Source: an uncultured Bacteroidota bacterium
GTDB taxonomy: Bacteria; Bacteroidota; Bacteroidia; Chitinophagales; Saprospiraceae
Direction: 5' to 3'
Assembly: GCA_903933805.1 (NCBI GenBank)
Contig: CAIZLM010000004.1
Coordinates: forward strand, 1-57,968
DNA length: 57,968 nucleotides
Shown piece by piece: positions 1 through 57,968 of the stretch. A program made the translations under genes and the position numbers. The notes beneath the pieces were generated by a model. It saw only the letters and a program-made list of their open reading frames with translations. It was not told the origin of the DNA and made no database searches. Position 1 is the first letter of the stretch. The number at the start of each line of letters is the position of its first letter.

Positions 1-155
1 TTAGGTGGCACGCTGTCTGGCCAAAAAAGACCCATTTTCCGCCATACTTCGCAGATTTTTTTGACCGTAGCGCTGCTACGGCCTACAAAAATCCGCTTCG
101 TCTGGCAAAAAATGGCCTCTTTTTTGTCTCAGACGCGACCATGCTAACCAGCTAC
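1..155 (+). repeat. MITE-like element copy A, clipped by the window edge
   Basis: First of eleven copies of an interspersed element of about 163 bp. The leftmost bases of the left end (GTAACTGG expected) lie outside the window. The central hairpin CCGTAGC-GCT-GCTACGG is at 65-81 and the right end CTAACCAGCTAC closes at 155. It lies upstream of the exbB-like gene. The target duplication cannot be tested here because the left flank is missing. Confidence 0.9.
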
Positions 156-259
156 GTATTTTATTAAAACAAAATTTTCAGTTTTTGCCCCCATTCAAAA
201 TCCAATAATGCACTTAAAGTAAACCACTTGTTTCACCATATAATCAGTTCGATAAATTT

Positions 260-967
260 ATGACACTCCACGCCCTTTTGAGCGCCTTGTTCTTCCTTCA
301 GGCACCCGCTACGGTACCCGTCACCAAACCTGCCGAATCACAGTCCTTGCTGGACATTATTTTGGGAAGCAGTACCTCTGGTCTGATTGTGATCGGCATA
401 CTGCTCATTTTGTCCATCGTTGCCGTTTACATCATCATCGAAAGGTATCTCACGCTGACCCGCGCAGGCCAGGTTGACCATAATTTCATGAACAGTATCC
501 GGGCCAGTGTTGAAAGTGGCAATCTTCAGGCCGCAAAGGCATTGTGCCAGAGTGTTGATGCTCCTATGGCACGTATGGTGGAAAAAGGACTTGACCGAAT
601 CGGAAAGCCTTTGGACGATATCAACAAGTCAATTGAGAATGTTGGCAATTTGGAGTTGCTAAAACTGGAAAAAAATCTTTCTACCCTGGCCTCTATTTCA
701 GGTATCGCTCCGATGATTGGCCTTTTGGGCACGGTTATCGGTCTGATCATTGCCTTCCAGGATATGGCATCGGCCGACGTGATCAAACCTTCTACGCTTT
801 CCAATGGTATTTATCACGCACTGACAGCCACGGCTTCGGGCTTGTTGGTTTCCATCATTGCCATGGCAGGGTACAATATTTTGGTGAACAACCTCGACAA
901 AGTGATTTTCAAAATGGAAAACACTGCCGTGCAGTTCATGGATCTATTGCAGGAGCCATCTCGTTGA
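260..967 (+). CDS. MotA/TolQ/ExbB proton channel family protein
   Basis: Inner-membrane proton channel subunit of 235 aa that, with an ExbD-type partner, turns the proton gradient into force on a TonB or TolA-like protein. Predicted membrane segments lie at about residues 40-60, 146-167 and 186-209. The second holds the family signature APMIGLLGTVIG (150-161), and the third contains the small-residue-rich stretch that lines the channel in ExbB/TolQ. An N-terminal hydrophobic stretch (1-15) precedes a Pro-rich periplasmic segment, as in many Bacteroidota ExbB proteins. It is the first gene of a three-gene cluster with an ExbD-type and a TonB-type gene. Sequence alone does not separate an ExbB role from a TolQ role. 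Confidence 0.93.
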   Translation: MTLHALLSALFFLQAPATVPVTKPAESQSLLDIILGSSTSGLIVIGILLILSIVAVYIIIERYLTLTRAGQVDHNFMNSIRASVESGNLQAAKALCQSVDAPMARMVEKGLDRIGKPLDDINKSIENVGNLELLKLEKNLSTLASISGIAPMIGLLGTVIGLIIAFQDMASADVIKPSTLSNGIYHALTATASGLLVSIIAMAGYNILVNNLDKVIFKMENTAVQFMDLLQEPSR

Positions 968-1063
968 TAGATAAAACGGATGTTGAAAACGAAGGTTAAG
1001 CCATGACTTCCTTCCAAACACGAATCCTTTTTGTCACATTACCTACGCATTAAATTAAAGAAA

Positions 1064-1474
1064 ATGGGACTCAAACGCCGCCAACGGGTCGAGCCGGAAT
1101 TCAGCCTTGCAGCCATGATCGATGTGATCTTCCTGCTGCTTATGTTTTTTATGCTGACCTCTAATTTCGTCACGCCCAATGCCCTGAACCTTCAACTGCC
1201 TTCCAGTACTTCTAAGTCAATGGCCTCTCCTGCCCTGTCGGTTTCGGTAAAAGCAGACGGTACCTTTTATATTGAGCGGCAGGGGGTAGATAAATTAAAA
1301 CTCGAAACTGCGCTTCGTGCACGCATCCGGGCCGATAGTAAGGACCCGAAAGCAACCACCATCACGGTTGCCGCAGACAAAGCTGCCACCGTGGAAGACG
1401 TCGTGTTTATTCTCGATATTGCCAACCGGTTGAAGGTGAAGACGATCCTGGCCACCAACCCTAGCCAAGAATAG
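1064..1474 (+). CDS. ExbD/TolR family biopolymer transport protein
   Basis: Single-pass inner-membrane partner of the upstream channel protein, 136 aa. A basic cytoplasmic N-terminus (MGLKRRQRVEPEF) is followed by one membrane helix at about residues 14-33. It carries the conserved Asp20 (AMIDVIFLLLMFFML), which in ExbD/TolR is the residue protonated during energy transfer. The remainder is a periplasmic domain. The reading frame is open upstream to a TTG at 1031, but the ATG at 1064 is preferred because it begins directly with the family's basic N-terminus. It lies 96 bp after the ExbB-like gene and 68 bp before the TonB-like gene, so one operon is likely. Confidence 0.92.
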   Translation: MGLKRRQRVEPEFSLAAMIDVIFLLLMFFMLTSNFVTPNALNLQLPSSTSKSMASPALSVSVKADGTFYIERQGVDKLKLETALRARIRADSKDPKATTITVAADKAATVEDVVFILDIANRLKVKTILATNPSQE

Positions 1475-1542
1475 GCTTCGTTTTCCTGCCTGATCGCTCC
1501 CCCGTCACGTCACAAGCATCATTACACCTAAACAACGATGTT

Positions 1543-2472
1543 ATGAAAGCCGTAGTCAATGATAATGAAAACCGCACCAAAGGCCTTTTGATAAGTTTGG
1601 TGTTTCATACCCTGCTGGTTTTGCTGATGTTCCTGTACACATTTGCGAAAAAACCGGAAAGTACTGAAATTCCACCCATTTCCATTGAATGGGGTGGTGG
1701 CGGTGACAATGCTGCCGCCGGCGAACCCGATAAGGGAATGGGGGAGGATTACACGCCACCTGGTGAACAGTCTTCTCCTGCGCCAACAACTCCGGCCGCA
1801 GCGACACCTGTTGCCACGCCTAGGCCAACCCCAACCCCTACAGCCCCCCCTCAAACGGCCACCTCGGATGATCCGGAAGTCGCAGCCGTCAGAAAACAGC
1901 AAGAAAAAGAACGCAAAAAGCAAGAGGAGGCGTACCAACAGGAACAAATCCGTCAAGCAGAGGAGTTTGCCAAGCAAAAAGCAGCAGCCGATGCAAAGGC
2001 CGTCGCCGAAGCCAAACGCAATAAAGTTAAAAACGATGCCGGTGGCGCGTTTAATGGCAAGAAAAATAGCTCCGGCGCGGGCGCCGGCGGTGGTGGCAAT
2101 GCAGGCAATGGCGGCATCAATGGCGGTACTGGCGACAATCCCTTTGGAAAAAGCAGTGGCTCCGGTGGTGGCTCCGGCGGCGGTGATGGAACTGGTACGG
2201 GAGCTTCTGTCGGTGGCGGACTAGGTGGCCGAAAAATAACGAATCGAGGTCGAATCGACGACAGATCCCAAAAAGAAGGCAAAGTGGTTATAGCTGTCTG
2301 CGTTGATACAGAAGGCCAAGTAACAAGTGCAGACTATAGACTATCAGGCTCTACGACGCAAGACACTGAGCTCAAGAACAAGGCCATTGCCGCAGCCAAG
2401 GGCTACCGCTTTGGACCCTCCCAAGCATCGCAAGAATGCGGTACCATAACGTTCGTATTCAAACTAAAATGA
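1543..2472 (+). CDS. TonB/TolA-like energy transducer with Pro-, Lys/Glu- and Gly-rich linker
   Basis: 309-aa periplasm-spanning protein expected to carry energy from the ExbB/ExbD-like pair to the outer membrane. It has a membrane anchor at residues 13-34, then a Pro/Thr-rich stretch (about 70-107) typical of TonB linkers. A highly charged Lys/Glu/Gln/Ala segment (about 113-165) resembles the long TolA helix. It is followed by a Gly/Asn/Ser-rich region (about 168-228) and a TonB/TolA C-terminal-type domain (about 229-309) with the motif EGKVVIAVCVDTEGQV. The mix of TonB and TolA features leaves the exact partner open. It is the last gene of the operon and is followed by a strong terminator at 2556-2614. 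Confidence 0.88.
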   Translation: MKAVVNDNENRTKGLLISLVFHTLLVLLMFLYTFAKKPESTEIPPISIEWGGGGDNAAAGEPDKGMGEDYTPPGEQSSPAPTTPAAATPVATPRPTPTPTAPPQTATSDDPEVAAVRKQQEKERKKQEEAYQQEQIRQAEEFAKQKAAADAKAVAEAKRNKVKNDAGGAFNGKKNSSGAGAGGGGNAGNGGINGGTGDNPFGKSSGSGGGSGGGDGTGTGASVGGGLGGRKITNRGRIDDRSQKEGKVVIAVCVDTEGQVTSADYRLSGSTTQDTELKNKAIAAAKGYRFGPSQASQECGTITFVFKLK

Positions 2473-2555
2473 TCGTATATCGCTGATTGTCCTTGCGCGT
2501 CTATACCACACCATCGCAGTTGCCGGGGTCAGCAACAATATCCTCTTACAAGTCC

Positions 2556-2614
2556 TTTTGATCCATAAAAAAACCCCGATAAGCGCGCTTATCGGGGTTT
2601 TTTATGGATCAAAA
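2556..2614. terminator. Bidirectional terminator with near-perfect palindrome
   Basis: The two arms (TTTTGATCCAT, an A-run, CCCCGATAAGCG, and their complement) are complementary over about 29 bp, differing only in A-run length (7 A against 6 T). The GC stem CCCCGATAAGCG is flanked by A and T tracts, so it can end transcription in both directions. It separates the convergent TonB-like gene (ends 2472) and the secreted protein gene whose stop codon starts at the next base, 2615. Confidence 0.92.
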
Positions 2615-3064
2615 TCAACCCTTGTTGTCGGGCTCAATTCTGGTGAGTACTTTTTTGTCTTCCGATAATTGAAAGATGTCAGGAAAAAAAATCTTGGTGG
2701 TTGCCTGTTCCCGGCATTCGCGACCATCGCGGCGCTTGATGGGTTTTCGTTCCGGGTTTTTTGTGTGGATCGCCAGCACATCCGTGTTTGGTGCAGCCGT
2801 AGAGTCCTTGGTTACGTCATAGCGCCCATCTTTGATCAAAAAATTCAGTATTTCCCTGGATGCATCCCAGATTTGAATGTTTGTTTCCACGAGAATGTTG
2901 CTGCCAGCCCACGCATGTATGTCAAAGTCGCCCACGAGATCAAACGTGACGATTTTGACAGAATCCACGTCAAATATTTGGTAGGTGGTGCGCTCCATCT
3001 GAGCGTTTGCGCTGCTGACACACAGCGCAAACAATACGGTAGGAATCAAGAATAAAATTTTCAT
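2615..3064 (-). CDS. Putative secreted protein, paralogue of the gene at 3349-3765
   Basis: 149-aa protein with a clear Sec signal peptide (MKILFLIPTVLFALCVSSANAQ). The ATG at 3064 is preferred to an in-frame TTG three codons upstream because it starts the signal peptide cleanly. The mature part aligns by eye with the neighbour at 3349-3765. Shared features are a 'V.FDL.G..D...W' strand pattern, a 'GRYD' motif (DGRYDVTKDS here, VGRYDLVSKS there), a following VLxI strand and a C-terminal FFP/FVP-D strand. The pattern of short beta strands resembles DUF4097 or head-GIN 'putative adhesin' proteins, but the match is too weak to name. The C-terminus is charged and ends directly at the terminator. 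Function unknown. Confidence 0.75.
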   Translation of the reverse strand: MKILFLIPTVLFALCVSSANAQMERTTYQIFDVDSVKIVTFDLVGDFDIHAWAGSNILVETNIQIWDASREILNFLIKDGRYDVTKDSTAAPNTDVLAIHTKNPERKPIKRRDGRECREQATTKIFFPDIFQLSEDKKVLTRIEPDNKG

Positions 3065-3149
3065 AGGAAGCAATTTTCAGGGGTAAAGTTCGCACAGTAA
3101 TCCTGAAATTGGTAACGCGAATGGATTTACTATGTTGTATAAGTTTAAA

Positions 3150-3313
3150 GTAACTGGTTAGGTGGCACGCTGTCTGGCCCGAAAAGGGCCATTTTCCGCC
3201 ATGCTTCGCAGATTTTTTTGACCATAGCGCTGCTATGGCCTACAAAAATCCGCTTCGTCTGGCCCGAAAAGGTCCATTTTTTTGTCTCAGACGCGACCAC
3301 GCTAACCAGTTAC
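3150..3313 (+). repeat. MITE-like element copy B with exact 8-bp target duplication
   Basis: Complete copy of 164 bp from GTAACTGGTTAG to CTAACCAGTTAC. It is flanked on both sides by AGTTTAAA (3142-3149 and 3314-3321), a perfect 8-bp target duplication. The central hairpin reads CCATAGC-GCT-GCTATGG (3222-3238), with a compensated base pair relative to copy A. The two arms also contain a 24-bp direct repeat with one mismatch (3172-3195 and 3257-3280). It lies between the two secreted paralogues. Confidence 0.95.
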
Positions 3314-3348
3314 AGTTTAAAAAAGCCTCAGACTGCGGCCCATAACCG

Positions 3349-3765
3349 CTAATAATTACCGGTTGTCTCCCCTCGGAGGAATTGAATTTTGAGGTCTTTC
3401 GGAACGAACACCACAAATGAAATAGCTTCCCGGAGCACCTCACTTTTTACTTTAAGCTGTTTTTGAAGGTTGGGGGCTGTGATGACCAATACGTCACCGA
3501 CAGACTTGGAAACGAGGTCGTAACGGCCGACACTGGCCAATTCGTCGAGCATGGGACCATTGCCAGCCGGGAGCGCAACCCCGATTTCAAACCGCAAGGA
3601 CGGGCTGTCCCAAATTTTTAAATCAATCTTACCGGGCAAATCAAGTACAATCGAAGCGGCGCCCTCGGTGTTAAAGGACTTGTTGAATACCTTGCCCGAC
3701 GGCTGCGCATCAGCGGCAAATGAAAGCGCCAGCAGCATAAACGAAAGATTTGATAGAATAGTCAT
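3349..3765 (-). CDS. Putative secreted protein, paralogue of the gene at 2615-3064
   Basis: 138-aa protein with a short signal peptide ending around AADAQ (residues 17-21). The strand pattern 'SIVLDLPGKIDLKIWD', the GRYD motif and 'DVLVITAPN' match the downstream paralogue, so the pair probably arose by tandem duplication. A remote relation to DUF4097-type beta-rich proteins is possible. A textbook Shine-Dalgarno sequence (AAGGAGGTT, within 3771-3781) lies 5-10 bases before the ATG. This is uncommon in Bacteroidota and suggests either strong translation or foreign origin. The C-terminus (GETTGNY) lies 35 bp from MITE copy B. Function unknown. Confidence 0.75.
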   Translation of the reverse strand: MTILSNLSFMLLALSFAADAQPSGKVFNKSFNTEGAASIVLDLPGKIDLKIWDSPSLRFEIGVALPAGNGPMLDELASVGRYDLVSKSVGDVLVITAPNLQKQLKVKSEVLREAISFVVFVPKDLKIQFLRGETTGNY

Positions 3766-3940
3766 AACAAAACCTCCTTCTTAGTTCACACCAAAATTAA
3801 GTTTTTTTATTGGTAATTGCAATAGCTTAAAGTATAAAATACCTTTTATGGCGCAAAATCGAACAATCGTGAATCGAAAGGATCGATCATTGTTTTCAAA
3901 AGGGCGTTAAATCGTTACCTTAGCCCAAAATTTATGTGTC

Positions 3941-5311
3941 ATGCGTAGAAATAATATGATTGAAGTGGCCTGTTTATTGGCACTTGCCTGCCTGAATGGC
4001 TGTGTAGGGCCGGCTTTTCATACAGGGGCATCTCTTTCTGGCAACAAGGGGTTACAGAGTGGTCCGATGATTGGTTATGAGGACATGCGTGAGGTATTGA
4101 TATGGGTACAGGCGAAGGGGCGTACGACGGTGGAGGTTGTGTACTGGGATACAGCAGCAACAGCCGTTCGATATCACACGCGCCGGGTGTTTGCCGAACA
4201 GCCAGCTTTTACGGTCAAATGTATTGCGGATCAAGTGCAGCCGGGGAAAACGTATCAATATCAGGTCTTGATCGGTGGGAAGGCCGTGGAACTTTCCTAT
4301 CCTACTACTTTTAAGACCCAATCGCTGTGGCAGTGGCGCACCGACCCGCCCGCTTTTTCGTTTGCCACGGGCAGTTGCGCTTTTATCAACGAAGCGGCGT
4401 ACGACAGACCAAAGCCGTATGGCTCTAACTATCAGATTTTTAGCAGAATTGCCGAACAGAAACCCGATTTTATGGTATGGCTGGGCGATAATGTGTACTA
4501 CCGCGAGCCCGATTGGTTTACCCAAACAGGTATGGTACACCGATATACCCACTCCCGTTCTTTGCCCGAGCTACAACCCCTTTTGGCTTCTACGGCCCAT
4601 TACGCTATTTGGGATGATCATGATTATGGTCCCGACAACTCCGATGCAACTTGGGTCAACAAAGAAAAGTCTTGGGAGGTATTCCGCGATTTTTGGGGAA
4701 ACCCCACATTTGGCGTCAATGGGCAGAAAGGATGTACGACGATGTTCCAGTACAACGACGCGGACTTCTTTCTGTTGGACAACCGCTACTTTCGCTCGCC
4801 GGATCGCTGCACGACGTGTGAACGCACATCCCTTGGCAAGGATCAAATGGACTGGCTCATTGGATCGTTGGCTTCCAGCCGTGCGCCCTTTAAATTTGTG
4901 GCCATTGGTGGACAAGTGGTTACAACCGATGACAACGATGAAACAGCCTTCCATTATTATCCTGCTGAGCGTGATACCTTGCTCCGTCGGATTGAACGGG
5001 AAGGGATTAAGGGTGTAATCTTCCTCACCGGCGACCGGCATTTCACGGAACTCAGCGCGATGAAAAACAGCACGGGTAATTGGGTGTACGACCTTACGAC
5101 CTCCTCGCTCACGGCGGGTTCGTTCCGAGATGCGGCCACCAAAACGACCAACGAATTTCGCATTCCTGGAACGGTGGTAGCAGAAAATAATTTTTCCATG
5201 CTCCGTTTTGACGGGCCACGGAATGCCAGGGTACTGACTATTACGGTTTACAATGCAGCAGGTAAGGAGATGTGGTCAAAAAATATCCTGCCTGATTTCA
5301 CCATAAAATAG
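3941..5311 (+). CDS. PhoD-like phosphodiesterase/alkaline phosphatase lipoprotein
   Basis: 456-aa member of the PhoD-like metallophosphatase family, which hydrolyses phosphate mono- or diesters outside the cytoplasm. A lipobox (ACLNGC, Cys21) predicts a lipoprotein. An N-terminal Fn3-like domain (about 45-125) carries the PhoD N-terminal pattern. The catalytic domain has WLGDNVYYREPD (about 180), WDDHDYGPDNSD (about 222) and LTGDRH (about 362), which hold the metal ligands. The length is normal for the small PhoD class. A possible promoter TTG-N23-TACCTTAG lies at 3890-3923, 18 bp upstream of the start. MITE copy C follows its stop codon after 15 bp. The physiological substrate is unknown. 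Confidence 0.9.
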   Translation: MRRNNMIEVACLLALACLNGCVGPAFHTGASLSGNKGLQSGPMIGYEDMREVLIWVQAKGRTTVEVVYWDTAATAVRYHTRRVFAEQPAFTVKCIADQVQPGKTYQYQVLIGGKAVELSYPTTFKTQSLWQWRTDPPAFSFATGSCAFINEAAYDRPKPYGSNYQIFSRIAEQKPDFMVWLGDNVYYREPDWFTQTGMVHRYTHSRSLPELQPLLASTAHYAIWDDHDYGPDNSDATWVNKEKSWEVFRDFWGNPTFGVNGQKGCTTMFQYNDADFFLLDNRYFRSPDRCTTCERTSLGKDQMDWLIGSLASSRAPFKFVAIGGQVVTTDDNDETAFHYYPAERDTLLRRIEREGIKGVIFLTGDRHFTELSAMKNSTGNWVYDLTTSSLTAGSFRDAATKTTNEFRIPGTVVAENNFSMLRFDGPRNARVLTITVYNAAGKEMWSKNILPDFTIK

Positions 5312-5326
5312 TGATAATTATCTAAA

Positions 5327-5489
5327 GTAACTGGTTAGGTGGCGCACTGTCTGCCCCAATAAGGCTTATTTTCTGCCATACTTCGCCCATTTTTTTTACA
5401 AGAGCGTATAATACGGCAAGTAAAATGCGCTTTGTCTGGCAAAAAAACGACCGATTTTTCGCCTCAAACGCGACCATCTAACCAGTTAC
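5327..5489 (+). repeat. MITE-like element copy C, diverged but hairpin retained
   Basis: 163 bp with intact terminal repeats. The interior differs strongly from the other copies, yet the central hairpin is re-formed with different bases (CGTAT-A-ATACG, 5405-5415). The flanking stem changes from GATTTTTTTG/CAAAAATC to a CATTTT...AC/GTAAAATG type. Flanks TATCTAAA and ATCATAAA are only partly similar, so any target duplication has decayed. It lies between the PhoD-like gene and gpsA and ends 18 bp before the gpsA start. Confidence 0.9.
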
Positions 5490-5507
5490 ATCATAAAAAC
5501 AGTCAAA

Positions 5508-6557
5508 ATGGGATCTCCATTCAATCCGGTAGGCGTAATTGGCGCAGGATATTTCGGAACAGCAGTAGCCAATTTACTGGCATACAATTCAGACGTCTTG
5601 TTGTTCAGTCGTCGGGATGATGTGGTGGCGGAGATCAACCATCACCACAGACACCTGGGTATGCAGATGTCACCAAGGGTGCGGGCGACCACCGATGTTG
5701 CTGAACTGGCGCAACAGTGCACGTTGATTTTTCCAATTGTTCCATCGAATAGTTTCCGCGGTATGATTCGGGTCCTTTCGCCTTACCTTCGCCCACACCA
5801 TATTATTATACATGGTACAAAAGGGTTTGATTTGAACGGTTTGGAGGAGGAAGATTTGGACAAACCAGGCACCGTCATCACGCGTGCGAATGTACTGACC
5901 ATGAGTGAGGTTATCCGGGAAGAGAGCAGTGTGGTTCGTGTAGGCTGCTTGAGCGGCCCCAATCTTGCGGCGGAAATCATGGCCGGGCAACCTGCTGCTA
6001 CCTTGGTTGGAAGTCGTTTTCGAGAAGTAATACAAGCCGGACAACAGGCGCTGAACAGCTCAAAATTTCATGTGTATGGTTCTTATGATATACTTGGAGC
6101 GGAGTTGGCAGGCGCGTTAAAAAATATTGTCGCGTTGGGTTCTGGAATCATTGGCGGGTTGGGGCTGGGGCGCAACATGCAGGGCTTACTCATAGCGAGG
6201 GGTTTGGCGGAAATGGTATATTTTGGCAAGTCACTGGGCACCTCCAGTCAGGCGTTTATCGGTGTTGCGGGAATAGGCGATTTGGTGGCTACGGCGACCA
6301 GCATGAACAGTAGGAATTACACATTTGGCACCCGTTTGGCCAAGGGCGAGACCATGGAGACCATACGAGACACCATGCCTGAACTGGCAGAAGGCGTCCG
6401 TACACTCCGGATCGCCCACCAACTGGCGCGACACTACAAGCTTCACGTACCCATCACCACCATGCTCCACGCCGTCGTGTTTGCCGGTTATCCCATAGAA
6501 AAAGCCTTGGAGTACCTGATGACCTACCCGTATGCGGTGGACGTGGATTTTTTGTAA
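5508..6557 (+). CDS. gpsA: NAD(P)-dependent glycerol-3-phosphate dehydrogenase
   Basis: Reduces dihydroxyacetone phosphate to sn-glycerol 3-phosphate, the backbone for phospholipid synthesis, in the cytoplasm. The 349-aa protein has the Rossmann motif GVIGAGYFGTAVA (9-21), SGPNLAAEI (about 155) and the catalytic-lysine segment GALKNIVALGSGIIGGLGLG (about 200-220). These are followed by the GIGDLVATATSMNSRNYTFG signature (about 250) in the C-terminal domain. Length is usual for the family. Because MITE copy C ends only 18 bp upstream of the ATG, the promoter lies inside or beyond the element, or expression depends on read-through from the PhoD-like gene. Confidence 0.96.
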   Translation: MGSPFNPVGVIGAGYFGTAVANLLAYNSDVLLFSRRDDVVAEINHHHRHLGMQMSPRVRATTDVAELAQQCTLIFPIVPSNSFRGMIRVLSPYLRPHHIIIHGTKGFDLNGLEEEDLDKPGTVITRANVLTMSEVIREESSVVRVGCLSGPNLAAEIMAGQPAATLVGSRFREVIQAGQQALNSSKFHVYGSYDILGAELAGALKNIVALGSGIIGGLGLGRNMQGLLIARGLAEMVYFGKSLGTSSQAFIGVAGIGDLVATATSMNSRNYTFGTRLAKGETMETIRDTMPELAEGVRTLRIAHQLARHYKLHVPITTMLHAVVFAGYPIEKALEYLMTYPYAVDVDFL

Positions 6558-6567
6558 ACCCTTGTTG

Positions 6568-7164
6568 TCAAGGGAGGGTAAATGCCGTTTTCACCAGCCG
6601 CACGACCTCGGCTTCTTCAGGTAGAAACAGGGTTAGTTCTGTTTCCGTTAACAACAAAATTTGGGCTTTCCATTGGACAGACCCATAAGGGCCGGGAGAG
6701 AAAATATCAATGCTTTTGGTGGATGGCCGGAAGACATATCGTCGGCCTTCGGGGAAAGAGATTTCTTGTGTGCGCTCGTTTTTATTGTACAGAGAAAGAG
6801 TGCTGTCTGCAAAAAAAACAGCGAAATAGGGCGTTTCAATCGCTTCTGCGATCCGGGCAACTTCTCTTATGCTGTCTCGCTCTTCCCAACGTTCGAACAA
6901 CTTGGTGCGTCTTTTCCCCTGTTCATCGTCGGGGTCAATTCCAAACCAAGTACGCGCCCTGCTTGTCCGTATGTGTTGATAAACAGCCAGGGCTTGTGGC
7001 AGTGCTACCATCTTTTTGTCAACTGAAATGCCCTGTTCGGAGTAAGCCACTACCTCCCAACGGCCTGTTAATGAAGGGGGTTGCCCCGTCGTTTGGCCGA
7101 TCAGGAGGTAGTGGCAGCAAAGTAACCCTGGGAAAACCAAGGTTTTGAAGACATATTGGTACAT
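6568..7164 (-). CDS. Hypothetical secreted protein
   Basis: 198-aa protein starting MYQYVFKTLVFPGLLCCHYLL, an uncleaved anchor or signal peptide. The longer frame to 7347 is rejected because its first 61 residues are translated from MITE copy D. After the signal comes 'SLTGRWEVVAYSEQGISVDKK', resembling the start of lipocalin-like or 'lipocalin-domain' Bacteroidota proteins (TGxW motif), followed by alternating strands. This resemblance is weak. The gene is convergent with gpsA (11 bp between stops) and lies downstream of lon in the same direction. MITE copy D inserted 12 bases before the start codon, so it is probably read from beyond the element. Function unknown. Confidence 0.7.
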   Translation of the reverse strand: MYQYVFKTLVFPGLLCCHYLLIGQTTGQPPSLTGRWEVVAYSEQGISVDKKMVALPQALAVYQHIRTSRARTWFGIDPDDEQGKRRTKLFERWEERDSIREVARIAEAIETPYFAVFFADSTLSLYNKNERTQEISFPEGRRYVFRPSTKSIDIFSPGPYGSVQWKAQILLLTETELTLFLPEEAEVVRLVKTAFTLP

Positions 7165-7175
7165 ATTGATCAGAC

Positions 7176-7337
7176 ATAACTGGTTAGGTGGCACGCTGTT
7201 TGGCCCAAAATGGCCCATTTTCCGCCATACTTCGCATATGTTTTTGACCGTAGCGCTGCTACGGCCTACAAAATGCGCTTCGTCTCGCAAAAAATGGCCT
7301 CTTTTTTGTCTCAGACGCGACCACGCTAACCAGTTAC
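7176..7337 (+). repeat. MITE-like element copy D between lon and its downstream gene
   Basis: 162-bp copy, first base A instead of G. Flanks GATCAGAC (7168-7175) and GATCAGGC (7338-7345) match in 7 of 8 positions and form a slightly decayed target duplication. The central hairpin is CCGTAGC-GCT-GCTACGG. The right duplication contains the lon stop codon (complement of 7340-7342), and the left edge is 12 bases from the start codon of the hypothetical gene at 7164. The element therefore occupies almost the whole gap between the two genes. Confidence 0.93.
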
Positions 7338-7339
7338 GA

Positions 7340-9811
7340 TCAGGCAATCAATTTTTTACTGGCAACCTTTTTTTTCAAGGAGCCGTTTTCACTGGTTTTT
7401 GTTTTGAGTCCAATTGCCAAGACCAGCACCTCGTCCATTTTATTGACGTAGTGAAACTTCAGCCCTTTGATGTATTCCTGCTCAATTTCCTCCACGTGTT
7501 TTTGATTGTCCTTACAGAGGATAACCTCTTTGATACCGGCGCGTTTGGCTGCCAATATTTTTTCTTTGATACCACCAACCGGCAACACTTTGCCCCGGAG
7601 GGTAATTTCGCCGGTCATTGCCAAGAATGACTTCAACGGGCGGTTGGTGAAAGCGGAGGTAATGGCAGTGAGCATCGTAATACCTGCGGACGGGCCATCT
7701 TTTGGGATTGCGCCCTCTGGAATGTGGATGTGGATATCTGTTTTTTCGAAGGTTTCGGTTTCAATGCCCAGCGACTCGGCATGGGCCTTGATGTAACTGA
7801 GAGCGGTGCTGGCGCTTTCTTTCATTACTTCGCCCAGGTTGCCGGTCAATTGGAGCCTTCCGTTTCCTTTGTTGAGGCTCACTTCAATAAAAAGAATTTC
7901 GCCACCGACAGCAGTCCACGCCAACCCAATGGCGACGCCGGAGGATTGTTGTTCTTGGTACACTTCAGCGTCATACTTGGTAGGGCCAAGAATGACGTGT
8001 AGATGTTCTGGGCGTACATTCATTTCGTATGGTTCGTCCATGGCAACACGCTTGGCGGCATACCGCATCACCGAGCCGATTTCACGGGCCAAGCTGCGCA
8101 CACCACTTTCTGCGGTATAACTTTGAACTATTTTCACCACGGCCTTATCGCTCACTTTGATATGGTTGGGTTTCAGGCCGTGTTCTTTTCGCTGAGCAGG
8201 AATGAGGTGCCGTTTGGCGATTTCTACTTTTTCCTCCAGTGAATACCCTGAAATATCAATCATTTCCATGCGGTCGAGCAGGGCGGGTTGAATGGTGCCC
8301 AAGGAGTTGGCAGTGGCAATGAAAAGCACCTTGGACAGGTCATACTCTATTTCAAGGTAGTTGTCATGAAAGGTGGTGTTTTGTTCCGGGTCCAGCACCT
8401 CCAACAAAGCGGAGGAGGGGTCGCCCCTGAAATCCTTGCCCACTTTGTCAATTTCATCTAGGATGAAAACAGGGTTTCCGGATTTGGCTTTTTTGAGGGC
8501 TTGCACAATACGCCCTGGCATAGCGCCGATGTATGTTTTACGGTGTCCGCGGATTTCAGCTTCATCGTGCAACCCGCCGAGGCTCATTCGGACATATTTG
8601 CGTTTCAAGGCTTTGGCGATACTGTTCCCCAAAGACGTTTTACCCACGCCTGGGGGGCCGACGAGGCACAGAATTGGGGCTTTCATGTCGCCCTTGAGTT
8701 TGAGTACTGCTAGGTGTTCGAGGATGCGTTCTTTTACTTTTCCGAGGCCGTAGTGGTCTCGGTCCAGCACCTGTCTGACCTTTTTGAGGTCAAAATTGTC
8801 CTTGGTAAAATCGAGCCAAGGCAGATCAATCAGTGTTTCTAGGTAGTTGAGTCCGATGGCATACTCTGCCACCTGAGGGTTTACCCGGCGGAGTTTGTTG
8901 ATTTCGCGGGCGAAAGCATCCTCTACATTTTTGGGCCATTTTTTGCGCAAGGCCTTTTTGAGCAGTTCGTTTATCTCTTCCTCTTGTGGGTTTTGCCCCA
9001 GTTCTTCTTGAATAGTTTTGAGCTGTTGGCTGAGGAAGTAGTCGCGCTGTTGTTTTTCGATATCAGTGCGAACTTTAGAATCTATTTGGTCTTTCAATTC
9101 CAACAATTGCAACTCAGAGTCCATGTGGTGGAGGATCACACTGGCTTTGTCTTTGAGGTTGTTTATTTCCAGAATATCCTGTTTATGGCTGATTTGGATA
9201 CCGAGGTTGGAGGCGATGAAATTCAGTAAAAAATTGTCATTGTTGATGTTTTTCAACATGACAACGGCTTCAGAAGGAATCTGAGGCGATAGTTCTATGA
9301 TTTGTTTAGCGGAATCTCGTACGCTGCTAATGAGCGCTTTGAACTCCAGTTTGTTTTTGATGGTTTCATATTCCAGGGTACTGATCTGTCCGATCATGTA
9401 GGGATCATCGCTCAGTATTTCATCGAGTTGAAACCGTTTTCGGCCTTGTAAAATGGCAGTGGTAGAGCCATCGGGCATTTTCAGCAATTTCAGGATGCGC
9501 GCAACCGTGCCAATCCGATACAGGTCACGTGGGCTGGGCGCTTCGATTTTCATGTCTTTTTGGGACAATACGCCAATGTAGCGGTTGTCTTCATAAGCTT
9601 TCTGAACCGCTCGGATACTTTTATCGCGTCCAACTGTAATAGGTGTTACGATACCTGGGAACAGCACCGTGTTTTTCAACGGCAGGATGGGGAGGCTGTC
9701 GGGAAATATTTCACCCTGCTTTTCGTCGTCTTCTTCCAACGAGAAAAGGGGTACGAAGTCGGGCTCATCGTCCGACTGTTGTGTCATCAACCAATTATCA
9801 AACATACTCAT
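7340..9811 (-). CDS. lon: ATP-dependent endopeptidase Lon
   Basis: Cytoplasmic hexameric AAA+ protease that degrades damaged and regulatory proteins. Of three possible starts, the ATG at 9811 ([19 protein letters not shown]) is preferred, giving 823 aa; the frame is open 37 codons further but without family similarity. Domains in order are the Lon N-terminal domain ([19 protein letters not shown], from about residue 40), a coiled region, and the AAA+ module with Walker A GPPGVGKT (about 381-388) and Walker [11 protein letters not shown] (about 450). The protease domain has catalytic Ser in PKDGPSAG (about 707) and Lys in [14 protein letters not shown] (about 749). The C-terminus is the short Lys-rich tail [11 protein letters not shown]. 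Confidence 0.97.
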
Positions 9812-10101
9812 ACGATTACGAAGGGTTAAAGGAGAAGTCTCCTTACAATAACAACCGTAAAATTCCGGATATTTACCTGAAACAAAACGGTAAAAAAGTG
9901 ATTTGCGACAAACTGGCAGCAAAAAAGCAATTTCTAGGTGCTCGTACTATTAGGCAAAATGCCTGCCATTGGAGAAGTTGCGGGTATTTGGCAGTAAATA
10001 AAGTCTAATAAGGACAAAAGGGCAGGTCGTCAATGGAAATCACGCCAATGTTGCCGAATGGGCGAAGGTGGACAATGATTTGGCATCGTGCATTCGACTG
10101 C

Positions 10102-11967
10102 TCAACGCCCCAAGTGTACCAAAAGTACGCTCACGTCAGCCGGGTTTACGCCTGAAATTCGGCTGGCCTGACCAATGGTGCGGGGTTTTATCATTGACAA
10201 CTTGTCACGTGCTTCAATACTAAGGCCATTGATGGAGCGGTAGTCAAAGTTTTCGTGGATGGCCAGCGTTTCCATCCGGCTGTGCTTGCCGACCATTTCT
10301 TCTTCTTTTCTGATGTAGCCTTCGTATTTGATGCCGATTTCCGCTACTTCCAAAATTTCTTGTTCGTAGGGTGCGAGGAAGTTGGCCAGTTCTGGCAAAG
10401 CAGAAGCCATGCCGGAAATATTGGTTTGTGGTCGGAGCAGTATATTGTGGAGCTTGATTTTTTGTCCAATCTGTGCTGAATCAACGCTGTCCAAGTAACC
10501 GTTGATTGCTTCTGGCATCACGTTGGCTTGTCGGAAAAACGCTTCGATTTCTGAGACGGCCTGTATTTTGGTGCGCACGCGATCCATGCGCAGATCGGTA
10601 CCTTTCACGCCAAGCTTGTAGGCGATGGGGGTTAGGCGCTGGTCGGCGTTGTCTTGCCGTAAAAGGATGCGGTATTCTGCGCGGCTGGTAAACATTCTGT
10701 AGGGTTCTTGTGTGCCTTTGTTGACCAGGTCATCGATGAGTACCCCGATATACGCTTCGGAGCGTTGTAGAACGAGCGGGGCATCGCCTTTTACTGCCAA
10801 TGCGGCGTTCATTCCGGCCATCAGTCCCTGACAAGCAGCTTCTTCATAGCCGGTGGTTCCGTTGATTTGCCCGGCAAAATACAGGCCTTTTATGAGGTTG
10901 GTTTCTAGGGTCGTTTGGAGTTGGGTAGGTGGAAAATAGTCGTATTCAATGGCGTAACCTGGCCGAAACATCTTGACATTTTCCAGTCCTGGAATCAACT
11001 GAAGCGCTTTATACTGGACATCTTCCGGCAGCGAGGACGAAAAGCCATTGATGTAGATTTCAATGGTGTCGCGACCTTCAGGTTCTACGAAGAGCTGGTG
11101 GCGATCTTTGTCGCTGAATCGGTCAATTTTATCTTCAATACTGGGGCAATAGCGTGGTCCGACGCCTTGGATACGACCGCTGAACATGGGTGATTTGTCA
11201 AAACCTGTGCGCAGGGTATCGTGTACTTTTTGATTGGTGTAGGTACTCCAGCAGCTAAGTTGGTTGGTCAGTGTTGGGGTATCGGTGTAGGAAAATTTAC
11301 CGGGCGGATCATCGCCGGGTTGTGCTTCCATTTTGGAGTAGTCGAGGCTCCGGCCATCGAGTCTGGGCGGTGTCCCTGTTTTCATCCGGCCGGCTTCGAA
11401 GCCGAGTTCTACGAGTTGTTCTGTGATACCCTTGGCGGCACTCTCCCCGGCCCGGCCGCCGCCAAACTGTTTTTCTCCAATGTGTATGATACCATTCAAG
11501 AACGTACCATTGGTGAGCACCACTGATTTGGCTTCAATTTCTAGCCCCATACCGGTAACAACCCCACACACGCGTCCGTTTTTCACAATCAGTCCACGGA
11601 TCATTTCTTGCCAGAAATCGATGTTTGGGTTGGCTTCGAGCATAGATCGCCATTTGGCAGCAAACGCCATTCGGTCACTTTGAGCGCGTGGGCTCCACAT
11701 GGCAGGTCCCTTGGAGCGGTTGAGCATGCGGAATTGTACGGCGGTGTGGTCGGTTACAATACCGGAGTAGCCGCCCAGTGCGTCAATTTCTCGGACAATT
11801 TGCCCTTTGGCCACGCCGCCCATGGCTGGGTTACAGCTCATTTGGGCGATGGTTTGCATATTCATGGTGGCCAGCAACACTTTCGCGCCCAAGTTGGCTG
11901 CCCCTACCGCCGCTTCGCACCCTGCATGGCCGGCGCCAACCACAATAACATCGTATTTTGGAAACAT
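10102..11967 (-). CDS. mnmG: tRNA uridine-5-carboxymethylaminomethyl(34) synthesis enzyme MnmG
   Basis: FAD-dependent enzyme that, with MnmE, installs carboxymethylaminomethyl on the wobble uridine of certain tRNAs. The 621-aa protein begins with the dinucleotide-binding motif [12 protein letters not shown]. It has the GidA signatures [19 protein letters not shown] (about 44-62) and [12 protein letters not shown] (about 268-279), the latter containing the conserved Cys. The [13 protein letters not shown] region binds FAD, and the C-terminal helical domain that contacts MnmE/tRNA carries Y-E-G-Y-I-R-K-E (about 550). Length is standard. The trhO gene, also a wobble-uridine enzyme, lies nearby at 14418-15503. 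No MnmE gene lies in the window. Confidence 0.97.
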
Positions 11968-12371
11968 TTTTTGTCGTGGAAATTTTTTGAGTGCAGCATC
12001 CAGTCAATGGCATCATTACAAGGTAGTCTCCTTATAACATCCTTCACGGGGCGCTGCACGTGTCCTTTCGCAAGGCGTAAATCTTATTTATAACTGGTTG
12101 GGTGGCGCACAGTCTGGTCCAGAAATGGCCGTTTCCAGCCGTAAGCTGTCTATTTTTTTTGACCGTAGCGCTGCTATGTCAAAAAAAACGCTTCGACTGG
12201 AAAAAAACCGGCCACTTTTTTGTCTCAGCCGCGACCTCCTTCTTGGCTGCTACTTTTTATGTATAAACGTGTCAAAGGTAGCTTGAAAATCAGGGTTGCA
12301 TTGATTTTATCCGAGTGAACAAATATGCCGCAACACCATTGATTGGAGTATTCAACGGTATTGTGTTCATT
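11968..12371. other. Intergenic region upstream of mnmG
   Basis: 404 bp between the mnmG start and the stop of the GT-C/TPR gene, both on the minus strand. It holds MITE copy E (12091-12253). The 120 bases nearest mnmG must carry its promoter unless it is read through; no convincing TAnnTTTG box was found there. No further gene was seen. Confidence 0.6.
12091..12253 (+). repeat. MITE-like element copy E, degraded right end
   Basis: About 163 bp, recognised by TAACTGGTTGGGTGGCGCAC at the left, a central CCGTAGC-GCT-GCTATGT hairpin with wobble pairing, and a right arm (TTTTTTGTCTCAGCCGCGACC) whose terminal repeat has decayed to GGCTGCTAC. Flanks CTTATTTA and TTTTTATG show no clear target duplication. 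It is an older copy by these criteria. Confidence 0.85.
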
Positions 12372-14369
12372 TTATTGGCCTTTTCCCCGTGTTTCCAGAA
12401 TTTTAGGGTCTATTTTTATCGCTTTTTGGCGCAATTCTTCTCCTTTGGCGAAATTTCCGGCGGCGGAGTAGGCCAATCCAAGATCCCAAAGGTACGTGGC
12501 ATTTTCGGGCGATAACTCCAATGCCTTGGAGAACCACATGATGGCGTCGGGATTTTTGCCCATCATGCCGTTGGAAACGCCGAGTAAGCGTGCTGTTTCG
12601 GGATCTTTGGCGTTGTATTGCCACGATTCTGCGAGGTAAGCGGCTGCTTTTGCCAGATTTCCTTGGCGTTCACCTTGAAATTTGCCACCATCGCGGAGCG
12701 CCAGCGCGAGGTTGGCTCTAAGATCAGCTTTTTCGGGGGCTAGGTTTACCGATTCTCGATAGTCTAAGATGGCGGCATCAAAGTTGCCCAAGACAAAATT
12801 ACAGCCACCGCGAATGGTAAAGGCATCCCGGTAGTTGGGGTGAATTTTGATGGCTTGGGTTGAATAGGGGATTGCTTGCCGGCAAAATTCTTTCTGTTTT
12901 TCAGGATCAGTCTGCACTCGGGCCTTGTCAAACAGCGCACCGCCACAGGCATTTTGAAGTTTTGCGCTGTTGATTGAAGTCTTGGCATCTGAGAAGAAGA
13001 GCGTCTCATTGCTCGCCCAAACAGGGTTTCGCGTGATGGTTTTTACTGAAAAAAGCACAAGCGCCAAACCGATAATTCCGAGGGCGATGTTTTTGTTTTT
13101 GGCGTACAGGTTGACCAAAAGTATGGCGGCGACCACACAAAACCCGAGTGAAGGCATGAAAGCAAAACGTTCTCCCATATTTGTGCCGATGGGAAAAACG
13201 ACGTTGGATACAATGCTCAAGGGCAACAAGTACAACCAAATTCCAAAAGCCAACGGATTGAGACGACTTGTTCCCCGGATGGCATACCACACCAAGCCTC
13301 CATATAAAAGCAGGCTCAGCAGGGCTATTGGGTTGCTGAAGGTGATGAGGCCGATTTGTCGCGGGTAGTAATCATGGGTGAGCGGATGTGGTACAACCAG
13401 CAATTGGAGGTATTTCCAAAGGGTGAAAAAGATCGTGGCCATTTTTTCAGCGGGGGCATATAAAACCCATTGTCCACCCTCTAGTTTTAGGAAAGGATTG
13501 TTCATCAATTCCATGGGTACGCCGCCGAAACGCCAGTGCAGGATACTGCCACGCAGTACAAAAAAGGCGGCAAAAGCAATAAAAACAGGGGCCGATGAAG
13601 CTAGGATTGATTTTTTTTCAAGGGAAACTTTCTCCCCAAAGAACCACAGTGCAAGTGGAATAAGCACCACAAAAGCGGCAGCATTCTCTTTGGAAAGGCA
13701 GGCTACAAAGAAAGCAATGCCTGACAAAACGCCCCATATCAACTTACCGGTATCATACGCTCGAAAAGCCAAATACAGCGCGCCAAGACTTCCCAACATG
13801 GTCACAATCTCGTCGCAACCTTTGATGTTGGCCACCACTTCAGTGTGGATCGGATGCACGACAAACAACATTGCTGCCAGCCAGGACGTCAGCCATGCGC
13901 GGTCGTTGCTCGGACCACCAAACAGGCGCAATAACGTGCGGTAAAACACCACACACGTGCCGGCAAAAAGCAATACCGTCAGCAGGTGAAAAACGAAGGG
14001 CGAACTTCCGACCAATTGATATACCAAGGCAAATAAAACGAGGGTCATGGGGCGATAGCGCCCGCCGGAAACCAGTGCGTCCTTGCCTTCTACCTTGAAA
14101 AACCCAAAAAAGGTGTCGTTGGATAAAATACCTCCGATGCCATTTACACCTTGTTTTGTAAACATATTGTCTGTAATGACGATGGCGTCATCCAAGACAA
14201 ACCCGTGCAGGAGGGTGTTGGCGTATAGCAAGAAAGCTACCCCAAAAATAATTCCGCTTTGTATCCAAGTGTTGCGGAACAAGTCGGGTATGTTCAGGTT
14301 AACAGGTATTGGAGCAACCTTGTTTGGTTGCTGAGGAGGCGTAATTTTTTGCTTTATATTCTTTGCCAT
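12372..14369 (-). CDS. Multi-pass membrane glycosyltransferase-like protein with C-terminal TPR repeats
   Basis: 665-aa inner-membrane protein resembling GT-C fold O-mannosyltransferase/TMTC-type proteins. A cytoplasmic, Pro/Gln-rich N-terminus is followed by a first membrane segment (about 36-54). The first loop contains the acidic pair FVLDDAIVITDN (about 55-66), in the position of the catalytic Asp residues of GT-C enzymes. About ten further hydrophobic segments extend to about residue 450. The C-terminal 190 residues form TPR units, such as AIKIHPNYRDAFTIRGGCNF, SVNLAPEKADLRANLALAL and ALELSPENATYLWDLGLAYS. Such proteins glycosylate or scaffold exported proteins or glycans; the acceptor is unknown. 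The gene is in the same direction as mnmG and trhO. Confidence 0.82.
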   Translation of the reverse strand: MAKNIKQKITPPQQPNKVAPIPVNLNIPDLFRNTWIQSGIIFGVAFLLYANTLLHGFVLDDAIVITDNMFTKQGVNGIGGILSNDTFFGFFKVEGKDALVSGGRYRPMTLVLFALVYQLVGSSPFVFHLLTVLLFAGTCVVFYRTLLRLFGGPSNDRAWLTSWLAAMLFVVHPIHTEVVANIKGCDEIVTMLGSLGALYLAFRAYDTGKLIWGVLSGIAFFVACLSKENAAAFVVLIPLALWFFGEKVSLEKKSILASSAPVFIAFAAFFVLRGSILHWRFGGVPMELMNNPFLKLEGGQWVLYAPAEKMATIFFTLWKYLQLLVVPHPLTHDYYPRQIGLITFSNPIALLSLLLYGGLVWYAIRGTSRLNPLAFGIWLYLLPLSIVSNVVFPIGTNMGERFAFMPSLGFCVVAAILLVNLYAKNKNIALGIIGLALVLFSVKTITRNPVWASNETLFFSDAKTSINSAKLQNACGGALFDKARVQTDPEKQKEFCRQAIPYSTQAIKIHPNYRDAFTIRGGCNFVLGNFDAAILDYRESVNLAPEKADLRANLALALRDGGKFQGERQGNLAKAAAYLAESWQYNAKDPETARLLGVSNGMMGKNPDAIMWFSKALELSPENATYLWDLGLAYSAAGNFAKGEELRQKAIKIDPKILETRGKGQ

Positions 14370-14417
14370 TGATCGGAGTGTAAAATTTCACCCGCGAAAG
14401 AACGAATTATTTTTCGT

Positions 14418-15503
14418 TTATTCTCCAATCATGCGCAATTCAGGACCGGATTTTCTAAAAGCCTTGTAAGCGCCCTTGCCAAATTTTGATCCATTGAACA
14501 CGGTTGTTCCTGCCAGTTGTTGCTGTGTTTCAACAGGCAGTTGTATGAAATTGACGCATTTTTCCGAGCAGCAGGCGTGGTAATGGTCCCGACATTCAGC
14601 GCACTGAATGAACAGGATATGGCAGTGTTCATTGGCACAGTTCAGGTGTTCATCGGCTGGTTTACCGCATTGGTGACAGTGCGCGATCACATCGGGGCTG
14701 ATGCGTTCGCCAAGACGTTCGTCGAATACGAAGTTTTTCCCCAGAAATTTATTTTTCAGCCCCTTGGCTTTTACTTGTCGATCGTATTCTATGATGCCGC
14801 CTTCCAATTGGAATACATTATCGAAGCCGCGGTAGCGCATGTAGGCACTGGCTTTTTCGCATCGGATGCCCCCGGTGCAATACATCAGAATTTTTTTGTC
14901 TTTGTGGTTGGCCAATTGTTCGGCAACCAATGGCAATTCTTCGCGGAAGGTAACGGCATCGGGTGCTATCGCATTTTCGAAGCGACCGACTTCGCTTTCG
15001 TAGTGGTTTCGCATATCCACGACGATGGTGTTGGGGTCGTCAGAGAGTTGGTTCCAAGCTTCAGCGTTGAGGTGGACACCGGTTTGCGCGGGGTCAAAAT
15101 GGGGGTCGTCAATACCATCGGCCACAATTTTTTCTCGTACTTTGATGGCGAGTGCAAAAAACGATTTCCCGTCGGCTTCCACGGCGATGTTGAGGCGAAG
15201 GTTTTGGAACATAGGGTAGCCATCCATCGCCTGTTTAAAATCCGAAAAACGAGATTCAGGGACGGAAAGTTGTGCATTCACACCCTCGCGGGCAACGTAA
15301 ATACGGCCGAGCACGCCAAGGGAGTGGTACAAACGAAACAGGTCATCGCGGAAAACTTGGGGATCAGGAATGTGTGCGTATTTGTAGTAGGAGAGTGTTA
15401 CGCGAAGTTCCGTGCTTTGGCGCATACGCTCTTTCAATTCCTTCCGGTTTACGCGGTTGTGGAGGTTGCGCAGGGGGATTTTAGAGTCTAGAACCTTTTC
15501 CAT
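14418..15503 (-). CDS. trhO: tRNA uridine(34) hydroxylase, rhodanese-like
   Basis: Oxygen-dependent enzyme that hydroxylates C5 of wobble uridine in tRNA (formerly YceA/UPF0176). The 361-aa protein has the N-terminal acylphosphatase-like domain (LSYYKYAHIPDPQVFRDDL, about 35-53; REGVNAQLSVPE, about 72) and a rhodanese domain with VDMRNHYESEVGRF (about 161). The catalytic-cysteine loop MYCTGGIRCEKAS lies around residue 213. The C-terminal Cys/His-rich segment (CHQCGKPADEHLNCANEHC and CAECRDHYHACCSEKC, about 275-320) is the expected metal-binding part. MITE copy F begins 24 bp upstream of the ATG, at what may have been the gene's -7 box. Confidence 0.94.
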   Translation of the reverse strand: MEKVLDSKIPLRNLHNRVNRKELKERMRQSTELRVTLSYYKYAHIPDPQVFRDDLFRLYHSLGVLGRIYVAREGVNAQLSVPESRFSDFKQAMDGYPMFQNLRLNIAVEADGKSFFALAIKVREKIVADGIDDPHFDPAQTGVHLNAEAWNQLSDDPNTIVVDMRNHYESEVGRFENAIAPDAVTFREELPLVAEQLANHKDKKILMYCTGGIRCEKASAYMRYRGFDNVFQLEGGIIEYDRQVKAKGLKNKFLGKNFVFDERLGERISPDVIAHCHQCGKPADEHLNCANEHCHILFIQCAECRDHYHACCSEKCVNFIQLPVETQQQLAGTTVFNGSKFGKGAYKAFRKSGPELRMIGE

Positions 15504-15526
15504 GATAAATATTAGTCTGCAAAATT

Positions 15527-15689
15527 GTAACTGGTTAGCGTGGTCTCGTCGGAGACAAAAAAGTACACAATTTTTGCCATACGAAGCGGATTTTTGTAGG
15601 CCGTAGCAGCGCTGCGGTCAAAAAAATCTGCGAAGTATGGCGGAAAATGGTTCTTTTTGGGCCATACAGGGTGCCACCCAACCAGTTAC
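15527..15689 (-). repeat. MITE-like element copy F with exact 8-bp target duplication
   Basis: 163-bp copy in the opposite orientation to copies A-E and G. It is flanked by GCAAAATT at 15519-15526 and again at 15690-15697, an exact 8-bp duplication. The central hairpin reads CCGCAGC-GCT-GCTACGG on its own strand, with one mismatch. It lies in the intergenic gap between divergent trhO (minus, start 15503) and the metallopeptidase gene (plus, start 15766). Confidence 0.95.
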
Positions 15690-15765
15690 GCAAAATTAAG
15701 GCTAATAAACGTAATTAATTGCCCATACAGCAGAATTTTGTGACACACAATACGATATTGTTTTT

Positions 15766-16500
15766 ATGGTAAAATACAGGGCTTTGATTCAAGCAGATGG
15801 CTTGGAAGTTTCGGTTGATATTTGTTTGGAGCGTCGTCGCGATACCCGATACGGTATTACAGGCAAACGAGCCACGCTGCGTATGCCCATCGGCGTTCAA
15901 GAGGATTATGTTGCACTACAACTGAAAAAGTTGGAATCGTGGGTGGCAGAAGTTTTTATAAAAAAACCGCTTTTACGCCAGGAACATGCGTTAAAGGTTT
16001 ACGAAACCGGTCATGTGTTGACGGTTGGCCCCCGCCGATATGTGTTGCACGTTCAGATAGAGGAACGCGCCACCCACACTGCCCGGCTGGTGGGAGAAAC
16101 CATCCACCTGCAAATGTCGGCAAAAGCCACCCCCATACAACTCAAGAAAGCTACGAAGACCCTGCTTTCACGGGTGGTAGCAGGCGATTATTATCCTGAT
16201 ATCCACCGTCGGGTGCATGATTGGAACGACCGCACGTATCGCCAGGCCATCAAGAGCGTTAACCTGAAGTACAACCACTCCAATTGGGGGAGTTGTTCAT
16301 CGTGTGGCAACGTCAACCTTTCCACGCGCCTGCTGTTTGCACCCGTAGAAGTCCAGGATTACGTAATATTGCATGAGCTCGCACACTTGGTTGAGCTCAA
16401 CCATTCCGACCGTTTTTGGGCATTGGTGTCGCAACACATGCCCGATTACCCCGAAAAAGAACGTTGGCTCAAAGTAAACCGTGGCATGTGTGATTTTTGA
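15766..16500 (+). CDS. YgjP/WLM-type M48-like metallopeptidase (DUF45)
   Basis: 244-aa cytoplasmic protein of the YgjP-like, SprT-related zinc peptidase group. The zinc site HELAHLVELNH (about 203-213) supplies two His and Glu plus the third His, followed by SDRFWALVSQHMPDY, the usual C-terminal helix. The central segment NLKYNHSNWGSCSSCGNVNL is the family's conserved 'WGSC' region. The substrate is not established for the family. It is followed after 26 bp by the truncated haemoglobin gene, so the two are probably co-transcribed. Confidence 0.9.
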   Translation: MVKYRALIQADGLEVSVDICLERRRDTRYGITGKRATLRMPIGVQEDYVALQLKKLESWVAEVFIKKPLLRQEHALKVYETGHVLTVGPRRYVLHVQIEERATHTARLVGETIHLQMSAKATPIQLKKATKTLLSRVVAGDYYPDIHRRVHDWNDRTYRQAIKSVNLKYNHSNWGSCSSCGNVNLSTRLLFAPVEVQDYVILHELAHLVELNHSDRFWALVSQHMPDYPEKERWLKVNRGMCDF

Positions 16501-16526
16501 TCCTCCATGCTGTTAACCACAAGACA

Positions 16527-16913
16527 ATGAAACCAGACATCACGACCCCTGATGACATCCGCACCCTGATTGACGCTTTTTACGAAAAGGTCCAGTCCGA
16601 TGATTTGATTGGCTATATTTTTAACGATGTCGCCAATGTTGATTGGTCGCACCATTTGCCGGTGATGTATGCTTTTTGGGAGTTTTTGTTGTTGGGCACC
16701 CCCGATGCTTACCGGGGTAATCCTATCCAGAAGCACTTTGATTTGCACGCCAAACACCCGCTCAAGGCGGAGTATTTCGACCGTTGGTTGGCCCTTTTTC
16801 AGGGGACTATTGACGCGTATTTTGAAGGACCCACTGCCAAAGATGCCAAGTTTAGGGCTTTTGCCATTGCGGAAACATGGAAGCCAAAATTTGATGGCCC
16901 TTTTTCGGTTTGA
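16527..16913 (+). CDS. Group 3 truncated haemoglobin
   Basis: 128-aa haem protein. The start at ATG 16527 (MKPDITTPDDIRTLIDAFYEKV) fits the family better than the upstream in-frame start at 16497. Group 3 features are the N-terminal DDIRTLIDAFYEKV helix, the 'F' helix proximal His within NPIQKHFDLHAKHPL (about 76-90) and the following FDRWLALFQGTIDAYFEGPTA segment with the conserved FDRW. Members bind O2, NO or sulphide, and their physiological role is mostly unsettled. The gene ends 1 bp before the stop codon of the convergent DUF2721 gene, with no room for a terminator between them. Confidence 0.92.
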   Translation: MKPDITTPDDIRTLIDAFYEKVQSDDLIGYIFNDVANVDWSHHLPVMYAFWEFLLLGTPDAYRGNPIQKHFDLHAKHPLKAEYFDRWLALFQGTIDAYFEGPTAKDAKFRAFAIAETWKPKFDGPFSV

Positions 16914-16914
16914 T

Positions 16915-17316
16915 TCACACCTTTTCTTTTTCCTCTAAATCACGCAACAACAATTTCAGGGCTCCGGCAGAGAGAATTGTTTCAACGATGGTAATGACCA
17001 ATGAGGCCATCATGAGCACCAAGCTGACGGCAAACAAGACTTTTCCACCCACTTGCCAGCCTTGGTAAATAAAAAACATCGTGATCACGCAGACGAGTAT
17101 GCTTGTCACGGCAAACACTTGCATCCATCGGATGAGCCAAAGGCGGCGTCGAAGGCTGTGAATTTGTTGGAGTAAATCGCGGTTTTTCTTTTTTTCGTAA
17201 TCGGTTACGAGTTTTCGAATCAGGTTGGCGATTGCTAAAAACTTGTTGGTGTAGGCGATGAGTAGCAACGATACGGCTGGGAAAAGCAGTGCAGGCGTTT
17301 GGATGGTGAGGTCCAT
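16915..17316 (-). CDS. DUF2721 family membrane protein
   Basis: 133-aa inner-membrane protein with three hydrophobic segments (about 8-28, 65-85 and 92-116). It has the family's N-terminal signature TPALLFPAVSLLLIAYTNKF, followed by a basic cytoplasmic loop (RKLVTDYEKKKNRD). Function is unknown throughout the family. It is tail-to-tail with the truncated haemoglobin gene and divergent from the small lipoprotein frame and aspS. Confidence 0.85.
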   Translation of the reverse strand: MDLTIQTPALLFPAVSLLLIAYTNKFLAIANLIRKLVTDYEKKKNRDLLQQIHSLRRRLWLIRWMQVFAVTSILVCVITMFFIYQGWQVGGKVLFAVSLVLMMASLVITIVETILSAGALKLLLRDLEEKEKV

Positions 17317-17435
17317 AAATAGTATGGGGTAAATTAAAAAACGAAGCTTGGCTGGTCCTACAACATATTAAGACAATAATTATTGTGCAAGGTTGTGTTT
17401 TGGAGGGGGCTTAAAGCGACAGCTCTCAAGCAGTT

Positions 17436-17476
17436 CACGGGCAAAAAAGCCTTATTAAGGGCCATTTTTGCCCGTG
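17436..17476. other. Long hairpin in the aspS upstream region
   Basis: CACGGGCAAAAA (17436-17447) pairs perfectly with TTTTTGCCCGTG (17465-17476). The loop contains a second, smaller stem (GCCTT with AAGGGC). It lies upstream of the DUF2721 start on one strand and far upstream of aspS on the other, so it is not a terminator for either coding sequence. It may end transcripts from elsewhere or be part of a small RNA. Confidence 0.6.
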
Positions 17477-17558
17477 TAGTGTAATAAATAGGGACAGTAT
17501 GGCCGTGTTTCTCCTTACTTTTAGGCATACCTTTACTGCTGATTCTATCCAATATGCC

Positions 17559-17723
17559 ATGAGACCCGCCTTTCTTATTTTTTTGAGCGGCTTGGTGGTG
17601 TGCTGTTTCGCATGCCGGCAGACAAATGAAGGAAATACCTCTTCGCATGTGCCTATTTTCCGTGTTTCAACGGCAGATCTTCAGCGTGACTTGTACAGAT
17701 TCAATAAAATTTCCGGTTTTTAG
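17559..17723 (+). CDS. Possible small lipoprotein or gene remnant
   Basis: 54-residue frame starting [19 protein letters not shown], a plausible lipoprotein signal with Cys at 15, 16 and 19. The short remaining part contains [19 protein letters not shown], faintly similar to the beginning of mature GldB-type gliding lipoproteins, which are far longer. It could be a remnant or a chance frame. It ends 126 bp before aspS, overlapping no other gene. Confidence 0.3.
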
Positions 17724-17757
17724 GTGTGATCTCAGAGGAGCCTTTCATTCCTTGGGT

Positions 17758-17765
17758 TACCTTTG
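17758..17765 (+). promoter_or_regulatory. Candidate -7 box of aspS
   Basis: TACCTTTG fits the Bacteroidota -7 consensus TAnnTTTG. Transcription from here would give a leader of about 75-80 bases before the aspS ATG at 17849. No good TTG was seen at the expected -33 position. Confidence 0.4.
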
Positions 17766-17848
17766 CGCTCTATTTTTGGCAGGTCCTCCGAAATACTGGG
17801 GGTATTTGGCCAATTCTTATCTATCAAAAGGCTCAACAGTCCGACAAT

Positions 17849-19612
17849 ATGTACCGTACCCACACCTGCGGAGAGCTCCGCATCAGCGACATCAACAAGG
17901 AAGTAACCCTCAGCGGCTGGTCGGCCATCGTGCGCGACAAAGGCGCCCTGCTTTGGATAGACCTGCGCGACCGATACGGCATCACGCAGTTGGTTATGGA
18001 TGAAAATTACACCTCCAAAGAACTGTTTGAAACGGCCCGCTCGGTTGGCCGCGAATTTGTGTTGCAGGCCACCGGAACGGTTATTGAAAGGGCTTCAAAA
18101 ACAACTAAAATTCCAACAGGCGAAATCGAGATCAAGGTCACGGCGCTCAGAATTCTGAACGCATCCAAGACGCCACCATTCACCATTCAGGATGATACCG
18201 ATGGTGGAGATGATCTTCGGATGAAATACCGGTACTTGGATCTACGCCGCAATGCAGTGCAAAAAAACCTGCTATTTCGTTCAAGTTTGGCCATTGAAAC
18301 CAGAAAATACCTTGCTGGAGAGGGCTTTATTGAGGTAGAAACCCCCAATTTGATCAAGAGTACCCCTGAAGGTGCAAGGGATTTTGTGGTGCCAAGCCGG
18401 ATGAACAAGGGACAGTTTTACGCCCTGCCGCAGTCACCTCAAACGTTCAAGCAAATACTCATGGTGGCTGGCTTCGACAAGTATTTTCAAATTGTGAAGT
18501 GCTTTCGCGATGAGGATTTGCGCGCAGACCGACAGCCGGAATTTACACAAATAGACTGTGAAATGTCATTTGTGCACCAGGAAGACATCCTCAACACGTT
18601 TGAAGGGTTGACCAAATACTTGTTTCAACAAGCGTTGGGCATCACGCTCGGAGATTTCCCCCGCATGACGTACGATGAAGCCATGCGCCGCTTTGGCTCC
18701 GATAAGCCCGATTTGCGCTTTAGCATGGAATTTTGTGACCTCAGTGACACCGCCAAGGGCAAAGGATTTCCGGTGTTTGACAGTGCGGAGTCGGTGATTG
18801 CCATTTGTGCGCCCGGCTGCGCTGATTATTCCCGCAAACAAATCGACGAACTAACAGAATGGCTGAAACGACCACAAATTGGCGCAAAAGGGCTCGTTTA
18901 TGTGAAAATAGAAGCAGATGGCACGCCAAAATCAAGCGTTGATAAATTTTATACCACCGCTGATTTGAATGTCTGGACGGAACGTTGTGGCGCCAAGCCG
19001 GGAGATTTGCTGCTTTTGCTGTGTGGGGAAGAAGAAAAAACCCGCAAGCAACTGTCTGAACTACGACTTGAAATGGGTACGCGCCTTGGGTTGCGAAGCG
19101 GGGATGATTTCAAGCCGCTTTGGGTCATGGATTTCCCATTGCTGGAATGGGATGAAGATGAAAATAGGTTTTTTGCCATGCACCACCCGTTTACATCACC
19201 TAAACCCGGGGACATCGAAAAAATGGAAAGCGACGACCGCAATGTGTTGAAGTCTATGCGCGCCGATGCCTATGACTTGGTACTCAATGGCGTAGAAATT
19301 GGTGGAGGCTCTATCCGTATCCACGACCGCGACTTACAGGCCCGAAATTTCAAATTACTGGGCTTTACCCAGGAAGAGGCTGAGGCCCAATTTGGTTTCT
19401 TGTTGGGTGCATTTGAGTACGGTGCGCCACCACACGGTGGCATTGCTTTTGGGTTTGACCGCCTCAATGCCGTGATGAATGGCGCCAATTCCATTCGCGA
19501 TTTTATTGCCTTCCCGAAAAACAACCAAGGACGGGACATGATGATTGACGCGCCGGATGGTATTAAATTGAAGCAATTGGAAGAGCTGGGTATTCGGGTG
19601 GTGGTAGAATAA
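17849..19612 (+). CDS. aspS: Aspartate-tRNA ligase
   Basis: Class II aminoacyl-tRNA synthetase charging tRNA-Asp; 587 aa from the ATG at 17849 ([19 protein letters not shown]). The frame is open 41 codons further upstream but without family similarity. It has an N-terminal OB-fold anticodon-binding domain ([19 protein letters not shown]), and motif 2 is around [20 protein letters not shown]. The bacterial insertion (GAD) domain lies at about 290-420, and motif 3 is [13 protein letters not shown] near the end. Length matches bacterial-type AspRS (about 580-590) rather than the shorter archaeal type. Confidence 0.97.
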
Positions 19613-19646
19613 CGTCATTTGTATAATCGCCACTATCTTTGTCTCG

Positions 19647-20366
19647 ATGAAACACCTCCCCAACGCCCTCACCCTCGCCAATTTGTTTTGTGGCTGCTGC
19701 GCTTTGCTCGCTATATTTCACGGGCAGCCGGAGGTCGCCGCGTGGTTCACGGCGGGGTGCTTTTTTTTCGACTACCTGGATGGCATGGCGGCCAGGGCTT
19801 TGGGGGTACAGTCGCCCCTCGGCAAAGAACTTGATTCTTTGGCCGACGTTGTCAGTTTTGGTGTAGTGCCGGGGGCAATGTTGTACCAGTTGCTGGGTGG
19901 AAGTCAGTCATCCACGGATGTTGTTACTGGGGTATCTTTCATTCGAGTAGAAGCCCTGCCAGCCTTTGTATTGTCTGCTTTTTCGGCGCTTCGCCTCGCT
20001 AAATTCAACCTCGATACCCGCCAATCGAACTATTTTATAGGACTGACCACTCCGGCTTGTACCGTATTGGTACTGGGTTTGGCGCTGGCTGCCCACAACG
20101 ACCGGTTTGGTTTGGCTGAAACAATAAGAGCGCCGTGGTTTTTGTACGGACTCATTGGGGTGCTTTCGTGGTTTTTGACCTGCGAAATACCCATGTTTGG
20201 TATGAAAATAAAAGGTTTAGACTGGAAAGGGAACAAGCTTAACTTGTTATTCATCCTGTTGTTTTCGTTGCTCTTGTTTTTTTTGAAAGAACTATCACTT
20301 ACAGCCACGGTTGTTTGCTATGTGCTGGTGTCTATTGTCAAGAAGGATAAAATCGTAGCAACGTAG
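19647..20366 (+). CDS. pssA: CDP-diacylglycerol-serine O-phosphatidyltransferase
   Basis: Makes phosphatidylserine from CDP-diacylglycerol and serine in the inner membrane, the first step to phosphatidylethanolamine. The 239-aa protein has several membrane helices and a complete CDP-alcohol phosphotransferase motif D-G-x2-A-R-x8-G-x3-D-x3-D (Asp45, Gly46, Ala49, Arg50, Gly59, Asp63, Asp67). The N-terminus (HLPNALTLANLFCGCCALLA) is typical of the class II enzyme. It starts 34 bp after aspS; a TATCTTTG box at 19634-19641 sits too close to the ATG for a normal leader. It is followed by purS after 40 bp. Confidence 0.93.
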   Translation: MKHLPNALTLANLFCGCCALLAIFHGQPEVAAWFTAGCFFFDYLDGMAARALGVQSPLGKELDSLADVVSFGVVPGAMLYQLLGGSQSSTDVVTGVSFIRVEALPAFVLSAFSALRLAKFNLDTRQSNYFIGLTTPACTVLVLGLALAAHNDRFGLAETIRAPWFLYGLIGVLSWFLTCEIPMFGMKIKGLDWKGNKLNLLFILLFSLLLFFLKELSLTATVVCYVLVSIVKKDKIVAT

Positions 20367-20406
20367 TCACATTTGGTAAAACTGCATCATCTAATCAATA
20401 AAAAAA

Positions 20407-20658
20407 ATGGAATTCGTCGCAGAAATTGACATCATGCCCCACACTGAATTGTTGGATCCACAAGGCAATGCGGTGCTTCAAAATATGAAATACCTTGATA
20501 TTCATGGTGTGCTTAACGTCCGAATCGGCCGTCACGTTACCATGGCTGTGGAGGCTGGTTCAGCGGAAGAGGCTCGTGAAAAAGTGGAAGTAGCCTGTCA
20601 GAAATTGTTGGCCAATCAGATCATGGAAAGCTACCAATACATATTGAACCCCAAATAG
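20407..20658 (+). CDS. purS: Phosphoribosylformylglycinamidine synthase subunit PurS
   Basis: Small subunit of the multi-component FGAM synthase (PurS-PurQ-PurL) in purine synthesis, where it holds PurL and PurQ together. The 83-aa sequence has the family pattern with IDIMPHTELLDPQGNAVLQ near the start, then the LNVRIGRHVTM strand and the C-terminal VACQKLLANQIMESYQY helix and strand. purL and purQ are not in the window. A separate PurS implies a short-form PurL elsewhere in the genome. Confidence 0.88.
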   Translation: MEFVAEIDIMPHTELLDPQGNAVLQNMKYLDIHGVLNVRIGRHVTMAVEAGSAEEAREKVEVACQKLLANQIMESYQYILNPK

Positions 20659-20693
20659 TTAAGATAACCCAACCTTTCCTTTCCACCGGCATT

Positions 20694-21359
20694 ATGCTAT
20701 ACATCGTCCCAACGCCCATCGGCAACCTTGAAGACATCACGTTGCGTGCCCTGCGCATATTAAAAGAGGTGTCGTTGGTGTTGGCGGAAGACACGCGAAC
20801 CAGTCGCCGTCTGCTGGATCACTATGGTATCAAGACGCCATTGCGTGCATTTCATTCGCACAATGAGCATGCGGTGGTGGAGCGTGTGGTGGATGAACTG
20901 GCCTCAGGCGCCACCTTGGCGCTTATTTCAGACGCGGGTACGCCGGGGATCAGTGACCCGGGCTTTTTGCTGGCGCGTGCATGTCACCGAAGGGGGGTAC
21001 GAGTAGAGTGTTTGCCCGGTCCCACAGCATTTGTTCCGGCGTTGGTGGCCAGTGGTTTGCCTTGTGATACCTTTCATTTTGAAGGTTTCTTGCCCCATAA
21101 AAAAGGGCGTCAAACCCGCCTGAAATATCTTGCTGCCTTGCCGCATACCTTTGTGCTGTATGAGTCGCCATTTCGGCTGGTAAAATGCCTGGAGGAGCTG
21201 ATTGTTGTGTGTGGTGCAGAAAGACAGGCCTGTGTTGCCCGTGAGTTGTCCAAACTTTTTGAGGAAGTTAAAACAACATCGCTGGCATCGTTGTTGGAGC
21301 ATTTTACCAAAAAAGATGTAAAAGGCGAGATCGTCTTGGTTGTTGCGCCACCTGAATAG
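20694..21359 (+). CDS. rsmI: 16S rRNA (cytidine(1402)-2'-O)-methyltransferase
   Basis: SAM-dependent tetrapyrrole-methylase-fold enzyme that 2'-O-methylates C1402 in the decoding centre of 16S rRNA. The 221-aa protein has the start pattern LYIVPTPIGNLEDITLRAL, EDTRTSRRLLDHYGI (about 33-47), the SAM-site SDAGTPGISDPG (about 82-93) and PGPTAFVPALVASGLP (about 107-122). All are diagnostic of RsmI. It lacks the extra C-terminal domain seen in some members, as is usual for Bacteroidota. It starts 35 bp after purS and is the last gene before convergent proline dehydrogenase. Confidence 0.95.
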   Translation: MLYIVPTPIGNLEDITLRALRILKEVSLVLAEDTRTSRRLLDHYGIKTPLRAFHSHNEHAVVERVVDELASGATLALISDAGTPGISDPGFLLARACHRRGVRVECLPGPTAFVPALVASGLPCDTFHFEGFLPHKKGRQTRLKYLAALPHTFVLYESPFRLVKCLEELIVVCGAERQACVARELSKLFEEVKTTSLASLLEHFTKKDVKGEIVLVVAPPE

Positions 21360-21452
21360 CACAGGTGACAAAGGATGGCGCTGTGTAAATGTGCACGACA
21401 CGCCAGCCTCTTCCAACCACGGTACAGATGTTTCTACCAGGATCCGTTCGTT

Positions 21453-22640
21453 TTATTTTTCCGAAAGCCCCCGTCTTTTTATTTCTTGTTGGATGAGCAG
21501 CAGTTCCCGTCCTGCGTCGCCTGTGACGGATGTATTCTCTTGTGCTCTCCGGATGAGGTAGGGAATTACTTCTTTGACCTGACCGTATGGTACGTATTTG
21601 GCAACCCTAAATCCTGCGCTGGCGAGGTTAAACGTCAAGTTGTCGCTCATGCCATACAATTGGCTGAAGAGGGTATTCGGGTGGTTGTTTGGAATCCCCT
21701 TCTTTTGCATAATGTCAACTTGGAGCAGTGCACTTTCAGCGTTGTGGGTAGCGTTGCAAACGGCCAAGGTATCAAGGTGGTCGAGGCAGAATCGGAGAGC
21801 GGTGTTGTAGTGGTCGTCGGTTGAATGTTTGTCGGGATTAATGGGCGTTTCAGCGCCCTTTTCTGCTGCACGGATACCTTCCTTGAGTAAATAAGCCCCT
21901 CGGACGAGTTTTGCGCCCAGTTTAAAACCTGCTTCACGTGCGCGGTCAAAACTTTCCAAGAGAAACTGGAGTCTGTCCTTGCGATACAATTGAAAGGTAT
22001 TGTACACCACCACCTTTTTTTTATTGTAGCGTTTCATCATCAGCCACACCAAGTGGTCTAGGGTGTCTTGAATCCAACTCTCTTCAGCATCAAAAAATAC
22101 AGAAACCCCTTTTTTGGCGGCATGGTAACAAATGGCATCCACGCGTTTGAGGGCATTTCGGTATTCGATTATTTCAGCCCGGGTGAGTGTGTCAGCCGAC
22201 TGAATACGCTCCAGAAGGCCGAATCTCGCCAGTCCTGTTATTTTAGTGCTGATGATGGGCACACTGGTCACCGAGCGGGCTGCAAATTCAATCGCGCGGA
22301 TGTTCTCGTTCATGGTATGGTTGAAGTCAAGTTCGGTCTCTTTTGCTTCAGCGCCGTAATCGAGGATGGTGAGTGTATGGTATTTGGCCAGTGCCTCGAT
22401 GGAGGGTTGGCTGTCGAGCAAGGTCGTGCCGCCCACGAATTGTTTGAAAATTGTTTTTCTAACAATCATTTCGGCCAGCGGCAGGCCATTTTCAACAGCC
22501 CACAAGGCCAAGCTGGAGCCATATTTTACCAGCCAAGGCTTGTTCATTAGGGCAAAAAGCCACTCCGTTCTTTTTAATTCGTTGTCGGACAGGTGGGCGA
22601 ATGCAATTTCAGTATTCGAAAAATTCAAAGTGGTGGTCAT
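21453..22640 (-). CDS. Proline dehydrogenase
   Basis: FAD-dependent enzyme oxidising proline to pyrroline-5-carboxylate. It has 395 aa from the ATG at 22640 (MTTTLNFSNTEIAFAHLS); this start leaves 2 bp after the aroE stop and is preferred over one 5 codons upstream that overlaps aroE. The TIM-barrel signatures include VSVFFDAEESWIQ (about 200), KLVRGAYLLKEG (about 265) and VAKYVPYGQVKEVIPYLIRR (about 355-374), whose Arg-Arg contacts substrate in PRODH. It is a stand-alone PRODH without the PutA aldehyde dehydrogenase domain. Translation is likely coupled to aroE, an unexpected partner. Confidence 0.93.
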   Translation of the reverse strand: MTTTLNFSNTEIAFAHLSDNELKRTEWLFALMNKPWLVKYGSSLALWAVENGLPLAEMIVRKTIFKQFVGGTTLLDSQPSIEALAKYHTLTILDYGAEAKETELDFNHTMNENIRAIEFAARSVTSVPIISTKITGLARFGLLERIQSADTLTRAEIIEYRNALKRVDAICYHAAKKGVSVFFDAEESWIQDTLDHLVWLMMKRYNKKKVVVYNTFQLYRKDRLQFLLESFDRAREAGFKLGAKLVRGAYLLKEGIRAAEKGAETPINPDKHSTDDHYNTALRFCLDHLDTLAVCNATHNAESALLQVDIMQKKGIPNNHPNTLFSQLYGMSDNLTFNLASAGFRVAKYVPYGQVKEVIPYLIRRAQENTSVTGDAGRELLLIQQEIKRRGLSEK

Positions 22641-22642
22641 GG

Positions 22643-23392
22643 TCAAGTTTGCCAAATTTTCCAGGCTGCATCTGCTTGGAGGTGGAGCATTTCAAGGCCG
22701 TTTTGCACGAAACAGCCTTGTGCCTTGGCTTGGCACAAAAGTAGTGTTTCAGATGGATTGTACACAAGATCAAAGACCAAAATACCGGGTTTCATTATTT
22801 CTGGTGGAATTGGGGGGATCTCTGCCGTGTTGGGAAAGGTGCCAAGTGGTGTACAGTTTACGATGATACCCGATGTAAAGTCACTATTAAGGAGTGCATC
22901 GTAGCTGATTTGGTTGGTTTCCTGTGGATTGCGGGAAACAAACTGAAATGGAATACCCCTTTTTTGCAGTACGTATGCCACGGCTTTAGCGGCCCCGCCA
23001 GTCCCCAAAATATAGGCCTTGGTTGGTTGGTTGGGCCTTTGCATCAGGGCTGGAAGTCCATTCAGACACAGATCAAACCCAATAATATCGGTGTTGTAAC
23101 CAATGCGTTGGCCGGAAGTCTGAATTTTTATACAGTTGACTGCGCCCACAGCCCGGGCTGTTTCGTCAAGTTCGGTTAGAAAAGGGATGACACTTTCCTT
23201 GTAGGGGATGGTGACGTTGAGTCCTTTTATGCCAGGGTTTTGTCGCAACAAGTCCGGCAGATCGGTGATAGATGCTAGGGGATACAGGTCATATTGGGCA
23301 TCGGAGATACCTTCGAGCGAGAATTTTTCCGAAAAATATTTTTTGGAAAAAGAATGGCCAAGTGGCCAGCCGATAAGTCCGAAAGCGCGCAA
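22643..23392 (-). CDS. aroE: Shikimate dehydrogenase
   Basis: NADPH-dependent reduction of 3-dehydroshikimate in aromatic amino acid synthesis. The 249-aa protein has GLIGWPLGHSFSKKYFSEKF (substrate Ser pair), NVTIPYKESVIPFL (about 59) with the catalytic Lys, YNTDIIGFDLCL (about 99) and the dinucleotide motif LGTGGAAKAVAYVLQKRGI (about 124). The most likely start is a TTG at 23392, because no ATG or GTG lies between the conserved GLIGWPLG and the upstream in-frame stop. The product is slightly short compared with the usual 260-290 aa. MITE copy G ends or begins 63 bp upstream, within the expected promoter region. Confidence 0.93.
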   Translation of the reverse strand: MRAFGLIGWPLGHSFSKKYFSEKFSLEGISDAQYDLYPLASITDLPDLLRQNPGIKGLNVTIPYKESVIPFLTELDETARAVGAVNCIKIQTSGQRIGYNTDIIGFDLCLNGLPALMQRPNQPTKAYILGTGGAAKAVAYVLQKRGIPFQFVSRNPQETNQISYDALLNSDFTSGIIVNCTPLGTFPNTAEIPPIPPEIMKPGILVFDLVYNPSETLLLCQAKAQGCFVQNGLEMLHLQADAAWKIWQT

Positions 23393-23454
23393 TTGGATGT
23401 TATTGAGGTGGTGATTGTCCGTTGGGATGATGGAGTATCAAATGTTAAGTTGCT

Positions 23455-23617
23455 GTAACTGGTTAGGTGGCACGCTGTCTGGCCCAAAAAGGTCCAATTT
23501 CCGCTATACTTCGCAGATTTTTTTGACTGTAGCGCTGCTACGGCCTACAAAAATCCACTTCGTCTGGCAAAAAATGGCCACTTTTTTGTCTCAGACGCGA
23601 CCACGCTAACCAGTTAC
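23455..23617 (+). repeat. MITE-like element copy G with exact 8-bp target duplication
   Basis: 163-bp copy, flanked by AAGTTGCT at 23447-23454 and 23618-23625, an exact 8-bp duplication. The central hairpin is CTGTAGC-GCT-GCTACGG with one wobble pair. It lies between rnr (stop at 23658) and the aroE start, both on the minus strand. Confidence 0.95.
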
Positions 23618-23657
23618 AAGTTGCTATAAGTGATTGAAGGAAGATGCGCCTCTTCGT

Positions 23658-25976
23658 TCAATCAACCAATTCCATTTCAATTTGCCGTTTCTGCATATCT
23701 ACAGCAGCGATTCGAACTTTTAGCCGATCGCCCATTGTGAACTGTTTTTTATACCGCTGGCCCACGGCGCGGAGCTTACCTTCTTCCACGATATAGGTAT
23801 CGTCGAGGTAGCGGAAATCAATCAGTCCCTCGGCTTTTGATTCGGGGAGTTCCACAAAGAAGCCCCGTTCGATCATACCACTGATCACGCCTTCGAATGT
23901 TTCACCGATACGGCTTTTTAGAAATTCAGCTTGTTTGTATTTTACACTTTCACGCTCTGCGTCGGCGGCTTTTCGTTCTTGGTTGCTGATGTGTTTACAC
24001 TGTTCCTCCAGTTTGGATTTATCTACTCGGTAGGTTTTTCCATCTAAGTTTCGTTCCAAGATACGGTGTGCCAGCACGTCTGAGTAACGTCGTATGGGGG
24101 AAGTAAAGTGGCTGTAATGGGAGAATCCAAGTCCGTAGTGTCCAATGTTATCGGCGGAATAAACGGCTTTGGCCATGGTTCTGATGGCCAGTGGTTCGAG
24201 GAGTTTGAGGCGATCGTCTTTGCGCGCGGCGCGCATGAGTTCGTTGAAAGATTTTGCGATTTGTTGTGGTGTGTCCACTTTCATGGGGTGTCCCAGTTCA
24301 GTGGCAAACCGGGCAAAATCGGCTACTCTTGACATGTCTGGCAGGTCGTGTACGCGAAAAATAAAAGGTATTTCTGCACCTTCTTTGCCTTCAGTTGTTT
24401 GGTTGCCACGTGGCTGAGGTGGCGGCTGCATGTAGAGGGCTACCTCTTTATTGGCCAGCAGCATAAAGTCTTCGATGAGGAGGTGGGCATCCTTTCGTGC
24501 CTTCACATAGGCTTCCAGGGGTGTTCCGTCTTCGGCCAATCGGAAGCGCACTTCATCTGTTTCGAATCCAATTGCGCCATTTTTTTCGCGCTCTTTGCGC
24601 ATTTTCTTGGCGATTCGGTCTAAATTGGCCAATCCCCAATCGAGGTTTTCGAACAGGGGGTGGGATTTTAGTTCCGGGGAAGTTTTTTGCTCCAAGACAG
24701 TTTGAGCTTCTTCGTAAGCGAAGCGTTTGTCGCTAAAAATCACCGTTTTTCCAAACCACCGTTTTACGAGTTTGTCTTTTTCATCAAAGCTAAACACCGC
24801 AGAGAAGGTCAGCCTGTCTTGTTCGGGCACCAGGGAGCACAGGTTGTTCGAAATTTTTTCGGGCAACATGGGGTTACATCGGTCAACGAGGTAAACTGAC
24901 GTACTTCGTGCATAGGCTTCTTGGTCGAGTACAGAGTCGGGTTTGAGGTAGTAGGTTACATCGGCGATGTGGACGCCAATTTCCAGGTGGCCATTTTCCA
25001 GTTGTTGGATGCTGAGAGCGTCGTCAAAATCTCGGGCATCTTCCGGGTCAATGGTAAACGTGAGTACATCTCTGAAATCGCGTCGGCGTTCTATTTCCTG
25101 TGGAGATATGGTTTCCGGGATACGGGCGGCTTCTGCCTCAGCTTCTTCGGAGTGTTGGAGCGGGAAACCTTGGTTGATGAGAATTTTCTTCATTTCGAAG
25201 TCGTTTCCAGCCACTTTTCCCAGTACTTGGGTTACCTTACCGATGGGTACACGTCCTTTACCTTCTTGCCAATCGGTGATATGGATCACAACTTTATCGC
25301 CATCCCGCGCTTCTCCGCAAGCTTCGAGGGGTACGAAAATATCAGTTAGTATGTTTGGATTGTCTGGGATAAACAGGGCGTACTTTCGGCTTATGCGCAG
25401 TGTCCCCATAAACAATTCGTTGGCGCGTTTAAGCACCATCATGACCTCGCCCTCCGGTTTTCGGATTGCTTGTCCGTGTCGTCTGGGCGGGGTGGGGAAC
25501 AGCATGACCTGTACGATGTCGCCATTGAGGGCACTTTTGAGGTATTTGGCAGACACGTACACATCGGTGTCAAGCAATTCTGATACGATGTACGCTGCGC
25601 CGGAGCGGGTCATATCAACGCGTCCCTCCACCACTTTCCTTGATTTTGAAGGAGGGGTATTAAAGCGTTCAACCCGGTTTTTATCGGGTCTTTCTTTGGG
25701 TGGCCCTGCGGGGATATGTTCTTCCGCTGGAGCGGAGGTCAGTTTTGCGAGTGCTATACCAAAGCGGTTCAGGGAAAATTCAGCCACAGACCCGATTTCT
25801 ACCAGTTGGCGTAAAGCGTGTTCTGCTGAGTCGTGGTTGTTTTCGACCCGGAGTTGCCCGGTGATTTGCAGGGGGGAGAACTGCTTTTTAGGATGGCCGA
25901 GCAGGAATTTCAGGATTTCAATTTGAAGCTGTTGTGCGGTCATTTTTTTGCCGCCAAACTTCTTTTTTTTGGTCAT
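23658..25976 (-). CDS. rnr: Ribonuclease R
   Basis: Processive 3'-5' exoribonuclease that digests structured RNA. It has 772 aa from the ATG at 25976 (MTKKKKFGGKKMTAQQL), preferred to an in-frame TTG nine codons upstream. It contains an N-terminal winged-helix-like segment (KFLLGHPKKQFSPLQITGQL), cold-shock domains, and the RNB catalytic core with the metal-binding cluster FTIDPEDARDFDDALSI (Asp residues, about 320-336). The core also has a conserved YSHFTSPIRRYSDVLAHR (about 655), and a C-terminal S1 domain (FEGVISGMIERGFFVELPE) follows. The usual Lys-rich C-terminal tail is absent: it ends shortly after S1 with QKRQIEMELVD. Confidence 0.95.
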   Translation of the reverse strand: MTKKKKFGGKKMTAQQLQIEILKFLLGHPKKQFSPLQITGQLRVENNHDSAEHALRQLVEIGSVAEFSLNRFGIALAKLTSAPAEEHIPAGPPKERPDKNRVERFNTPPSKSRKVVEGRVDMTRSGAAYIVSELLDTDVYVSAKYLKSALNGDIVQVMLFPTPPRRHGQAIRKPEGEVMMVLKRANELFMGTLRISRKYALFIPDNPNILTDIFVPLEACGEARDGDKVVIHITDWQEGKGRVPIGKVTQVLGKVAGNDFEMKKILINQGFPLQHSEEAEAEAARIPETISPQEIERRRDFRDVLTFTIDPEDARDFDDALSIQQLENGHLEIGVHIADVTYYLKPDSVLDQEAYARSTSVYLVDRCNPMLPEKISNNLCSLVPEQDRLTFSAVFSFDEKDKLVKRWFGKTVIFSDKRFAYEEAQTVLEQKTSPELKSHPLFENLDWGLANLDRIAKKMRKEREKNGAIGFETDEVRFRLAEDGTPLEAYVKARKDAHLLIEDFMLLANKEVALYMQPPPQPRGNQTTEGKEGAEIPFIFRVHDLPDMSRVADFARFATELGHPMKVDTPQQIAKSFNELMRAARKDDRLKLLEPLAIRTMAKAVYSADNIGHYGLGFSHYSHFTSPIRRYSDVLAHRILERNLDGKTYRVDKSKLEEQCKHISNQERKAADAERESVKYKQAEFLKSRIGETFEGVISGMIERGFFVELPESKAEGLIDFRYLDDTYIVEEGKLRAVGQRYKKQFTMGDRLKVRIAAVDMQKRQIEMELVD

Positions 25977-26183
25977 ATTGTATTTGGGAAGTGCGTTTTT
26001 CAACGCAAAGTAACGATAAGTTCGCGTTTTTTTGCGAAAAAGTGGTGTTTTTGATCATTTAATAGCGTGTAGAAATCTACTGTTTGGGTGATTTCTTACG
26101 TTGTTTCGCAGTATTGAACAAAATAATTGTCAAAAATGAACGAAAACACCTTTCTTAAACGTAAATTCCTACCATAAAGTTTC

Positions 26184-26252
26184 ATAACCAGTTGGGTGTC
26201 ACACTGTCTGGCAAAAAAATGCCACTTTTTTTCTTAGGCTCGACGAACCAGT
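26184..26252 (+). repeat. Partial MITE-like copy H, central hairpin deleted
   Basis: The left arm (AACCAGTTGGGTGTCACACTG, then TCTGGC) is joined directly to a right arm (AAAAAATGCCACTTTTTTTC, then TTAGGCTCGAC and AACCAGT). About 90 central bases, including the hairpin, are missing. Its right edge abuts the inverted-end element at 26251. Confidence 0.7.
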
Positions 26253-26505
26253 GCCGCGTACAGTTAATGGCCCATGAATTGGGGAGGCAAATTTTTCTTT
26301 CATCAAGGCGTGAGGAGGGCTAAATACGGGATATTGTAACCGACGAACAACGCAGCGGAAGGGGAAATGGGCATACTATATGGACATTTTTGTTTTGCCC
26401 AGCACTTAGCGTGTATTTCGCGCAGATTTTACACAGATTTGAAATTGTCCAGTAGTGTGGAAAATTGGACCGCCACATTCATGGGCCATTGACTGGACAC
26501 GGCAC
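26251..26505. mobile_element. 255-bp element with 29-bp inverted ends
   Basis: The left end 26251-26279 (GTGCCGCGTACAGTTAATGG, continuing CCCATGAAT) is the inverted complement of 26477-26505 with 26 of 29 matches. The unbroken core AATGGCCCATGAAT is 14 bp. The interior of about 197 bp has no coding frame with recognisable features. The ends differ from the GTAA-ended family, so this is a second, independent inverted-repeat element or a remnant of an insertion sequence. No clear target duplication was found. Confidence 0.65.
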
Positions 26506-26547
26506 TAGCTGGTCAAAATGGTTCAAAAGGCAGGTGCGTCTACAAAA

Positions 26548-26585
26548 AAACACCCCGTTTGGGATGACTGCCAAACGGGGTGTTT
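26548..26585. terminator. Bidirectional terminator, perfect 15-bp stem
   Basis: AAACACCCCGTTTGG (26548-26562) pairs perfectly with CCAAACGGGGTGTTT (26571-26585) across an 8-base loop. A-tracts lie on the left and TTT on the right. It lies downstream of the subtilase gene, whose stop is at 26639, with partial MITE copy I between them. Confidence 0.9.
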
Positions 26586-26590
26586 AGAAA

Positions 26591-26647
26591 GTAACTGGTG
26601 AGGTGGCACGCTGGTCTGGCCAAATGCGTCGTTTTGCCTTAGACGCG
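26591..26647 (+). repeat. Partial MITE-like copy I, overlapping the subtilase stop codon
   Basis: The left arm GTAACTGGTGAGGTGGCACG (continuing CTGGTCTGGCC) is followed after about 10 bases by a right-arm fragment TTTTGCCTTAGACGCG; centre and right terminal repeat are missing. The right-arm fragment overlaps 26639-26647, so the last two codons and the TAA of the subtilase gene are written in element sequence. Confidence 0.75.
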
Positions 26648-28348
26648 TGGTTCTTTTGCCAGGTTTTTGCTCAATTTACCGTTTCCGGCTTCACGCCAAA
26701 TGGCTTTTTTCGCTTTTTTTGCTTTTGCCGTCTTCTCAGCCATTTCAATGGCATTGGGCGCGCTGATGATACCACCACTGACGCACAGTTCGGTGAATTT
26801 CACTTTGTCAGTAGAGCCCGGCTTAGACACTTCGCCGTCTTGTTTGATGACCGATTTTTCCAAGATACTTTTCACCTGTACGGCAGAAAGTTCAGGATAG
26901 TAAGAGCGTAGGATTGCCGCAACACCTGCCGCTGCGGGGCAGGCCATGGAAGTGCCGCTTGCGTTGCCATATTTTCCATCGGGTACTGTAGAGTAGAGTG
27001 CTACACCAGGAGAGAAAAGGTCAACGTTTTTCTTGCCATAGTTGCTGAAACTTGCTATACGTTTTTCACCGGATCTCCAGTTTAAAGCGCCGATTTCCAA
27101 CCAGGAGGGCACCTGTTTTTCTTTTTTGAAAAGGCCTCTTTTGACTGCTTTTGCATAGCCGTCATTGGGGAAATTGGTTTCGGTGTCGTTGTTGGCGGCA
27201 CTGTTTCCAGCGGCATGCACCAATAGGACATCGTGTTCTGCTGCGTAGCGCATGGCTGCGTCCACATATTTTTTATCCGGGCTGTAAGCCTTTCCGAAAG
27301 ACATGTTGATGATGCTGGCGCCATTGTCCACAGCATAGTATATGGCATTGGCCACGTCTTTGTCGCGTTCATCGCCATCGGGGACACAGCGGACGGTCAT
27401 GATGCGTGCGTTGTCGGCGATACCGCGGATACCGACGTTGTTGTTGCGGTTGGCTGCGATGATTCCCGAAACGTGAGTTCCGTGGAAGGCGTCGGGGCCT
27501 TCGTAGTCGTTGCTGCCGTAGAATCGGTTGCTGAGGTCGTTTGGATCGTCGCCCACGATAACACGAGGGTTGTAGTTTGTATTTAGTTGGAAATCAAGCT
27601 GCGCGCTTACCTGTTCCGCCATTTGTTTTTTAGCATTGTCGAGGTCTGCGCGGGAGTTGATGCCTTGTGCCATCACCCTTTTCAGCATGTCTACTGCTGC
27701 GGTGAGTTCAGTATTGCCGGCGGTATTGATATTCTTGATATCATCGGGGGTGATATCTTTCTTGCCGAGGGATTTCTCCACGGTGGTGAAGGCATCTTCG
27801 ATGGGTTTGAGCTGTTTTGTGGCATCTACCATGCCTTGCTCTGCTTCAGCGCGGGCTTCTTCGAATGCTTCCTTGATTTTTTGGTAGTATTCGAATGTTT
27901 TTTTGTCGTCGCCGTGCAGCATTTTGGCATCGGTTCCAGCGAAGCGTTTGCTCAGGCGCACGTACTCACGGGTGAGTTCCAACGTTTCGTGGTCAACACT
28001 TTTGCCGTCTTTGCCGCCGAGAAAGTTCCAGCCGTGGATATCATCCACGTAGCCGTTGTTGTCGTCGTCTTTGTTGTTGCCAGGAATTTCGTTGGGGTTG
28101 GTCCAGATGACATCCTGAAGGTCTTCATGGTCAATTTCTACGCCTGAATCGAGCACGGCGACAATCACAGTTTGTCCTTTTTTGCCTTTTTCTTTCAGGC
28201 GTCTGAGGGCTTCGTCTCCCCCTGTGCCGTTTATATTGTCTTTGCTGGGTTCGAGGTTAAACCAGCTATCAGGCGCTTTGCTTTGGGCGGATACAGTTAA
28301 AACAGGCAGACAAAGTGCTGCAATGGCAATTATTTTTTTAAAATACAT
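26639..28348 (-). CDS. S8 family subtilisin-like serine protease
   Basis: 569-aa exported protease starting at ATG 28348 (MYFKKIIAIAALCLPVLTVSAQ, a clear signal peptide); an 18-codon upstream extension is rejected. The catalytic triad is Asp67 in VAVLDSGVEIDHEDL, His at about 289 in FHGTHVSGIIAANRNN and Ser at about 464 in NASGTSMACPAAAGVAAIL. Between Asp and His lies an insertion of about 190 residues, rich in Glu, Lys and Ala and probably helical. The segment after Asp (NKDDDNNGYVDDIHGWNF) has the Ca-binding look common in Bacteroidota subtilases. No C-terminal sorting domain was seen: the protein ends soon after the catalytic domain with KLSKNLAKEPRV, whose end comes from MITE copy I. Confidence 0.94.
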   Translation of the reverse strand: MYFKKIIAIAALCLPVLTVSAQSKAPDSWFNLEPSKDNINGTGGDEALRRLKEKGKKGQTVIVAVLDSGVEIDHEDLQDVIWTNPNEIPGNNKDDDNNGYVDDIHGWNFLGGKDGKSVDHETLELTREYVRLSKRFAGTDAKMLHGDDKKTFEYYQKIKEAFEEARAEAEQGMVDATKQLKPIEDAFTTVEKSLGKKDITPDDIKNINTAGNTELTAAVDMLKRVMAQGINSRADLDNAKKQMAEQVSAQLDFQLNTNYNPRVIVGDDPNDLSNRFYGSNDYEGPDAFHGTHVSGIIAANRNNNVGIRGIADNARIMTVRCVPDGDERDKDVANAIYYAVDNGASIINMSFGKAYSPDKKYVDAAMRYAAEHDVLLVHAAGNSAANNDTETNFPNDGYAKAVKRGLFKKEKQVPSWLEIGALNWRSGEKRIASFSNYGKKNVDLFSPGVALYSTVPDGKYGNASGTSMACPAAAGVAAILRSYYPELSAVQVKSILEKSVIKQDGEVSKPGSTDKVKFTELCVSGGIISAPNAIEMAEKTAKAKKAKKAIWREAGNGKLSKNLAKEPRV

Positions 28349-28425
28349 GGTTGATAAAAATTTGGTTAATACTGTAAAAAGCGTGTTTGGATTGCATGAC
28401 ATGTTCGTGAAATCGCTTTAAACGT

Positions 28426-28458
28426 CAAAACTACTGTTTTTCGTACCGATGCCTTCAA
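28426..28458 (-). promoter_or_regulatory. Candidate promoter of the subtilase gene
   Basis: On the minus strand TTG (28458-28456), a 22-base spacer and TAGTTTTG (28433-28426) match the Bacteroidota -33/-7 pattern. The predicted leader is about 70 bases before the ATG at 28348. Confidence 0.5.
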
Positions 28459-28547
28459 GAATAGACAAAAATACCTTCCATGGCTGTAATCGGCATTGTT
28501 TTGTTGCTGTTCGGCCTTGCTGGATTGTCAGAATGAGACATCAAGGG

Positions 28548-29345
28548 TTATTGTAAGTTGCTGACTGGTTGGCCTTCTGATTCAAAAAAATGCAGTGCCA
28601 CATCTTGTCCGTCAAAAACGGCGTAGGAGTTGTGCCACATCCAATCGCCTAGGTTGATGTATCTGCTGTGCCGATTTTTTAGTTGCCAATCTATGGGGAG
28701 ATGGCGGTGTCCGAAGACAAAGTAGTCTGGCGTAATGCCGAGGTCAATTTTCCGCTGACAATATTGGAGCAGCCATTCGTTCTGTTCCCCAAGCCAGTTT
28801 TTCTCTGCTGGTGGCGTAGCGGCACGACTTTGCTTGGAAAAGAAATTTGCGAGTGAGGTGCCGATATCCGGGTGCAGCCATTGGTACATCCATTGGCTGA
28901 AGGGGTGCGTGAATACTTTTTTCATTCTTTTATATCCCAAATCTCCCGGACCGAGTCCGTCACCATGGCCGATAAAAAAAGTTTTTCCCTGTATGGACAC
29001 TTGAATTGGCTGACGGTGTACGGGTATTCCAAATTCTTGTTCGAAATAGCCAAACATCCACAGATCATGGTTTCCGGTGAAGGCATGGATGGGTAAGCCT
29101 CCGTCGCGTAGTTCGGCCAATTTTCCCATGATGCGGCTTAGTCCTTTTGGAATGACCGTTTTGTATTCAAACCAAAACTCAAACAAATCACCCACCAGAT
29201 AGATGGCGTTGGCATCATCGGATACCATATCCAGCCATCGAACCAACTGTCGTTCCCGCGCGGCACTTGTCAGCCGTGCGTCAGCGCCCAGGTGAAAATC
29301 TGACGCGAAATAGGTCTTTCCAGAAATCTTGGAATCGGATGTCAT
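28548..29345 (-). CDS. lpxH: UDP-2,3-diacylglucosamine diphosphatase-like metallophosphoesterase
   Basis: 265-aa peripheral membrane enzyme expected to hydrolyse UDP-2,3-diacylglucosamine to lipid X in lipid A synthesis. The start at ATG 29345 (MTSDSKISGKTYFASDFHLG) is preferred, since the 41-codon upstream extension contains no family features. Metal-binding motifs are FASDFHLG (13-20), GDLFEFW (about 57), GNHD (about 97), GHGDGLGPGD (about 128) and FGHRH (about 215). This Bacteroidota branch of LpxH (also called LpxH2-like) is well known, but related phosphatases exist. It is divergent from hldD, another lipopolysaccharide gene, which supports the assignment. Confidence 0.85.
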   Translation of the reverse strand: MTSDSKISGKTYFASDFHLGADARLTSAARERQLVRWLDMVSDDANAIYLVGDLFEFWFEYKTVIPKGLSRIMGKLAELRDGGLPIHAFTGNHDLWMFGYFEQEFGIPVHRQPIQVSIQGKTFFIGHGDGLGPGDLGYKRMKKVFTHPFSQWMYQWLHPDIGTSLANFFSKQSRAATPPAEKNWLGEQNEWLLQYCQRKIDLGITPDYFVFGHRHLPIDWQLKNRHSRYINLGDWMWHNSYAVFDGQDVALHFFESEGQPVSNLQ

Positions 29346-29474
29346 ATCCGTGGTACTGAATGTTTTTTGCACGGTAAATTCTTCAAGTTTGTCATGACGA
29401 TCCCGCAAAGTTATGCGCCCAAACCCTACATTTGTCCCTATCCCTTTCCCAACCAGAAAATATAACACTACAAT

Positions 29475-30458
29475 ATGATTATTGTCACAGGAGCAGCAGG
29501 ATTCATTGGTTCATGTATGGTAAAGCGTCTCAACGACGCTGGTTATGCGGAGGTGCTTGCGGTGGATGATTTCAGCCGGCCCGACAAGCATAGAAACCTA
29601 GAAGGCAAACAACTTTGGGGTCGGGTAAACCGCCTCAATTTTGTGCGATGGCTGGAGCGCAACCACCACGAGGTAGATGCTGTCATACACCTCGGCGCAC
29701 GTACAGACACCACAGAGACCAATGTTGATGTGTTCAATGAATTGAATCTAGAATATTCCAAAGCGCTTTGGATGCTTTGTTCCGGTTTTCAAATTCCGTT
29801 TTTATATGCCAGCAGTGCAGCGACGTATGGGCTTGGCGCCTTGGGTTACGCTGATGAGCACGCGCTGATTCCTGATTTGAAACCCCTCAACCCATACGGC
29901 CAAAGCAAGCAAGATTTCGATGTTTGGTTGCTGGAAACGATCCGACACCAGCCGACCGCTTTCCAAAGTTGTTGGGCTGGTTTTAAGTTTTTCAATGTGT
30001 ACGGCCCCAATGAATACCACAAAGGTCGCATGGCTTCAGTCGTCCTGCATACGGCCAGAAAGATCAAAGCTACGGGTGGCATGCAGCTTTTTCGCTCGCA
30101 CCGCCCCGATTTCCAAGATGGTGCGCAAAGCCGTGATTTCATTTACGTGAAAGATGTGGTCGATGTATTGCTCTATTTTTTGGAAAATAAGCCGCCCAAC
30201 GGCATTTATAACCTCGGTACAGGTAAAGCCCGCACCTTCCTAGATTTGGCCACCAGTACCTTTAATGCCCTCGGCACAGAACCCGATATTTCATTTATTG
30301 ACACACCCGCAGATATCCGCGACACCTACCAATATTTTACCCAAGCCGATATGCGTAAACTCCGTGCTGCGGGCTACCACCAACCTTTTTGCGAATTGGA
30401 AGTAGGTATTGAAGATTATGTTGGGCGTTATCTGTCGAAAGATGAGTTGATCTGGTGA
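29475..30458 (+). CDS. hldD: ADP-L-glycero-D-manno-heptose 6-epimerase
   Basis: Short-chain dehydrogenase/reductase-fold enzyme making ADP-L-glycero-D-manno-heptose for the lipopolysaccharide inner core (also called rfaD). The 327-aa protein has the NADP-binding motif VTGAAGFIGSCMV, HLGARTDTTETN (about 74), ASSAATYGLG (about 112, Ser) and the catalytic pair Y-x3-K in NPYGQSKQDFDVWL (about 139). It also has FKFFNVYGPNEYHKGRMASV (about 171), all diagnostic of HldD. A -7-type box TACATTTG (29427-29434) lies 41 bases before the ATG, without a good TTG partner. Confidence 0.94.
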   Translation: MIIVTGAAGFIGSCMVKRLNDAGYAEVLAVDDFSRPDKHRNLEGKQLWGRVNRLNFVRWLERNHHEVDAVIHLGARTDTTETNVDVFNELNLEYSKALWMLCSGFQIPFLYASSAATYGLGALGYADEHALIPDLKPLNPYGQSKQDFDVWLLETIRHQPTAFQSCWAGFKFFNVYGPNEYHKGRMASVVLHTARKIKATGGMQLFRSHRPDFQDGAQSRDFIYVKDVVDVLLYFLENKPPNGIYNLGTGKARTFLDLATSTFNALGTEPDISFIDTPADIRDTYQYFTQADMRKLRAAGYHQPFCELEVGIEDYVGRYLSKDELIW

Positions 30459-30471
30459 CGCGCAACGTCAC
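30455..30471. other. Small hairpin spanning both stop codons of hldD and the DUF5916 gene
   Basis: GTGACG-CGCAA-CGTCAC is a 6-bp perfect stem containing the stop codons of the two convergent genes, which lie only 9 bp apart. There is no T tract. It could be a weak two-way terminator or chance. Confidence 0.4.
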
Positions 30472-32750
30472 AAATTTAACCAGTAAACCACCTTCAGAAC
30501 AATAGCCTTGTTCTTGGGTGCGTGGAACTTGACGGGAGTATTGTCAATAGGGGCCGCATAAGAATTGTCGGTGTACACCAAAAACATATCAGATGCCGGC
30601 GCAAAACGCCATTGGAGGCGGGCATTGATGTTAAAATTGTTGGCTTGTGTGTTGTACTGGACGAATGCGCTGCAGAACAAATCACGGCGAAACGACAACT
30701 CGGCCCTGGGGCCGATAAGCCATAGGTTGGCGGAAGGGTAGGGCTCCGGCTGTCGAATTCTGTTGTAACTGAACAGCAGGGAGAATAATCCGATGGGTTG
30801 CATTCTGTAGGCAACGCGCCCCTGTACCCGCACAATGTCTCCTTTGTAAAAACTCCCGGCATTTACCTGGACTTCCCCTTGCCAATCGTCGGATGTTCCG
30901 CTCGCAAATTCGGTGCTCATACCCCAATTGTTGTAGCCGCCCACCGGGAGTGGCTGCGTGTCCTCTTCGTAAAGGTTCGTTGGATCAAAAGGTTCAAAAA
31001 GATACACGTACTCATTTCCCCAAGATATGTTGATAAAAGTCTGGTCCTTGAATCCTGCTCCTGCATACATCGATATGTTTCGATCGGTTTCCTGGCCATT
31101 CAGTCCGAAGGTAAGATCTCCCTCAACACCTGTATTGTATTGTGTGATGTGCTTGGCTGCCCAGCCGTTTTTGGGGTAGAAACTATAGCCAATACCGGGG
31201 AATAAACTTTGTACTCCCGGTCGGGGCACAAAGCCCGCATCGGCGGTGTACGTCGAATCAATGCGATTATACCCCATCCGCGCATTGAAATTGCGGTCTT
31301 GGTAGCCCAAAAAACCAGCCATGGTGGCGCCCTGTTGTTTCGGATCGGGTGATAAAGAACGGTGGTAATACCATTCCCCTTCCCATCGGTTGTCTTTGGA
31401 ATAGAGGTTGTACTCTAAGCCTGCCACGCGATTCCACGGCTGCCAATCCTTTCGTTGTTGTGTTGTTAGCGCTTCCAAAGATTGCTGTTTATTGACAAAT
31501 ACAGCGCTGATGGTACTGCGGTTGAATATTTTTTGCTGTACAGTTGCCACGGTAAAGTTTGAGGAGGGCAGCACGGAAGTGGAATCCCAGTCCCGCCGGC
31601 CAGTTTGCATGCTCAGCAGACCTACTCGCAGGTTGTCTGTTATTTTTCCACTCAGCCTTGCACCGGCCAGGATGGGTACTTTTTCGTTTTGCTCTTTTAC
31701 GGGATTATAGGCAAGGCCTATTCTTCGAGAGAAAAAAGGTCGTGTACTGGGGAATCCGAACATAGCGAACAAATCCCTGTTTTCGAGAAAAAACTGCCTT
31801 GTTTCGGGAAAAAACAACTCAAATCTGCTCAGGTTGGCCACCTGACGGTCCACTTCTACCTGACTGAAGTCGGGGTTGAGGGTCAGGTCGAGGTTGAGCC
31901 CCGATGTGATGGCAATCTTTGCATCGCCACCGATATTGCCTGTCCATGCGCGTTTTTTTTCAGTGACGGCCAGTGTTTTCTCGTCGCGCAAATAATCGAG
32001 TGTATGCCCACCAATGGTGTACGGGATGAGACTGACATTGACGCCGGGTTTGGGCGGAGGGGTGTCCCAAACAAGCCTGCCGGCAAAGGTGAGGTTGGTG
32101 GGTCGGTATTGAAAGGGCACCGGCGCCCATACCCCCGTTTCAAAATCTTTGAGTTTTGTTCGGATAAATTGTAACTCCCAAGTGTTTGCCACTTCCGAAA
32201 CGGTGTAGCGCAGGGTCTTGAAAGGAATGGCCATTTCTACAACCCATTGATCTGATTCAGATTTTACCGCGGAATACCATTTGTTGTCCCATTCCAGCGC
32301 CAAATTGTCTCCGTTTGCGATCAGTCCCTCCCGTTGGACATTGAAGGGGCTCACGCTAAAGATAAAGCCATTGAGGCCGTCTTTAGCAGGCCCGAGCATC
32401 ACATTGAGCACGTCGGTGGTTCCGCTGCCGAAGTCACGGCGAAGGCTTTGAACCGTGTAATCTGCACGGCGTTGGTGGCAGATCCCCCCAATATAGAGGT
32501 TATTCTCGTCAAACGTGACCCGTACTTCCGTAAGCCACTTACTTTCGGCGGTGTCATTTGGAAATACCAAGCGGAAGTTACTGGCTTTTTCATTGGTTTG
32601 CCAGGCGGATTCATCCAAGACACCGTCGAGTTTGATGGCCTGTGTGGCTTTTGAAATGTGCAGCGTGTATGCCTCAGCATTGTTGCCTTGTGCCATAGCG
32701 GACAGTGCGTTGATCCAGATAAAGACAAAAAGCACGTATTTGTTGATCAT
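30468..32750 (-). CDS. DUF5916 family protein with N-terminal CBM9-like domain
   Basis: 760-aa secreted protein with a signal peptide (MINKYVLFVFIWINALSAMAQ). Residues about 28-230 form a carbohydrate-binding-family-9-like domain (AIKLDGVLDESAWQ, RVTFDENNLYIGGIC, VEMAIPFKTLRY). The remainder alternates strands with many aromatic residues and ends in a hydrophobic-aromatic strand (KVVYWLNL), consistent with an outer-membrane beta barrel. It contains the family segment FFPETRQFFLENRDLFAMFG (about 310). Function is unknown; a role at the outer membrane with polysaccharide or peptidoglycan is only a guess. It is divergent from serC. Confidence 0.88.
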   Translation of the reverse strand: MINKYVLFVFIWINALSAMAQGNNAEAYTLHISKATQAIKLDGVLDESAWQTNEKASNFRLVFPNDTAESKWLTEVRVTFDENNLYIGGICHQRRADYTVQSLRRDFGSGTTDVLNVMLGPAKDGLNGFIFSVSPFNVQREGLIANGDNLALEWDNKWYSAVKSESDQWVVEMAIPFKTLRYTVSEVANTWELQFIRTKLKDFETGVWAPVPFQYRPTNLTFAGRLVWDTPPPKPGVNVSLIPYTIGGHTLDYLRDEKTLAVTEKKRAWTGNIGGDAKIAITSGLNLDLTLNPDFSQVEVDRQVANLSRFELFFPETRQFFLENRDLFAMFGFPSTRPFFSRRIGLAYNPVKEQNEKVPILAGARLSGKITDNLRVGLLSMQTGRRDWDSTSVLPSSNFTVATVQQKIFNRSTISAVFVNKQQSLEALTTQQRKDWQPWNRVAGLEYNLYSKDNRWEGEWYYHRSLSPDPKQQGATMAGFLGYQDRNFNARMGYNRIDSTYTADAGFVPRPGVQSLFPGIGYSFYPKNGWAAKHITQYNTGVEGDLTFGLNGQETDRNISMYAGAGFKDQTFINISWGNEYVYLFEPFDPTNLYEEDTQPLPVGGYNNWGMSTEFASGTSDDWQGEVQVNAGSFYKGDIVRVQGRVAYRMQPIGLFSLLFSYNRIRQPEPYPSANLWLIGPRAELSFRRDLFCSAFVQYNTQANNFNINARLQWRFAPASDMFLVYTDNSYAAPIDNTPVKFHAPKNKAIVLKVVYWLNL

Positions 32751-32782
32751 ATCAGCGATTTAGGAAGAGCATATATTTTTTG

Positions 32783-32790
32783 CAAATGTA
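32783..32790 (-). promoter_or_regulatory. Candidate -7 box of the DUF5916 gene
   Basis: The minus-strand sequence is TACATTTG, a consensus TAnnTTTG, 33 bases before the ATG at 32750. TTG triplets occur 12 and 17 bases further upstream, closer than the usual 19-22. Confidence 0.35.
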
Positions 32791-32932
32791 TGTATTCGTA
32801 CCAACTCAATGCTTGGGTGTTGGCGGGCTTGTTGGCCAGATTGGTCTGTTTTACCCATCCAACGGTGACAAGGGCTATAGGAAAGGCGCTATAAGTTGGT
32901 GAATGTCGTCCTACAATGTTGTCAATAACCCC

Positions 32933-32940
32933 TACTTTTG
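32933..32940 (+). promoter_or_regulatory. Candidate -7 box of serC
   Basis: TACTTTTG fits TAnnTTTG and lies 37 bases before the chosen serC ATG, so a normal short leader would result. The -33 element is not clear. Confidence 0.35.
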
Positions 32941-32977
32941 CACGTATAAATTTGACCGATTTTCCCGTTTTACAGTT

Positions 32978-34051
32978 ATGAAACAACACAATTTTTCCGC
33001 CGGACCTGCCATATTACCCGCTTCCGTATTGAAAGAAGCCTCCCGTGCCGTGGCCAACTATGAAGGCATGGGGCTTAGTTTGTTGGAACTTTCCCACCGT
33101 GGCCCTGAGTTTATGGCTATTTTGGAAGAGGCCAATGCGCTGATGAAAGAAATTATTGGACTTCCAGAGGGTTACCATGTACTTTGGCTGACAGGAGGGG
33201 CCAGTACGCAGTTTTATCAAGTGCCGTACAATCTTTTGAATGAAGGTGAAACAGCAGCCTATACCGATACCGGAGTTTGGGCAAACAAAGCGATAAAAGA
33301 AGCCAAAGCCTTTGGCAATATTGAGGTGGTTGCCTCCTCGAAGGAGGTGAATTACAGCCAAATCCCCAAAAAATACAAAATTCCAAAGAATGCCAAGTAC
33401 CTCCACGTTACGAGCAACAATACCATCTATGGAACGCAGTTGCATAAGTTTCCCCAATCTCCGGCGCCCATCGTCTGCGATATGTCGTCGGATTTCCTCA
33501 GTCGGCCTTTTGACCCAGGTCCATTTGGGTTGATATACGCCGGTGCACAAAAAAACCTTGGCCCCGCGGGCGTGACCGTTGTGATCGTGCGCGAAGACAT
33601 GCTGGGGACGGTGCAGCGACACCTGCCATCCATGCTGGATTATAGGGTCAGTATTCAGGAGGATTCCATGTACAATACGCCACCGGTATTTCCCATTTAT
33701 GTTTCCATGCTCACCTTGCGTTGGATCAAAAAAAGTGGTGGTCTGAAGGCCATGCAGCGCAAAGCGAGGTCAAAAGCAAGTCTGTTATACGATGAAATTG
33801 ATCGCAACCCGCTTTTCCGAGGAACAGTTGCAAAGGAAGACCGTTCCATGATGAACGCTTGCTTTGTGATGCAGGAGCAATATGCGCCCTTGGAAAAGGA
33901 GTTTTTGAAACTATGCGAGGGCAATGGGCTTGTCGGTCTCAAGGGCCACCGCTCTGTGGGAGGTTTCCGCGCCAGTCTTTACAATGCCATGCCAAAATCA
34001 AGTGTCGCTGTATTGGTGGATCTCATGCGTGATTTTGCAGCAAGTAAATAA
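32978..34051 (+). CDS. serC: Phosphoserine aminotransferase
   Basis: PLP enzyme converting 3-phosphohydroxypyruvate to phosphoserine in serine synthesis. It has 357 aa from ATG 32978 (MKQHNFSAGPAILPASVLKEA), the standard SerC start; the extension to 32903 is rejected. Signatures are NFSAGPAILP, LSHRGPEFMAI (about 43), WLTGGASTQFYQVPYNLL (about 77) and the PLP lysine in YAGAQKNLGPAGVTVVIVRED (about 189-209; Lys in AQKN). The C-terminal GLKGHRSVGGFRASLYNAMP completes the match. Length is typical. The gene is followed by half-element J. Confidence 0.97.
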   Translation: MKQHNFSAGPAILPASVLKEASRAVANYEGMGLSLLELSHRGPEFMAILEEANALMKEIIGLPEGYHVLWLTGGASTQFYQVPYNLLNEGETAAYTDTGVWANKAIKEAKAFGNIEVVASSKEVNYSQIPKKYKIPKNAKYLHVTSNNTIYGTQLHKFPQSPAPIVCDMSSDFLSRPFDPGPFGLIYAGAQKNLGPAGVTVVIVREDMLGTVQRHLPSMLDYRVSIQEDSMYNTPPVFPIYVSMLTLRWIKKSGGLKAMQRKARSKASLLYDEIDRNPLFRGTVAKEDRSMMNACFVMQEQYAPLEKEFLKLCEGNGLVGLKGHRSVGGFRASLYNAMPKSSVAVLVDLMRDFAASK

Positions 34052-34059
34052 CGCTTAAG

Positions 34060-34100
34060 GGGTCGCGTCTGAGCCAAAAAACCGGCCATTTTTTGCCAGA
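34060..34100 (-). repeat. Partial MITE-like copy J, right half only
   Basis: GGTCGCGTCTGAGCCAAAAA, followed by ACCGGCCATTTTTTGCCAGA, matches the right half of the element in reverse orientation. The terminal repeat on the serC side has decayed and everything from the central hairpin onward is missing. It begins 9 bp after the serC stop codon. Confidence 0.7.
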
Positions 34101-34144
34101 AATCGTGCGGCCTGCGCAGTTGCGAAAGTAATCCCAGACATGCT

Positions 34145-34195
34145 TTAGCAGGAAGTAATGCAGACCTATTATTTGGCTGAACTACTTCCTGCTAA
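34145..34195. terminator. Hairpin between convergent serC and the HtrA-like gene
   Basis: TTAGCAGGAAGTA (34145-34157) pairs perfectly with TACTTCCTGCTAA (34183-34195) across a 25-base loop. There is no T tract, but the position between two convergent stops suggests transcription end or mRNA 3'-end protection. Confidence 0.45.
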
Positions 34196-34210
34196 GGCCA
34201 ACAATGGATT

Positions 34211-35233
34211 TTATTTCAACTCACCTGGCACCACCACCAAGCTTTTTAACCCGCCATCGCGGAGTAGCCAAACAGGGATGCTTCGGCCAATTGTTTCTTC
34301 TGCCAGCACTTTGTGGAGCAAATCAATGGAATCTACTGGTTTCCCTTCAAACTGAAGCAGCACATCACCGGCGCGAATACCAGCTTTTTCTGCCGCTCCG
34401 CCTGGTTCAACAGTTTGAATCAGGATGCCGCCTTTGGTGGGTATTTCTAAGGCATTAAGCCATTTTGCTGGCAGCGGTACTGCTTGAGCGCCAATGCCGA
34501 TGTAACCACGGCGTACCCGGCCCTCTAGGATAAGTTTTCCCACCACAAATTTTGCCAGATTAGAGGCGACAGCAAAAGAGAGTCCCTGCGCTGACAGGAT
34601 AACGGCCGTATTGACACCAATCACGCGACCGTGAGAGTCTACCAGTGGGCCGCCGCTGTTGCCAGGGTTGAGCGCGGCGTCTGTTTGAATGACATCGTCA
34701 ATTAAACGGCCATTTTGACTGCGAAGCGTGCGGCCCAAAGCACTTACAACACCAGCGGTTACAGAATATTGGAAACCAAAAGGATTTCCGATGGCGATGG
34801 CAATTTGTCCGACCTGAAGAAGATCACTCTCCCCAAAAGTCAGGGTGGCGAAGTTGTCTCCGTCAATTTTAAGTACGGCCACATCGGTAGCGGGGTCGTC
34901 GCCCAAGGTGTGGGCGAGAAAAGAACGGCCATCCGGGAGACTGGCTTCGATGCGCGTGGCGCCGTTCACTACATGACTATTGGTTACCACATAGCCATCA
35001 CTGCTGATGATAAAGCCGCTTCCCGTACCGGCGGTATTATCGGGCTGGCGGCGAACATTGCGCTGGTTATCGGATTTATCAACTTTCAAATGCACCACAG
35101 CATCGCTTGCATAGCGGGCCACACGGGTTACTGTTTGAGAATAAGCATCCAATAAAGCGTCATCCATCGCGGTTGCTGGGCGAAGAGCTGGAACATTACC
35201 AGCAGAATTTTCTGATGCAAGGAAATCAATCAT
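34211..35233 (-). CDS. HtrA-like trypsin-type serine protease with PDZ domain
   Basis: 340-aa S1C-family protease. The triad is His at about 86 (VVTNSHVVNG), Asp at about 115 (DDPATDVAVLK) and Ser at about 191 (LNPGNSGGPLVD). One PDZ domain follows (GYIGIGAQAV, GILIQTVEPGGAAEKAGIRA, DVLLQFEGKPV). Unlike DegP/DegQ there is no signal peptide or membrane anchor at the N-terminus (MIDFLASENSAGNVPALRPA), so it may be cytoplasmic or exported by another route, and only one PDZ is present. The start codon overlaps the stop of a small upstream frame (ATGA), hinting at translational coupling. Confidence 0.9.
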   Translation of the reverse strand: MIDFLASENSAGNVPALRPATAMDDALLDAYSQTVTRVARYASDAVVHLKVDKSDNQRNVRRQPDNTAGTGSGFIISSDGYVVTNSHVVNGATRIEASLPDGRSFLAHTLGDDPATDVAVLKIDGDNFATLTFGESDLLQVGQIAIAIGNPFGFQYSVTAGVVSALGRTLRSQNGRLIDDVIQTDAALNPGNSGGPLVDSHGRVIGVNTAVILSAQGLSFAVASNLAKFVVGKLILEGRVRRGYIGIGAQAVPLPAKWLNALEIPTKGGILIQTVEPGGAAEKAGIRAGDVLLQFEGKPVDSIDLLHKVLAEETIGRSIPVWLLRDGGLKSLVVVPGELK

Positions 35234-35484
35234 ACCAATGGAATTAAACGATGAAAGTAGGGATGCACGAAAAGATTGGTGCCGTAAAGTGTAGGGTAGG
35301 CGAGAATTATGCCAAATGGCACAGCGGCCGACAGAATGGCAGCAAGCAATGGTTTAAAACAAAGGCATTGGTACAAGTTAGAGGTAGGGATGCCATGTGC
35401 GTGGGTATTTGGTGATTCCAGAAGATAAATAGAAAAAAAACAATCAGAGCAGGATGGACAGCTTTGAGCCTTCTGAAAAGCCAT
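35230..35484 (-). CDS. Possible small membrane protein overlapping the HtrA-like gene
   Basis: 84-residue frame from an ATG at 35484 (MAFQKAQSCPSCSDCFFSIYLL); a GTG at 35556 would give 108 aa. It contains a Cys-rich start (CPSCSDC) and one likely membrane segment (PLLAAILSAAVPFGIILAYP). Its TGA overlaps the ATG of the HtrA-like gene as ATGA, which argues for a real coupled gene, but no family was recognised and base composition alone does not settle it. It could be a chance frame. Confidence 0.35.
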   Translation of the reverse strand: MAFQKAQSCPSCSDCFFSIYLLESPNTHAHGIPTSNLYQCLCFKPLLAAILSAAVPFGIILAYPTLYGTNLFVHPYFHRLIPLV

Positions 35485-35748
35485 AAAACGCCGAATCGAA
35501 CCGTCAGGGCATATATTCAGGCTGGAATTACGACAAACGTCGTATTTTGCAGGCACATTGAAAGCGCAGAAACGACTGATAATTATGGCTTCGAAACTTT
35601 TTTTAAGAATATTTTTAAAACTTCTTGGAAATAAGAAATTTGTTATGCTACCTTTGCGCTCGCTTTTGAAGGAAGGGGTAACAAAATAAAGTTACACGCA
35701 CTACAGAAGCAACACCATTCTGTTGAAATATTAAATCCTTTCGGGGTA
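35234..35748. other. Divergent region between the HtrA-like gene and rpsJ
   Basis: 515 bp. The half next to the protease holds the possible 84-aa frame. The half next to rpsJ is AT-rich and holds a well-formed promoter (35625-35656) and a leader of about 85 bases. No rpsL, rpsG or fusA, which often precede rpsJ, is present; the cluster starts at rpsJ. Confidence 0.6.
35625..35656 (+). promoter_or_regulatory. Promoter of the S10 ribosomal protein operon
   Basis: TTG (35625-35627), a 21-base spacer and TACCTTTG (35649-35656) match the Bacteroidota sigma factor pattern closely. It is preceded by an A/T-rich stretch (TTTTTTTAAGAATATTTTTA). The expected transcript starts about 85 bases before the rpsJ ATG. 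Confidence 0.65.
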
Positions 35749-36057
35749 ATGAATCAAAAAATTCGCATCAAACTTCGGTCTTACGACTACAACCTCGTGG
35801 ACAAGTCCACTGAGAAGATCGTGAAGACTGTACGTGCGAGTGGAGCTGTTGTAACTGGCCCGATTCCGCTGCCAACCGAGAAAGAAGTGTTTACGGTATT
35901 GCGTTCACCGCACGTAAACAAGAAAGCTCGGGAGCAGTTTCAGTTGCGCACACACAAGCGCCTTATTGAAATTTACACACCGACGCAAAAAACGGTGGAT
36001 GCTCTCTCCAAGTTGGAACTCCCGAGCGGAGTTGACATCCAGGTCAAGCTCACGTAA
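35749..36057 (+). CDS. rpsJ: 30S ribosomal protein S10
   Basis: 102-aa small-subunit head protein, also a partner of NusB/NusG in transcription. The sequence [20 protein letters not shown], the loop [20 protein letters not shown] (about 37-57) and [20 protein letters not shown] are diagnostic. It is the first gene of the ribosomal cluster. A 188-bp gap with a hairpin separates it from rplC, unlike the short gaps downstream. Confidence 0.97.
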
Positions 36058-36139
36058 TTAGCGTCTCTGAATTAAACATAAGTCTGCGGTTTCCGGCTTA
36101 GGACAAAGTATCTGGATTACTAGATAACTGCCTCGGTCG

Positions 36140-36172
36140 AAAGCGGTTCCGTAACAACGGAATGTCCGCTTT
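36140..36172 (+). promoter_or_regulatory. Two-part hairpin between rpsJ and rplC
   Basis: AAAGCGG (36140-36146) pairs with CCGCTTT (36166-36172) and encloses an inner stem TTCCGT-AACA-ACGGAA (36147-36162). It is followed by TTGTCGTGTCC, not a clean T tract. It may be an attenuator, an RNA processing site or an autoregulatory target for a ribosomal protein such as L3 or L4. Confidence 0.5.
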
Positions 36173-36245
36173 TGTCGTGTCCACACCGCTGAAAGCCGTT
36201 TGAAAAATAACAGCAATCGTTCAAAAATATTAAATTCTGACTCAA

Positions 36246-36869
36246 GTGAACGGTCTGATTGGAAAAAAATTAGGGATGACCAGCATCTACGACAGCAACG
36301 GTAAAAATGTTGCTTGTACGATCATCGAAGCTGGCCCATGCGTTGTAACGCAAGTGCGCACTGAAGACACAGATGGCTACACAGCCATCCAGTTGGCTTA
36401 TGGTGATCGCAAACACAAAAACACTCCTAAGCCGCTGATGGGGCACTTTAAGGCCGCTGGTCTTGAAGATCCACTTCACAAGGTAAAAGAGTTCCGCGAC
36501 ATGAACCTTGCCAAGAGTCTTGGAGATGAAGTCACCGTTGGTGAGGTCTTTCAGGAAGGCGACAAAGTAAGTGTTGTGGGAACGTCGAAAGGTAAAGGTT
36601 TTCAGGGTGTTGTAAAACGTCACGGTTTTGGTGGTGTTATGCAACAGACTCACGGCCAGCACAATCGACTCCGTGCACCAGGATCACTTGGTAACTCTTC
36701 TTTCGCTGCGAAAGTAATGAAAGGGATGCGAATGGGTGGTCACATGGGCAACGAACAGGTGAAATTGCGCCGTCTGCAAGTATTGAAAGTGTTCCCCGAC
36801 CAGAATTTGATTTTGGTCAAAGGCGCAGTGCCGGGTCACAAGGGCGCTTATGTCTTCATTGAAAAATAA
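36246..36869 (+). CDS. rplC: 50S ribosomal protein L3
   Basis: 207-aa early-assembly 23S rRNA-binding protein. It starts with GTG at 36246 ([20 protein letters not shown]). The family signatures [20 protein letters not shown] (about 100-119) and the extended loop [18 protein letters not shown]-type segment are present, here with [17 protein letters not shown]. It is 7 bp before the chosen rplD start. Confidence 0.96.
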
Positions 36870-36876
36870 ATCGGAA

Positions 36877-37503
36877 ATGAAAGTTTCGGTCTATAATATC
36901 AAGGGCGAAGCCACTGGCCGCTCGATCGAACTCCCGGAAGAGGTGTTCGGTATTGAACCACACGAACACAGCGTTTGGCTCGATGTAAAGCGTTACTTGG
37001 CAGCACAACGCCAAGGCACGCACAAGTCGAAAGAACGTCGTGAGATAAGCGGTTCTACCCGTAAGTTGCACAAGCAAAAAGGAACAGGTGGTTCACGTAA
37101 AGGTGACATCAATAGCCCTGTCTTCCGCGGTGGTGGCCGTGTATTCGGTCCACGCCCACGCAACTACGACATTCAGGTGAATGCGAAAGTGAAACGCCTT
37201 GCACGTCGCAGCGCGCTTTCTGCCAAAGCACAATCTGGGGCCATCGTAGTGGTAGAAGACTTTTCGTTTGATTCGCCAAAAACAAGTGCTTTTCTTGATA
37301 TCCTGCGTTCTTTGAATGTAGCTGATAAGAAGCCACTTACAGTGTTGGGCGAATATGACAAGACGCTTTATCTGTCTTGCCGTAATCTCGAAAAGGCTGT
37401 TATTGCTCCGGCAACCGACCTTAATACGTACCAGATCATGAATGCAGGCGCTGTAATCATTACGGAAAGCGCAGTTCAAAAGATCACAGAAAATTGCGAA
37501 TAA
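36877..37503 (+). CDS. rplD: 50S ribosomal protein L4
   Basis: 208-aa exit-tunnel protein; start ATG 36877 ([20 protein letters not shown]) rather than an upstream ATG inside rplC. The extended loop [20 protein letters not shown] with [20 protein letters not shown] (about 50-90) reaches into the tunnel in known ribosomes. In some bacteria L4 represses its own operon; the hairpin at 36140-36172 is one place to look for that here. Confidence 0.96.
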
Positions 37504-37509
37504 ATAGTC

Positions 37510-37815
37510 ATGGCTAAGCAAATTTTGATCAAGCCGGTTATCACCGAAAAAGCGACGAAACTCGCTGACAAGCGCAACTGTTACGCGTTCGTGGTAACAA
37601 AGGGCGTCAACAAGATTGAAATCCGCAAGGCTGTTGAACAAATGTTCAACGTCAGTGTGGAGTCAGTAAATACAATGGTTATGCCCGGCAAACCAAAGTC
37701 GCGTAGCACCAAAACTGCCATCGTGAAAGGTACAAAGTCTTCTTACAAGAAGGCCTATGTTACCCTCACACAAGGCGAAACCATCGACCTATTCGGTGGA
37801 AATGATGAAGAATAA
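37510..37815 (+). CDS. rplW: 50S ribosomal protein L23
   Basis: 101-aa protein at the tunnel exit, docking site of trigger factor and SRP. The family start ILIKPVITEKATKLADKRNC and the loop EQMFNVSVESVNTMVMPGKP are present. The C-terminus is slightly longer than in E. coli (TIDLFGGNDEE, acidic). It lies 6 bp after rplD. Confidence 0.95.
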   Translation: MAKQILIKPVITEKATKLADKRNCYAFVVTKGVNKIEIRKAVEQMFNVSVESVNTMVMPGKPKSRSTKTAIVKGTKSSYKKAYVTLTQGETIDLFGGNDEE

Positions 37816-37847
37816 ATAACCACGACTCACTCGCAATAGAGTAAGAT

Positions 37848-38678
37848 ATGGCAGTCAAGAAATTTAACCCGATCACTCCCGGCCAGCGTTTTCGTGTGGC
37901 AATTAAGAGGGACGAACTGACCAAAGGTGCAGAACCTGAGAAGTCATTGTTGCTCTCTTTTGGTAGCACCGGCGGCAGAAATGTACAAGGTCACCGTACC
38001 ATGCGTCACCGCGGTGGTGGCCATAAACGTCGCTATCGTATCATCGACTTCAAACGCGATAAGCAAGGCGCGGCAACGGTTCAATCTATTCAGTACGATC
38101 CGTACCGCACAGCTTTTATCGCACTCTTGGAGTACGCTGACGGCGAAAAACGCTACATCATTGCACCCAAGGGGCTGCAGGTGGGCCAAAAAGTACACGC
38201 TGGAACAGGTATTTCTCCGGAAACGGGAAACTGCATGTTCTTGGCTGAAGTGCCGCTTGGTGCCATTGTGCACAACGTAGAAATGCGTCCTGGTCAAGGT
38301 GGAATCCTCGTTCGTAGTGCCGGCACGTCCGCTACTATGATGGGACGCGAAGATCGCTACGCTGTATTGCGCATGCCTTCAGGCGAAACCCGTAGGATTT
38401 TGTTGGCCTGCCGTGTTACCATCGGTACAGTGAGCAATACCGACCACAACCTAGAAATAATGGGTAAAGCTGGTCGTAACCGATGGAAAGGCTGGAGACC
38501 GCGCAACCGTCCGGTAGCGATGAACCCAGTCGATCACCCGATGGGTGGCGGTGAAGGTCGCGCATCAGGTGGCCACCCAAGATCTCGCAACGGTATTATG
38601 GCTAAAGGTCAGAAGACAAGAAGTCGTACCAAAGCGTCTAATGCGTTGATTATCAATCGCAGAAAGACAGGTAAATAA
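37848..38678 (+). CDS. rplB: 50S ribosomal protein L2
   Basis: 276-aa core large-subunit protein close to the peptidyl transferase centre. Signatures are VKKFNPITPGQRFRVAIKRD, GRNVQGHRTMRHRGGGHKRR (about 44-63) and the C-terminal AMNPVDHPMGGGEGRASGGH (about 223-242) with the conserved His essential for activity in other bacteria. Standard length. Confidence 0.97.
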   Translation: MAVKKFNPITPGQRFRVAIKRDELTKGAEPEKSLLLSFGSTGGRNVQGHRTMRHRGGGHKRRYRIIDFKRDKQGAATVQSIQYDPYRTAFIALLEYADGEKRYIIAPKGLQVGQKVHAGTGISPETGNCMFLAEVPLGAIVHNVEMRPGQGGILVRSAGTSATMMGREDRYAVLRMPSGETRRILLACRVTIGTVSNTDHNLEIMGKAGRNRWKGWRPRNRPVAMNPVDHPMGGGEGRASGGHPRSRNGIMAKGQKTRSRTKASNALIINRRKTGK

Positions 38679-38741
38679 AGCATGAAACAAAACCACAGGG
38701 TTGGTTTTTCATTCATAACTCATCATTCATCAATTTAGCAA

Positions 38742-39008
38742 ATGCCGCGTTCACTCAAAAAAGGTCCATATATCCACCATACATTGTTGGAAAAAGTGGC
38801 CAAGGCAAAGCAAAGCAGTCGCAAGCAGGTGATCAAGACTTGGAGCCGCTCATCGATGATTAGCCCCGACATGGTCGGTGAAACCATCGCGGTACACAAT
38901 GGAAAAACCTTTGTCCCTGTATTTGTGACTGAAAATATGGTTGGCCACAAATTGGGCGAGTTTTCACCCACTCGCAATTTCCGTGGTCACGGTGGCAGTA
39001 AAAAGTAA
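38742..39008 (+). CDS. rpsS: 30S ribosomal protein S19
   Basis: 88-aa protein of the 30S head, contacting S13. It contains [18 protein letters not shown], then [20 protein letters not shown] and the ending [17 protein letters not shown], all typical. It lies 63 bp downstream of rplB and is followed by rplV. Confidence 0.96.
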
Positions 39009-39092
39009 AACTTGATACTGGAAACTAGATACTTGGAAACCGTTAGCCGGCCAGCATCCAGAATCCTCTAACCAGCATCAACTATTAATAAA

Positions 39093-39449
39093 ATGGAAGC
39101 AGTAGCAAAACTGAGAAACGTTCCGATGTCACCGCGCAAAATGCGCCTGGTGGTGGATAATATCCGCGGCAAAAATGTTGTGGATGCCTTGGGTATCCTC
39201 AAGTATACCAACAAAGAAGCCGCAGTATGGCTTGAGAAATTGGTACTTTCAGCTGTCAACAACTGGGAACAGAAATCCGAGCAGGATGGCGCAGCCGATG
39301 ATTATGGACTCTACATCAAAACAGTGTTCGTAGATCCAGGTAGTATCATCTATCGCTTTCTGCCAGCGCCACAAGGCCGCGCATATCGCGTCCGTAAGCG
39401 TCGTAATCACGTGACCCTCGTTGTGGCAAACAGCGTACCACTTGATTAA
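39093..39449 (+). CDS. rplV: 50S ribosomal protein L22
   Basis: 118-aa tunnel protein. It has RNVPMSPRKMRLVVDNIRGK near the start and the beta-hairpin segment RFLPAPQGRAYRVRKRRNHV (about 88-107) that lines the exit tunnel. The 84-bp gap before it and 50-bp gap after contain no clear signal. Length normal for Bacteroidota. Confidence 0.96.
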   Translation: MEAVAKLRNVPMSPRKMRLVVDNIRGKNVVDALGILKYTNKEAAVWLEKLVLSAVNNWEQKSEQDGAADDYGLYIKTVFVDPGSIIYRFLPAPQGRAYRVRKRRNHVTLVVANSVPLD

Positions 39450-39499
39450 TAGTCTAAGAAACCTGTTCAATCACATCATCACTCATTCGTACCAATATA

Positions 39500-40498
39500 A
39501 TGGGTCAAAAAGCAAATCCGATAGGCAATCGTCTGGGCATCATCCGTGGTTGGGATTCCAACTGGTATGCTGACAAAGACTTTGGTCTCAAAGTGGTAGA
39601 AGACGAAAAAATTCGCAACTACCTCCGCGCCCGTCGTCCAAAAACAGCAACGGCTGATCCACGTGATCGCAACAAACCTGTTCAATTTGGCATCTCTCGT
39701 GTTGCTATTGAACGTACTATGCGCCGCGTAACCGTTACCATCCACACCAGCCGTCCAGGTATTATTATTGGTAAAGGTGGTAAAGAGGTTGACCTGATCA
39801 AGGAAGAGCTCAAAGTACTCACGGGCAAAGAAGTTCAGATCAATATCTTTGAAATTCGGAAGCCAGAGTTGGATGCAAACATTGTTGGTGAACAGATTGC
39901 CAAACAAATTGAAGCACGTATCAACTACCGTCGAGCCATCAAAGGTGCCATTCAAGGTACGATGCGTGCAGGTGGTGAGGGGATTAAGGTGCGCATCAGC
40001 GGCCGTGTTGGCGGTGCAGAGATTGCCCGTACAGAAGAATACAAAGAAGGGCGTACGCCATTGCACACATTCCGTGCAGATATTGATTATGCACTCGTTG
40101 AAGCACAAACCGTTTACGGAAAAATTGGCATCAAAGTGTGGCTTTTCAAAGGAGAAGTTTTGCAAAAACGCGAATTAACGCCTTTTGCAGCAGCTGAAGG
40201 AACGGGTAGTGATCGTCGTGAAGGTGGAGATCGTCGTGAAGGCGGTGGAGACCGTGGCGGAGATCGTCGCCGCGAAGGCGGAGACCGTGGTGGAGATCGT
40301 CGCCGTGAAGGCGGCGGTGGAGATCGTCGCGAAGGCGGAGATCGTCGCGGCGGAACAAATTCTCGCGGAGGAGCAGGTGGCGGTGGTAATCGTGGTGGTG
40401 GCGCAGGCGGTGCAAACCGTGGCGGAACCGGCGGCGGTGGCAATCGTGGCGGCAGCGGCGGCGGTGCAAACCGTGGCGGCGGCGGCGGAACACGCTAA
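39500..40498 (+). CDS. rpsC: 30S ribosomal protein S3 with long Arg/Gly-rich C-terminal tail
   Basis: 332-aa protein of the mRNA entry site. The first 228 residues are a normal S3: [20 protein letters not shown], the KH domain with the loop [18 protein letters not shown] (about 86-103) and the C-terminal S3 domain ending at [12 protein letters not shown]. The remaining roughly 100 residues are a low-complexity tail, first DRREGG-type units (about 232-280), then GGG-N/ANRGG units to the end, with RGG motifs. E. coli S3 ends at 233 residues. The tail DNA (about 40200-40495) is a short imperfect repeat of GATCGTCGTGAAGGTGGA-like units. Frame and stop codon are intact, and rplP follows after 83 bp. 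Confidence 0.95.
40200..40495 (+). repeat. Short tandem-like repeat coding the S3 tail
   Basis: Imperfect units such as GATCGTCGTGAAGGCGG and GGAGATCGTCGCCGCGAAGG in the first part and GGCGGTGGTAATCGTGGTGG or GGCGGTGCAAACCGTGG in the second part. All keep the S3 reading frame. Such repeats commonly vary in number between strains. Confidence 0.8.
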
Positions 40499-40581
40499 TC
40501 ATACGCACCAATACTGAAACAACAATTCATTCAAATTCGAGTCAATAGTATTGATTGACAGGCTTTTAAATTCATCCAACG

Positions 40582-41001
40582 ATGTTACAGCCCAACCGTC
40601 AGAAATATCGCAAACAACATAAAGGCCGCAACCGTGGCTTGGCCCATAAAGGCAGTAGCATCTCCTTCGGCTCATTTGCGTTGAAATCTCTGGAGTTCAG
40701 CCGCCTGACCGGCCGTCAATTGGAAGCAGCCCGTATCGCGCTCACACGTCACATGAAACGTGAAGGTAAAGTGTGGATACGTGTATTTCCAGACAAACCA
40801 GTTACGTCTAAGCCCGCCGAGGTTCGTATGGGTAAGGGTAAAGGTGCCGTTGATCATTACGTTTGTGAAGTGCAACCAGGTCGTATTATTTTTGAGGTTG
40901 AAGGAGTTAGCGAAGAACTCGCACATGCGTCTCTCCGCCTAGCAGCTCAAAAATTACCGGTGCTTTGCAAATCCGTTACACGTCACGACTTTGAAGGGTA
41001 A
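40582..41001 (+). CDS. rplP: 50S ribosomal protein L16
   Basis: 139-aa protein near the A-site tRNA. It has [40 protein letters not shown] and the loop [20 protein letters not shown] (about 74-93) containing the Arg that is hydroxylated in some bacteria. Length and start are standard. Confidence 0.96.
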
Positions 41002-41078
41002 ACTTTTAATGTGGCTGTTGAGAAGGCGATCATCACTTGATTTTCAATTTTTACGCATCCAATTATCACAATAAAAAA

Positions 41079-41339
41079 ATGGCAAAGGAAAAATTTGCAC
41101 CTGCTGAACTGAACGATGACCAATTGGGGATTGAACTCCAAACACGGGAGCGTGAGTACCAGCAAATGAAATTCGACCACGCTGCGAAAGGCATCGCTAA
41201 TCCAATGGAACTTCGTGATTTGCGTCGTGATATCGCACGCATACACACGGAAACCCGGCGCCGCGAGATGGTCACTATGACCCCTGAGCAACTGCAAATG
41301 CGCTCAAAAATTCGCGCACGCCGTCGTCGCCAAAAATAA
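41079..41339 (+). CDS. rpmC: 50S ribosomal protein L29
   Basis: 86-aa helical protein at the tunnel exit, starting at ATG 41079 (MAKEKFAPAELNDDQLGIEL). An in-frame ATG at 41037 adds 14 non-conserved residues and is rejected. The pattern ELNDDQL...LREYQQMKFDHA-type helix and PMELRDLRRDIARIHTETRR fits L29. The C-terminal tail (MTPEQLQMRSKIRARRRRQK) is longer and more basic than the 63-residue E. coli protein. Confidence 0.92.
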   Translation: MAKEKFAPAELNDDQLGIELQTREREYQQMKFDHAAKGIANPMELRDLRRDIARIHTETRRREMVTMTPEQLQMRSKIRARRRRQK

Positions 41340-41376
41340 CCAGCACTTTTAGCAAGAACAATCTACATCGTCATAG

Positions 41377-41640
41377 ATGGAATCACTAGTAAGAAATCTT
41401 CGCAAGCAAAAGACCGGTGTGGTCGTATCCAATAAAATGGACAAAACCATCGCCGTTAAGGTGGAACGCCGCCTAATGCACCCGCTTTATGGAAAGTTCG
41501 TAAAGCGATCCAAGAAGTTCTTCGCACACGATGAAGAAAATACCTGTAATGTCGGTGATTTGGTCCGCATTATGGAAACTCGCCCGCTTAGCAAAAATAA
41601 GCGCTGGCGTTTGATCGAAATCATGGAAAGAGCGAAGTAA
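41377..41640 (+). CDS. rpsQ: 30S ribosomal protein S17
   Basis: 87-aa 16S rRNA-binding OB-fold protein: [40 protein letters not shown] and [20 protein letters not shown] are diagnostic. It lies 37 bp after rpmC and 91 bp before rplN. Confidence 0.95.
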
Positions 41641-41731
41641 TACTCCGGTCGTCAGTTATTTGATCCATCGAATACGGAAATTCCGTTCTCCGAAAATCAT
41701 TGGCTAAAAACCGAATAAAAATTTAAATGTC

Positions 41732-42097
41732 ATGATCCAGCAAGAGTCTCGTTTGAATGTAGCCGATAATTCTGGCGCTAAAGAAGTGCTTTGCATTCGT
41801 GTCCTCGGACACACACGCCAGCGCTACGCAGGAGTGGGCGACACCATCGTCGTCACGGTTAAAGATGCATCTCCAGGCGGCTTGAAAAAAGGCACGGTTT
41901 CCAAAGCTGTTATCGTTCGTACCCGGAAAGAAATTCGCCGTAAAGACGGTTCTTATATCCGGTTCGACGACAATGCAGTAGTGCTTCTCAATGCCTCAGA
42001 GGAACCAAGGGGCACCCGTATATTCGGACCTGTTGCGCGTGAACTCCGTGATAAAGACTTCATGCGTATCATTTCTTTGGCTCCCGAAGTTCTGTAA
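41732..42097 (+). CDS. rplN: 50S ribosomal protein L14
   Basis: 121-aa 23S rRNA-binding protein at the subunit interface. Diagnostic segments are [40 protein letters not shown] and the ending [20 protein letters not shown]. It is fully standard in length. Confidence 0.96.
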
Positions 42098-42170
42098 TTT
42101 TTTGAAACTTATCTATTTGAACGGTTGTCCTGTTGTCAGGCTGATTTTCAAATTCTTACATTCAATAACA

Positions 42171-42515
42171 ATGGCTACGAAAAATACATCGAAGCGTTTT
42201 GCACCAAAACTACACATCCACAAGGGTGACAAGGTGATTGTCATTGCCGGCGACGACAAAGGCAAAACCGGTGAGGTGATTGAAATGATTACCAGTAAGT
42301 CTCGTGCTGTTGTGGAAGGCGTTAATATTGTCAAAAAACACGTCAAAGCCACACAAAACGAAAGCGGTGGTATCATCGAAATGCCCGCTTCGATCCATAT
42401 ATCCAATCTCTCTTTGGTAGATCCAAAGTCAGGAGAGGCAACGCGCATCAGCTACCGTGTAGAAAACGGTGAAAAACTGCGCATTTCAAAAAAATCAGGC
42501 AACGTCATTAAGTAA
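42171..42515 (+). CDS. rplX: 50S ribosomal protein L24
   Basis: 114-aa assembly-initiator protein. The start ATG 42171 ([20 protein letters not shown]) is preferred, because a 60-codon upstream extension overlaps rplN. The KOW motif [19 protein letters not shown] (about 23-41) and [20 protein letters not shown] follow the family. Its TAA overlaps the ATG of rplE by one base (TAATG), so translation is likely coupled. Confidence 0.95.
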
Positions 42516-43063
42516 TGAAATACGTACCTCGTCTCAAGACTAAATACCAGCAAGAAGTGGTGCCTGCGCTCATGCAGCAGTTCAACTACTCTTCTGTGAT
42601 GCAGGTGCCTCGTTTGGAGAAAATCTGTATCAACCAAGGCATCGGCGAAGCTACCGGCGACAAAAAGCTGATTGACAATGCTGCTAATGAACTTAGCATT
42701 ATTGTTGGGCAGAAAGCAGTATCCACCAAAGCCCGCCTTTCTATCTCTAACTTCAAACTGCGCGAAGGGATGCCCATTGGTGTCCGTGTTACCCTTCGGG
42801 GCGAGCGTATGTATGAATTTTTGGATCGTCTTATCTCGATATCACTCCCCCGTGTTCGTGACTTCCGCGGCATCAACGATAAGTCTTTCGACGGTCGTGG
42901 AAACTATAGCATGGGTATCACTGAACAAATCATTTTCCCTGAAATTGATATTGATAAAGTGAGCAAAATAATGGGTATGGATATCTCTTTCGTAACAACG
43001 GCAAAAACTGATTCTGAAGCTTTTGCCTTGTTGAAAGAAATGGGTGTTCCCTTCAAAAAATAA
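42515..43063 (+). CDS. rplE: 50S ribosomal protein L5
   Basis: 182-aa 5S rRNA-binding protein. It has [20 protein letters not shown] (about 29), [20 protein letters not shown] (about 68) and [20 protein letters not shown] (about 112). Length is normal. The start overlaps the stop of rplX by one base. Confidence 0.96.
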
Positions 43064-43096
43064 CCTAAGCCGTTCATTTTCAAGTAATAAAGAAAC

Positions 43097-43366
43097 ATGG
43101 CAAAGAAATCGGTCATCGCCCGCGAACACAAGCGCCAACGTATGGTTGCCAAGTACGCAGAGTTGCGCAAAAAACTGAAAGAGGCTGGCGACTACGAAGC
43201 GCTGGACAAACTTCCGCGCAATGCCAATCCTATACGCTTGCACAATCGCTGCTTGCTGACGGGTCGTCCAAAAGGATACATGCGCAAATTTGGCGTCTGT
43301 CGCGTCAAATTCCGCGAATTGGCCTTGTACGGTAAAATACCTGGTGTAACAAAAGCATCCTGGTAA
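43097..43366 (+). CDS. rpsN: 30S ribosomal protein S14
   Basis: 89-aa protein of the long, zinc-free class: [40 protein letters not shown] and [20 protein letters not shown]. It lacks the CxxC...CxxC zinc site of the short form. It lies 33 bp after rplE. Confidence 0.96.
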
Positions 43367-43441
43367 AAAAATCTCCTTTGTTCGTTCTGTATTTTTAACT
43401 GCGAACAAAGCAAAACTATCAACTATCAACTTTTTGATAAA

Positions 43442-43852
43442 ATGCACGTCACCGACCCGATAGCAGACTATCTGACCCGCATTCGCAACGCGCAAATGGC
43501 GGGCCATCGTATCGTAGATATTCCGGCCTCTAACTTGAAAAAAGCGATCACGGAAATTTTGTACGACCAGGGTTATGTCCTCAAATATACCTACGAGGAG
43601 AAGAATGACACGAACAAACAGGGTCTGATTAAAATCGCCCTGAAGTATGACCAGTCAACCAAACTCCCAGTTATTCGGGAATTGGTCCGCGTCAGTCGTC
43701 CAGGTCTTCGAAAATTCTCAGGAGCCAATGATATTCCTCGGATTATCAATGGTTTGGGCACCATGATCGTATCAACTTCAAAAGGTGTGATGACGGATAA
43801 AAAAGCCCGTGAATTAAATGTAGGCGGAGAATTACTCTGCTATATTTGCTGA
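43442..43852 (+). CDS. rpsH: 30S ribosomal protein S8
   Basis: 136-aa central-domain organiser and, in E. coli, the translational repressor of the spc operon. Family features are TDPIADYLTRIRNAQMAGHR, RPGLRKFSGANDIPRIINGL and the end GVMTDKKARELNVGGELLCY. It is a few residues longer than E. coli S8, with an insertion near EEKNDTNKQG. Confidence 0.96.
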   Translation: MHVTDPIADYLTRIRNAQMAGHRIVDIPASNLKKAITEILYDQGYVLKYTYEEKNDTNKQGLIKIALKYDQSTKLPVIRELVRVSRPGLRKFSGANDIPRIINGLGTMIVSTSKGVMTDKKARELNVGGELLCYIC

Positions 43853-43944
43853 TCAACCCTCTTGTACATGGCTTTTGGCCATACGTTTTGAACAAAGAAT
43901 AAATCGCCTAAGGCTTCATGCTGAGGGATAAAAAATAAACGGAT

Positions 43945-44505
43945 ATGTCACGCATTGGTAAATTGCCAATTCCGCTCCCATCCAAAGTGGAAGTATCGGT
44001 AGCCTCTGATAACACTGTCACGGTGCAAGGCCCAAAAGGCACGCTCACTCAAAAAATTGACCCAGATATCTCGGTCAAAATTGAAGAAGGTGTGTTAAAT
44101 GTTGAACGCCCAACCGACCAAAAAAGACACAGATCGCTCCACGGCCTGTATCGCGCTCTTGTGAGCAATATGGTGGTCGGTGTAAGCCAAGGCTATACCC
44201 GCGAAATGGAAGTGATCGGTGTAGGTTATCGTGTCGAAAGTCAAGGCAATCTTTTGACGCTCACCATTGGTTACTCTCACCCGATTATATTTTATATTCC
44301 GTCTGAGATCAAGGTAACAACGGCCATGGAAAAAGGCTCACCGCCCTTGATACGCCTGGAAGGAATTGACAAAGAACTGCTTGGTCAGGTTTGTGCCAAG
44401 ATTAGGGCTTTCCGTAAACCTGAACCGTACAAAGGAAAGGGTATTATGTTCAAAGGAGAAGTTATTCGCCGTAAAGCTGGTAAAACTGCCGGTTCTAAGA
44501 AATAA
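43945..44505 (+). CDS. rplF: 50S ribosomal protein L6
   Basis: 186-aa protein near the factor-binding site. It has SRIGKLPIPLPSKVEVSVAS, the twin L6 repeats and the C-terminal signature PEPYKGKGIMFKGEVIRRKA (about 158-177). Length is slightly above E. coli. It is followed after 118 bp by rplR. Confidence 0.96.
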   Translation: MSRIGKLPIPLPSKVEVSVASDNTVTVQGPKGTLTQKIDPDISVKIEEGVLNVERPTDQKRHRSLHGLYRALVSNMVVGVSQGYTREMEVIGVGYRVESQGNLLTLTIGYSHPIIFYIPSEIKVTTAMEKGSPPLIRLEGIDKELLGQVCAKIRAFRKPEPYKGKGIMFKGEVIRRKAGKTAGSKK

Positions 44506-44623
44506 TTTTTTCACTGAATTCAGCCATCCTTATCTTCGGTTTTCGATGGTTGACCCAAGTATCAAAAATTGAATACCTTGCTTTTCCGGTCGGATATCGG
44601 GATCGCTCAAATAAAATACAGTA

Positions 44624-44965
44624 ATGAAACGCACAAAAGAGCAAAGCCGCAAACGTCTGCACATGCGTATCCGCAACAAAGTAAGCGGAACGTCTGAACG
44701 TCCTCGGTTGAGCGTTTATCGCTCTAATAAGGCTATCTACTGCCAACTGATCGACGATCTGAAAGGCCTAACACTTGCAGCTGCATCTTCTCAGGGAGTT
44801 GCAGGAACCAAAACGGACCAAGCTGTAGAAGTTGGCAAATTGATCGCCGAGCGCGCTAAAGCCAACGGTATCGAAGCGGTTGTATTTGACCGCGGTGGCT
44901 ACCGTTATCACGGCCGCGTTAAGTCTCTGGCAGAAGGCGCTAGAGAAGGTGGATTGAAGTTCTAA
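44624..44965 (+). CDS. rplR: 50S ribosomal protein L18
   Basis: 113-aa 5S rRNA-binding protein: [42 protein letters not shown] and the final [20 protein letters not shown] fit the family. Standard length. Confidence 0.95.
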
Positions 44966-45055
44966 AAAAAACCAATTGGTCGCCCAGTATATTTTCCTTT
45001 TAGGTCTGATTTACGAAGGGTGATCAACACAATAAATTAATAACAGCTAAGCAAC

Positions 45056-45580
45056 ATGGCAAGGCAAGAAAGAGAAAAAGAATCTCGCACGTCTGAGGAT
45101 TCAGGCCTCAAAGAGAAACTCGTGGCGCTCAACCGCGTCGCTAAGGTTACCAAAGGTGGTCGTACTTTTAGTTTTGCTGCTGTAGTGGTAGTAGGCGACG
45201 GTAAGGGTACCATCGGGCAGGGTCTTGGAAAGGCTCGCGAGGTTTCGGAAGCGATCTCCAAAGCGGTTAAAGACGCTGAGAAGAACACTATTAAAGTTCC
45301 GATTCTGAACGGTACGATTCCCCATGAAGCACATGGTAAATCAGATGCCGGTCGTGTGCTGATTAAGCCTGCTGCTCACGGTACGGGTGTAATCGCCGGA
45401 GGTGCTATGCGTGCCGTTTTGGAAGCGGTAGGTGTGCACGACGTTCTCGCGAAGTCGCAAGGGTCCGCTAATCCGCACAACGTAGTGAAGGCTACCATTG
45501 CGGCACTTGCAAGCCTACGCAGCCCATCTGACGTAGCCCGTCAACGCGGTATTTCAATGGACAAACTCTTCAATGGATAA
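45056..45580 (+). CDS. rpsE: 30S ribosomal protein S5
   Basis: 174-aa decoding-fidelity protein. It has an N-terminal double-strand RNA-binding fold ([40 protein letters not shown]) and a C-terminal domain with [20 protein letters not shown]. The N-terminal charged leader ([20 protein letters not shown]) is usual for Bacteroidota. Confidence 0.96.
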
Positions 45581-45663
45581 TTGAGTTTCTGCCGTTTCAA
45601 ACTTCAAGACAGGCTTATACCCCGTCATTTTTTGAAACAATGAATCTCTGAAAGCTTTCAGAC

Positions 45664-45843
45664 ATGAGTAAGATAAAAATTAAGTTGGTCAAAAGCCCTA
45701 TTGACAAATCAAAGCGTCAAAAAGCTACATTGGTAGCGCTTGGATTTCGCAAGGTGAATCAGACCGTTGAGCACGAATCTAACCCACAAATTCAAGGGAT
45801 GTTGCGTGTGGTTCAACATCTCGTTCAGGTTGAAAATGCCTGA
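45664..45843 (+). CDS. rpmD: 50S ribosomal protein L30
   Basis: 59-aa protein read directly from the sequence: it starts [20 protein letters not shown] and ends [16 protein letters not shown]. The I-K-L-V-K-S-P-I start, [15 protein letters not shown] centre and QGML-VHL C-terminus are diagnostic of bacterial L30. It lies between rpsE and rplO, the expected place, and is too short for common gene-length cut-offs. Confidence 0.95.
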
Positions 45844-45910
45844 TACTTTACGTATAAATTTGTAACTTGGGCGCTTAAGTTTCCAACATACAAAGTCAAA
45901 AATTAAAGCA

Positions 45911-46357
45911 ATGGATCTTTCCAATCTTCGTCCGGCAACCGGCTCTGTAAAAACTCGAAAACGTATTGGTCGCGGCCAAGGTTCGGGTCATGGCGGCACC
46001 TCTACCCGCGGACACAAAGGTGATAAAGCTCGTAGCGGCGCGAAACAAAAACGCCACTTTGAGGGTGGCCAAACGCCGATGCAACGTCGTTTGCCTAAGC
46101 GTGGCTTTAATAACGTCAACCGCGTTGATTACACTGCCCTGAATCTCGGTGTCCTCGAGGCACTCATTCAGAAGCTAGGTGTAGCTACACTTGATGTAAG
46201 TGCCCTTGTTGCAGTGGGTATTGCCAGAGCCAGTGATAAAATCAAAATTCTGGGAAAAGGCAAACTGACTACCAAGGTGAATATAAAGGTGCATGCTATT
46301 TCGGCATCTGCCAAAGCAGCCATCGAAGCGTGTGGCGGCACCGTTGAACTCGTTTAA
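45911..46357 (+). CDS. rplO: 50S ribosomal protein L15
   Basis: 148-aa 23S rRNA-binding protein: LSNLRPATGSVKTRKRIGRG, GSGHGGTSTRGHKGDKARSG and FEGGQTPMQRRLPKRGFNNV (about 51-70) are family hallmarks. secY follows after 15 bp, so the two are translated from one mRNA. Confidence 0.96.
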   Translation: MDLSNLRPATGSVKTRKRIGRGQGSGHGGTSTRGHKGDKARSGAKQKRHFEGGQTPMQRRLPKRGFNNVNRVDYTALNLGVLEALIQKLGVATLDVSALVAVGIARASDKIKILGKGKLTTKVNIKVHAISASAKAAIEACGGTVELV

Positions 46358-46372
46358 AAATAATTTTCGGTA

Positions 46373-47737
46373 ATGAAACTTTTTACCGTTCTCAAAAATA
46401 TCTGGAGTATCAAGGAATTGCGTGATCGCATTCTTTTCACGCTCGGCCTCTTGATGGTTTATCGCATCGGTACCTTCGTGGTACTTCCTGGTGTTGTTCC
46501 ATCAGCCCTCAGCAAAGCGGCTCAAAGCCGTGGTGCCAATGATTTGCTCGGTCTTATCAATGTGTTCACCGGAGGTGCATTCGACAATGCTGCAATTTTT
46601 GCGCTTGGGGTGATGCCTTATATTACGGCATCCATCATTGTGCAACTCTTGGGTTTTGCTGTTCCGTACTTTCAGCGGTTGCAAACCAAAGAAGGCGAAA
46701 GTGGTCGCAAACGCCTCAATCAAATTACACGAATCCTTACGGTGGCCATCACGCTGGTACAAGGCGGTGGATACCTTCAATTGATTCGCAGTATTCCTGG
46801 CGGTGTTTCTTCTTCTATAGACCCAGGTTTGTTTTGGTTCTCCAACATCATCATCTTGACAGCTGGCACAGTGTTTTGTATGTGGCTCGGCGAACGTATC
46901 ACGGACAAAGGTATCGGTAATGGTACCTCCCTGATCATCCAAGCCGGTATCATAGCACGTCTGCCTCAGTCTTTTGTGTTTGAGTTTCAGAAATTGTTTT
47001 CTGAAAATAAGTTGCTACTCTTTTTTGTAGAGCTTGCCTTGCTTTTTGTGGTTGTAATGGCTACTATCTTGGTCATACAAGGGGTGCGAAGGATTCCAAT
47101 TCAGTTTGCCAAGCGTATGGTTGGTAGAACCGGTGGTGCTGTTCCTTCTGCTAGTGCAAGAGATTACCTGCCTTTGAAAGTCAACTCTGCCGGTGTAATG
47201 CCTATTATTTTTGCACAGGCGTTGATGTTTTTGCCGGCTACTGCCCTGCAGTATTTGTCAGGAACACAGGTACAAACCGGAAGAATCCAAATGTTCAACG
47301 ACATTTATTCGCTTGGTTACAATGTATTGTTTTTTACCCTGATTGTGGTGTTTACGTATGTTTATACGGCGCTTATGATCAGCCCAACCAGTTACTCGGA
47401 ATATTTGAAGCGCAACAATGCTTTTGTTCCAGGTGTTAAACCGGGTGAAGCGACGTCTGACTATATTGATAATATCATGACACGCATAACCCTGCCAGGT
47501 GCAATATTTCTTGGTCTTTTGGGTATTTTGCCTTCTATTGCAGCAACTATTGGCATAAATCAACAGTTTGCATTGTTCTTCGGAGGCACTACCTTGTTGA
47601 TCATGGTGGGTGTAGCCTTGGATACACTTCAGGTGATTGAAAGTTACCTGTTGACACAGAAGTACGATGGTTTGATAAAATCTGGTCGCATACAGGGACG
47701 TTCAACGTCCGGTGTTCAGGTTGGTCAACCACAATAA
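46373..47737 (+). CDS. secY: Protein translocase subunit SecY
   Basis: 454-aa inner-membrane channel of the Sec system with ten predicted helices. Diagnostic segments are GLLMVYRIGTFVVLPGV (TM1), GAFDNAAIFALGVMPYITAS (plug and TM2 region), GERITDKGIGNGTSLIIQAG, and the long cytoplasmic loop with VPGVKPGEATSDYIDNIMTR. SecE and SecG are not in the window. Gene position between rplO and map is normal. Confidence 0.97.
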   Translation: MKLFTVLKNIWSIKELRDRILFTLGLLMVYRIGTFVVLPGVVPSALSKAAQSRGANDLLGLINVFTGGAFDNAAIFALGVMPYITASIIVQLLGFAVPYFQRLQTKEGESGRKRLNQITRILTVAITLVQGGGYLQLIRSIPGGVSSSIDPGLFWFSNIIILTAGTVFCMWLGERITDKGIGNGTSLIIQAGIIARLPQSFVFEFQKLFSENKLLLFFVELALLFVVVMATILVIQGVRRIPIQFAKRMVGRTGGAVPSASARDYLPLKVNSAGVMPIIFAQALMFLPATALQYLSGTQVQTGRIQMFNDIYSLGYNVLFFTLIVVFTYVYTALMISPTSYSEYLKRNNAFVPGVKPGEATSDYIDNIMTRITLPGAIFLGLLGILPSIAATIGINQQFALFFGGTTLLIMVGVALDTLQVIESYLLTQKYDGLIKSGRIQGRSTSGVQVGQPQ

Positions 47738-47791
47738 CAGCCATTTGATTTTTGGCAGCATAATTTGTCAAAATCAAGTAATTTATTAACC

Positions 47792-48634
47792 ATGGGCCTA
47801 TTATCAAACGAGCATTCAGGTAAGCGAATTTTTCACAAAACCGCTGCAGAAATCGAATTGATGCGCAAGGCAAATCTATTGGTTTCTAAAACATTGGCGC
47901 ATGTTGGAAGTTTGTTAAAACCTGGAGTTACGGGTGAAATACTTGATAAGGAAGCGGAGCGTTTTATTTTGGATCATGGTGGTAGGCCAGCGTTTAAGGG
48001 ATATCACGGTTTTCCTGCTACCCTTTGTGTTTCGTACAATGATATTGTCGTACACGGTATTCCAGGGAAGCGAGCGTTCAAAGAAACAGATATAGTTTCA
48101 GTGGATTGTGGCGTTGAAATGGAAGGTTTTTATGGGGATGCGGCCTATACGTTTGCCTTTTCAAAGGTTGGCGTGGAAGAATTGGATTTGTTGAGAACCA
48201 CCTACGCATCTTTGTATCTCGGAATAGAACAAGCTGTACATGGAAATCGAATAGGTGATATTTCTTTTGCCATTCAAGATTATTGTGAACGGCAACATAA
48301 GTACGGCGTGGTAAGGGACTTGGTTGGGCATGGTGTTGGTCGTTCATTGCATGAAGAACCAGAAGTGCCCAATTATGGTAGAAGAGGAAAAGGTTACTTG
48401 ATGACGGAAGGATTGGTTATTGCCATCGAGCCGATGGTTAACATGGGCGTCAAAGAAGTTTATCAAGATAGCGATGGCTGGACGATACATACCAAGGATC
48501 GAAAAGCAAGCGCTCATTACGAACACTCAGTAGTGGTCAAAAAAGGCAAAGCAGATATTCTGTCGGATCACTCCTTTTTGCTAGACGCAATAAAAAATAA
48601 TGCGGATTTGCAGGAAGTGTTGCCCAAAAGTTAG
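47792..48634 (+). CDS. map: Type I methionine aminopeptidase
   Basis: Removes the initiator Met from new proteins. It has 280 aa from the ATG at 47792 (MGLLSNEHSGKRIFHKTAAE); a TTG nine codons upstream is less likely. Metal ligands are recognisable in VSVDCGVEMEGFYGDAAYTF (two Asp), GHGVGRSLHEEPEVPNYG (His), IAIEPMVNMG (Glu) and SAHYEHSVVV (Glu). The N-terminal zinc-finger extension of some types is absent. Confidence 0.95.
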   Translation: MGLLSNEHSGKRIFHKTAAEIELMRKANLLVSKTLAHVGSLLKPGVTGEILDKEAERFILDHGGRPAFKGYHGFPATLCVSYNDIVVHGIPGKRAFKETDIVSVDCGVEMEGFYGDAAYTFAFSKVGVEELDLLRTTYASLYLGIEQAVHGNRIGDISFAIQDYCERQHKYGVVRDLVGHGVGRSLHEEPEVPNYGRRGKGYLMTEGLVIAIEPMVNMGVKEVYQDSDGWTIHTKDRKASAHYEHSVVVKKGKADILSDHSFLLDAIKNNADLQEVLPKS

Positions 48635-48669
48635 ACATTTGCAGCCCAAAATTCAAATAGGGCTTTTTT

Positions 48670-48888
48670 ATGGCGAAAGAGGACTTGATTAAACAAGATG
48701 GCGTTGTTTCAGAGGCGCTCTCCAATGCAAACTTCAAAGTACAATTGGAGAATGGGCATGTTATATTGGCGACCATCTCAGGAAAGATGCGGATGCACTA
48801 CATCCGAATACTACCTGGTGATAAGGTTTCTATAGAAATGTCTCCGTACGATTTAACGCGTGGAAGAATCATCTATCGCTACAAATAG
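48670..48888 (+). CDS. infA: Translation initiation factor IF-1
   Basis: 72-aa OB-fold protein binding the ribosomal A site during initiation: [40 protein letters not shown] and RGRIIYRYK are standard. The position between map and rpmJ is usual in Bacteroidota. Confidence 0.95.
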
Positions 48889-48918
48889 AATTCTAGAAAT
48901 TGAAAAACACTCGATGAT

Positions 48919-49035
48919 ATGAAAGTCAAACCGTCTGTCAAAAAGCGTTCTGTCGATTGCAAAATAGTTCGTCGTAAAGGCAAAATATATGTAATCAACA
49001 AGAAGAACCCAAAATTTAAACAACGTCAAGGATAA
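48919..49035 (+). CDS. rpmJ: 50S ribosomal protein L36
   Basis: 38-aa protein read directly from the sequence: it begins [20 protein letters not shown] and ends [13 protein letters not shown]. Of the usual zinc ligands (three Cys, one His) only one Cys remains (Cys14), so it is the zinc-independent form. It lies 30 bp after infA and 90 bp before rpsM. Confidence 0.95.
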
Positions 49036-49125
49036 ATGACGGTTGATTGTTGGTGGGGCAATTGGGTGTAACAACCTTCTCATTGGCGAATAATCAAATC
49101 AACGAATACTCAAATCAACGTTAAT

Positions 49126-49503
49126 ATGGCACGTATTGCTGGTGTGGATTTGCCCCGTAACAAAAGAGGGGTTATCAGTTTGACTTACATCTACGGTGTT
49201 GGTGCTTCTACTGCTGAGGCCATCCTAGAAAAAGCTGGGATTGATGAGAATACCAAGGTAGAAAACTGGACAGATGAGAACATAAAGATCATCTCTCGTA
49301 TCATCGCAGATGAATACAAAACGGAGGGTCAACTGCGTTCTGAAGTTCAGTTGAATATCAAGCGTCTGATGGACATTGGTTGTTACCGTGGTCTTCGTCA
49401 CCGTAAGGGACTACCTTTGCGTGGGCAACGTACCCGTACAAACGCTCGTACCCGCAAAGGCAAGCGTAAGACAGTTGCAAACAAGAAAAAAGTAACCAAG
49501 TAA
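49126..49503 (+). CDS. rpsM: 30S ribosomal protein S13
   Basis: 125-aa 30S-head protein contacting the P-site tRNA. It has [40 protein letters not shown] and the C-terminal basic [20 protein letters not shown] segment, followed by [18 protein letters not shown]. Standard length. Confidence 0.96.
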
Positions 49504-49586
49504 TAGATTAATGTGAGTGATTTGTGTGTGTCCTACTTTGATTATTGCGTCACAGACAGATTGTTCCGTTATCAAATTCAAAAATA

Positions 49587-49979
49587 ATGGCAAAAGGAGC
49601 TGCAAAAAAGGTTGTAAAACGCAAGGTGAAAATCACCCCGGATGGTATTGTATTCATCCAGGCGAGTTTCAACAATCTCATCATTTCTATCACAAACAAA
49701 CAGGGTGAGGTGATTTCATGGGCATCGGCTGGTAAGGCTGGTTTCCGTGGTTCCAAGAAGAACACCCCTTATGCTGCACAGGTGGCTGCCAACAGCGCTG
49801 CTAAGACTGCGTTTGATGCAGGCATGCGTTCAGCAGAAGTTTTTGTGAAAGGCCCTGGTTCTGGTCGTGAGGCAGCAATTCGTGCTGTTGACCAATCTGG
49901 TATCAAAGTAACCGTCATCAATGATGTGACGCCCATGCCACACAACGGCTGCCGCCCTCCAAAGCGTCGTCGCGTGTAA
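49587..49979 (+). CDS. rpsK: 30S ribosomal protein S11
   Basis: 130-aa platform protein, start ATG 49587 ([20 protein letters not shown]). It has the [20 protein letters not shown] segment and the ending [17 protein letters not shown], whose Asn-Gly is isomerised in other bacteria. An in-frame ATG at 49545 adds 14 unrelated residues and is rejected. Confidence 0.96.
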
Positions 49980-50035
49980 ATTTTTTGGTGCAGTCTTTTT
50001 TATTGATTTCTTTCGCAAATTAGCACATTAAAATA

Positions 50036-50650
50036 ATGGCTCGTTATACAGGTCCAACTACCAAAAAAGCTCGCTCGTTCGGCGATCCGATCTTCGGTTT
50101 CGACAAATCATTTGAGCGTCGCAAATACCCGCCTGGCCAACATGGTCAGACGCGTAAGAAAAAACAGGCCTCCAACTACTCTTTGCAACTCACAGAGAAG
50201 CAGAAAGCAAAGTACACCTACGGTGTCTTGGAGCGCCAGTTTCGCAAGACTTTTGTCAGCGCAACCCGTCGTCACGGTGTAACAGGTGAAGTGTTGCTCC
50301 AATTGTTGGAAGCACGCCTTGACAACACGGTGTATCGTTTGGGAATTGCTCCTACCCGTCGTGGAGCCCGCCAATTGGTAGGTCACCGTCACGTTACGGT
50401 GAATGGGAAAGTGGTGAATATTCCTTCCTACTCACTCAAACCAGGTGATGTGGTTTCTGTTCGCGGTAAATCCCGTAGCTTAGAAATCGTTACCATCCAA
50501 GTTGGTGCTAAAACCAACAATATCCGACAGTTTGGTTGGCTGGAATGGAACCCTGACAAGATGCAGGGTGTATTCCTCGCTTATCCACAACGCGATCAGA
50601 TTCCGGAGCGAATTAATGAACAACTTATTGTAGAGTTGTACTCTAAATAA
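50036..50650 (+). CDS. rpsD: 30S ribosomal protein S4
   Basis: 204-aa primary assembly protein with an S4 RNA-binding domain. It has [60 protein letters not shown] (S4 domain, about 95) and the C-terminal [15 protein letters not shown]. The zinc-ligand cysteines of some S4 proteins are absent. It is followed by a stem-loop at 50670-50697 and then rpoA. Confidence 0.96.
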
Positions 50651-50669
50651 AATCCGAGTTAGGCGAGAC

Positions 50670-50697
50670 GGTTGGCGTTCAATTAAGAACGCCAACC
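50670..50697 (+). terminator. Hairpin between rpsD and rpoA
   Basis: GGTTGGCGTTC (50670-50680), loop AATTAA, and GAACGCCAACC (50687-50697) form a perfect 11-bp stem. It is followed by ATTTTCGCGTTTAAA, a weak T tract. It may be a partial terminator, a processing site or an mRNA stability element within the alpha operon. Confidence 0.55.
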
Positions 50698-50795
50698 ATT
50701 TTCGCGTTTAAAGCGATTCAATTTCGCTCTCTTTTTTCCCCGCCCAGACAAATAAACCAATTTTTCCCACCAATCACTCCCGGAGCGTTCCACAT

Positions 50796-51794
50796 ATGAG
50801 CATTCTCAATTTTCAAAAGCCCGACAAAATACTCCTGCAAAAAGCAACTGAGTTTGAGGGCACATTCGAGTTTAAACCGCTTGAGCCTGGTTATGGCCAA
50901 ACGGTTGGCAACTCGCTTCGACGCGTACTACTCTCCTCTCTCGAAGGTTATGCCATCAGTGCTGTTCGCATCGGCGGTGTTGACCACGAGTTTGCGACGA
51001 TTCGTGGCGTTGTTGAAGACGTGGTGGATATTGTTCTTAACCTTAAGCAGGTTCGTATCAAGCCTGTTGTTCAAGATGACAAAAGCTCGCAAGAGAAAAT
51101 TTATTTGACCATCAGTGGTAAAGAAGATTTTCGTGCAGGTGATATCGAGGAGTTTACCAATGTGTTCAAAATAATGAACCCAGATTTGCTCCTGTGTCGT
51201 ATGGAGCCTACGGTTACCCTAGAATTGGAGCTTACCATCACCAAGGGTCGCGGTTACCAACCTGCTGATGATGGCGCTCCCAAAGACCTTGCCATCGGCG
51301 TTATTCCAATCGATGCCATTTATACGCCCATCAAAAATGTTTCTTATAAGGTTGATAATACCCGTGTCGGTCAACGTACCGACTACGAACGTCTGATTAT
51401 TGATATCAAAACAGACGGTACTATTCACCCGGAAGATGCTATTCGCGAGGCCAGCCGTATCTTGATTCAACACCTGATGCTCATCACCGATGAGAATATC
51501 ACGTTCGATACGCCGACCAGCCGCGAAGAGAGTGTGGTGGATGAACACATCCTGCACATGCGCAAACTGCTGAAAACATCGCTTGAAGATCTCGATCTGA
51601 GCGTGCGGGCCTACAACTGCCTGAAAGCAGCAAAAATTAATACGTTGGCCGAATTGGTCCGCTATGATACCCATGAACTGCTTAAATTCCGCAACTTCGG
51701 TAAGAAATCACTCGTTGAAATCGAAGAGTTGTTGCAAGAAAAGAATTTGACGTTCGGTATGGACCTCGCAAAATACAAACTTGAGGAAGATTAG
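50796..51794 (+). CDS. rpoA: DNA-directed RNA polymerase alpha subunit
   Basis: 332-aa subunit that nucleates RNA polymerase assembly. The N-terminal domain has FEFKPLEPGYGQTVGNSLRR (about 28-47) and a conserved LEGYAISAVRIGGVDHEFAT. The C-terminal domain (about 250-325) contains the UP-element-binding helix-hairpin-helix LSVRAYNCLKAAKINTLAEL and LKFRNFGKKSLVEIEELLQE. Standard length. The 145-bp gap before it and 211-bp gap after are the longest in the alpha part of the cluster. Confidence 0.97.
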   Translation: MSILNFQKPDKILLQKATEFEGTFEFKPLEPGYGQTVGNSLRRVLLSSLEGYAISAVRIGGVDHEFATIRGVVEDVVDIVLNLKQVRIKPVVQDDKSSQEKIYLTISGKEDFRAGDIEEFTNVFKIMNPDLLLCRMEPTVTLELELTITKGRGYQPADDGAPKDLAIGVIPIDAIYTPIKNVSYKVDNTRVGQRTDYERLIIDIKTDGTIHPEDAIREASRILIQHLMLITDENITFDTPTSREESVVDEHILHMRKLLKTSLEDLDLSVRAYNCLKAAKINTLAELVRYDTHELLKFRNFGKKSLVEIEELLQEKNLTFGMDLAKYKLEED

Positions 51795-51810
51795 TGTCTT
51801 CTTGGGTGCA

Positions 51811-51878
51811 ATAATGTAGGGTAGTTTGTGGTGGCGCTGCTACTTAGATTACCCTATATTATCTTATTTTTTTTACTA
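51811..51878 (+). terminator. Terminator-like hairpin between rpoA and rplQ
   Basis: ATAATGTAGGGTA (51811-51823) pairs with TACCCTATATTAT (51850-51862), 12 of 13 Watson-Crick plus one G-T pair. It is followed by CTTATTTTTTTTAC, a strong T tract on the plus strand. It would end transcription after rpoA and leave rplQ on a separate or read-through transcript. Confidence 0.6.
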
Positions 51879-51931
51879 ACAAAGTGTGGTAACTGTCGAG
51901 CGGATGGGTGTGTAATGTATCGGATGGGCAA

Positions 51932-51939
51932 TATTTTTG
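51932..51939 (+). promoter_or_regulatory. Candidate -7 box of rplQ
   Basis: TATTTTTG fits TAnnTTTG and lies 66 bases before the rplQ ATG, downstream of the hairpin at 51811-51878. No good TTG at -33. It supports, weakly, separate transcription of rplQ. Confidence 0.35.
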
Positions 51940-52005
51940 TCAACATGTCACTTACGCACGTTTTCCAGCCCCGGTGCTACCACCTGCAAAACAGGTAACC
52001 GTACA

Positions 52006-52557
52006 ATGAGACACGGAGACAAAGTTAACAACCTTGGACGCACTGCGTCCCACCGCCGCGCCCTTTTGGCAAATTTGGCTATTGCGCTCATCGAGCACAA
52101 ACGCATCACCACGACATTGGCAAAAGCAAAAGCGCTTCGCGTGTATCTTGAGCCACTGGTGACCAAAGCCAAAGACAACACAACACACCAACGCCGTATC
52201 GTTTTCTCCTATCTTCAAAACAAGGAGGCCGTCAAAGAAATTTTTGGCCCAATTGCTGAAAAGATCGGTGATCGTCCAGGTGGTTATGTTCGTGTAATCA
52301 AGTTGGGCTTCCGTCGTGGTGACGGCGCTGAAACGGCTATGATTGAGTTTGTAGATTTCAACGAGACCTACAACCCAAATGCTGGCAAAGTTAAAACGGC
52401 CAAGAAAACCCGTCGTGGTAGTGCTAAAAAAGCCGCTGGTGTGGTAGAAGAAGTTGTTGAAGCGCCAGTTGTTGCTGATGAAGCTGCTGAGGTGGCAGAT
52501 GCTTCGGCTGAAATGGCTGCTGAGACTACTGAAAACAACGAAGAACAACAGGCATAA
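52006..52557 (+). CDS. rplQ: 50S ribosomal protein L17 with acidic C-terminal extension
   Basis: 183-aa protein at the tunnel exit; start ATG 52006 ([20 protein letters not shown]). It has the L17 core with [20 protein letters not shown] and [20 protein letters not shown], ending near residue 125 ([11 protein letters not shown]). Then a basic stretch ([16 protein letters not shown]) and an Ala/Glu/Val-rich tail to the end ([20 protein letters not shown]). Extensions of this kind are common in Bacteroidota. It is the last gene of the cluster, followed by a strong terminator. Confidence 0.95.
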
Positions 52558-52581
52558 ACGTTCAGTGTGCTGTAAAATAGT

Positions 52582-52620
52582 AGAGGCGATGTCGCATATA
52601 TGCGGCATCGCCTCTTTTTT
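52582..52620. terminator. Terminator after rplQ
   Basis: AGAGGCGATG-t-CGCA, loop TATA, and TGCG-g-CATCGCCTCT form a stem with one mismatch, followed by TTTTTT. It separates rplQ from the convergent M4 protease gene (stop at 52639) and can act in both directions. Confidence 0.9.
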
Positions 52621-52638
52621 GTTCGCCGTACTATTGGT

Positions 52639-55600
52639 CTAGAGCTTTGTTATTTTTACGGCAGCGCCCAGTATTCCGGAAACTACACGAACGATATAGG
52701 TGCCTGCAGGCAACGTACGCATATCCATGTCAAGGATATTGTCTCCTTCCTGCAGCTTGACAGATCGTGTCAACCATGTTTGGCCATAAATATTGTACAC
52801 TGTAATCTCCGCATCTGCTGTCCGTGTGGCGTTGAGCGTGATCTGTGTTTCAGCCTGCACTGGGTTGGGTGTTACTTGGATGTTGAGCGGTGATGGTAAG
52901 GGCTCCTTCGAGTCCAAGGCAAGATTTCGACTGCCATTTCCGTACCAAGCTCCCCAAGAGTGATTGCTGATGAAAGCGGTACTGTTGCCGGTTGGCTGTA
53001 TTTTGCTTGACGCCAAACCTTGTAAGCGTAAGTTGTATGTACCTTGAGAAGGATTGGTTTCATACATCAGTTTGCTGTCGAGTCTGTTGTAACTCGGCCA
53101 GCCGAGTGTACCATTGTTGGATACGAGAACATTGTAGTCGCCAGTTTCACTGTTGGCGCCATACACATCGTAAGAAGGGGTGGTTCCATTTTCGTCTATG
53201 AAATCGAAAGCGATGACAAAGGGGGAGTTTTTAGCAAAAGCAGGGTTGCCAATACTGGTGTTTTCTGGAAGACCAGAGAACAGTTTGGAAATAAAGGCAT
53301 TGTTCACAGGTGTAAACTGCCCGTTTTTCCTGAATTGTAGGAAGCCAATATCCCAGTAACCGATTGATTCGCCTTGGTTGTTACCGATTTCATTGTAGGA
53401 GTCATACATCAGATTTTCACCCGAGTAATCAAACTCAAGCACATCGGCGTATTGTACATCGCCGGTGATCTGTCCGGTTGAATACGTTGGGTTGTACAAA
53501 TTATAGGCCCGGGATTCATCCGTGATCAGGTCAAAAATGTGGATAACAGGCTCCTTCGTTGTGGTGAGTGCTGCAACAAATCGGCCATTTTTAGAAATGA
53601 CAGCCTGTCGCCATTCCGCTGTTGTGCTGAGTGTAAACGTAGAATAGGTGATCGGGTTGGTGGAATAGTCGAATGAAATACCAATGATGTTGTTTGCCTC
53701 ATTGACAAATACCAGGTCTAAGCCATTGTCAATGATGCTTGGGCGGCTTTGAACACCTTGGTTGTAAACAGTACCGAGAATGGTGCCAGCACCTGTTGCG
53801 AGGTCGAGGTTTTGCAGATCGTTGGACACACAGAGTACATAATCGGTACCTGGATTCGGATTCAATTGACCGAGGTAGTTGCCGCTGGGCGTACTACCGC
53901 CGATGCCCACGGCGGTAAAAGCACTGGCGGCTATATTGGCTACAGAAGTGCCGTAGAGATCTGTTGCTGCTTGGATAACCGCAATGCGACAGTCAACAAA
54001 TTTGCTGCTTTTGGTTAGGTAGTCGCGCAGTGCTTTGTAGTACACTTGTTCGGCCTTTGTTTTTCCCACGGATGCGTTGTTGGCAAAGAGGTAAAACGCG
54101 TGGTTTGGGATGCCGCTGTTGATGTGAACGCCGCCATTGTCTGTTGCGCCGGTAAATTGTTCATTGGTATGGCTTGGTTGCCACCAAGTGGTACCGGATG
54201 ATGCTCCGTTGTGTGGGTTTGAGAGGTCACGCAGGCAACCGCTGGGGGTTACGCCAGATATGACGACATCCTCGCCAATTTTCCAGTCGTCGTTGTCGAT
54301 CATGGCTCCAAAAACATCGGCAAACGACTCGTTGAGGGCGCCGCTTTCACCCTGATAAACCAGGTTTGCTGTTTTTTCCACCACGCCGTGGGTCATTTCA
54401 TGACCACCAACGTCGAGCCCGCGTGCCAAGGGCTTAAAAATGTTGCCACCATTGCCGTACCACATCGCTGCACCATTCCAGAAAGCATTTTCCATGGAGG
54501 TACCATCCCCTTCCGTGATGTTGACGAAAGAAATAATATTCCCTCCTACGCCATCAATGGAGTTGCGGTTGAATTTTGTTTTAAAATAATCAAAACTGAG
54601 GCCAGCGTTGTAGTGGGCGCTGATGCCAGCTTTTACATTGGTGAATACCGTAGCATTGGAAGAGATGAGATCGTAATCAAAATTGCCGTTTTCCGGGGAT
54701 GTACTCAACCCATCAATGGTCACAATGGCGCCAACGGGATCGCTTGGCATATTGGAAGTGCCCGCGTTGAACATGGATTTACTGGCATCTTCCAGCACGA
54801 CTTGTGTGCCGATTTGCCAGCCGCCATTGGTAAACGTCCGGTTAATATTCAGCAAATCCTGTCCTTGAATGGTTACAGGGCCGTTTAATACACTGGAAAC
54901 TTGAAGGCCAGACGCGACATTGTGTTCAATGGCTGGTGTACAAATTTCCGCGCCATCGTGGTGGTGTCCGACTAAATTGCAGGTATTGTCATAGGAGTCC
55001 AAGATTTCACCCGTTGCGGCATCTACAAAATATACCAGTCGGCTGAGCACATTTGGATGAGCGATCACCCGCCAAGCCAAGCACTCGCCATCGGTGGCAT
55101 TGTTGCGGTGGAAAACCAGTAGATCAGCAGAGAACGGCTGACCATCAATGAGTTTGAGCTCAGCGGCTGTCCAGTTTGTTTTAATTTTATCCGTTCCAAT
55201 CTTGGTCTTAACCACGGTAATGGCAGGGGTTTCCTCCATCCGTGGCGTTACGGTAGTCAGTTTGGGGGTTGGAAAATAACGGCCATTGACGCGTACGAAA
55301 ATACCGTTGTTGGTGTGGGCGATTAACTCGCCACCCCATACAGGAACGCCTTGAAACCATTGATCCATTCGGATATGGTCGTTGCCCTGTTCGTCGGTTT
55401 GGACAGACTTCACCACAAATTCCTGGGAGGGTGATGCCAGTCCGGGCGGTTGGAGGCTGGAAAGGTACTCCAGTGCGCGTTCAGGGATGGTGCGGTTTTC
55501 GCCGTTGTTTTCAGAAGCGGCGGTTTTGCCTTCCATCAGGATGGGCAGGCCATTTTCGCCCAGTGTCATTTTAATGGATGCATGGGTGGTGCCAGACTTT

Positions 55601-55806
55601 GGTGCGAGGACTGGCAAGGGTTTTTTTTCTGATTGTTGGAAGTTTAGAGGGTTTTCTGTTGGGGGGAGGTTGTCCTTTCCCGGCCAATGAATGCTGGGCG
55701 AAGGAGATGTTTGTTCATTTTTGAAAGTAGGCGTTGGTTTGCCGTGCTGGGCATAGGATACCTCGAAACACAGGGCCACCAACAAAATGGGGAGTAAACT
55801 TTTCAT
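52639..55806 (-). CDS. M4 (thermolysin-like) metalloprotease with beta-propeller-like and T9SS sorting domains
   Basis: 1055-aa secreted protease. It has a signal peptide (MKSLLPILLVALCFEVSYAQ) and a propeptide (about 60-250) with fungalysin/thermolysin-type segments (DQWFQGVPVWGGELIAHTN). The M4 catalytic domain has zinc site GGHEMTHGVV (about 467-476), Glu in GALNESFADVFGAMID (about 492) and the active-site His in DNGGVHINSGIPNHAFYLFA (about 568). Residues about 670-960 form repeated strands like WD40-type beta-propeller units (AEWRQAVISKNGRFVAALTT). The last 80 residues (from about 975) are a Por-type sorting domain: NPVQAETQITLNATRTADAE, ITVYNIYGQ and GTYIVRVVSG. It is likely exported by the type IX system; substrate unknown. 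Confidence 0.94.
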   Translation of the reverse strand: MKSLLPILLVALCFEVSYAQHGKPTPTFKNEQTSPSPSIHWPGKDNLPPTENPLNFQQSEKKPLPVLAPKSGTTHASIKMTLGENGLPILMEGKTAASENNGENRTIPERALEYLSSLQPPGLASPSQEFVVKSVQTDEQGNDHIRMDQWFQGVPVWGGELIAHTNNGIFVRVNGRYFPTPKLTTVTPRMEETPAITVVKTKIGTDKIKTNWTAAELKLIDGQPFSADLLVFHRNNATDGECLAWRVIAHPNVLSRLVYFVDAATGEILDSYDNTCNLVGHHHDGAEICTPAIEHNVASGLQVSSVLNGPVTIQGQDLLNINRTFTNGGWQIGTQVVLEDASKSMFNAGTSNMPSDPVGAIVTIDGLSTSPENGNFDYDLISSNATVFTNVKAGISAHYNAGLSFDYFKTKFNRNSIDGVGGNIISFVNITEGDGTSMENAFWNGAAMWYGNGGNIFKPLARGLDVGGHEMTHGVVEKTANLVYQGESGALNESFADVFGAMIDNDDWKIGEDVVISGVTPSGCLRDLSNPHNGASSGTTWWQPSHTNEQFTGATDNGGVHINSGIPNHAFYLFANNASVGKTKAEQVYYKALRDYLTKSSKFVDCRIAVIQAATDLYGTSVANIAASAFTAVGIGGSTPSGNYLGQLNPNPGTDYVLCVSNDLQNLDLATGAGTILGTVYNQGVQSRPSIIDNGLDLVFVNEANNIIGISFDYSTNPITYSTFTLSTTAEWRQAVISKNGRFVAALTTTKEPVIHIFDLITDESRAYNLYNPTYSTGQITGDVQYADVLEFDYSGENLMYDSYNEIGNNQGESIGYWDIGFLQFRKNGQFTPVNNAFISKLFSGLPENTSIGNPAFAKNSPFVIAFDFIDENGTTPSYDVYGANSETGDYNVLVSNNGTLGWPSYNRLDSKLMYETNPSQGTYNLRLQGLASSKIQPTGNSTAFISNHSWGAWYGNGSRNLALDSKEPLPSPLNIQVTPNPVQAETQITLNATRTADAEITVYNIYGQTWLTRSVKLQEGDNILDMDMRTLPAGTYIVRVVSGILGAAVKITKL

Positions 55807-55990
55807 GATAGAATTAAAATTAAATATTAAAAGATGAGGTTAGAAATATAATTCAGATAGTACATCAAATTGGGAGACTTAAAGTTCTTGATTTAGGTGT
55901 AATAATGTCTAAAAACGGCAACATTTAACAGATTAACTAATTATATTATGTGTAATTTAATAAAAAAAATGTAATATTTAATGATTTAAC

Positions 55991-56064
55991 GTAACTGGTT
56001 GGCGTGGTCGCGTCTGAGACAAAAAAGTGGTTATTTTTTTGCCAGACGAAGCGGATTTTTGTAG
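55991..56064 (-). repeat. Partial MITE-like copy K, right half only
   Basis: GTAACTGGTTGGCGTGGTCG followed by CGTCTGAGACAAAAAAGTGG and GCCAGACGAAGCGGATTTTTGTAG-type sequence matches the right half in reverse orientation, with an intact terminal repeat. The left half is missing; between 56065 and the murF-alr stop (56099) lies a different small hairpin (CAACGA...TCGTTG, 56072-56095). Confidence 0.8.
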
Positions 56065-56098
56065 TTTTTACCAACGACTACTGCTACGCTCGTTGACG

Positions 56099-57968
56099 TT
56101 ATTCGTACCAGTAAACCCGTTTCACCCGCTCGGCCACATTGGTAAACACTTCATATGGAATTGTTTGGAGGCAATTAGCCAATTCTTGTGCTGCAGGATT
56201 GGCCCCAAAAATGATGGCCTCGTCCCCTTCACGCGCTTCAGGGATACCAGTGACGTCTATCATGGTCATATCCATACAAATATTGCCGATGGTGGGGGCT
56301 TTTTGTCCACGAAGGAGCACGGAATACCGCCCTCCACCGGCCAGCCGCAGGAGTCCGTCGGCGTATCCGATGCTGATGGTGGCGATGCGCATGGGCTGTT
56401 GAATGATACCGCTGTTGCGGTTATAGCCGATAGAATCACCTGGGTGGACCTCTTTTATCTGGCTGATGGTTGCTTTCAGCACATTCACGGTACGCAACTG
56501 GTGTTGTAGGGTATTGCTGCCGATACCGTAGAGGCCGATACCCAATCGGACCATTTCGAAATGGTATTGGGGGAATCGTTCGATGGCGCTGGTATTGCAA
56601 ATATGTCGGATTGGGGCATAGCCAATGGCCGAAGAAATTTTGTCGCAGATTTCGGTAAAAACAGTTGCTTGGTGGTGGGTAAATGCATCGTGCAGCGGGG
56701 CGTCGCTGGCAGAGAGGTGGGAGAAAATTGACTGGACGTGCAGATTGGGGAATTCGAGTAAGGTTTTGGTTAGGTCGGGCACGTCGATTTTTTCAAAACC
56801 AAGGCGGTGCATGCCCGTGTCAATTTTCAGGTGAATGGACATGCGCTTGTCTTTTGCGGTGTACTGCAATAGTTCGTCCAATACAGACAGGCAATACACT
56901 TCAGGCTCCAGGCGGTATCGGTACAAGGCATCAAAACTTGCGCGTTCCGGATTGAGCACCAGAATGGGTAGTCTTATACCGGCGTTACGCAATTCGATGC
57001 CTTCATCTGCGTAGGCCACACCGAGGTAGTCTACCCGGTGGAATTCGAGGAGTTTTGCTACTTCTGCGGATCCCGACCCATAACCTGCTGCTTTCACCAT
57101 GGCCATTGTTTTGGTCCCGGATTGGAGTAACTTGTTGTAAACATTCAGGTTATGAACCAAAGAGGAGAGGTTAACCTCCAGCACAGTTTTGTGTGATTTC
57201 CTTTCCAGCCGTTGAGCAATCCGTTCAAACTCAAACAATCTAGCGCCTTTGAGGAGAATGGTTTCGTCGTGGAAGTCGGCGTTTTCGAGTTGTTGTAGAA
57301 AGCTGTCGGTTGTTGTAAAAAATTCGGCATCAATATTTTTGGGTATGAAAGCTGCAATGGTAGGTATGTGGTTACCGATTCCAATAATTCTGCTCACCTG
57401 CTGTGTTTTGACCGCTTCTGCTACTTCTGACCACAGCAATTTTGCAGGAAGACCGCTCTGCAAAATATCCGACAATACGAGTGTTAAGCGGCCGTTGCGC
57501 GCTTGTTGTCTGGCAAATTGCAGGGCGATTCGCAGGGAAGACAAGTCATTGTTATAGAAGTCGTTGACGAGGGTACATTGTTGGATACCGGCTTTTAATT
57601 CTAGCCTCATTTCCACGGGTTCAAGGCGGCGCAATCGTTCTGCGATATTGTTGTCGGCAATACCCAGTATTTGCAGAACTGATTGACAGATCAGGGCGTT
57701 TTTTGCGCCCCACAGCGCTCCTGTGTCGTGAATTGTTGGCGCGGGTTGGTCGTTGGAAGCTGGGTGGATAACGCGTCCGCCAAAATTGGTGGGTGTAATC
57801 GTATCGGGGCAAACGAGCCATTCGGCACCTTCGAACAGGCGCATTTTTTCGGATAATTTTTCTGCTTCAGATGTGAAGCCCTCTTGGTGTGCCGGTCCCA
57901 GGTTGGTCAGTACCCCGATGGTAGGACGGATGATTTTTGCCAACCGTTCCATTTCGTTTGGTTGTGAA
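56099..57968 (-). CDS. MurF-alanine racemase fusion, 5' end outside the window
   Basis: Bifunctional UDP-MurNAc-tripeptide:D-Ala-D-Ala ligase and alanine racemase, a fusion typical of Bacteroidota. It makes D-alanine and attaches D-Ala-D-Ala to the peptidoglycan precursor in the cytoplasm. The 622 visible residues are open to the window edge (SQPNEMERLAKIIRPTIGVL), so about 170 N-terminal residues with the ATP loop are missing. The MurF part (NLGPAHQEGF, MRLELKAGIQQCTLVNDFYN) ends near residue 250. The racemase part has the PLP lysine in AMVKAAGYGSGSAEVAK (about 290), YRLEPEVYCLSVL, FSHLSASDAPLHDAFT, and the catalytic Tyr in PGDSIGYNRNSGI (about 515). Confidence 0.94.
   Translation of the reverse strand, partial: SQPNEMERLAKIIRPTIGVLTNLGPAHQEGFTSEAEKLSEKMRLFEGAEWLVCPDTITPTNFGGRVIHPASNDQPAPTIHDTGALWGAKNALICQSVLQILGIADNNIAERLRRLEPVEMRLELKAGIQQCTLVNDFYNNDLSSLRIALQFARQQARNGRLTLVLSDILQSGLPAKLLWSEVAEAVKTQQVSRIIGIGNHIPTIAAFIPKNIDAEFFTTTDSFLQQLENADFHDETILLKGARLFEFERIAQRLERKSHKTVLEVNLSSLVHNLNVYNKLLQSGTKTMAMVKAAGYGSGSAEVAKLLEFHRVDYLGVAYADEGIELRNAGIRLPILVLNPERASFDALYRYRLEPEVYCLSVLDELLQYTAKDKRMSIHLKIDTGMHRLGFEKIDVPDLTKTLLEFPNLHVQSIFSHLSASDAPLHDAFTHHQATVFTEICDKISSAIGYAPIRHICNTSAIERFPQYHFEMVRLGIGLYGIGSNTLQHQLRTVNVLKATISQIKEVHPGDSIGYNRNSGIIQQPMRIATISIGYADGLLRLAGGGRYSVLLRGQKAPTIGNICMDMTMIDVTGIPEAREGDEAIIFGANPAAQELANCLQTIPYEVFTNVAERVKRVYWYE

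Follow-up and report, generated by a model that had tools for sequence, protein, structure and literature searches.

IS66-associated miniature elements in a Saprospiraceae genome contain a conserved hairpin core that also occurs in elements with other ends

Introduction

MITEs are usually viewed as IS elements without their middle, whose interior is of no consequence. The window analyzed here, a 57,968-bp stretch of DNA that is an entire contig of an uncultured Saprospiraceae bacterium, is densely occupied by ca. 163-bp elements with GTAA ends and a central hairpin. This locus raises the questions of what moves these elements and whether their interior is a mere remnant.

Results and discussion

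Copies of the element in the window

A first-pass annotation made from the letters of the window had counted at least eleven copies, and BLASTN with the consensus located all of them at or near the same places. The inverted ends it gave, GTAACTGGTTAG / CTAACCAGTTAC, were correct, and its view that the elements have no coding frame holds: they are 163 or 78 bp long, far below the size for a transposase frame. The full-size elements at 3150–3313 (plus strand), 15527–15689 (minus strand), and 23455–23617 (plus strand) were matched by BLASTN over exactly these spans and are flanked by perfect 8-bp duplications (AGTTTAAA, GCAAAATT, and AAGTTGCT, respectively); the last one sits between the RNase R gene and the shikimate dehydrogenase gene. 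The full-size element at 7176–7337 (plus strand; BLASTN, 7177–7337) has a duplication with one mismatch (GATCAGAC/GATCAGGC). The duplication is unrecognizable (four mismatches) around the diverged full-size element at 5327–5489 (plus strand; 80% to the consensus), and the right end of the full-size element at 12091–12253 (plus strand; BLASTN, 12091–12236) is degraded. The full-size element at 1–155 (plus strand; BLASTN, 1–155), whose core lies at 32–115 with the hairpin on the minus strand, is clipped by the end of the contig, which the window covers in full. Fragments at 26184–26252 (plus strand; BLASTN, 26185–26244), 26591–26647 (plus strand; BLASTN, 26591–26624), and 34060–34121 (minus strand; BLASTN, 34061–34121) are closest to a short form that has no core. 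The annotation had given the last fragment as 34060–34100. A truncated full-size element with a single end lies at 55991–56064 (minus strand; BLASTN, 55991–56064).

Abundance and target duplications

The end motif, with one mismatch at most, had 676 + 646 = 1322 matches genome-wide versus 28 + 32 = 60 for the reversed control, and we estimate that the genome has several hundred copies. Elements occupied 107 places, corresponding to 2.56% of a 436,337-base sample that is biased upward, being composed of the window and 20 stretches of copy-bearing contigs. Therefore, the high density noticed in the window extends beyond it. The sample for target duplications comprised 69 end pairs, a few of which share an end; both flanks were available for 67. 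The 8-bp flanks were exact in 20 of these 67 pairs (ca. 0.09 expected) and had one mismatch in 12 (0.32 in the control), giving statistical support to the 8-bp duplications that the annotation had named as an IS66 trait. The insertion sites are AT-rich. The elements are short, lack a transposase frame, and have terminal inverted repeats and a duplication of fixed length (8 bp), as MITEs do.

IS66 elements with the same ends

A full-length IS66-type element with the ends GTAACTGGTTAG was found in the same genus. This element (L098 of genome G009) is 3130 bp long, both its ends start with GTAACTGGTTAGCC, and it is flanked by a perfect 8-bp duplication (ttttcaga); a repeated insertion interrupts it on either side of the transposase frame. 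A second element (L099 of genome G025; 1050 bp) has the same ends, flanks matching at 6 of 8 positions, and an internally deleted transposase. The first 12 bp of both are identical to those of the MITE. The protein of L098 matches the IS66 transposase family NF033517 of NCBIfam at 255.9 bits (curated cut-off, 180), and that of L099 at 143.3 bits, a score under the cut-off that is consistent with its deletion. These same-genus elements with identical 12-bp ends and, in L098, a perfect 8-bp duplication support the IS66 origin that had been guessed. The MITE shares its ends with IS elements of a putatively autonomous type, represented by the interrupted L098 and the deleted L099.

GTAA-type ends with 8/8 flank matches were present in 10 (L009, L092, L096, L098, L101, L102, L104, L106, L107, and L108) of 27 IS66 loci in a scan that took GTAA ends alone and in which some loci are one element counted twice. 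Genome G012 contains a MITE whose core is of this kind and whose ends, GTAACTATCCAGTCGC, are near those of another IS66 element, L011 (GTAACTATCCAGCCGCC). Three IS66-family loci are present in the own genome, all with ends other than those of the MITE: GTAAGCC... at one locus, a decayed copy of it at the second, and GTAACTATCCAGCC... at the third. The source is therefore either missing from the 336-contig assembly or lost in it. The single-ORF IS66 elements L098, L099, and L011 resemble the MITE in having GTAA ends and a duplication of 8 bp, which is perfect in L098, but differ in having a transposase frame and no core. When the core was sought in 19 of the 27 IS66 loci, the sole match, at L010, lay inside an adjacent MITE. 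The elements encode no transposase and are IS66-associated MITEs, not members of IS66.

Shell, core, and size classes

The full element of ca. 163 bp consists of a shell of ca. 78 bp (ends and arms) and an 84-bp core, and the two size classes, 163 and 78 bp, differ by the core. From the ends and duplications described above, a single-ORF IS66-family transposase probably spreads the MITEs in trans, and the shell would be the part that it recognizes. In the copy at 23455–23617, the core is placed at 23494–23577 on the minus strand by the consensus offset; the first 150 bases of this copy were used for folding. Imperfect direct repeats (GTCTGGCCCAAAAAGGCC / GTCTGGCAAAAAATGGCC) border the core, and a deletion between them would be the simplest origin of the 78-bp class, namely the shell minus the core. 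The core-less 78-bp copies have exact 8-bp duplications in 5 of 31 cases, and the duplicated ones may be full elements that lost the core later. The central hairpin had been recognized at first; that it is a separate conserved module had gone unseen. We read each full element as two joined parts, the core being a separately inherited hairpin module that is also present in MITEs of other transposases.

Folding and covariation of the core

Compensatory changes were observed at 18 of the 24 pairs of the core hairpin. Across 30 genomes, covariation was 0.571, compared with 0.178 after shuffling and no more than 0.166 when the structure was slid; paired cells amounted to 94.2% (73.0% shuffled), and doubly changed cells to 139 (44.8 shuffled). 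RNAalifold gave −15.5 kcal/mol on the hairpin strand and −7.4 kcal/mol on the opposite strand. The same strand folded better in 14/14, 29/30, and 44/49 sequences of three sets. Orientation was set by sequence in the 14/14 set (motif or element) and the 44/49 set (motif), while the strand in the 29/30 set and in the 24-pair table was chosen by a structure-aware model, which makes these counts partly circular. At the 24 consensus pairs, 59 G-U cells were tallied versus 8 A-C cells, the pattern expected from selection on one single strand. In the motif-oriented set, the G-U pairs on the two strands numbered 63 versus 29 in Saprospiraceae-type elements. The difference was small in Microscilla (12/11), Burkholderiales (15/11), Rudanella (4/3), and Flavobacteriaceae (6/3), and its direction was reversed in Clostridiales (5/10). 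The hairpin has conserved unpaired bases, and its internal loops are conserved in many families.

Rfam 15 at the gathering level had no matches in the window. For L152, L201, and L158, searched at E-values up to 1, the only match was a sub-threshold Trp_leader outside the element. A classical terminator does not fit since the order U-tract, stem, and A-tract is wrong, and inspection by eye found no general U-run downstream. Judged by their motifs, integron attC, REP, and primosome sites appear to fit poorly.

The core in other genomes and between other ends

Among the 42 genomes of the genus, 34 have the core, as do 56 of the 298 genomes of the order (own genome counted in both). Further carriers are other Bacteroidota as well as Acidovorax, Polaromonas, and Rhodoferax. 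BLAST gave a match in 7 of 59 relatives, and elements with the ends described here were seen in G014 and G025 alone. Elsewhere, the same core lies inside miniature elements that differ in their ends and make shorter duplications. These measure 4 bp in 8 of 15 Burkholderiales end pairs (at least one element counted twice) and 2 bp in 6 of 8 end pairs with AGTACC ends. A count of short-tip duplications in Microscilla (29/255) was left out because of many false end pairs. Both flanks were available for 28 of the 30 best genus cores; by eye, all of these lie between inverted arms, and none stands alone.

It is tempting, though somewhat short of an even chance in our judgment, to regard the core as a mobile structured-hairpin module, most likely RNA, that was joined repeatedly to unrelated IS ends. 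An old hairpin placed on IS66-type (8 bp), CTAG-like (4 bp), and TA-type (2 bp) ends would ride any available transposase, in Saprospiraceae, in other Bacteroidota, and as far afield as Comamonadaceae. The ends of two loci with PF13340 (L267 and L268) resemble two of the shells. In the scan of 30 PF13340 loci, however, the majority had no shell-like ends, and an IS5-type source for some shells is therefore tentative.

A single old MITE family whose ends mutated toward new transposases while the interior was kept could also explain these data. For 20 of 30 cores, the most similar core belongs to an element with the same ends (shuffled mean, 2.4), so that inheritance is to a large extent of whole elements, and in G223 the end sets TAGACTTGTTGCGACGGGAG and TAGACTTTATGAACAGA have inner arms and core in common. 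However, ends making 8-, 4-, and 2-bp duplications would hardly interconvert while remaining mobile. The own core is nearer to those of TAGACTTGTTGC-ended (0.75) and CACTGTAAATT-ended (0.71) elements than to that of the GTAACTGGTTAG-ended elements of G014 (0.65), and GACTTGTTGCGG ends carry two core types that are 52% alike. We thus regard drift of the ends as an unlikely account.

The likeness of the cores might instead be a by-product of palindromy, with MITE interiors turning independently into AT-rich hairpins; MITE transcripts generally make stable stem-loops (PMC10969869). A loop signature, [AG]AGGC + ACGNA, falls outside our search pattern. The signature is not universal, being present in 2/25 distinct Saprospiraceae-type elements, 0/2 of Rudanella, and 1/2 of Flavobacteriaceae, and among pattern matches in 0/5 of Clostridiales and 0/1 of Flavobacterium. 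Yet it occurs in 9/10 distinct Burkholderiales elements (0.03 expected) and 4/5 Microscilla elements (0.01 expected), and our model R2 reached E-values down to 5e-14 in genomes outside its training while, at E 0.001, 242 of 298 order genomes (15 candidates scored per genome) and 387 of 395 genomes of a second set (11 candidates per genome) were blank. Convergence therefore appears improbable. R2 also matched 33 of 34 named loci, picked by the search pattern, at E 0.01; L205 (Flavobacterium sp. UBA5153) has no R2 match and is apparently a chance match of the pattern. The Clostridiales matches are multi-copy, and we do not claim them as core carriers given their loop signature (0/5) and strand preference (3/5).

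Possible role of the core

Taken with the shared ends, these observations lead us to favor, with moderate confidence, a reading in which the elements are IS66-moved MITEs with a separate core module that has a cis-acting role at the RNA level. An element transcribed from a neighboring promoter would let the core fold into a processed or protein-bound hairpin, and the folded core would temper the effect of the insertion on host transcripts, by which copies would survive. The same strand preference was obtained with DNA energy parameters (29/30); therefore, it cannot tell RNA from single-stranded DNA, and it led us to rate the RNA reading slightly lower and the single-stranded-DNA one slightly higher. 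The small G-U differences outside the Saprospiraceae-type elements and the general lack of a bias relative to flanking genes also count against the RNA reading. We infer that the core acts as RNA rather than single-stranded DNA, and likewise its transcription, binding partner, and benefit.

The core could alternatively act as double-stranded DNA, its A-tracts and cruciform-forming palindrome bending the 160-bp element so that the ends meet in the transposition complex, a role suggested for the IHF site of the Correia element of Neisseria. A general mechanical role would suit its central position in elements of several different transposases, and the long form of Correia elements has an internal 50-bp IHF-binding insert (PMC2229807). 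A cruciform would have no strand preference, however, whereas G-U cells exceed A-C cells by 59 to 8 and one strand folds better in 44/49 motif-oriented sequences. The exact duplications of core-less copies (5/31) also stand against bending, although these may be later deletions. We consider this explanation unlikely.

Single-stranded-DNA hairpins take part in movement or recombination, for example, attC sites and REP hairpins, and the core might have entered MITE shells by such replication-linked processes. The strand-specific hairpin under DNA parameters, the conserved unpaired bases, and the presence of one core type in different shells are consistent with this. However, copies in G296, a genome of two contigs, showed no preference for the lagging strand (in a hand count of 45 copies that took the contig start as the origin, 22 were co-oriented and 23 anti-oriented), all 28 flanked genus cores are enclosed by inverted arms (by eye) with none solitary, and the duplications are of the DDE transposase kind. 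This explanation is rather improbable.

No description of a hairpin core common to differently ended MITEs was found in the open-access literature searched. A covarying hairpin that remains constant under changing ends would point to the interior as the part maintained by selection; if the core is a mobile module as outlined above, the MITEs of these bacteria would be vehicles for one conserved hairpin, not mere IS debris. The covariance model, the strand, and the recurrent loops provide a handle on the function of bacterial MITEs, be it for the elements or for the hosts, and on why some lineages hold hundreds of them. Were the hairpin an RNA bound to a partner protein, it would represent a widespread motif absent from the Rfam results and the open-access literature searched.

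Comparison with known systems

MITECca01 of Cardinium, derived from IS982, has 169 copies and makes up 3.5% of the chromosome (PMC9769881). IS-derived bacterial MITEs of this kind are alike in shortness, lack of a coding frame, IS-type inverted ends, and high copy number, but the elements described here, estimated at several hundred copies, have as interior a conserved covarying hairpin common to MITEs with other ends. Correia/NEMIS elements of Neisseria have two size classes set by an internal insert, as here, and a long RNA stem-loop for which RNase III cutting is proposed (PMC2229807). Their insert is described as a 50-bp IHF site, whereas here it is an 84-bp hairpin. Their ends, with TA at the termini (PMC2229807), and their duplication differ from the GTAAC ends and 8-bp duplication found here, so the present elements are not Correia/NEMIS members. 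ERIC reaches 711 copies in Photorhabdus (PMC10969869), a similar copy number, and has an RNA hairpin, which in our elements is predicted from sequence; ends and host group differ, and a core common to other end types is not described for ERIC in the cited part. REPs, 20–40 bp long (PMC3733652), are likewise multi-copy hairpins, but our elements are longer and have IS-type inverted ends and 8-bp target duplications.

Genomic placement

The search for empty sites within the sample returned self matches, tandem neighbors, and matches to element copies in the flank, with no true empty site. In 29 relatives, rnr beside aroE had no match within the up to 1.5 kb fetched, and gene order is not kept there. 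Spacings of 7 or 8 bp between neighboring elements were seen repeatedly, in seven pairs of the genome listing and in three, partly the same, of the sample; by a rough estimate, this exact spacing is commoner than under random placement. Neighbors within 12 bp numbered 5 against 5.4 expected; because this looser count does not exceed random, we give tandem placement no weight. Relative to the flanking genes, whose orientation was judged by a crude ORF caller, no bias was observed in the own genome (of 49 copies, 9 were sense and 10 antisense) or elsewhere in the Bacteroidota (4/8 and 7/4), and the Burkholderiales lean weakly to sense (8/1 among 18 copies, p 0.04). By the same crude caller, 8 of the 49 own copies lie inside an ORF.

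Copies, size classes and target duplications

All 11 copies of the MITE-like element named in the first-pass annotation were found in the window, which is an entire contig (C4; 57,968 bases) of a 4.2-Mb genome in 336 contigs. Allowing at most one mismatch, the end motif GTAACTGGTTRG gave 1322 matches genome-wide versus 60 for the reversed control, indicating several hundred copies in the genome. In a 436-kb sample, 107 element places accounted for 2.56% of the bases, a value biased upward because sampling was confined to contigs in which copies had been detected beforehand. Several contigs of this genome (G000) start in or just beside an element (C2:1-163, C48:22-185, C49:14-176, C38 and C40 near base 26, and the window at 1-155). 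Therefore, the repeat family probably breaks the assembly.

The sample contained 69 end pairs, a few with a shared end, and both flanks were in hand for 67. Of these 67, 20 had an exact 8-bp duplication, every other length from 5 to 10 bp yielded at most one exact case, and a further 12 pairs had an 8-bp duplication with one mismatch. When partners were dealt between elements, the corresponding 8-bp values were 0.09 and 0.32. The target duplication of GTAACTGGTTAG ends is 8 bp. The targets were AT-rich (GC of exact duplications, 19% versus 48% in the sample).

Thirty end pairs were 158-168 bp long, 31 were 74-82 bp, and 8 had other sizes. The short class corresponds to the long class minus ca. 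85 bp of the centre, and this centre is bordered by imperfect direct repeats. Median identity to the own consensus was 0.951 for long and 0.846 for short copies; where both flanks were readable, exact duplications were seen in 14 of 28 members of the long class and 5 of 31 of the short class. A 32-bp element (L038:13272-13303), barely more than two ends, has kept a perfect 8-bp duplication, TTCAAAAG. Mini-elements of 54-55 bp (L053:17216-17269 and L048:7992-8046) have a related yet different end, GTAACTACTTAGG. Elements or fragments in the same orientation were also found exactly 8 bp apart (G000 C198:30950-31282, C37:1145-1478, C27:29718-29934, C109:23782-24004, and C100:8724-8934), as though an existing end had supplied its adjoining 8 bp as target site for a second copy.

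IS66-family elements as the probable transposase source

The own genome has three IS66-family loci. L009 is a three-gene element that has GTAAGCCTCCCAC ends and is flanked by a perfect 8-bp duplication, L010 is a decayed copy of it, and L011 is of the single-ORF type, with GTAACTATCCAGCCGCC ends and without a clear duplication. None of the three carries the MITE ends. The missing autonomous IS66 may have been lost through the same assembly breakage by repeats. A genus-wide search of 42 genomes, including the own, gave IS66 matches in 11 genomes at 27 loci, two of which have the MITE ends. One of them (L098, genome G009) is flanked by a perfect 8-bp duplication; at the other (L099, genome G025), 6 of 8 flank bases match, and its host also carries close MITE copies. 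Both proteins matched the IS66 transposase model, that of L099 being internally deleted and scoring under the model cut-off. Since both elements share the MITE ends and match this model, the IS66 link guessed from the sequence alone stands. We searched 19 of the 27 IS66 loci for the MITE core, and the sole match, at L010, came from an adjacent MITE. In L098 (594-3723), a repeated insertion lies on either side of the transposase frame; by reading of its frames, it is putatively IS1-like.

A core shared by elements with different ends

A search of 60 genomes, including the own, with a 164-bp copy matched eight: the own and seven relatives. Same-ended elements were seen in G014 and G025. In the other five (G003, G022, G031, G023, and G008), only the centre matched and the elements carry other ends, which led to the finding of a shared core. 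Around cores of 30 genomes, 14 sets of ends were labelled, several of which appear related; the best core lay between inverted arms, judged by eye, in all 28 genomes for which both flanks were available.

The transposase determines the duplication length. Burkholderiales elements had a 4-bp duplication in 8 of 15 end pairs (at least one element counted twice). Elements ending in AGTACC showed 2-bp duplications in 6 of 8 cases, and those ending in GACTTGTTGCGG did so in 4 of 6. The ends of two PF13340 elements of the same genus (L267 and L268) resemble two of the shells, tentatively suggesting an IS5-type source for these.

For 20 of 30 cores, the nearest neighbour was enclosed by the same set of ends (shuffled mean, 2.4), indicating that whole elements are mostly inherited together. 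Nevertheless, core and ends appear only loosely tied. At the low resolution of 84 bases, the window core was closest overall to the G025 core in the same ends (0.83), but its similarity was 0.75 to cores in TAGACTTGTTGC ends, 0.71 to those in CACTGTAAATT ends, and only 0.65 to the G014 core in the same GTAACTGGTTAG ends. GACTTGTTGCGG ends enclose two core types, 52% alike. In G223 (L220-L246), two tip sets, TAGACTTGTTGCGACGGGAG and TAGACTTTATGAACAGA, occur with common inner arms and core in one genome.

Earlier studies have described IS-type ends, high copy numbers, and RNA stem-loops in MITEs (PMC10969869, PMC2229807, PMC9769881). The elements of the window form a new family within this known kind, and what sets the family apart is the core common to MITEs with other ends; our search of open-access literature turned up no description of a single covarying core shared by MITEs whose ends are unrelated.

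The genes for RNase R and shikimate dehydrogenase adjoin at window 22646-26003; in 29 relatives, the sequence retrieved next to the dehydrogenase gene, at most 1.5 kb long, contained no match to RNase R.

Hairpin structure and possible role of the core

The alignment of 30 cores gave a single consensus hairpin of 24 pairs, 18 with compensatory changes. Paired cells reached 94.2% versus 73.0% after shuffling, and covariation was 0.571 versus 0.178 shuffled and at most 0.166 with slid partners. Among distinct elements, the two loop motifs, which lie outside the search pattern, occurred together in 9 of 10 from Burkholderiales (0.03 expected) and 4 of 5 from Microscilla, but in 2 of 25 of Saprospiraceae type, 1 of 2 from Flavobacteriaceae, and none of the two from Rudanella or the five from Clostridiales; in Saprospiraceae, a variant with that loop partly paired is common (by eye). 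Rfam, searched with the window at gathering scores and with three loci at E up to 1, gave no relevant family.

The same strand folded better in 14 of 14, 29 of 30, and 44 of 49 sequences of three sets, and a manual tally of the 30-core alignment gave 59 G-U versus 8 A-C cells; in the 49-sequence set, the G-U excess was small outside Saprospiraceae-type elements and reversed in Clostridiales. This bias towards one strand suggests that the core has a single-stranded form, and we consider it most likely, with moderate confidence, that the core would act as a cis-acting RNA hairpin. Gene-orientation bias was absent in the own genome (9 versus 10) and other Bacteroidota, which weakens a role on host transcripts; Burkholderiales copies lean weakly to sense (8 versus 1). 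That the core works through DNA bending is unlikely. A role as single-stranded DNA gains from folds with DNA energy parameters, which again favoured the preferred strand in 29 of 30 sequences, so that the preference marks a single strand and not RNA as such. In G296, replication-strand bias was absent (22 versus 23 by hand count, with the origin assumed at the contig start). Because DNA-parameter folds fail to separate RNA from single-stranded DNA, confidence in the main explanation was reduced slightly and that in the single-stranded-DNA role raised slightly, the latter still being rated quite improbable.

Spread of the core across bacteria

The covariance model R1, built from 14 cores of seven genomes, detected a core in 34 of the 42 congeneric genomes, a count that includes the own genome and those used for training; the 30 cores described above come from 30 of these 34. 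With the later models, 15 or 11 candidates were scored per genome, and the counts are lower bounds: within the order, at least 56 of 298 genomes (R2; 37 of 140 genera, 50 of the 56 genomes outside the genus used to build the model) and, across the phylum, at least 8 of 395, own counted (R3). A whole-genome search scoring at most 150 candidates gave 2 to 149 matches in each of 15 genomes, all picked for a prior match and most already represented in R3. A pattern scan of named genomes yielded at least 93 stretches and at least 80 loci. Among the matches listed were Saprospiraceae, Lewinella, Phaeodactylibacter, Microscilla, Rudanella, Flavobacteriaceae, Acidovorax, Polaromonas, Rhodoferax, other Comamonadaceae, and Clostridiales MAGs, plus one probable chance match. 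An element of Comamonadaceae type in a record labelled Pantoea sp. 18069 (L166; NZ_CACSJA010000049.1) may reflect a mislabelled record or a transferred element. In G296 (L115 and odd numbers of L221-L247), the core lies within GGCC-rich arms, not clear IS-type ends.
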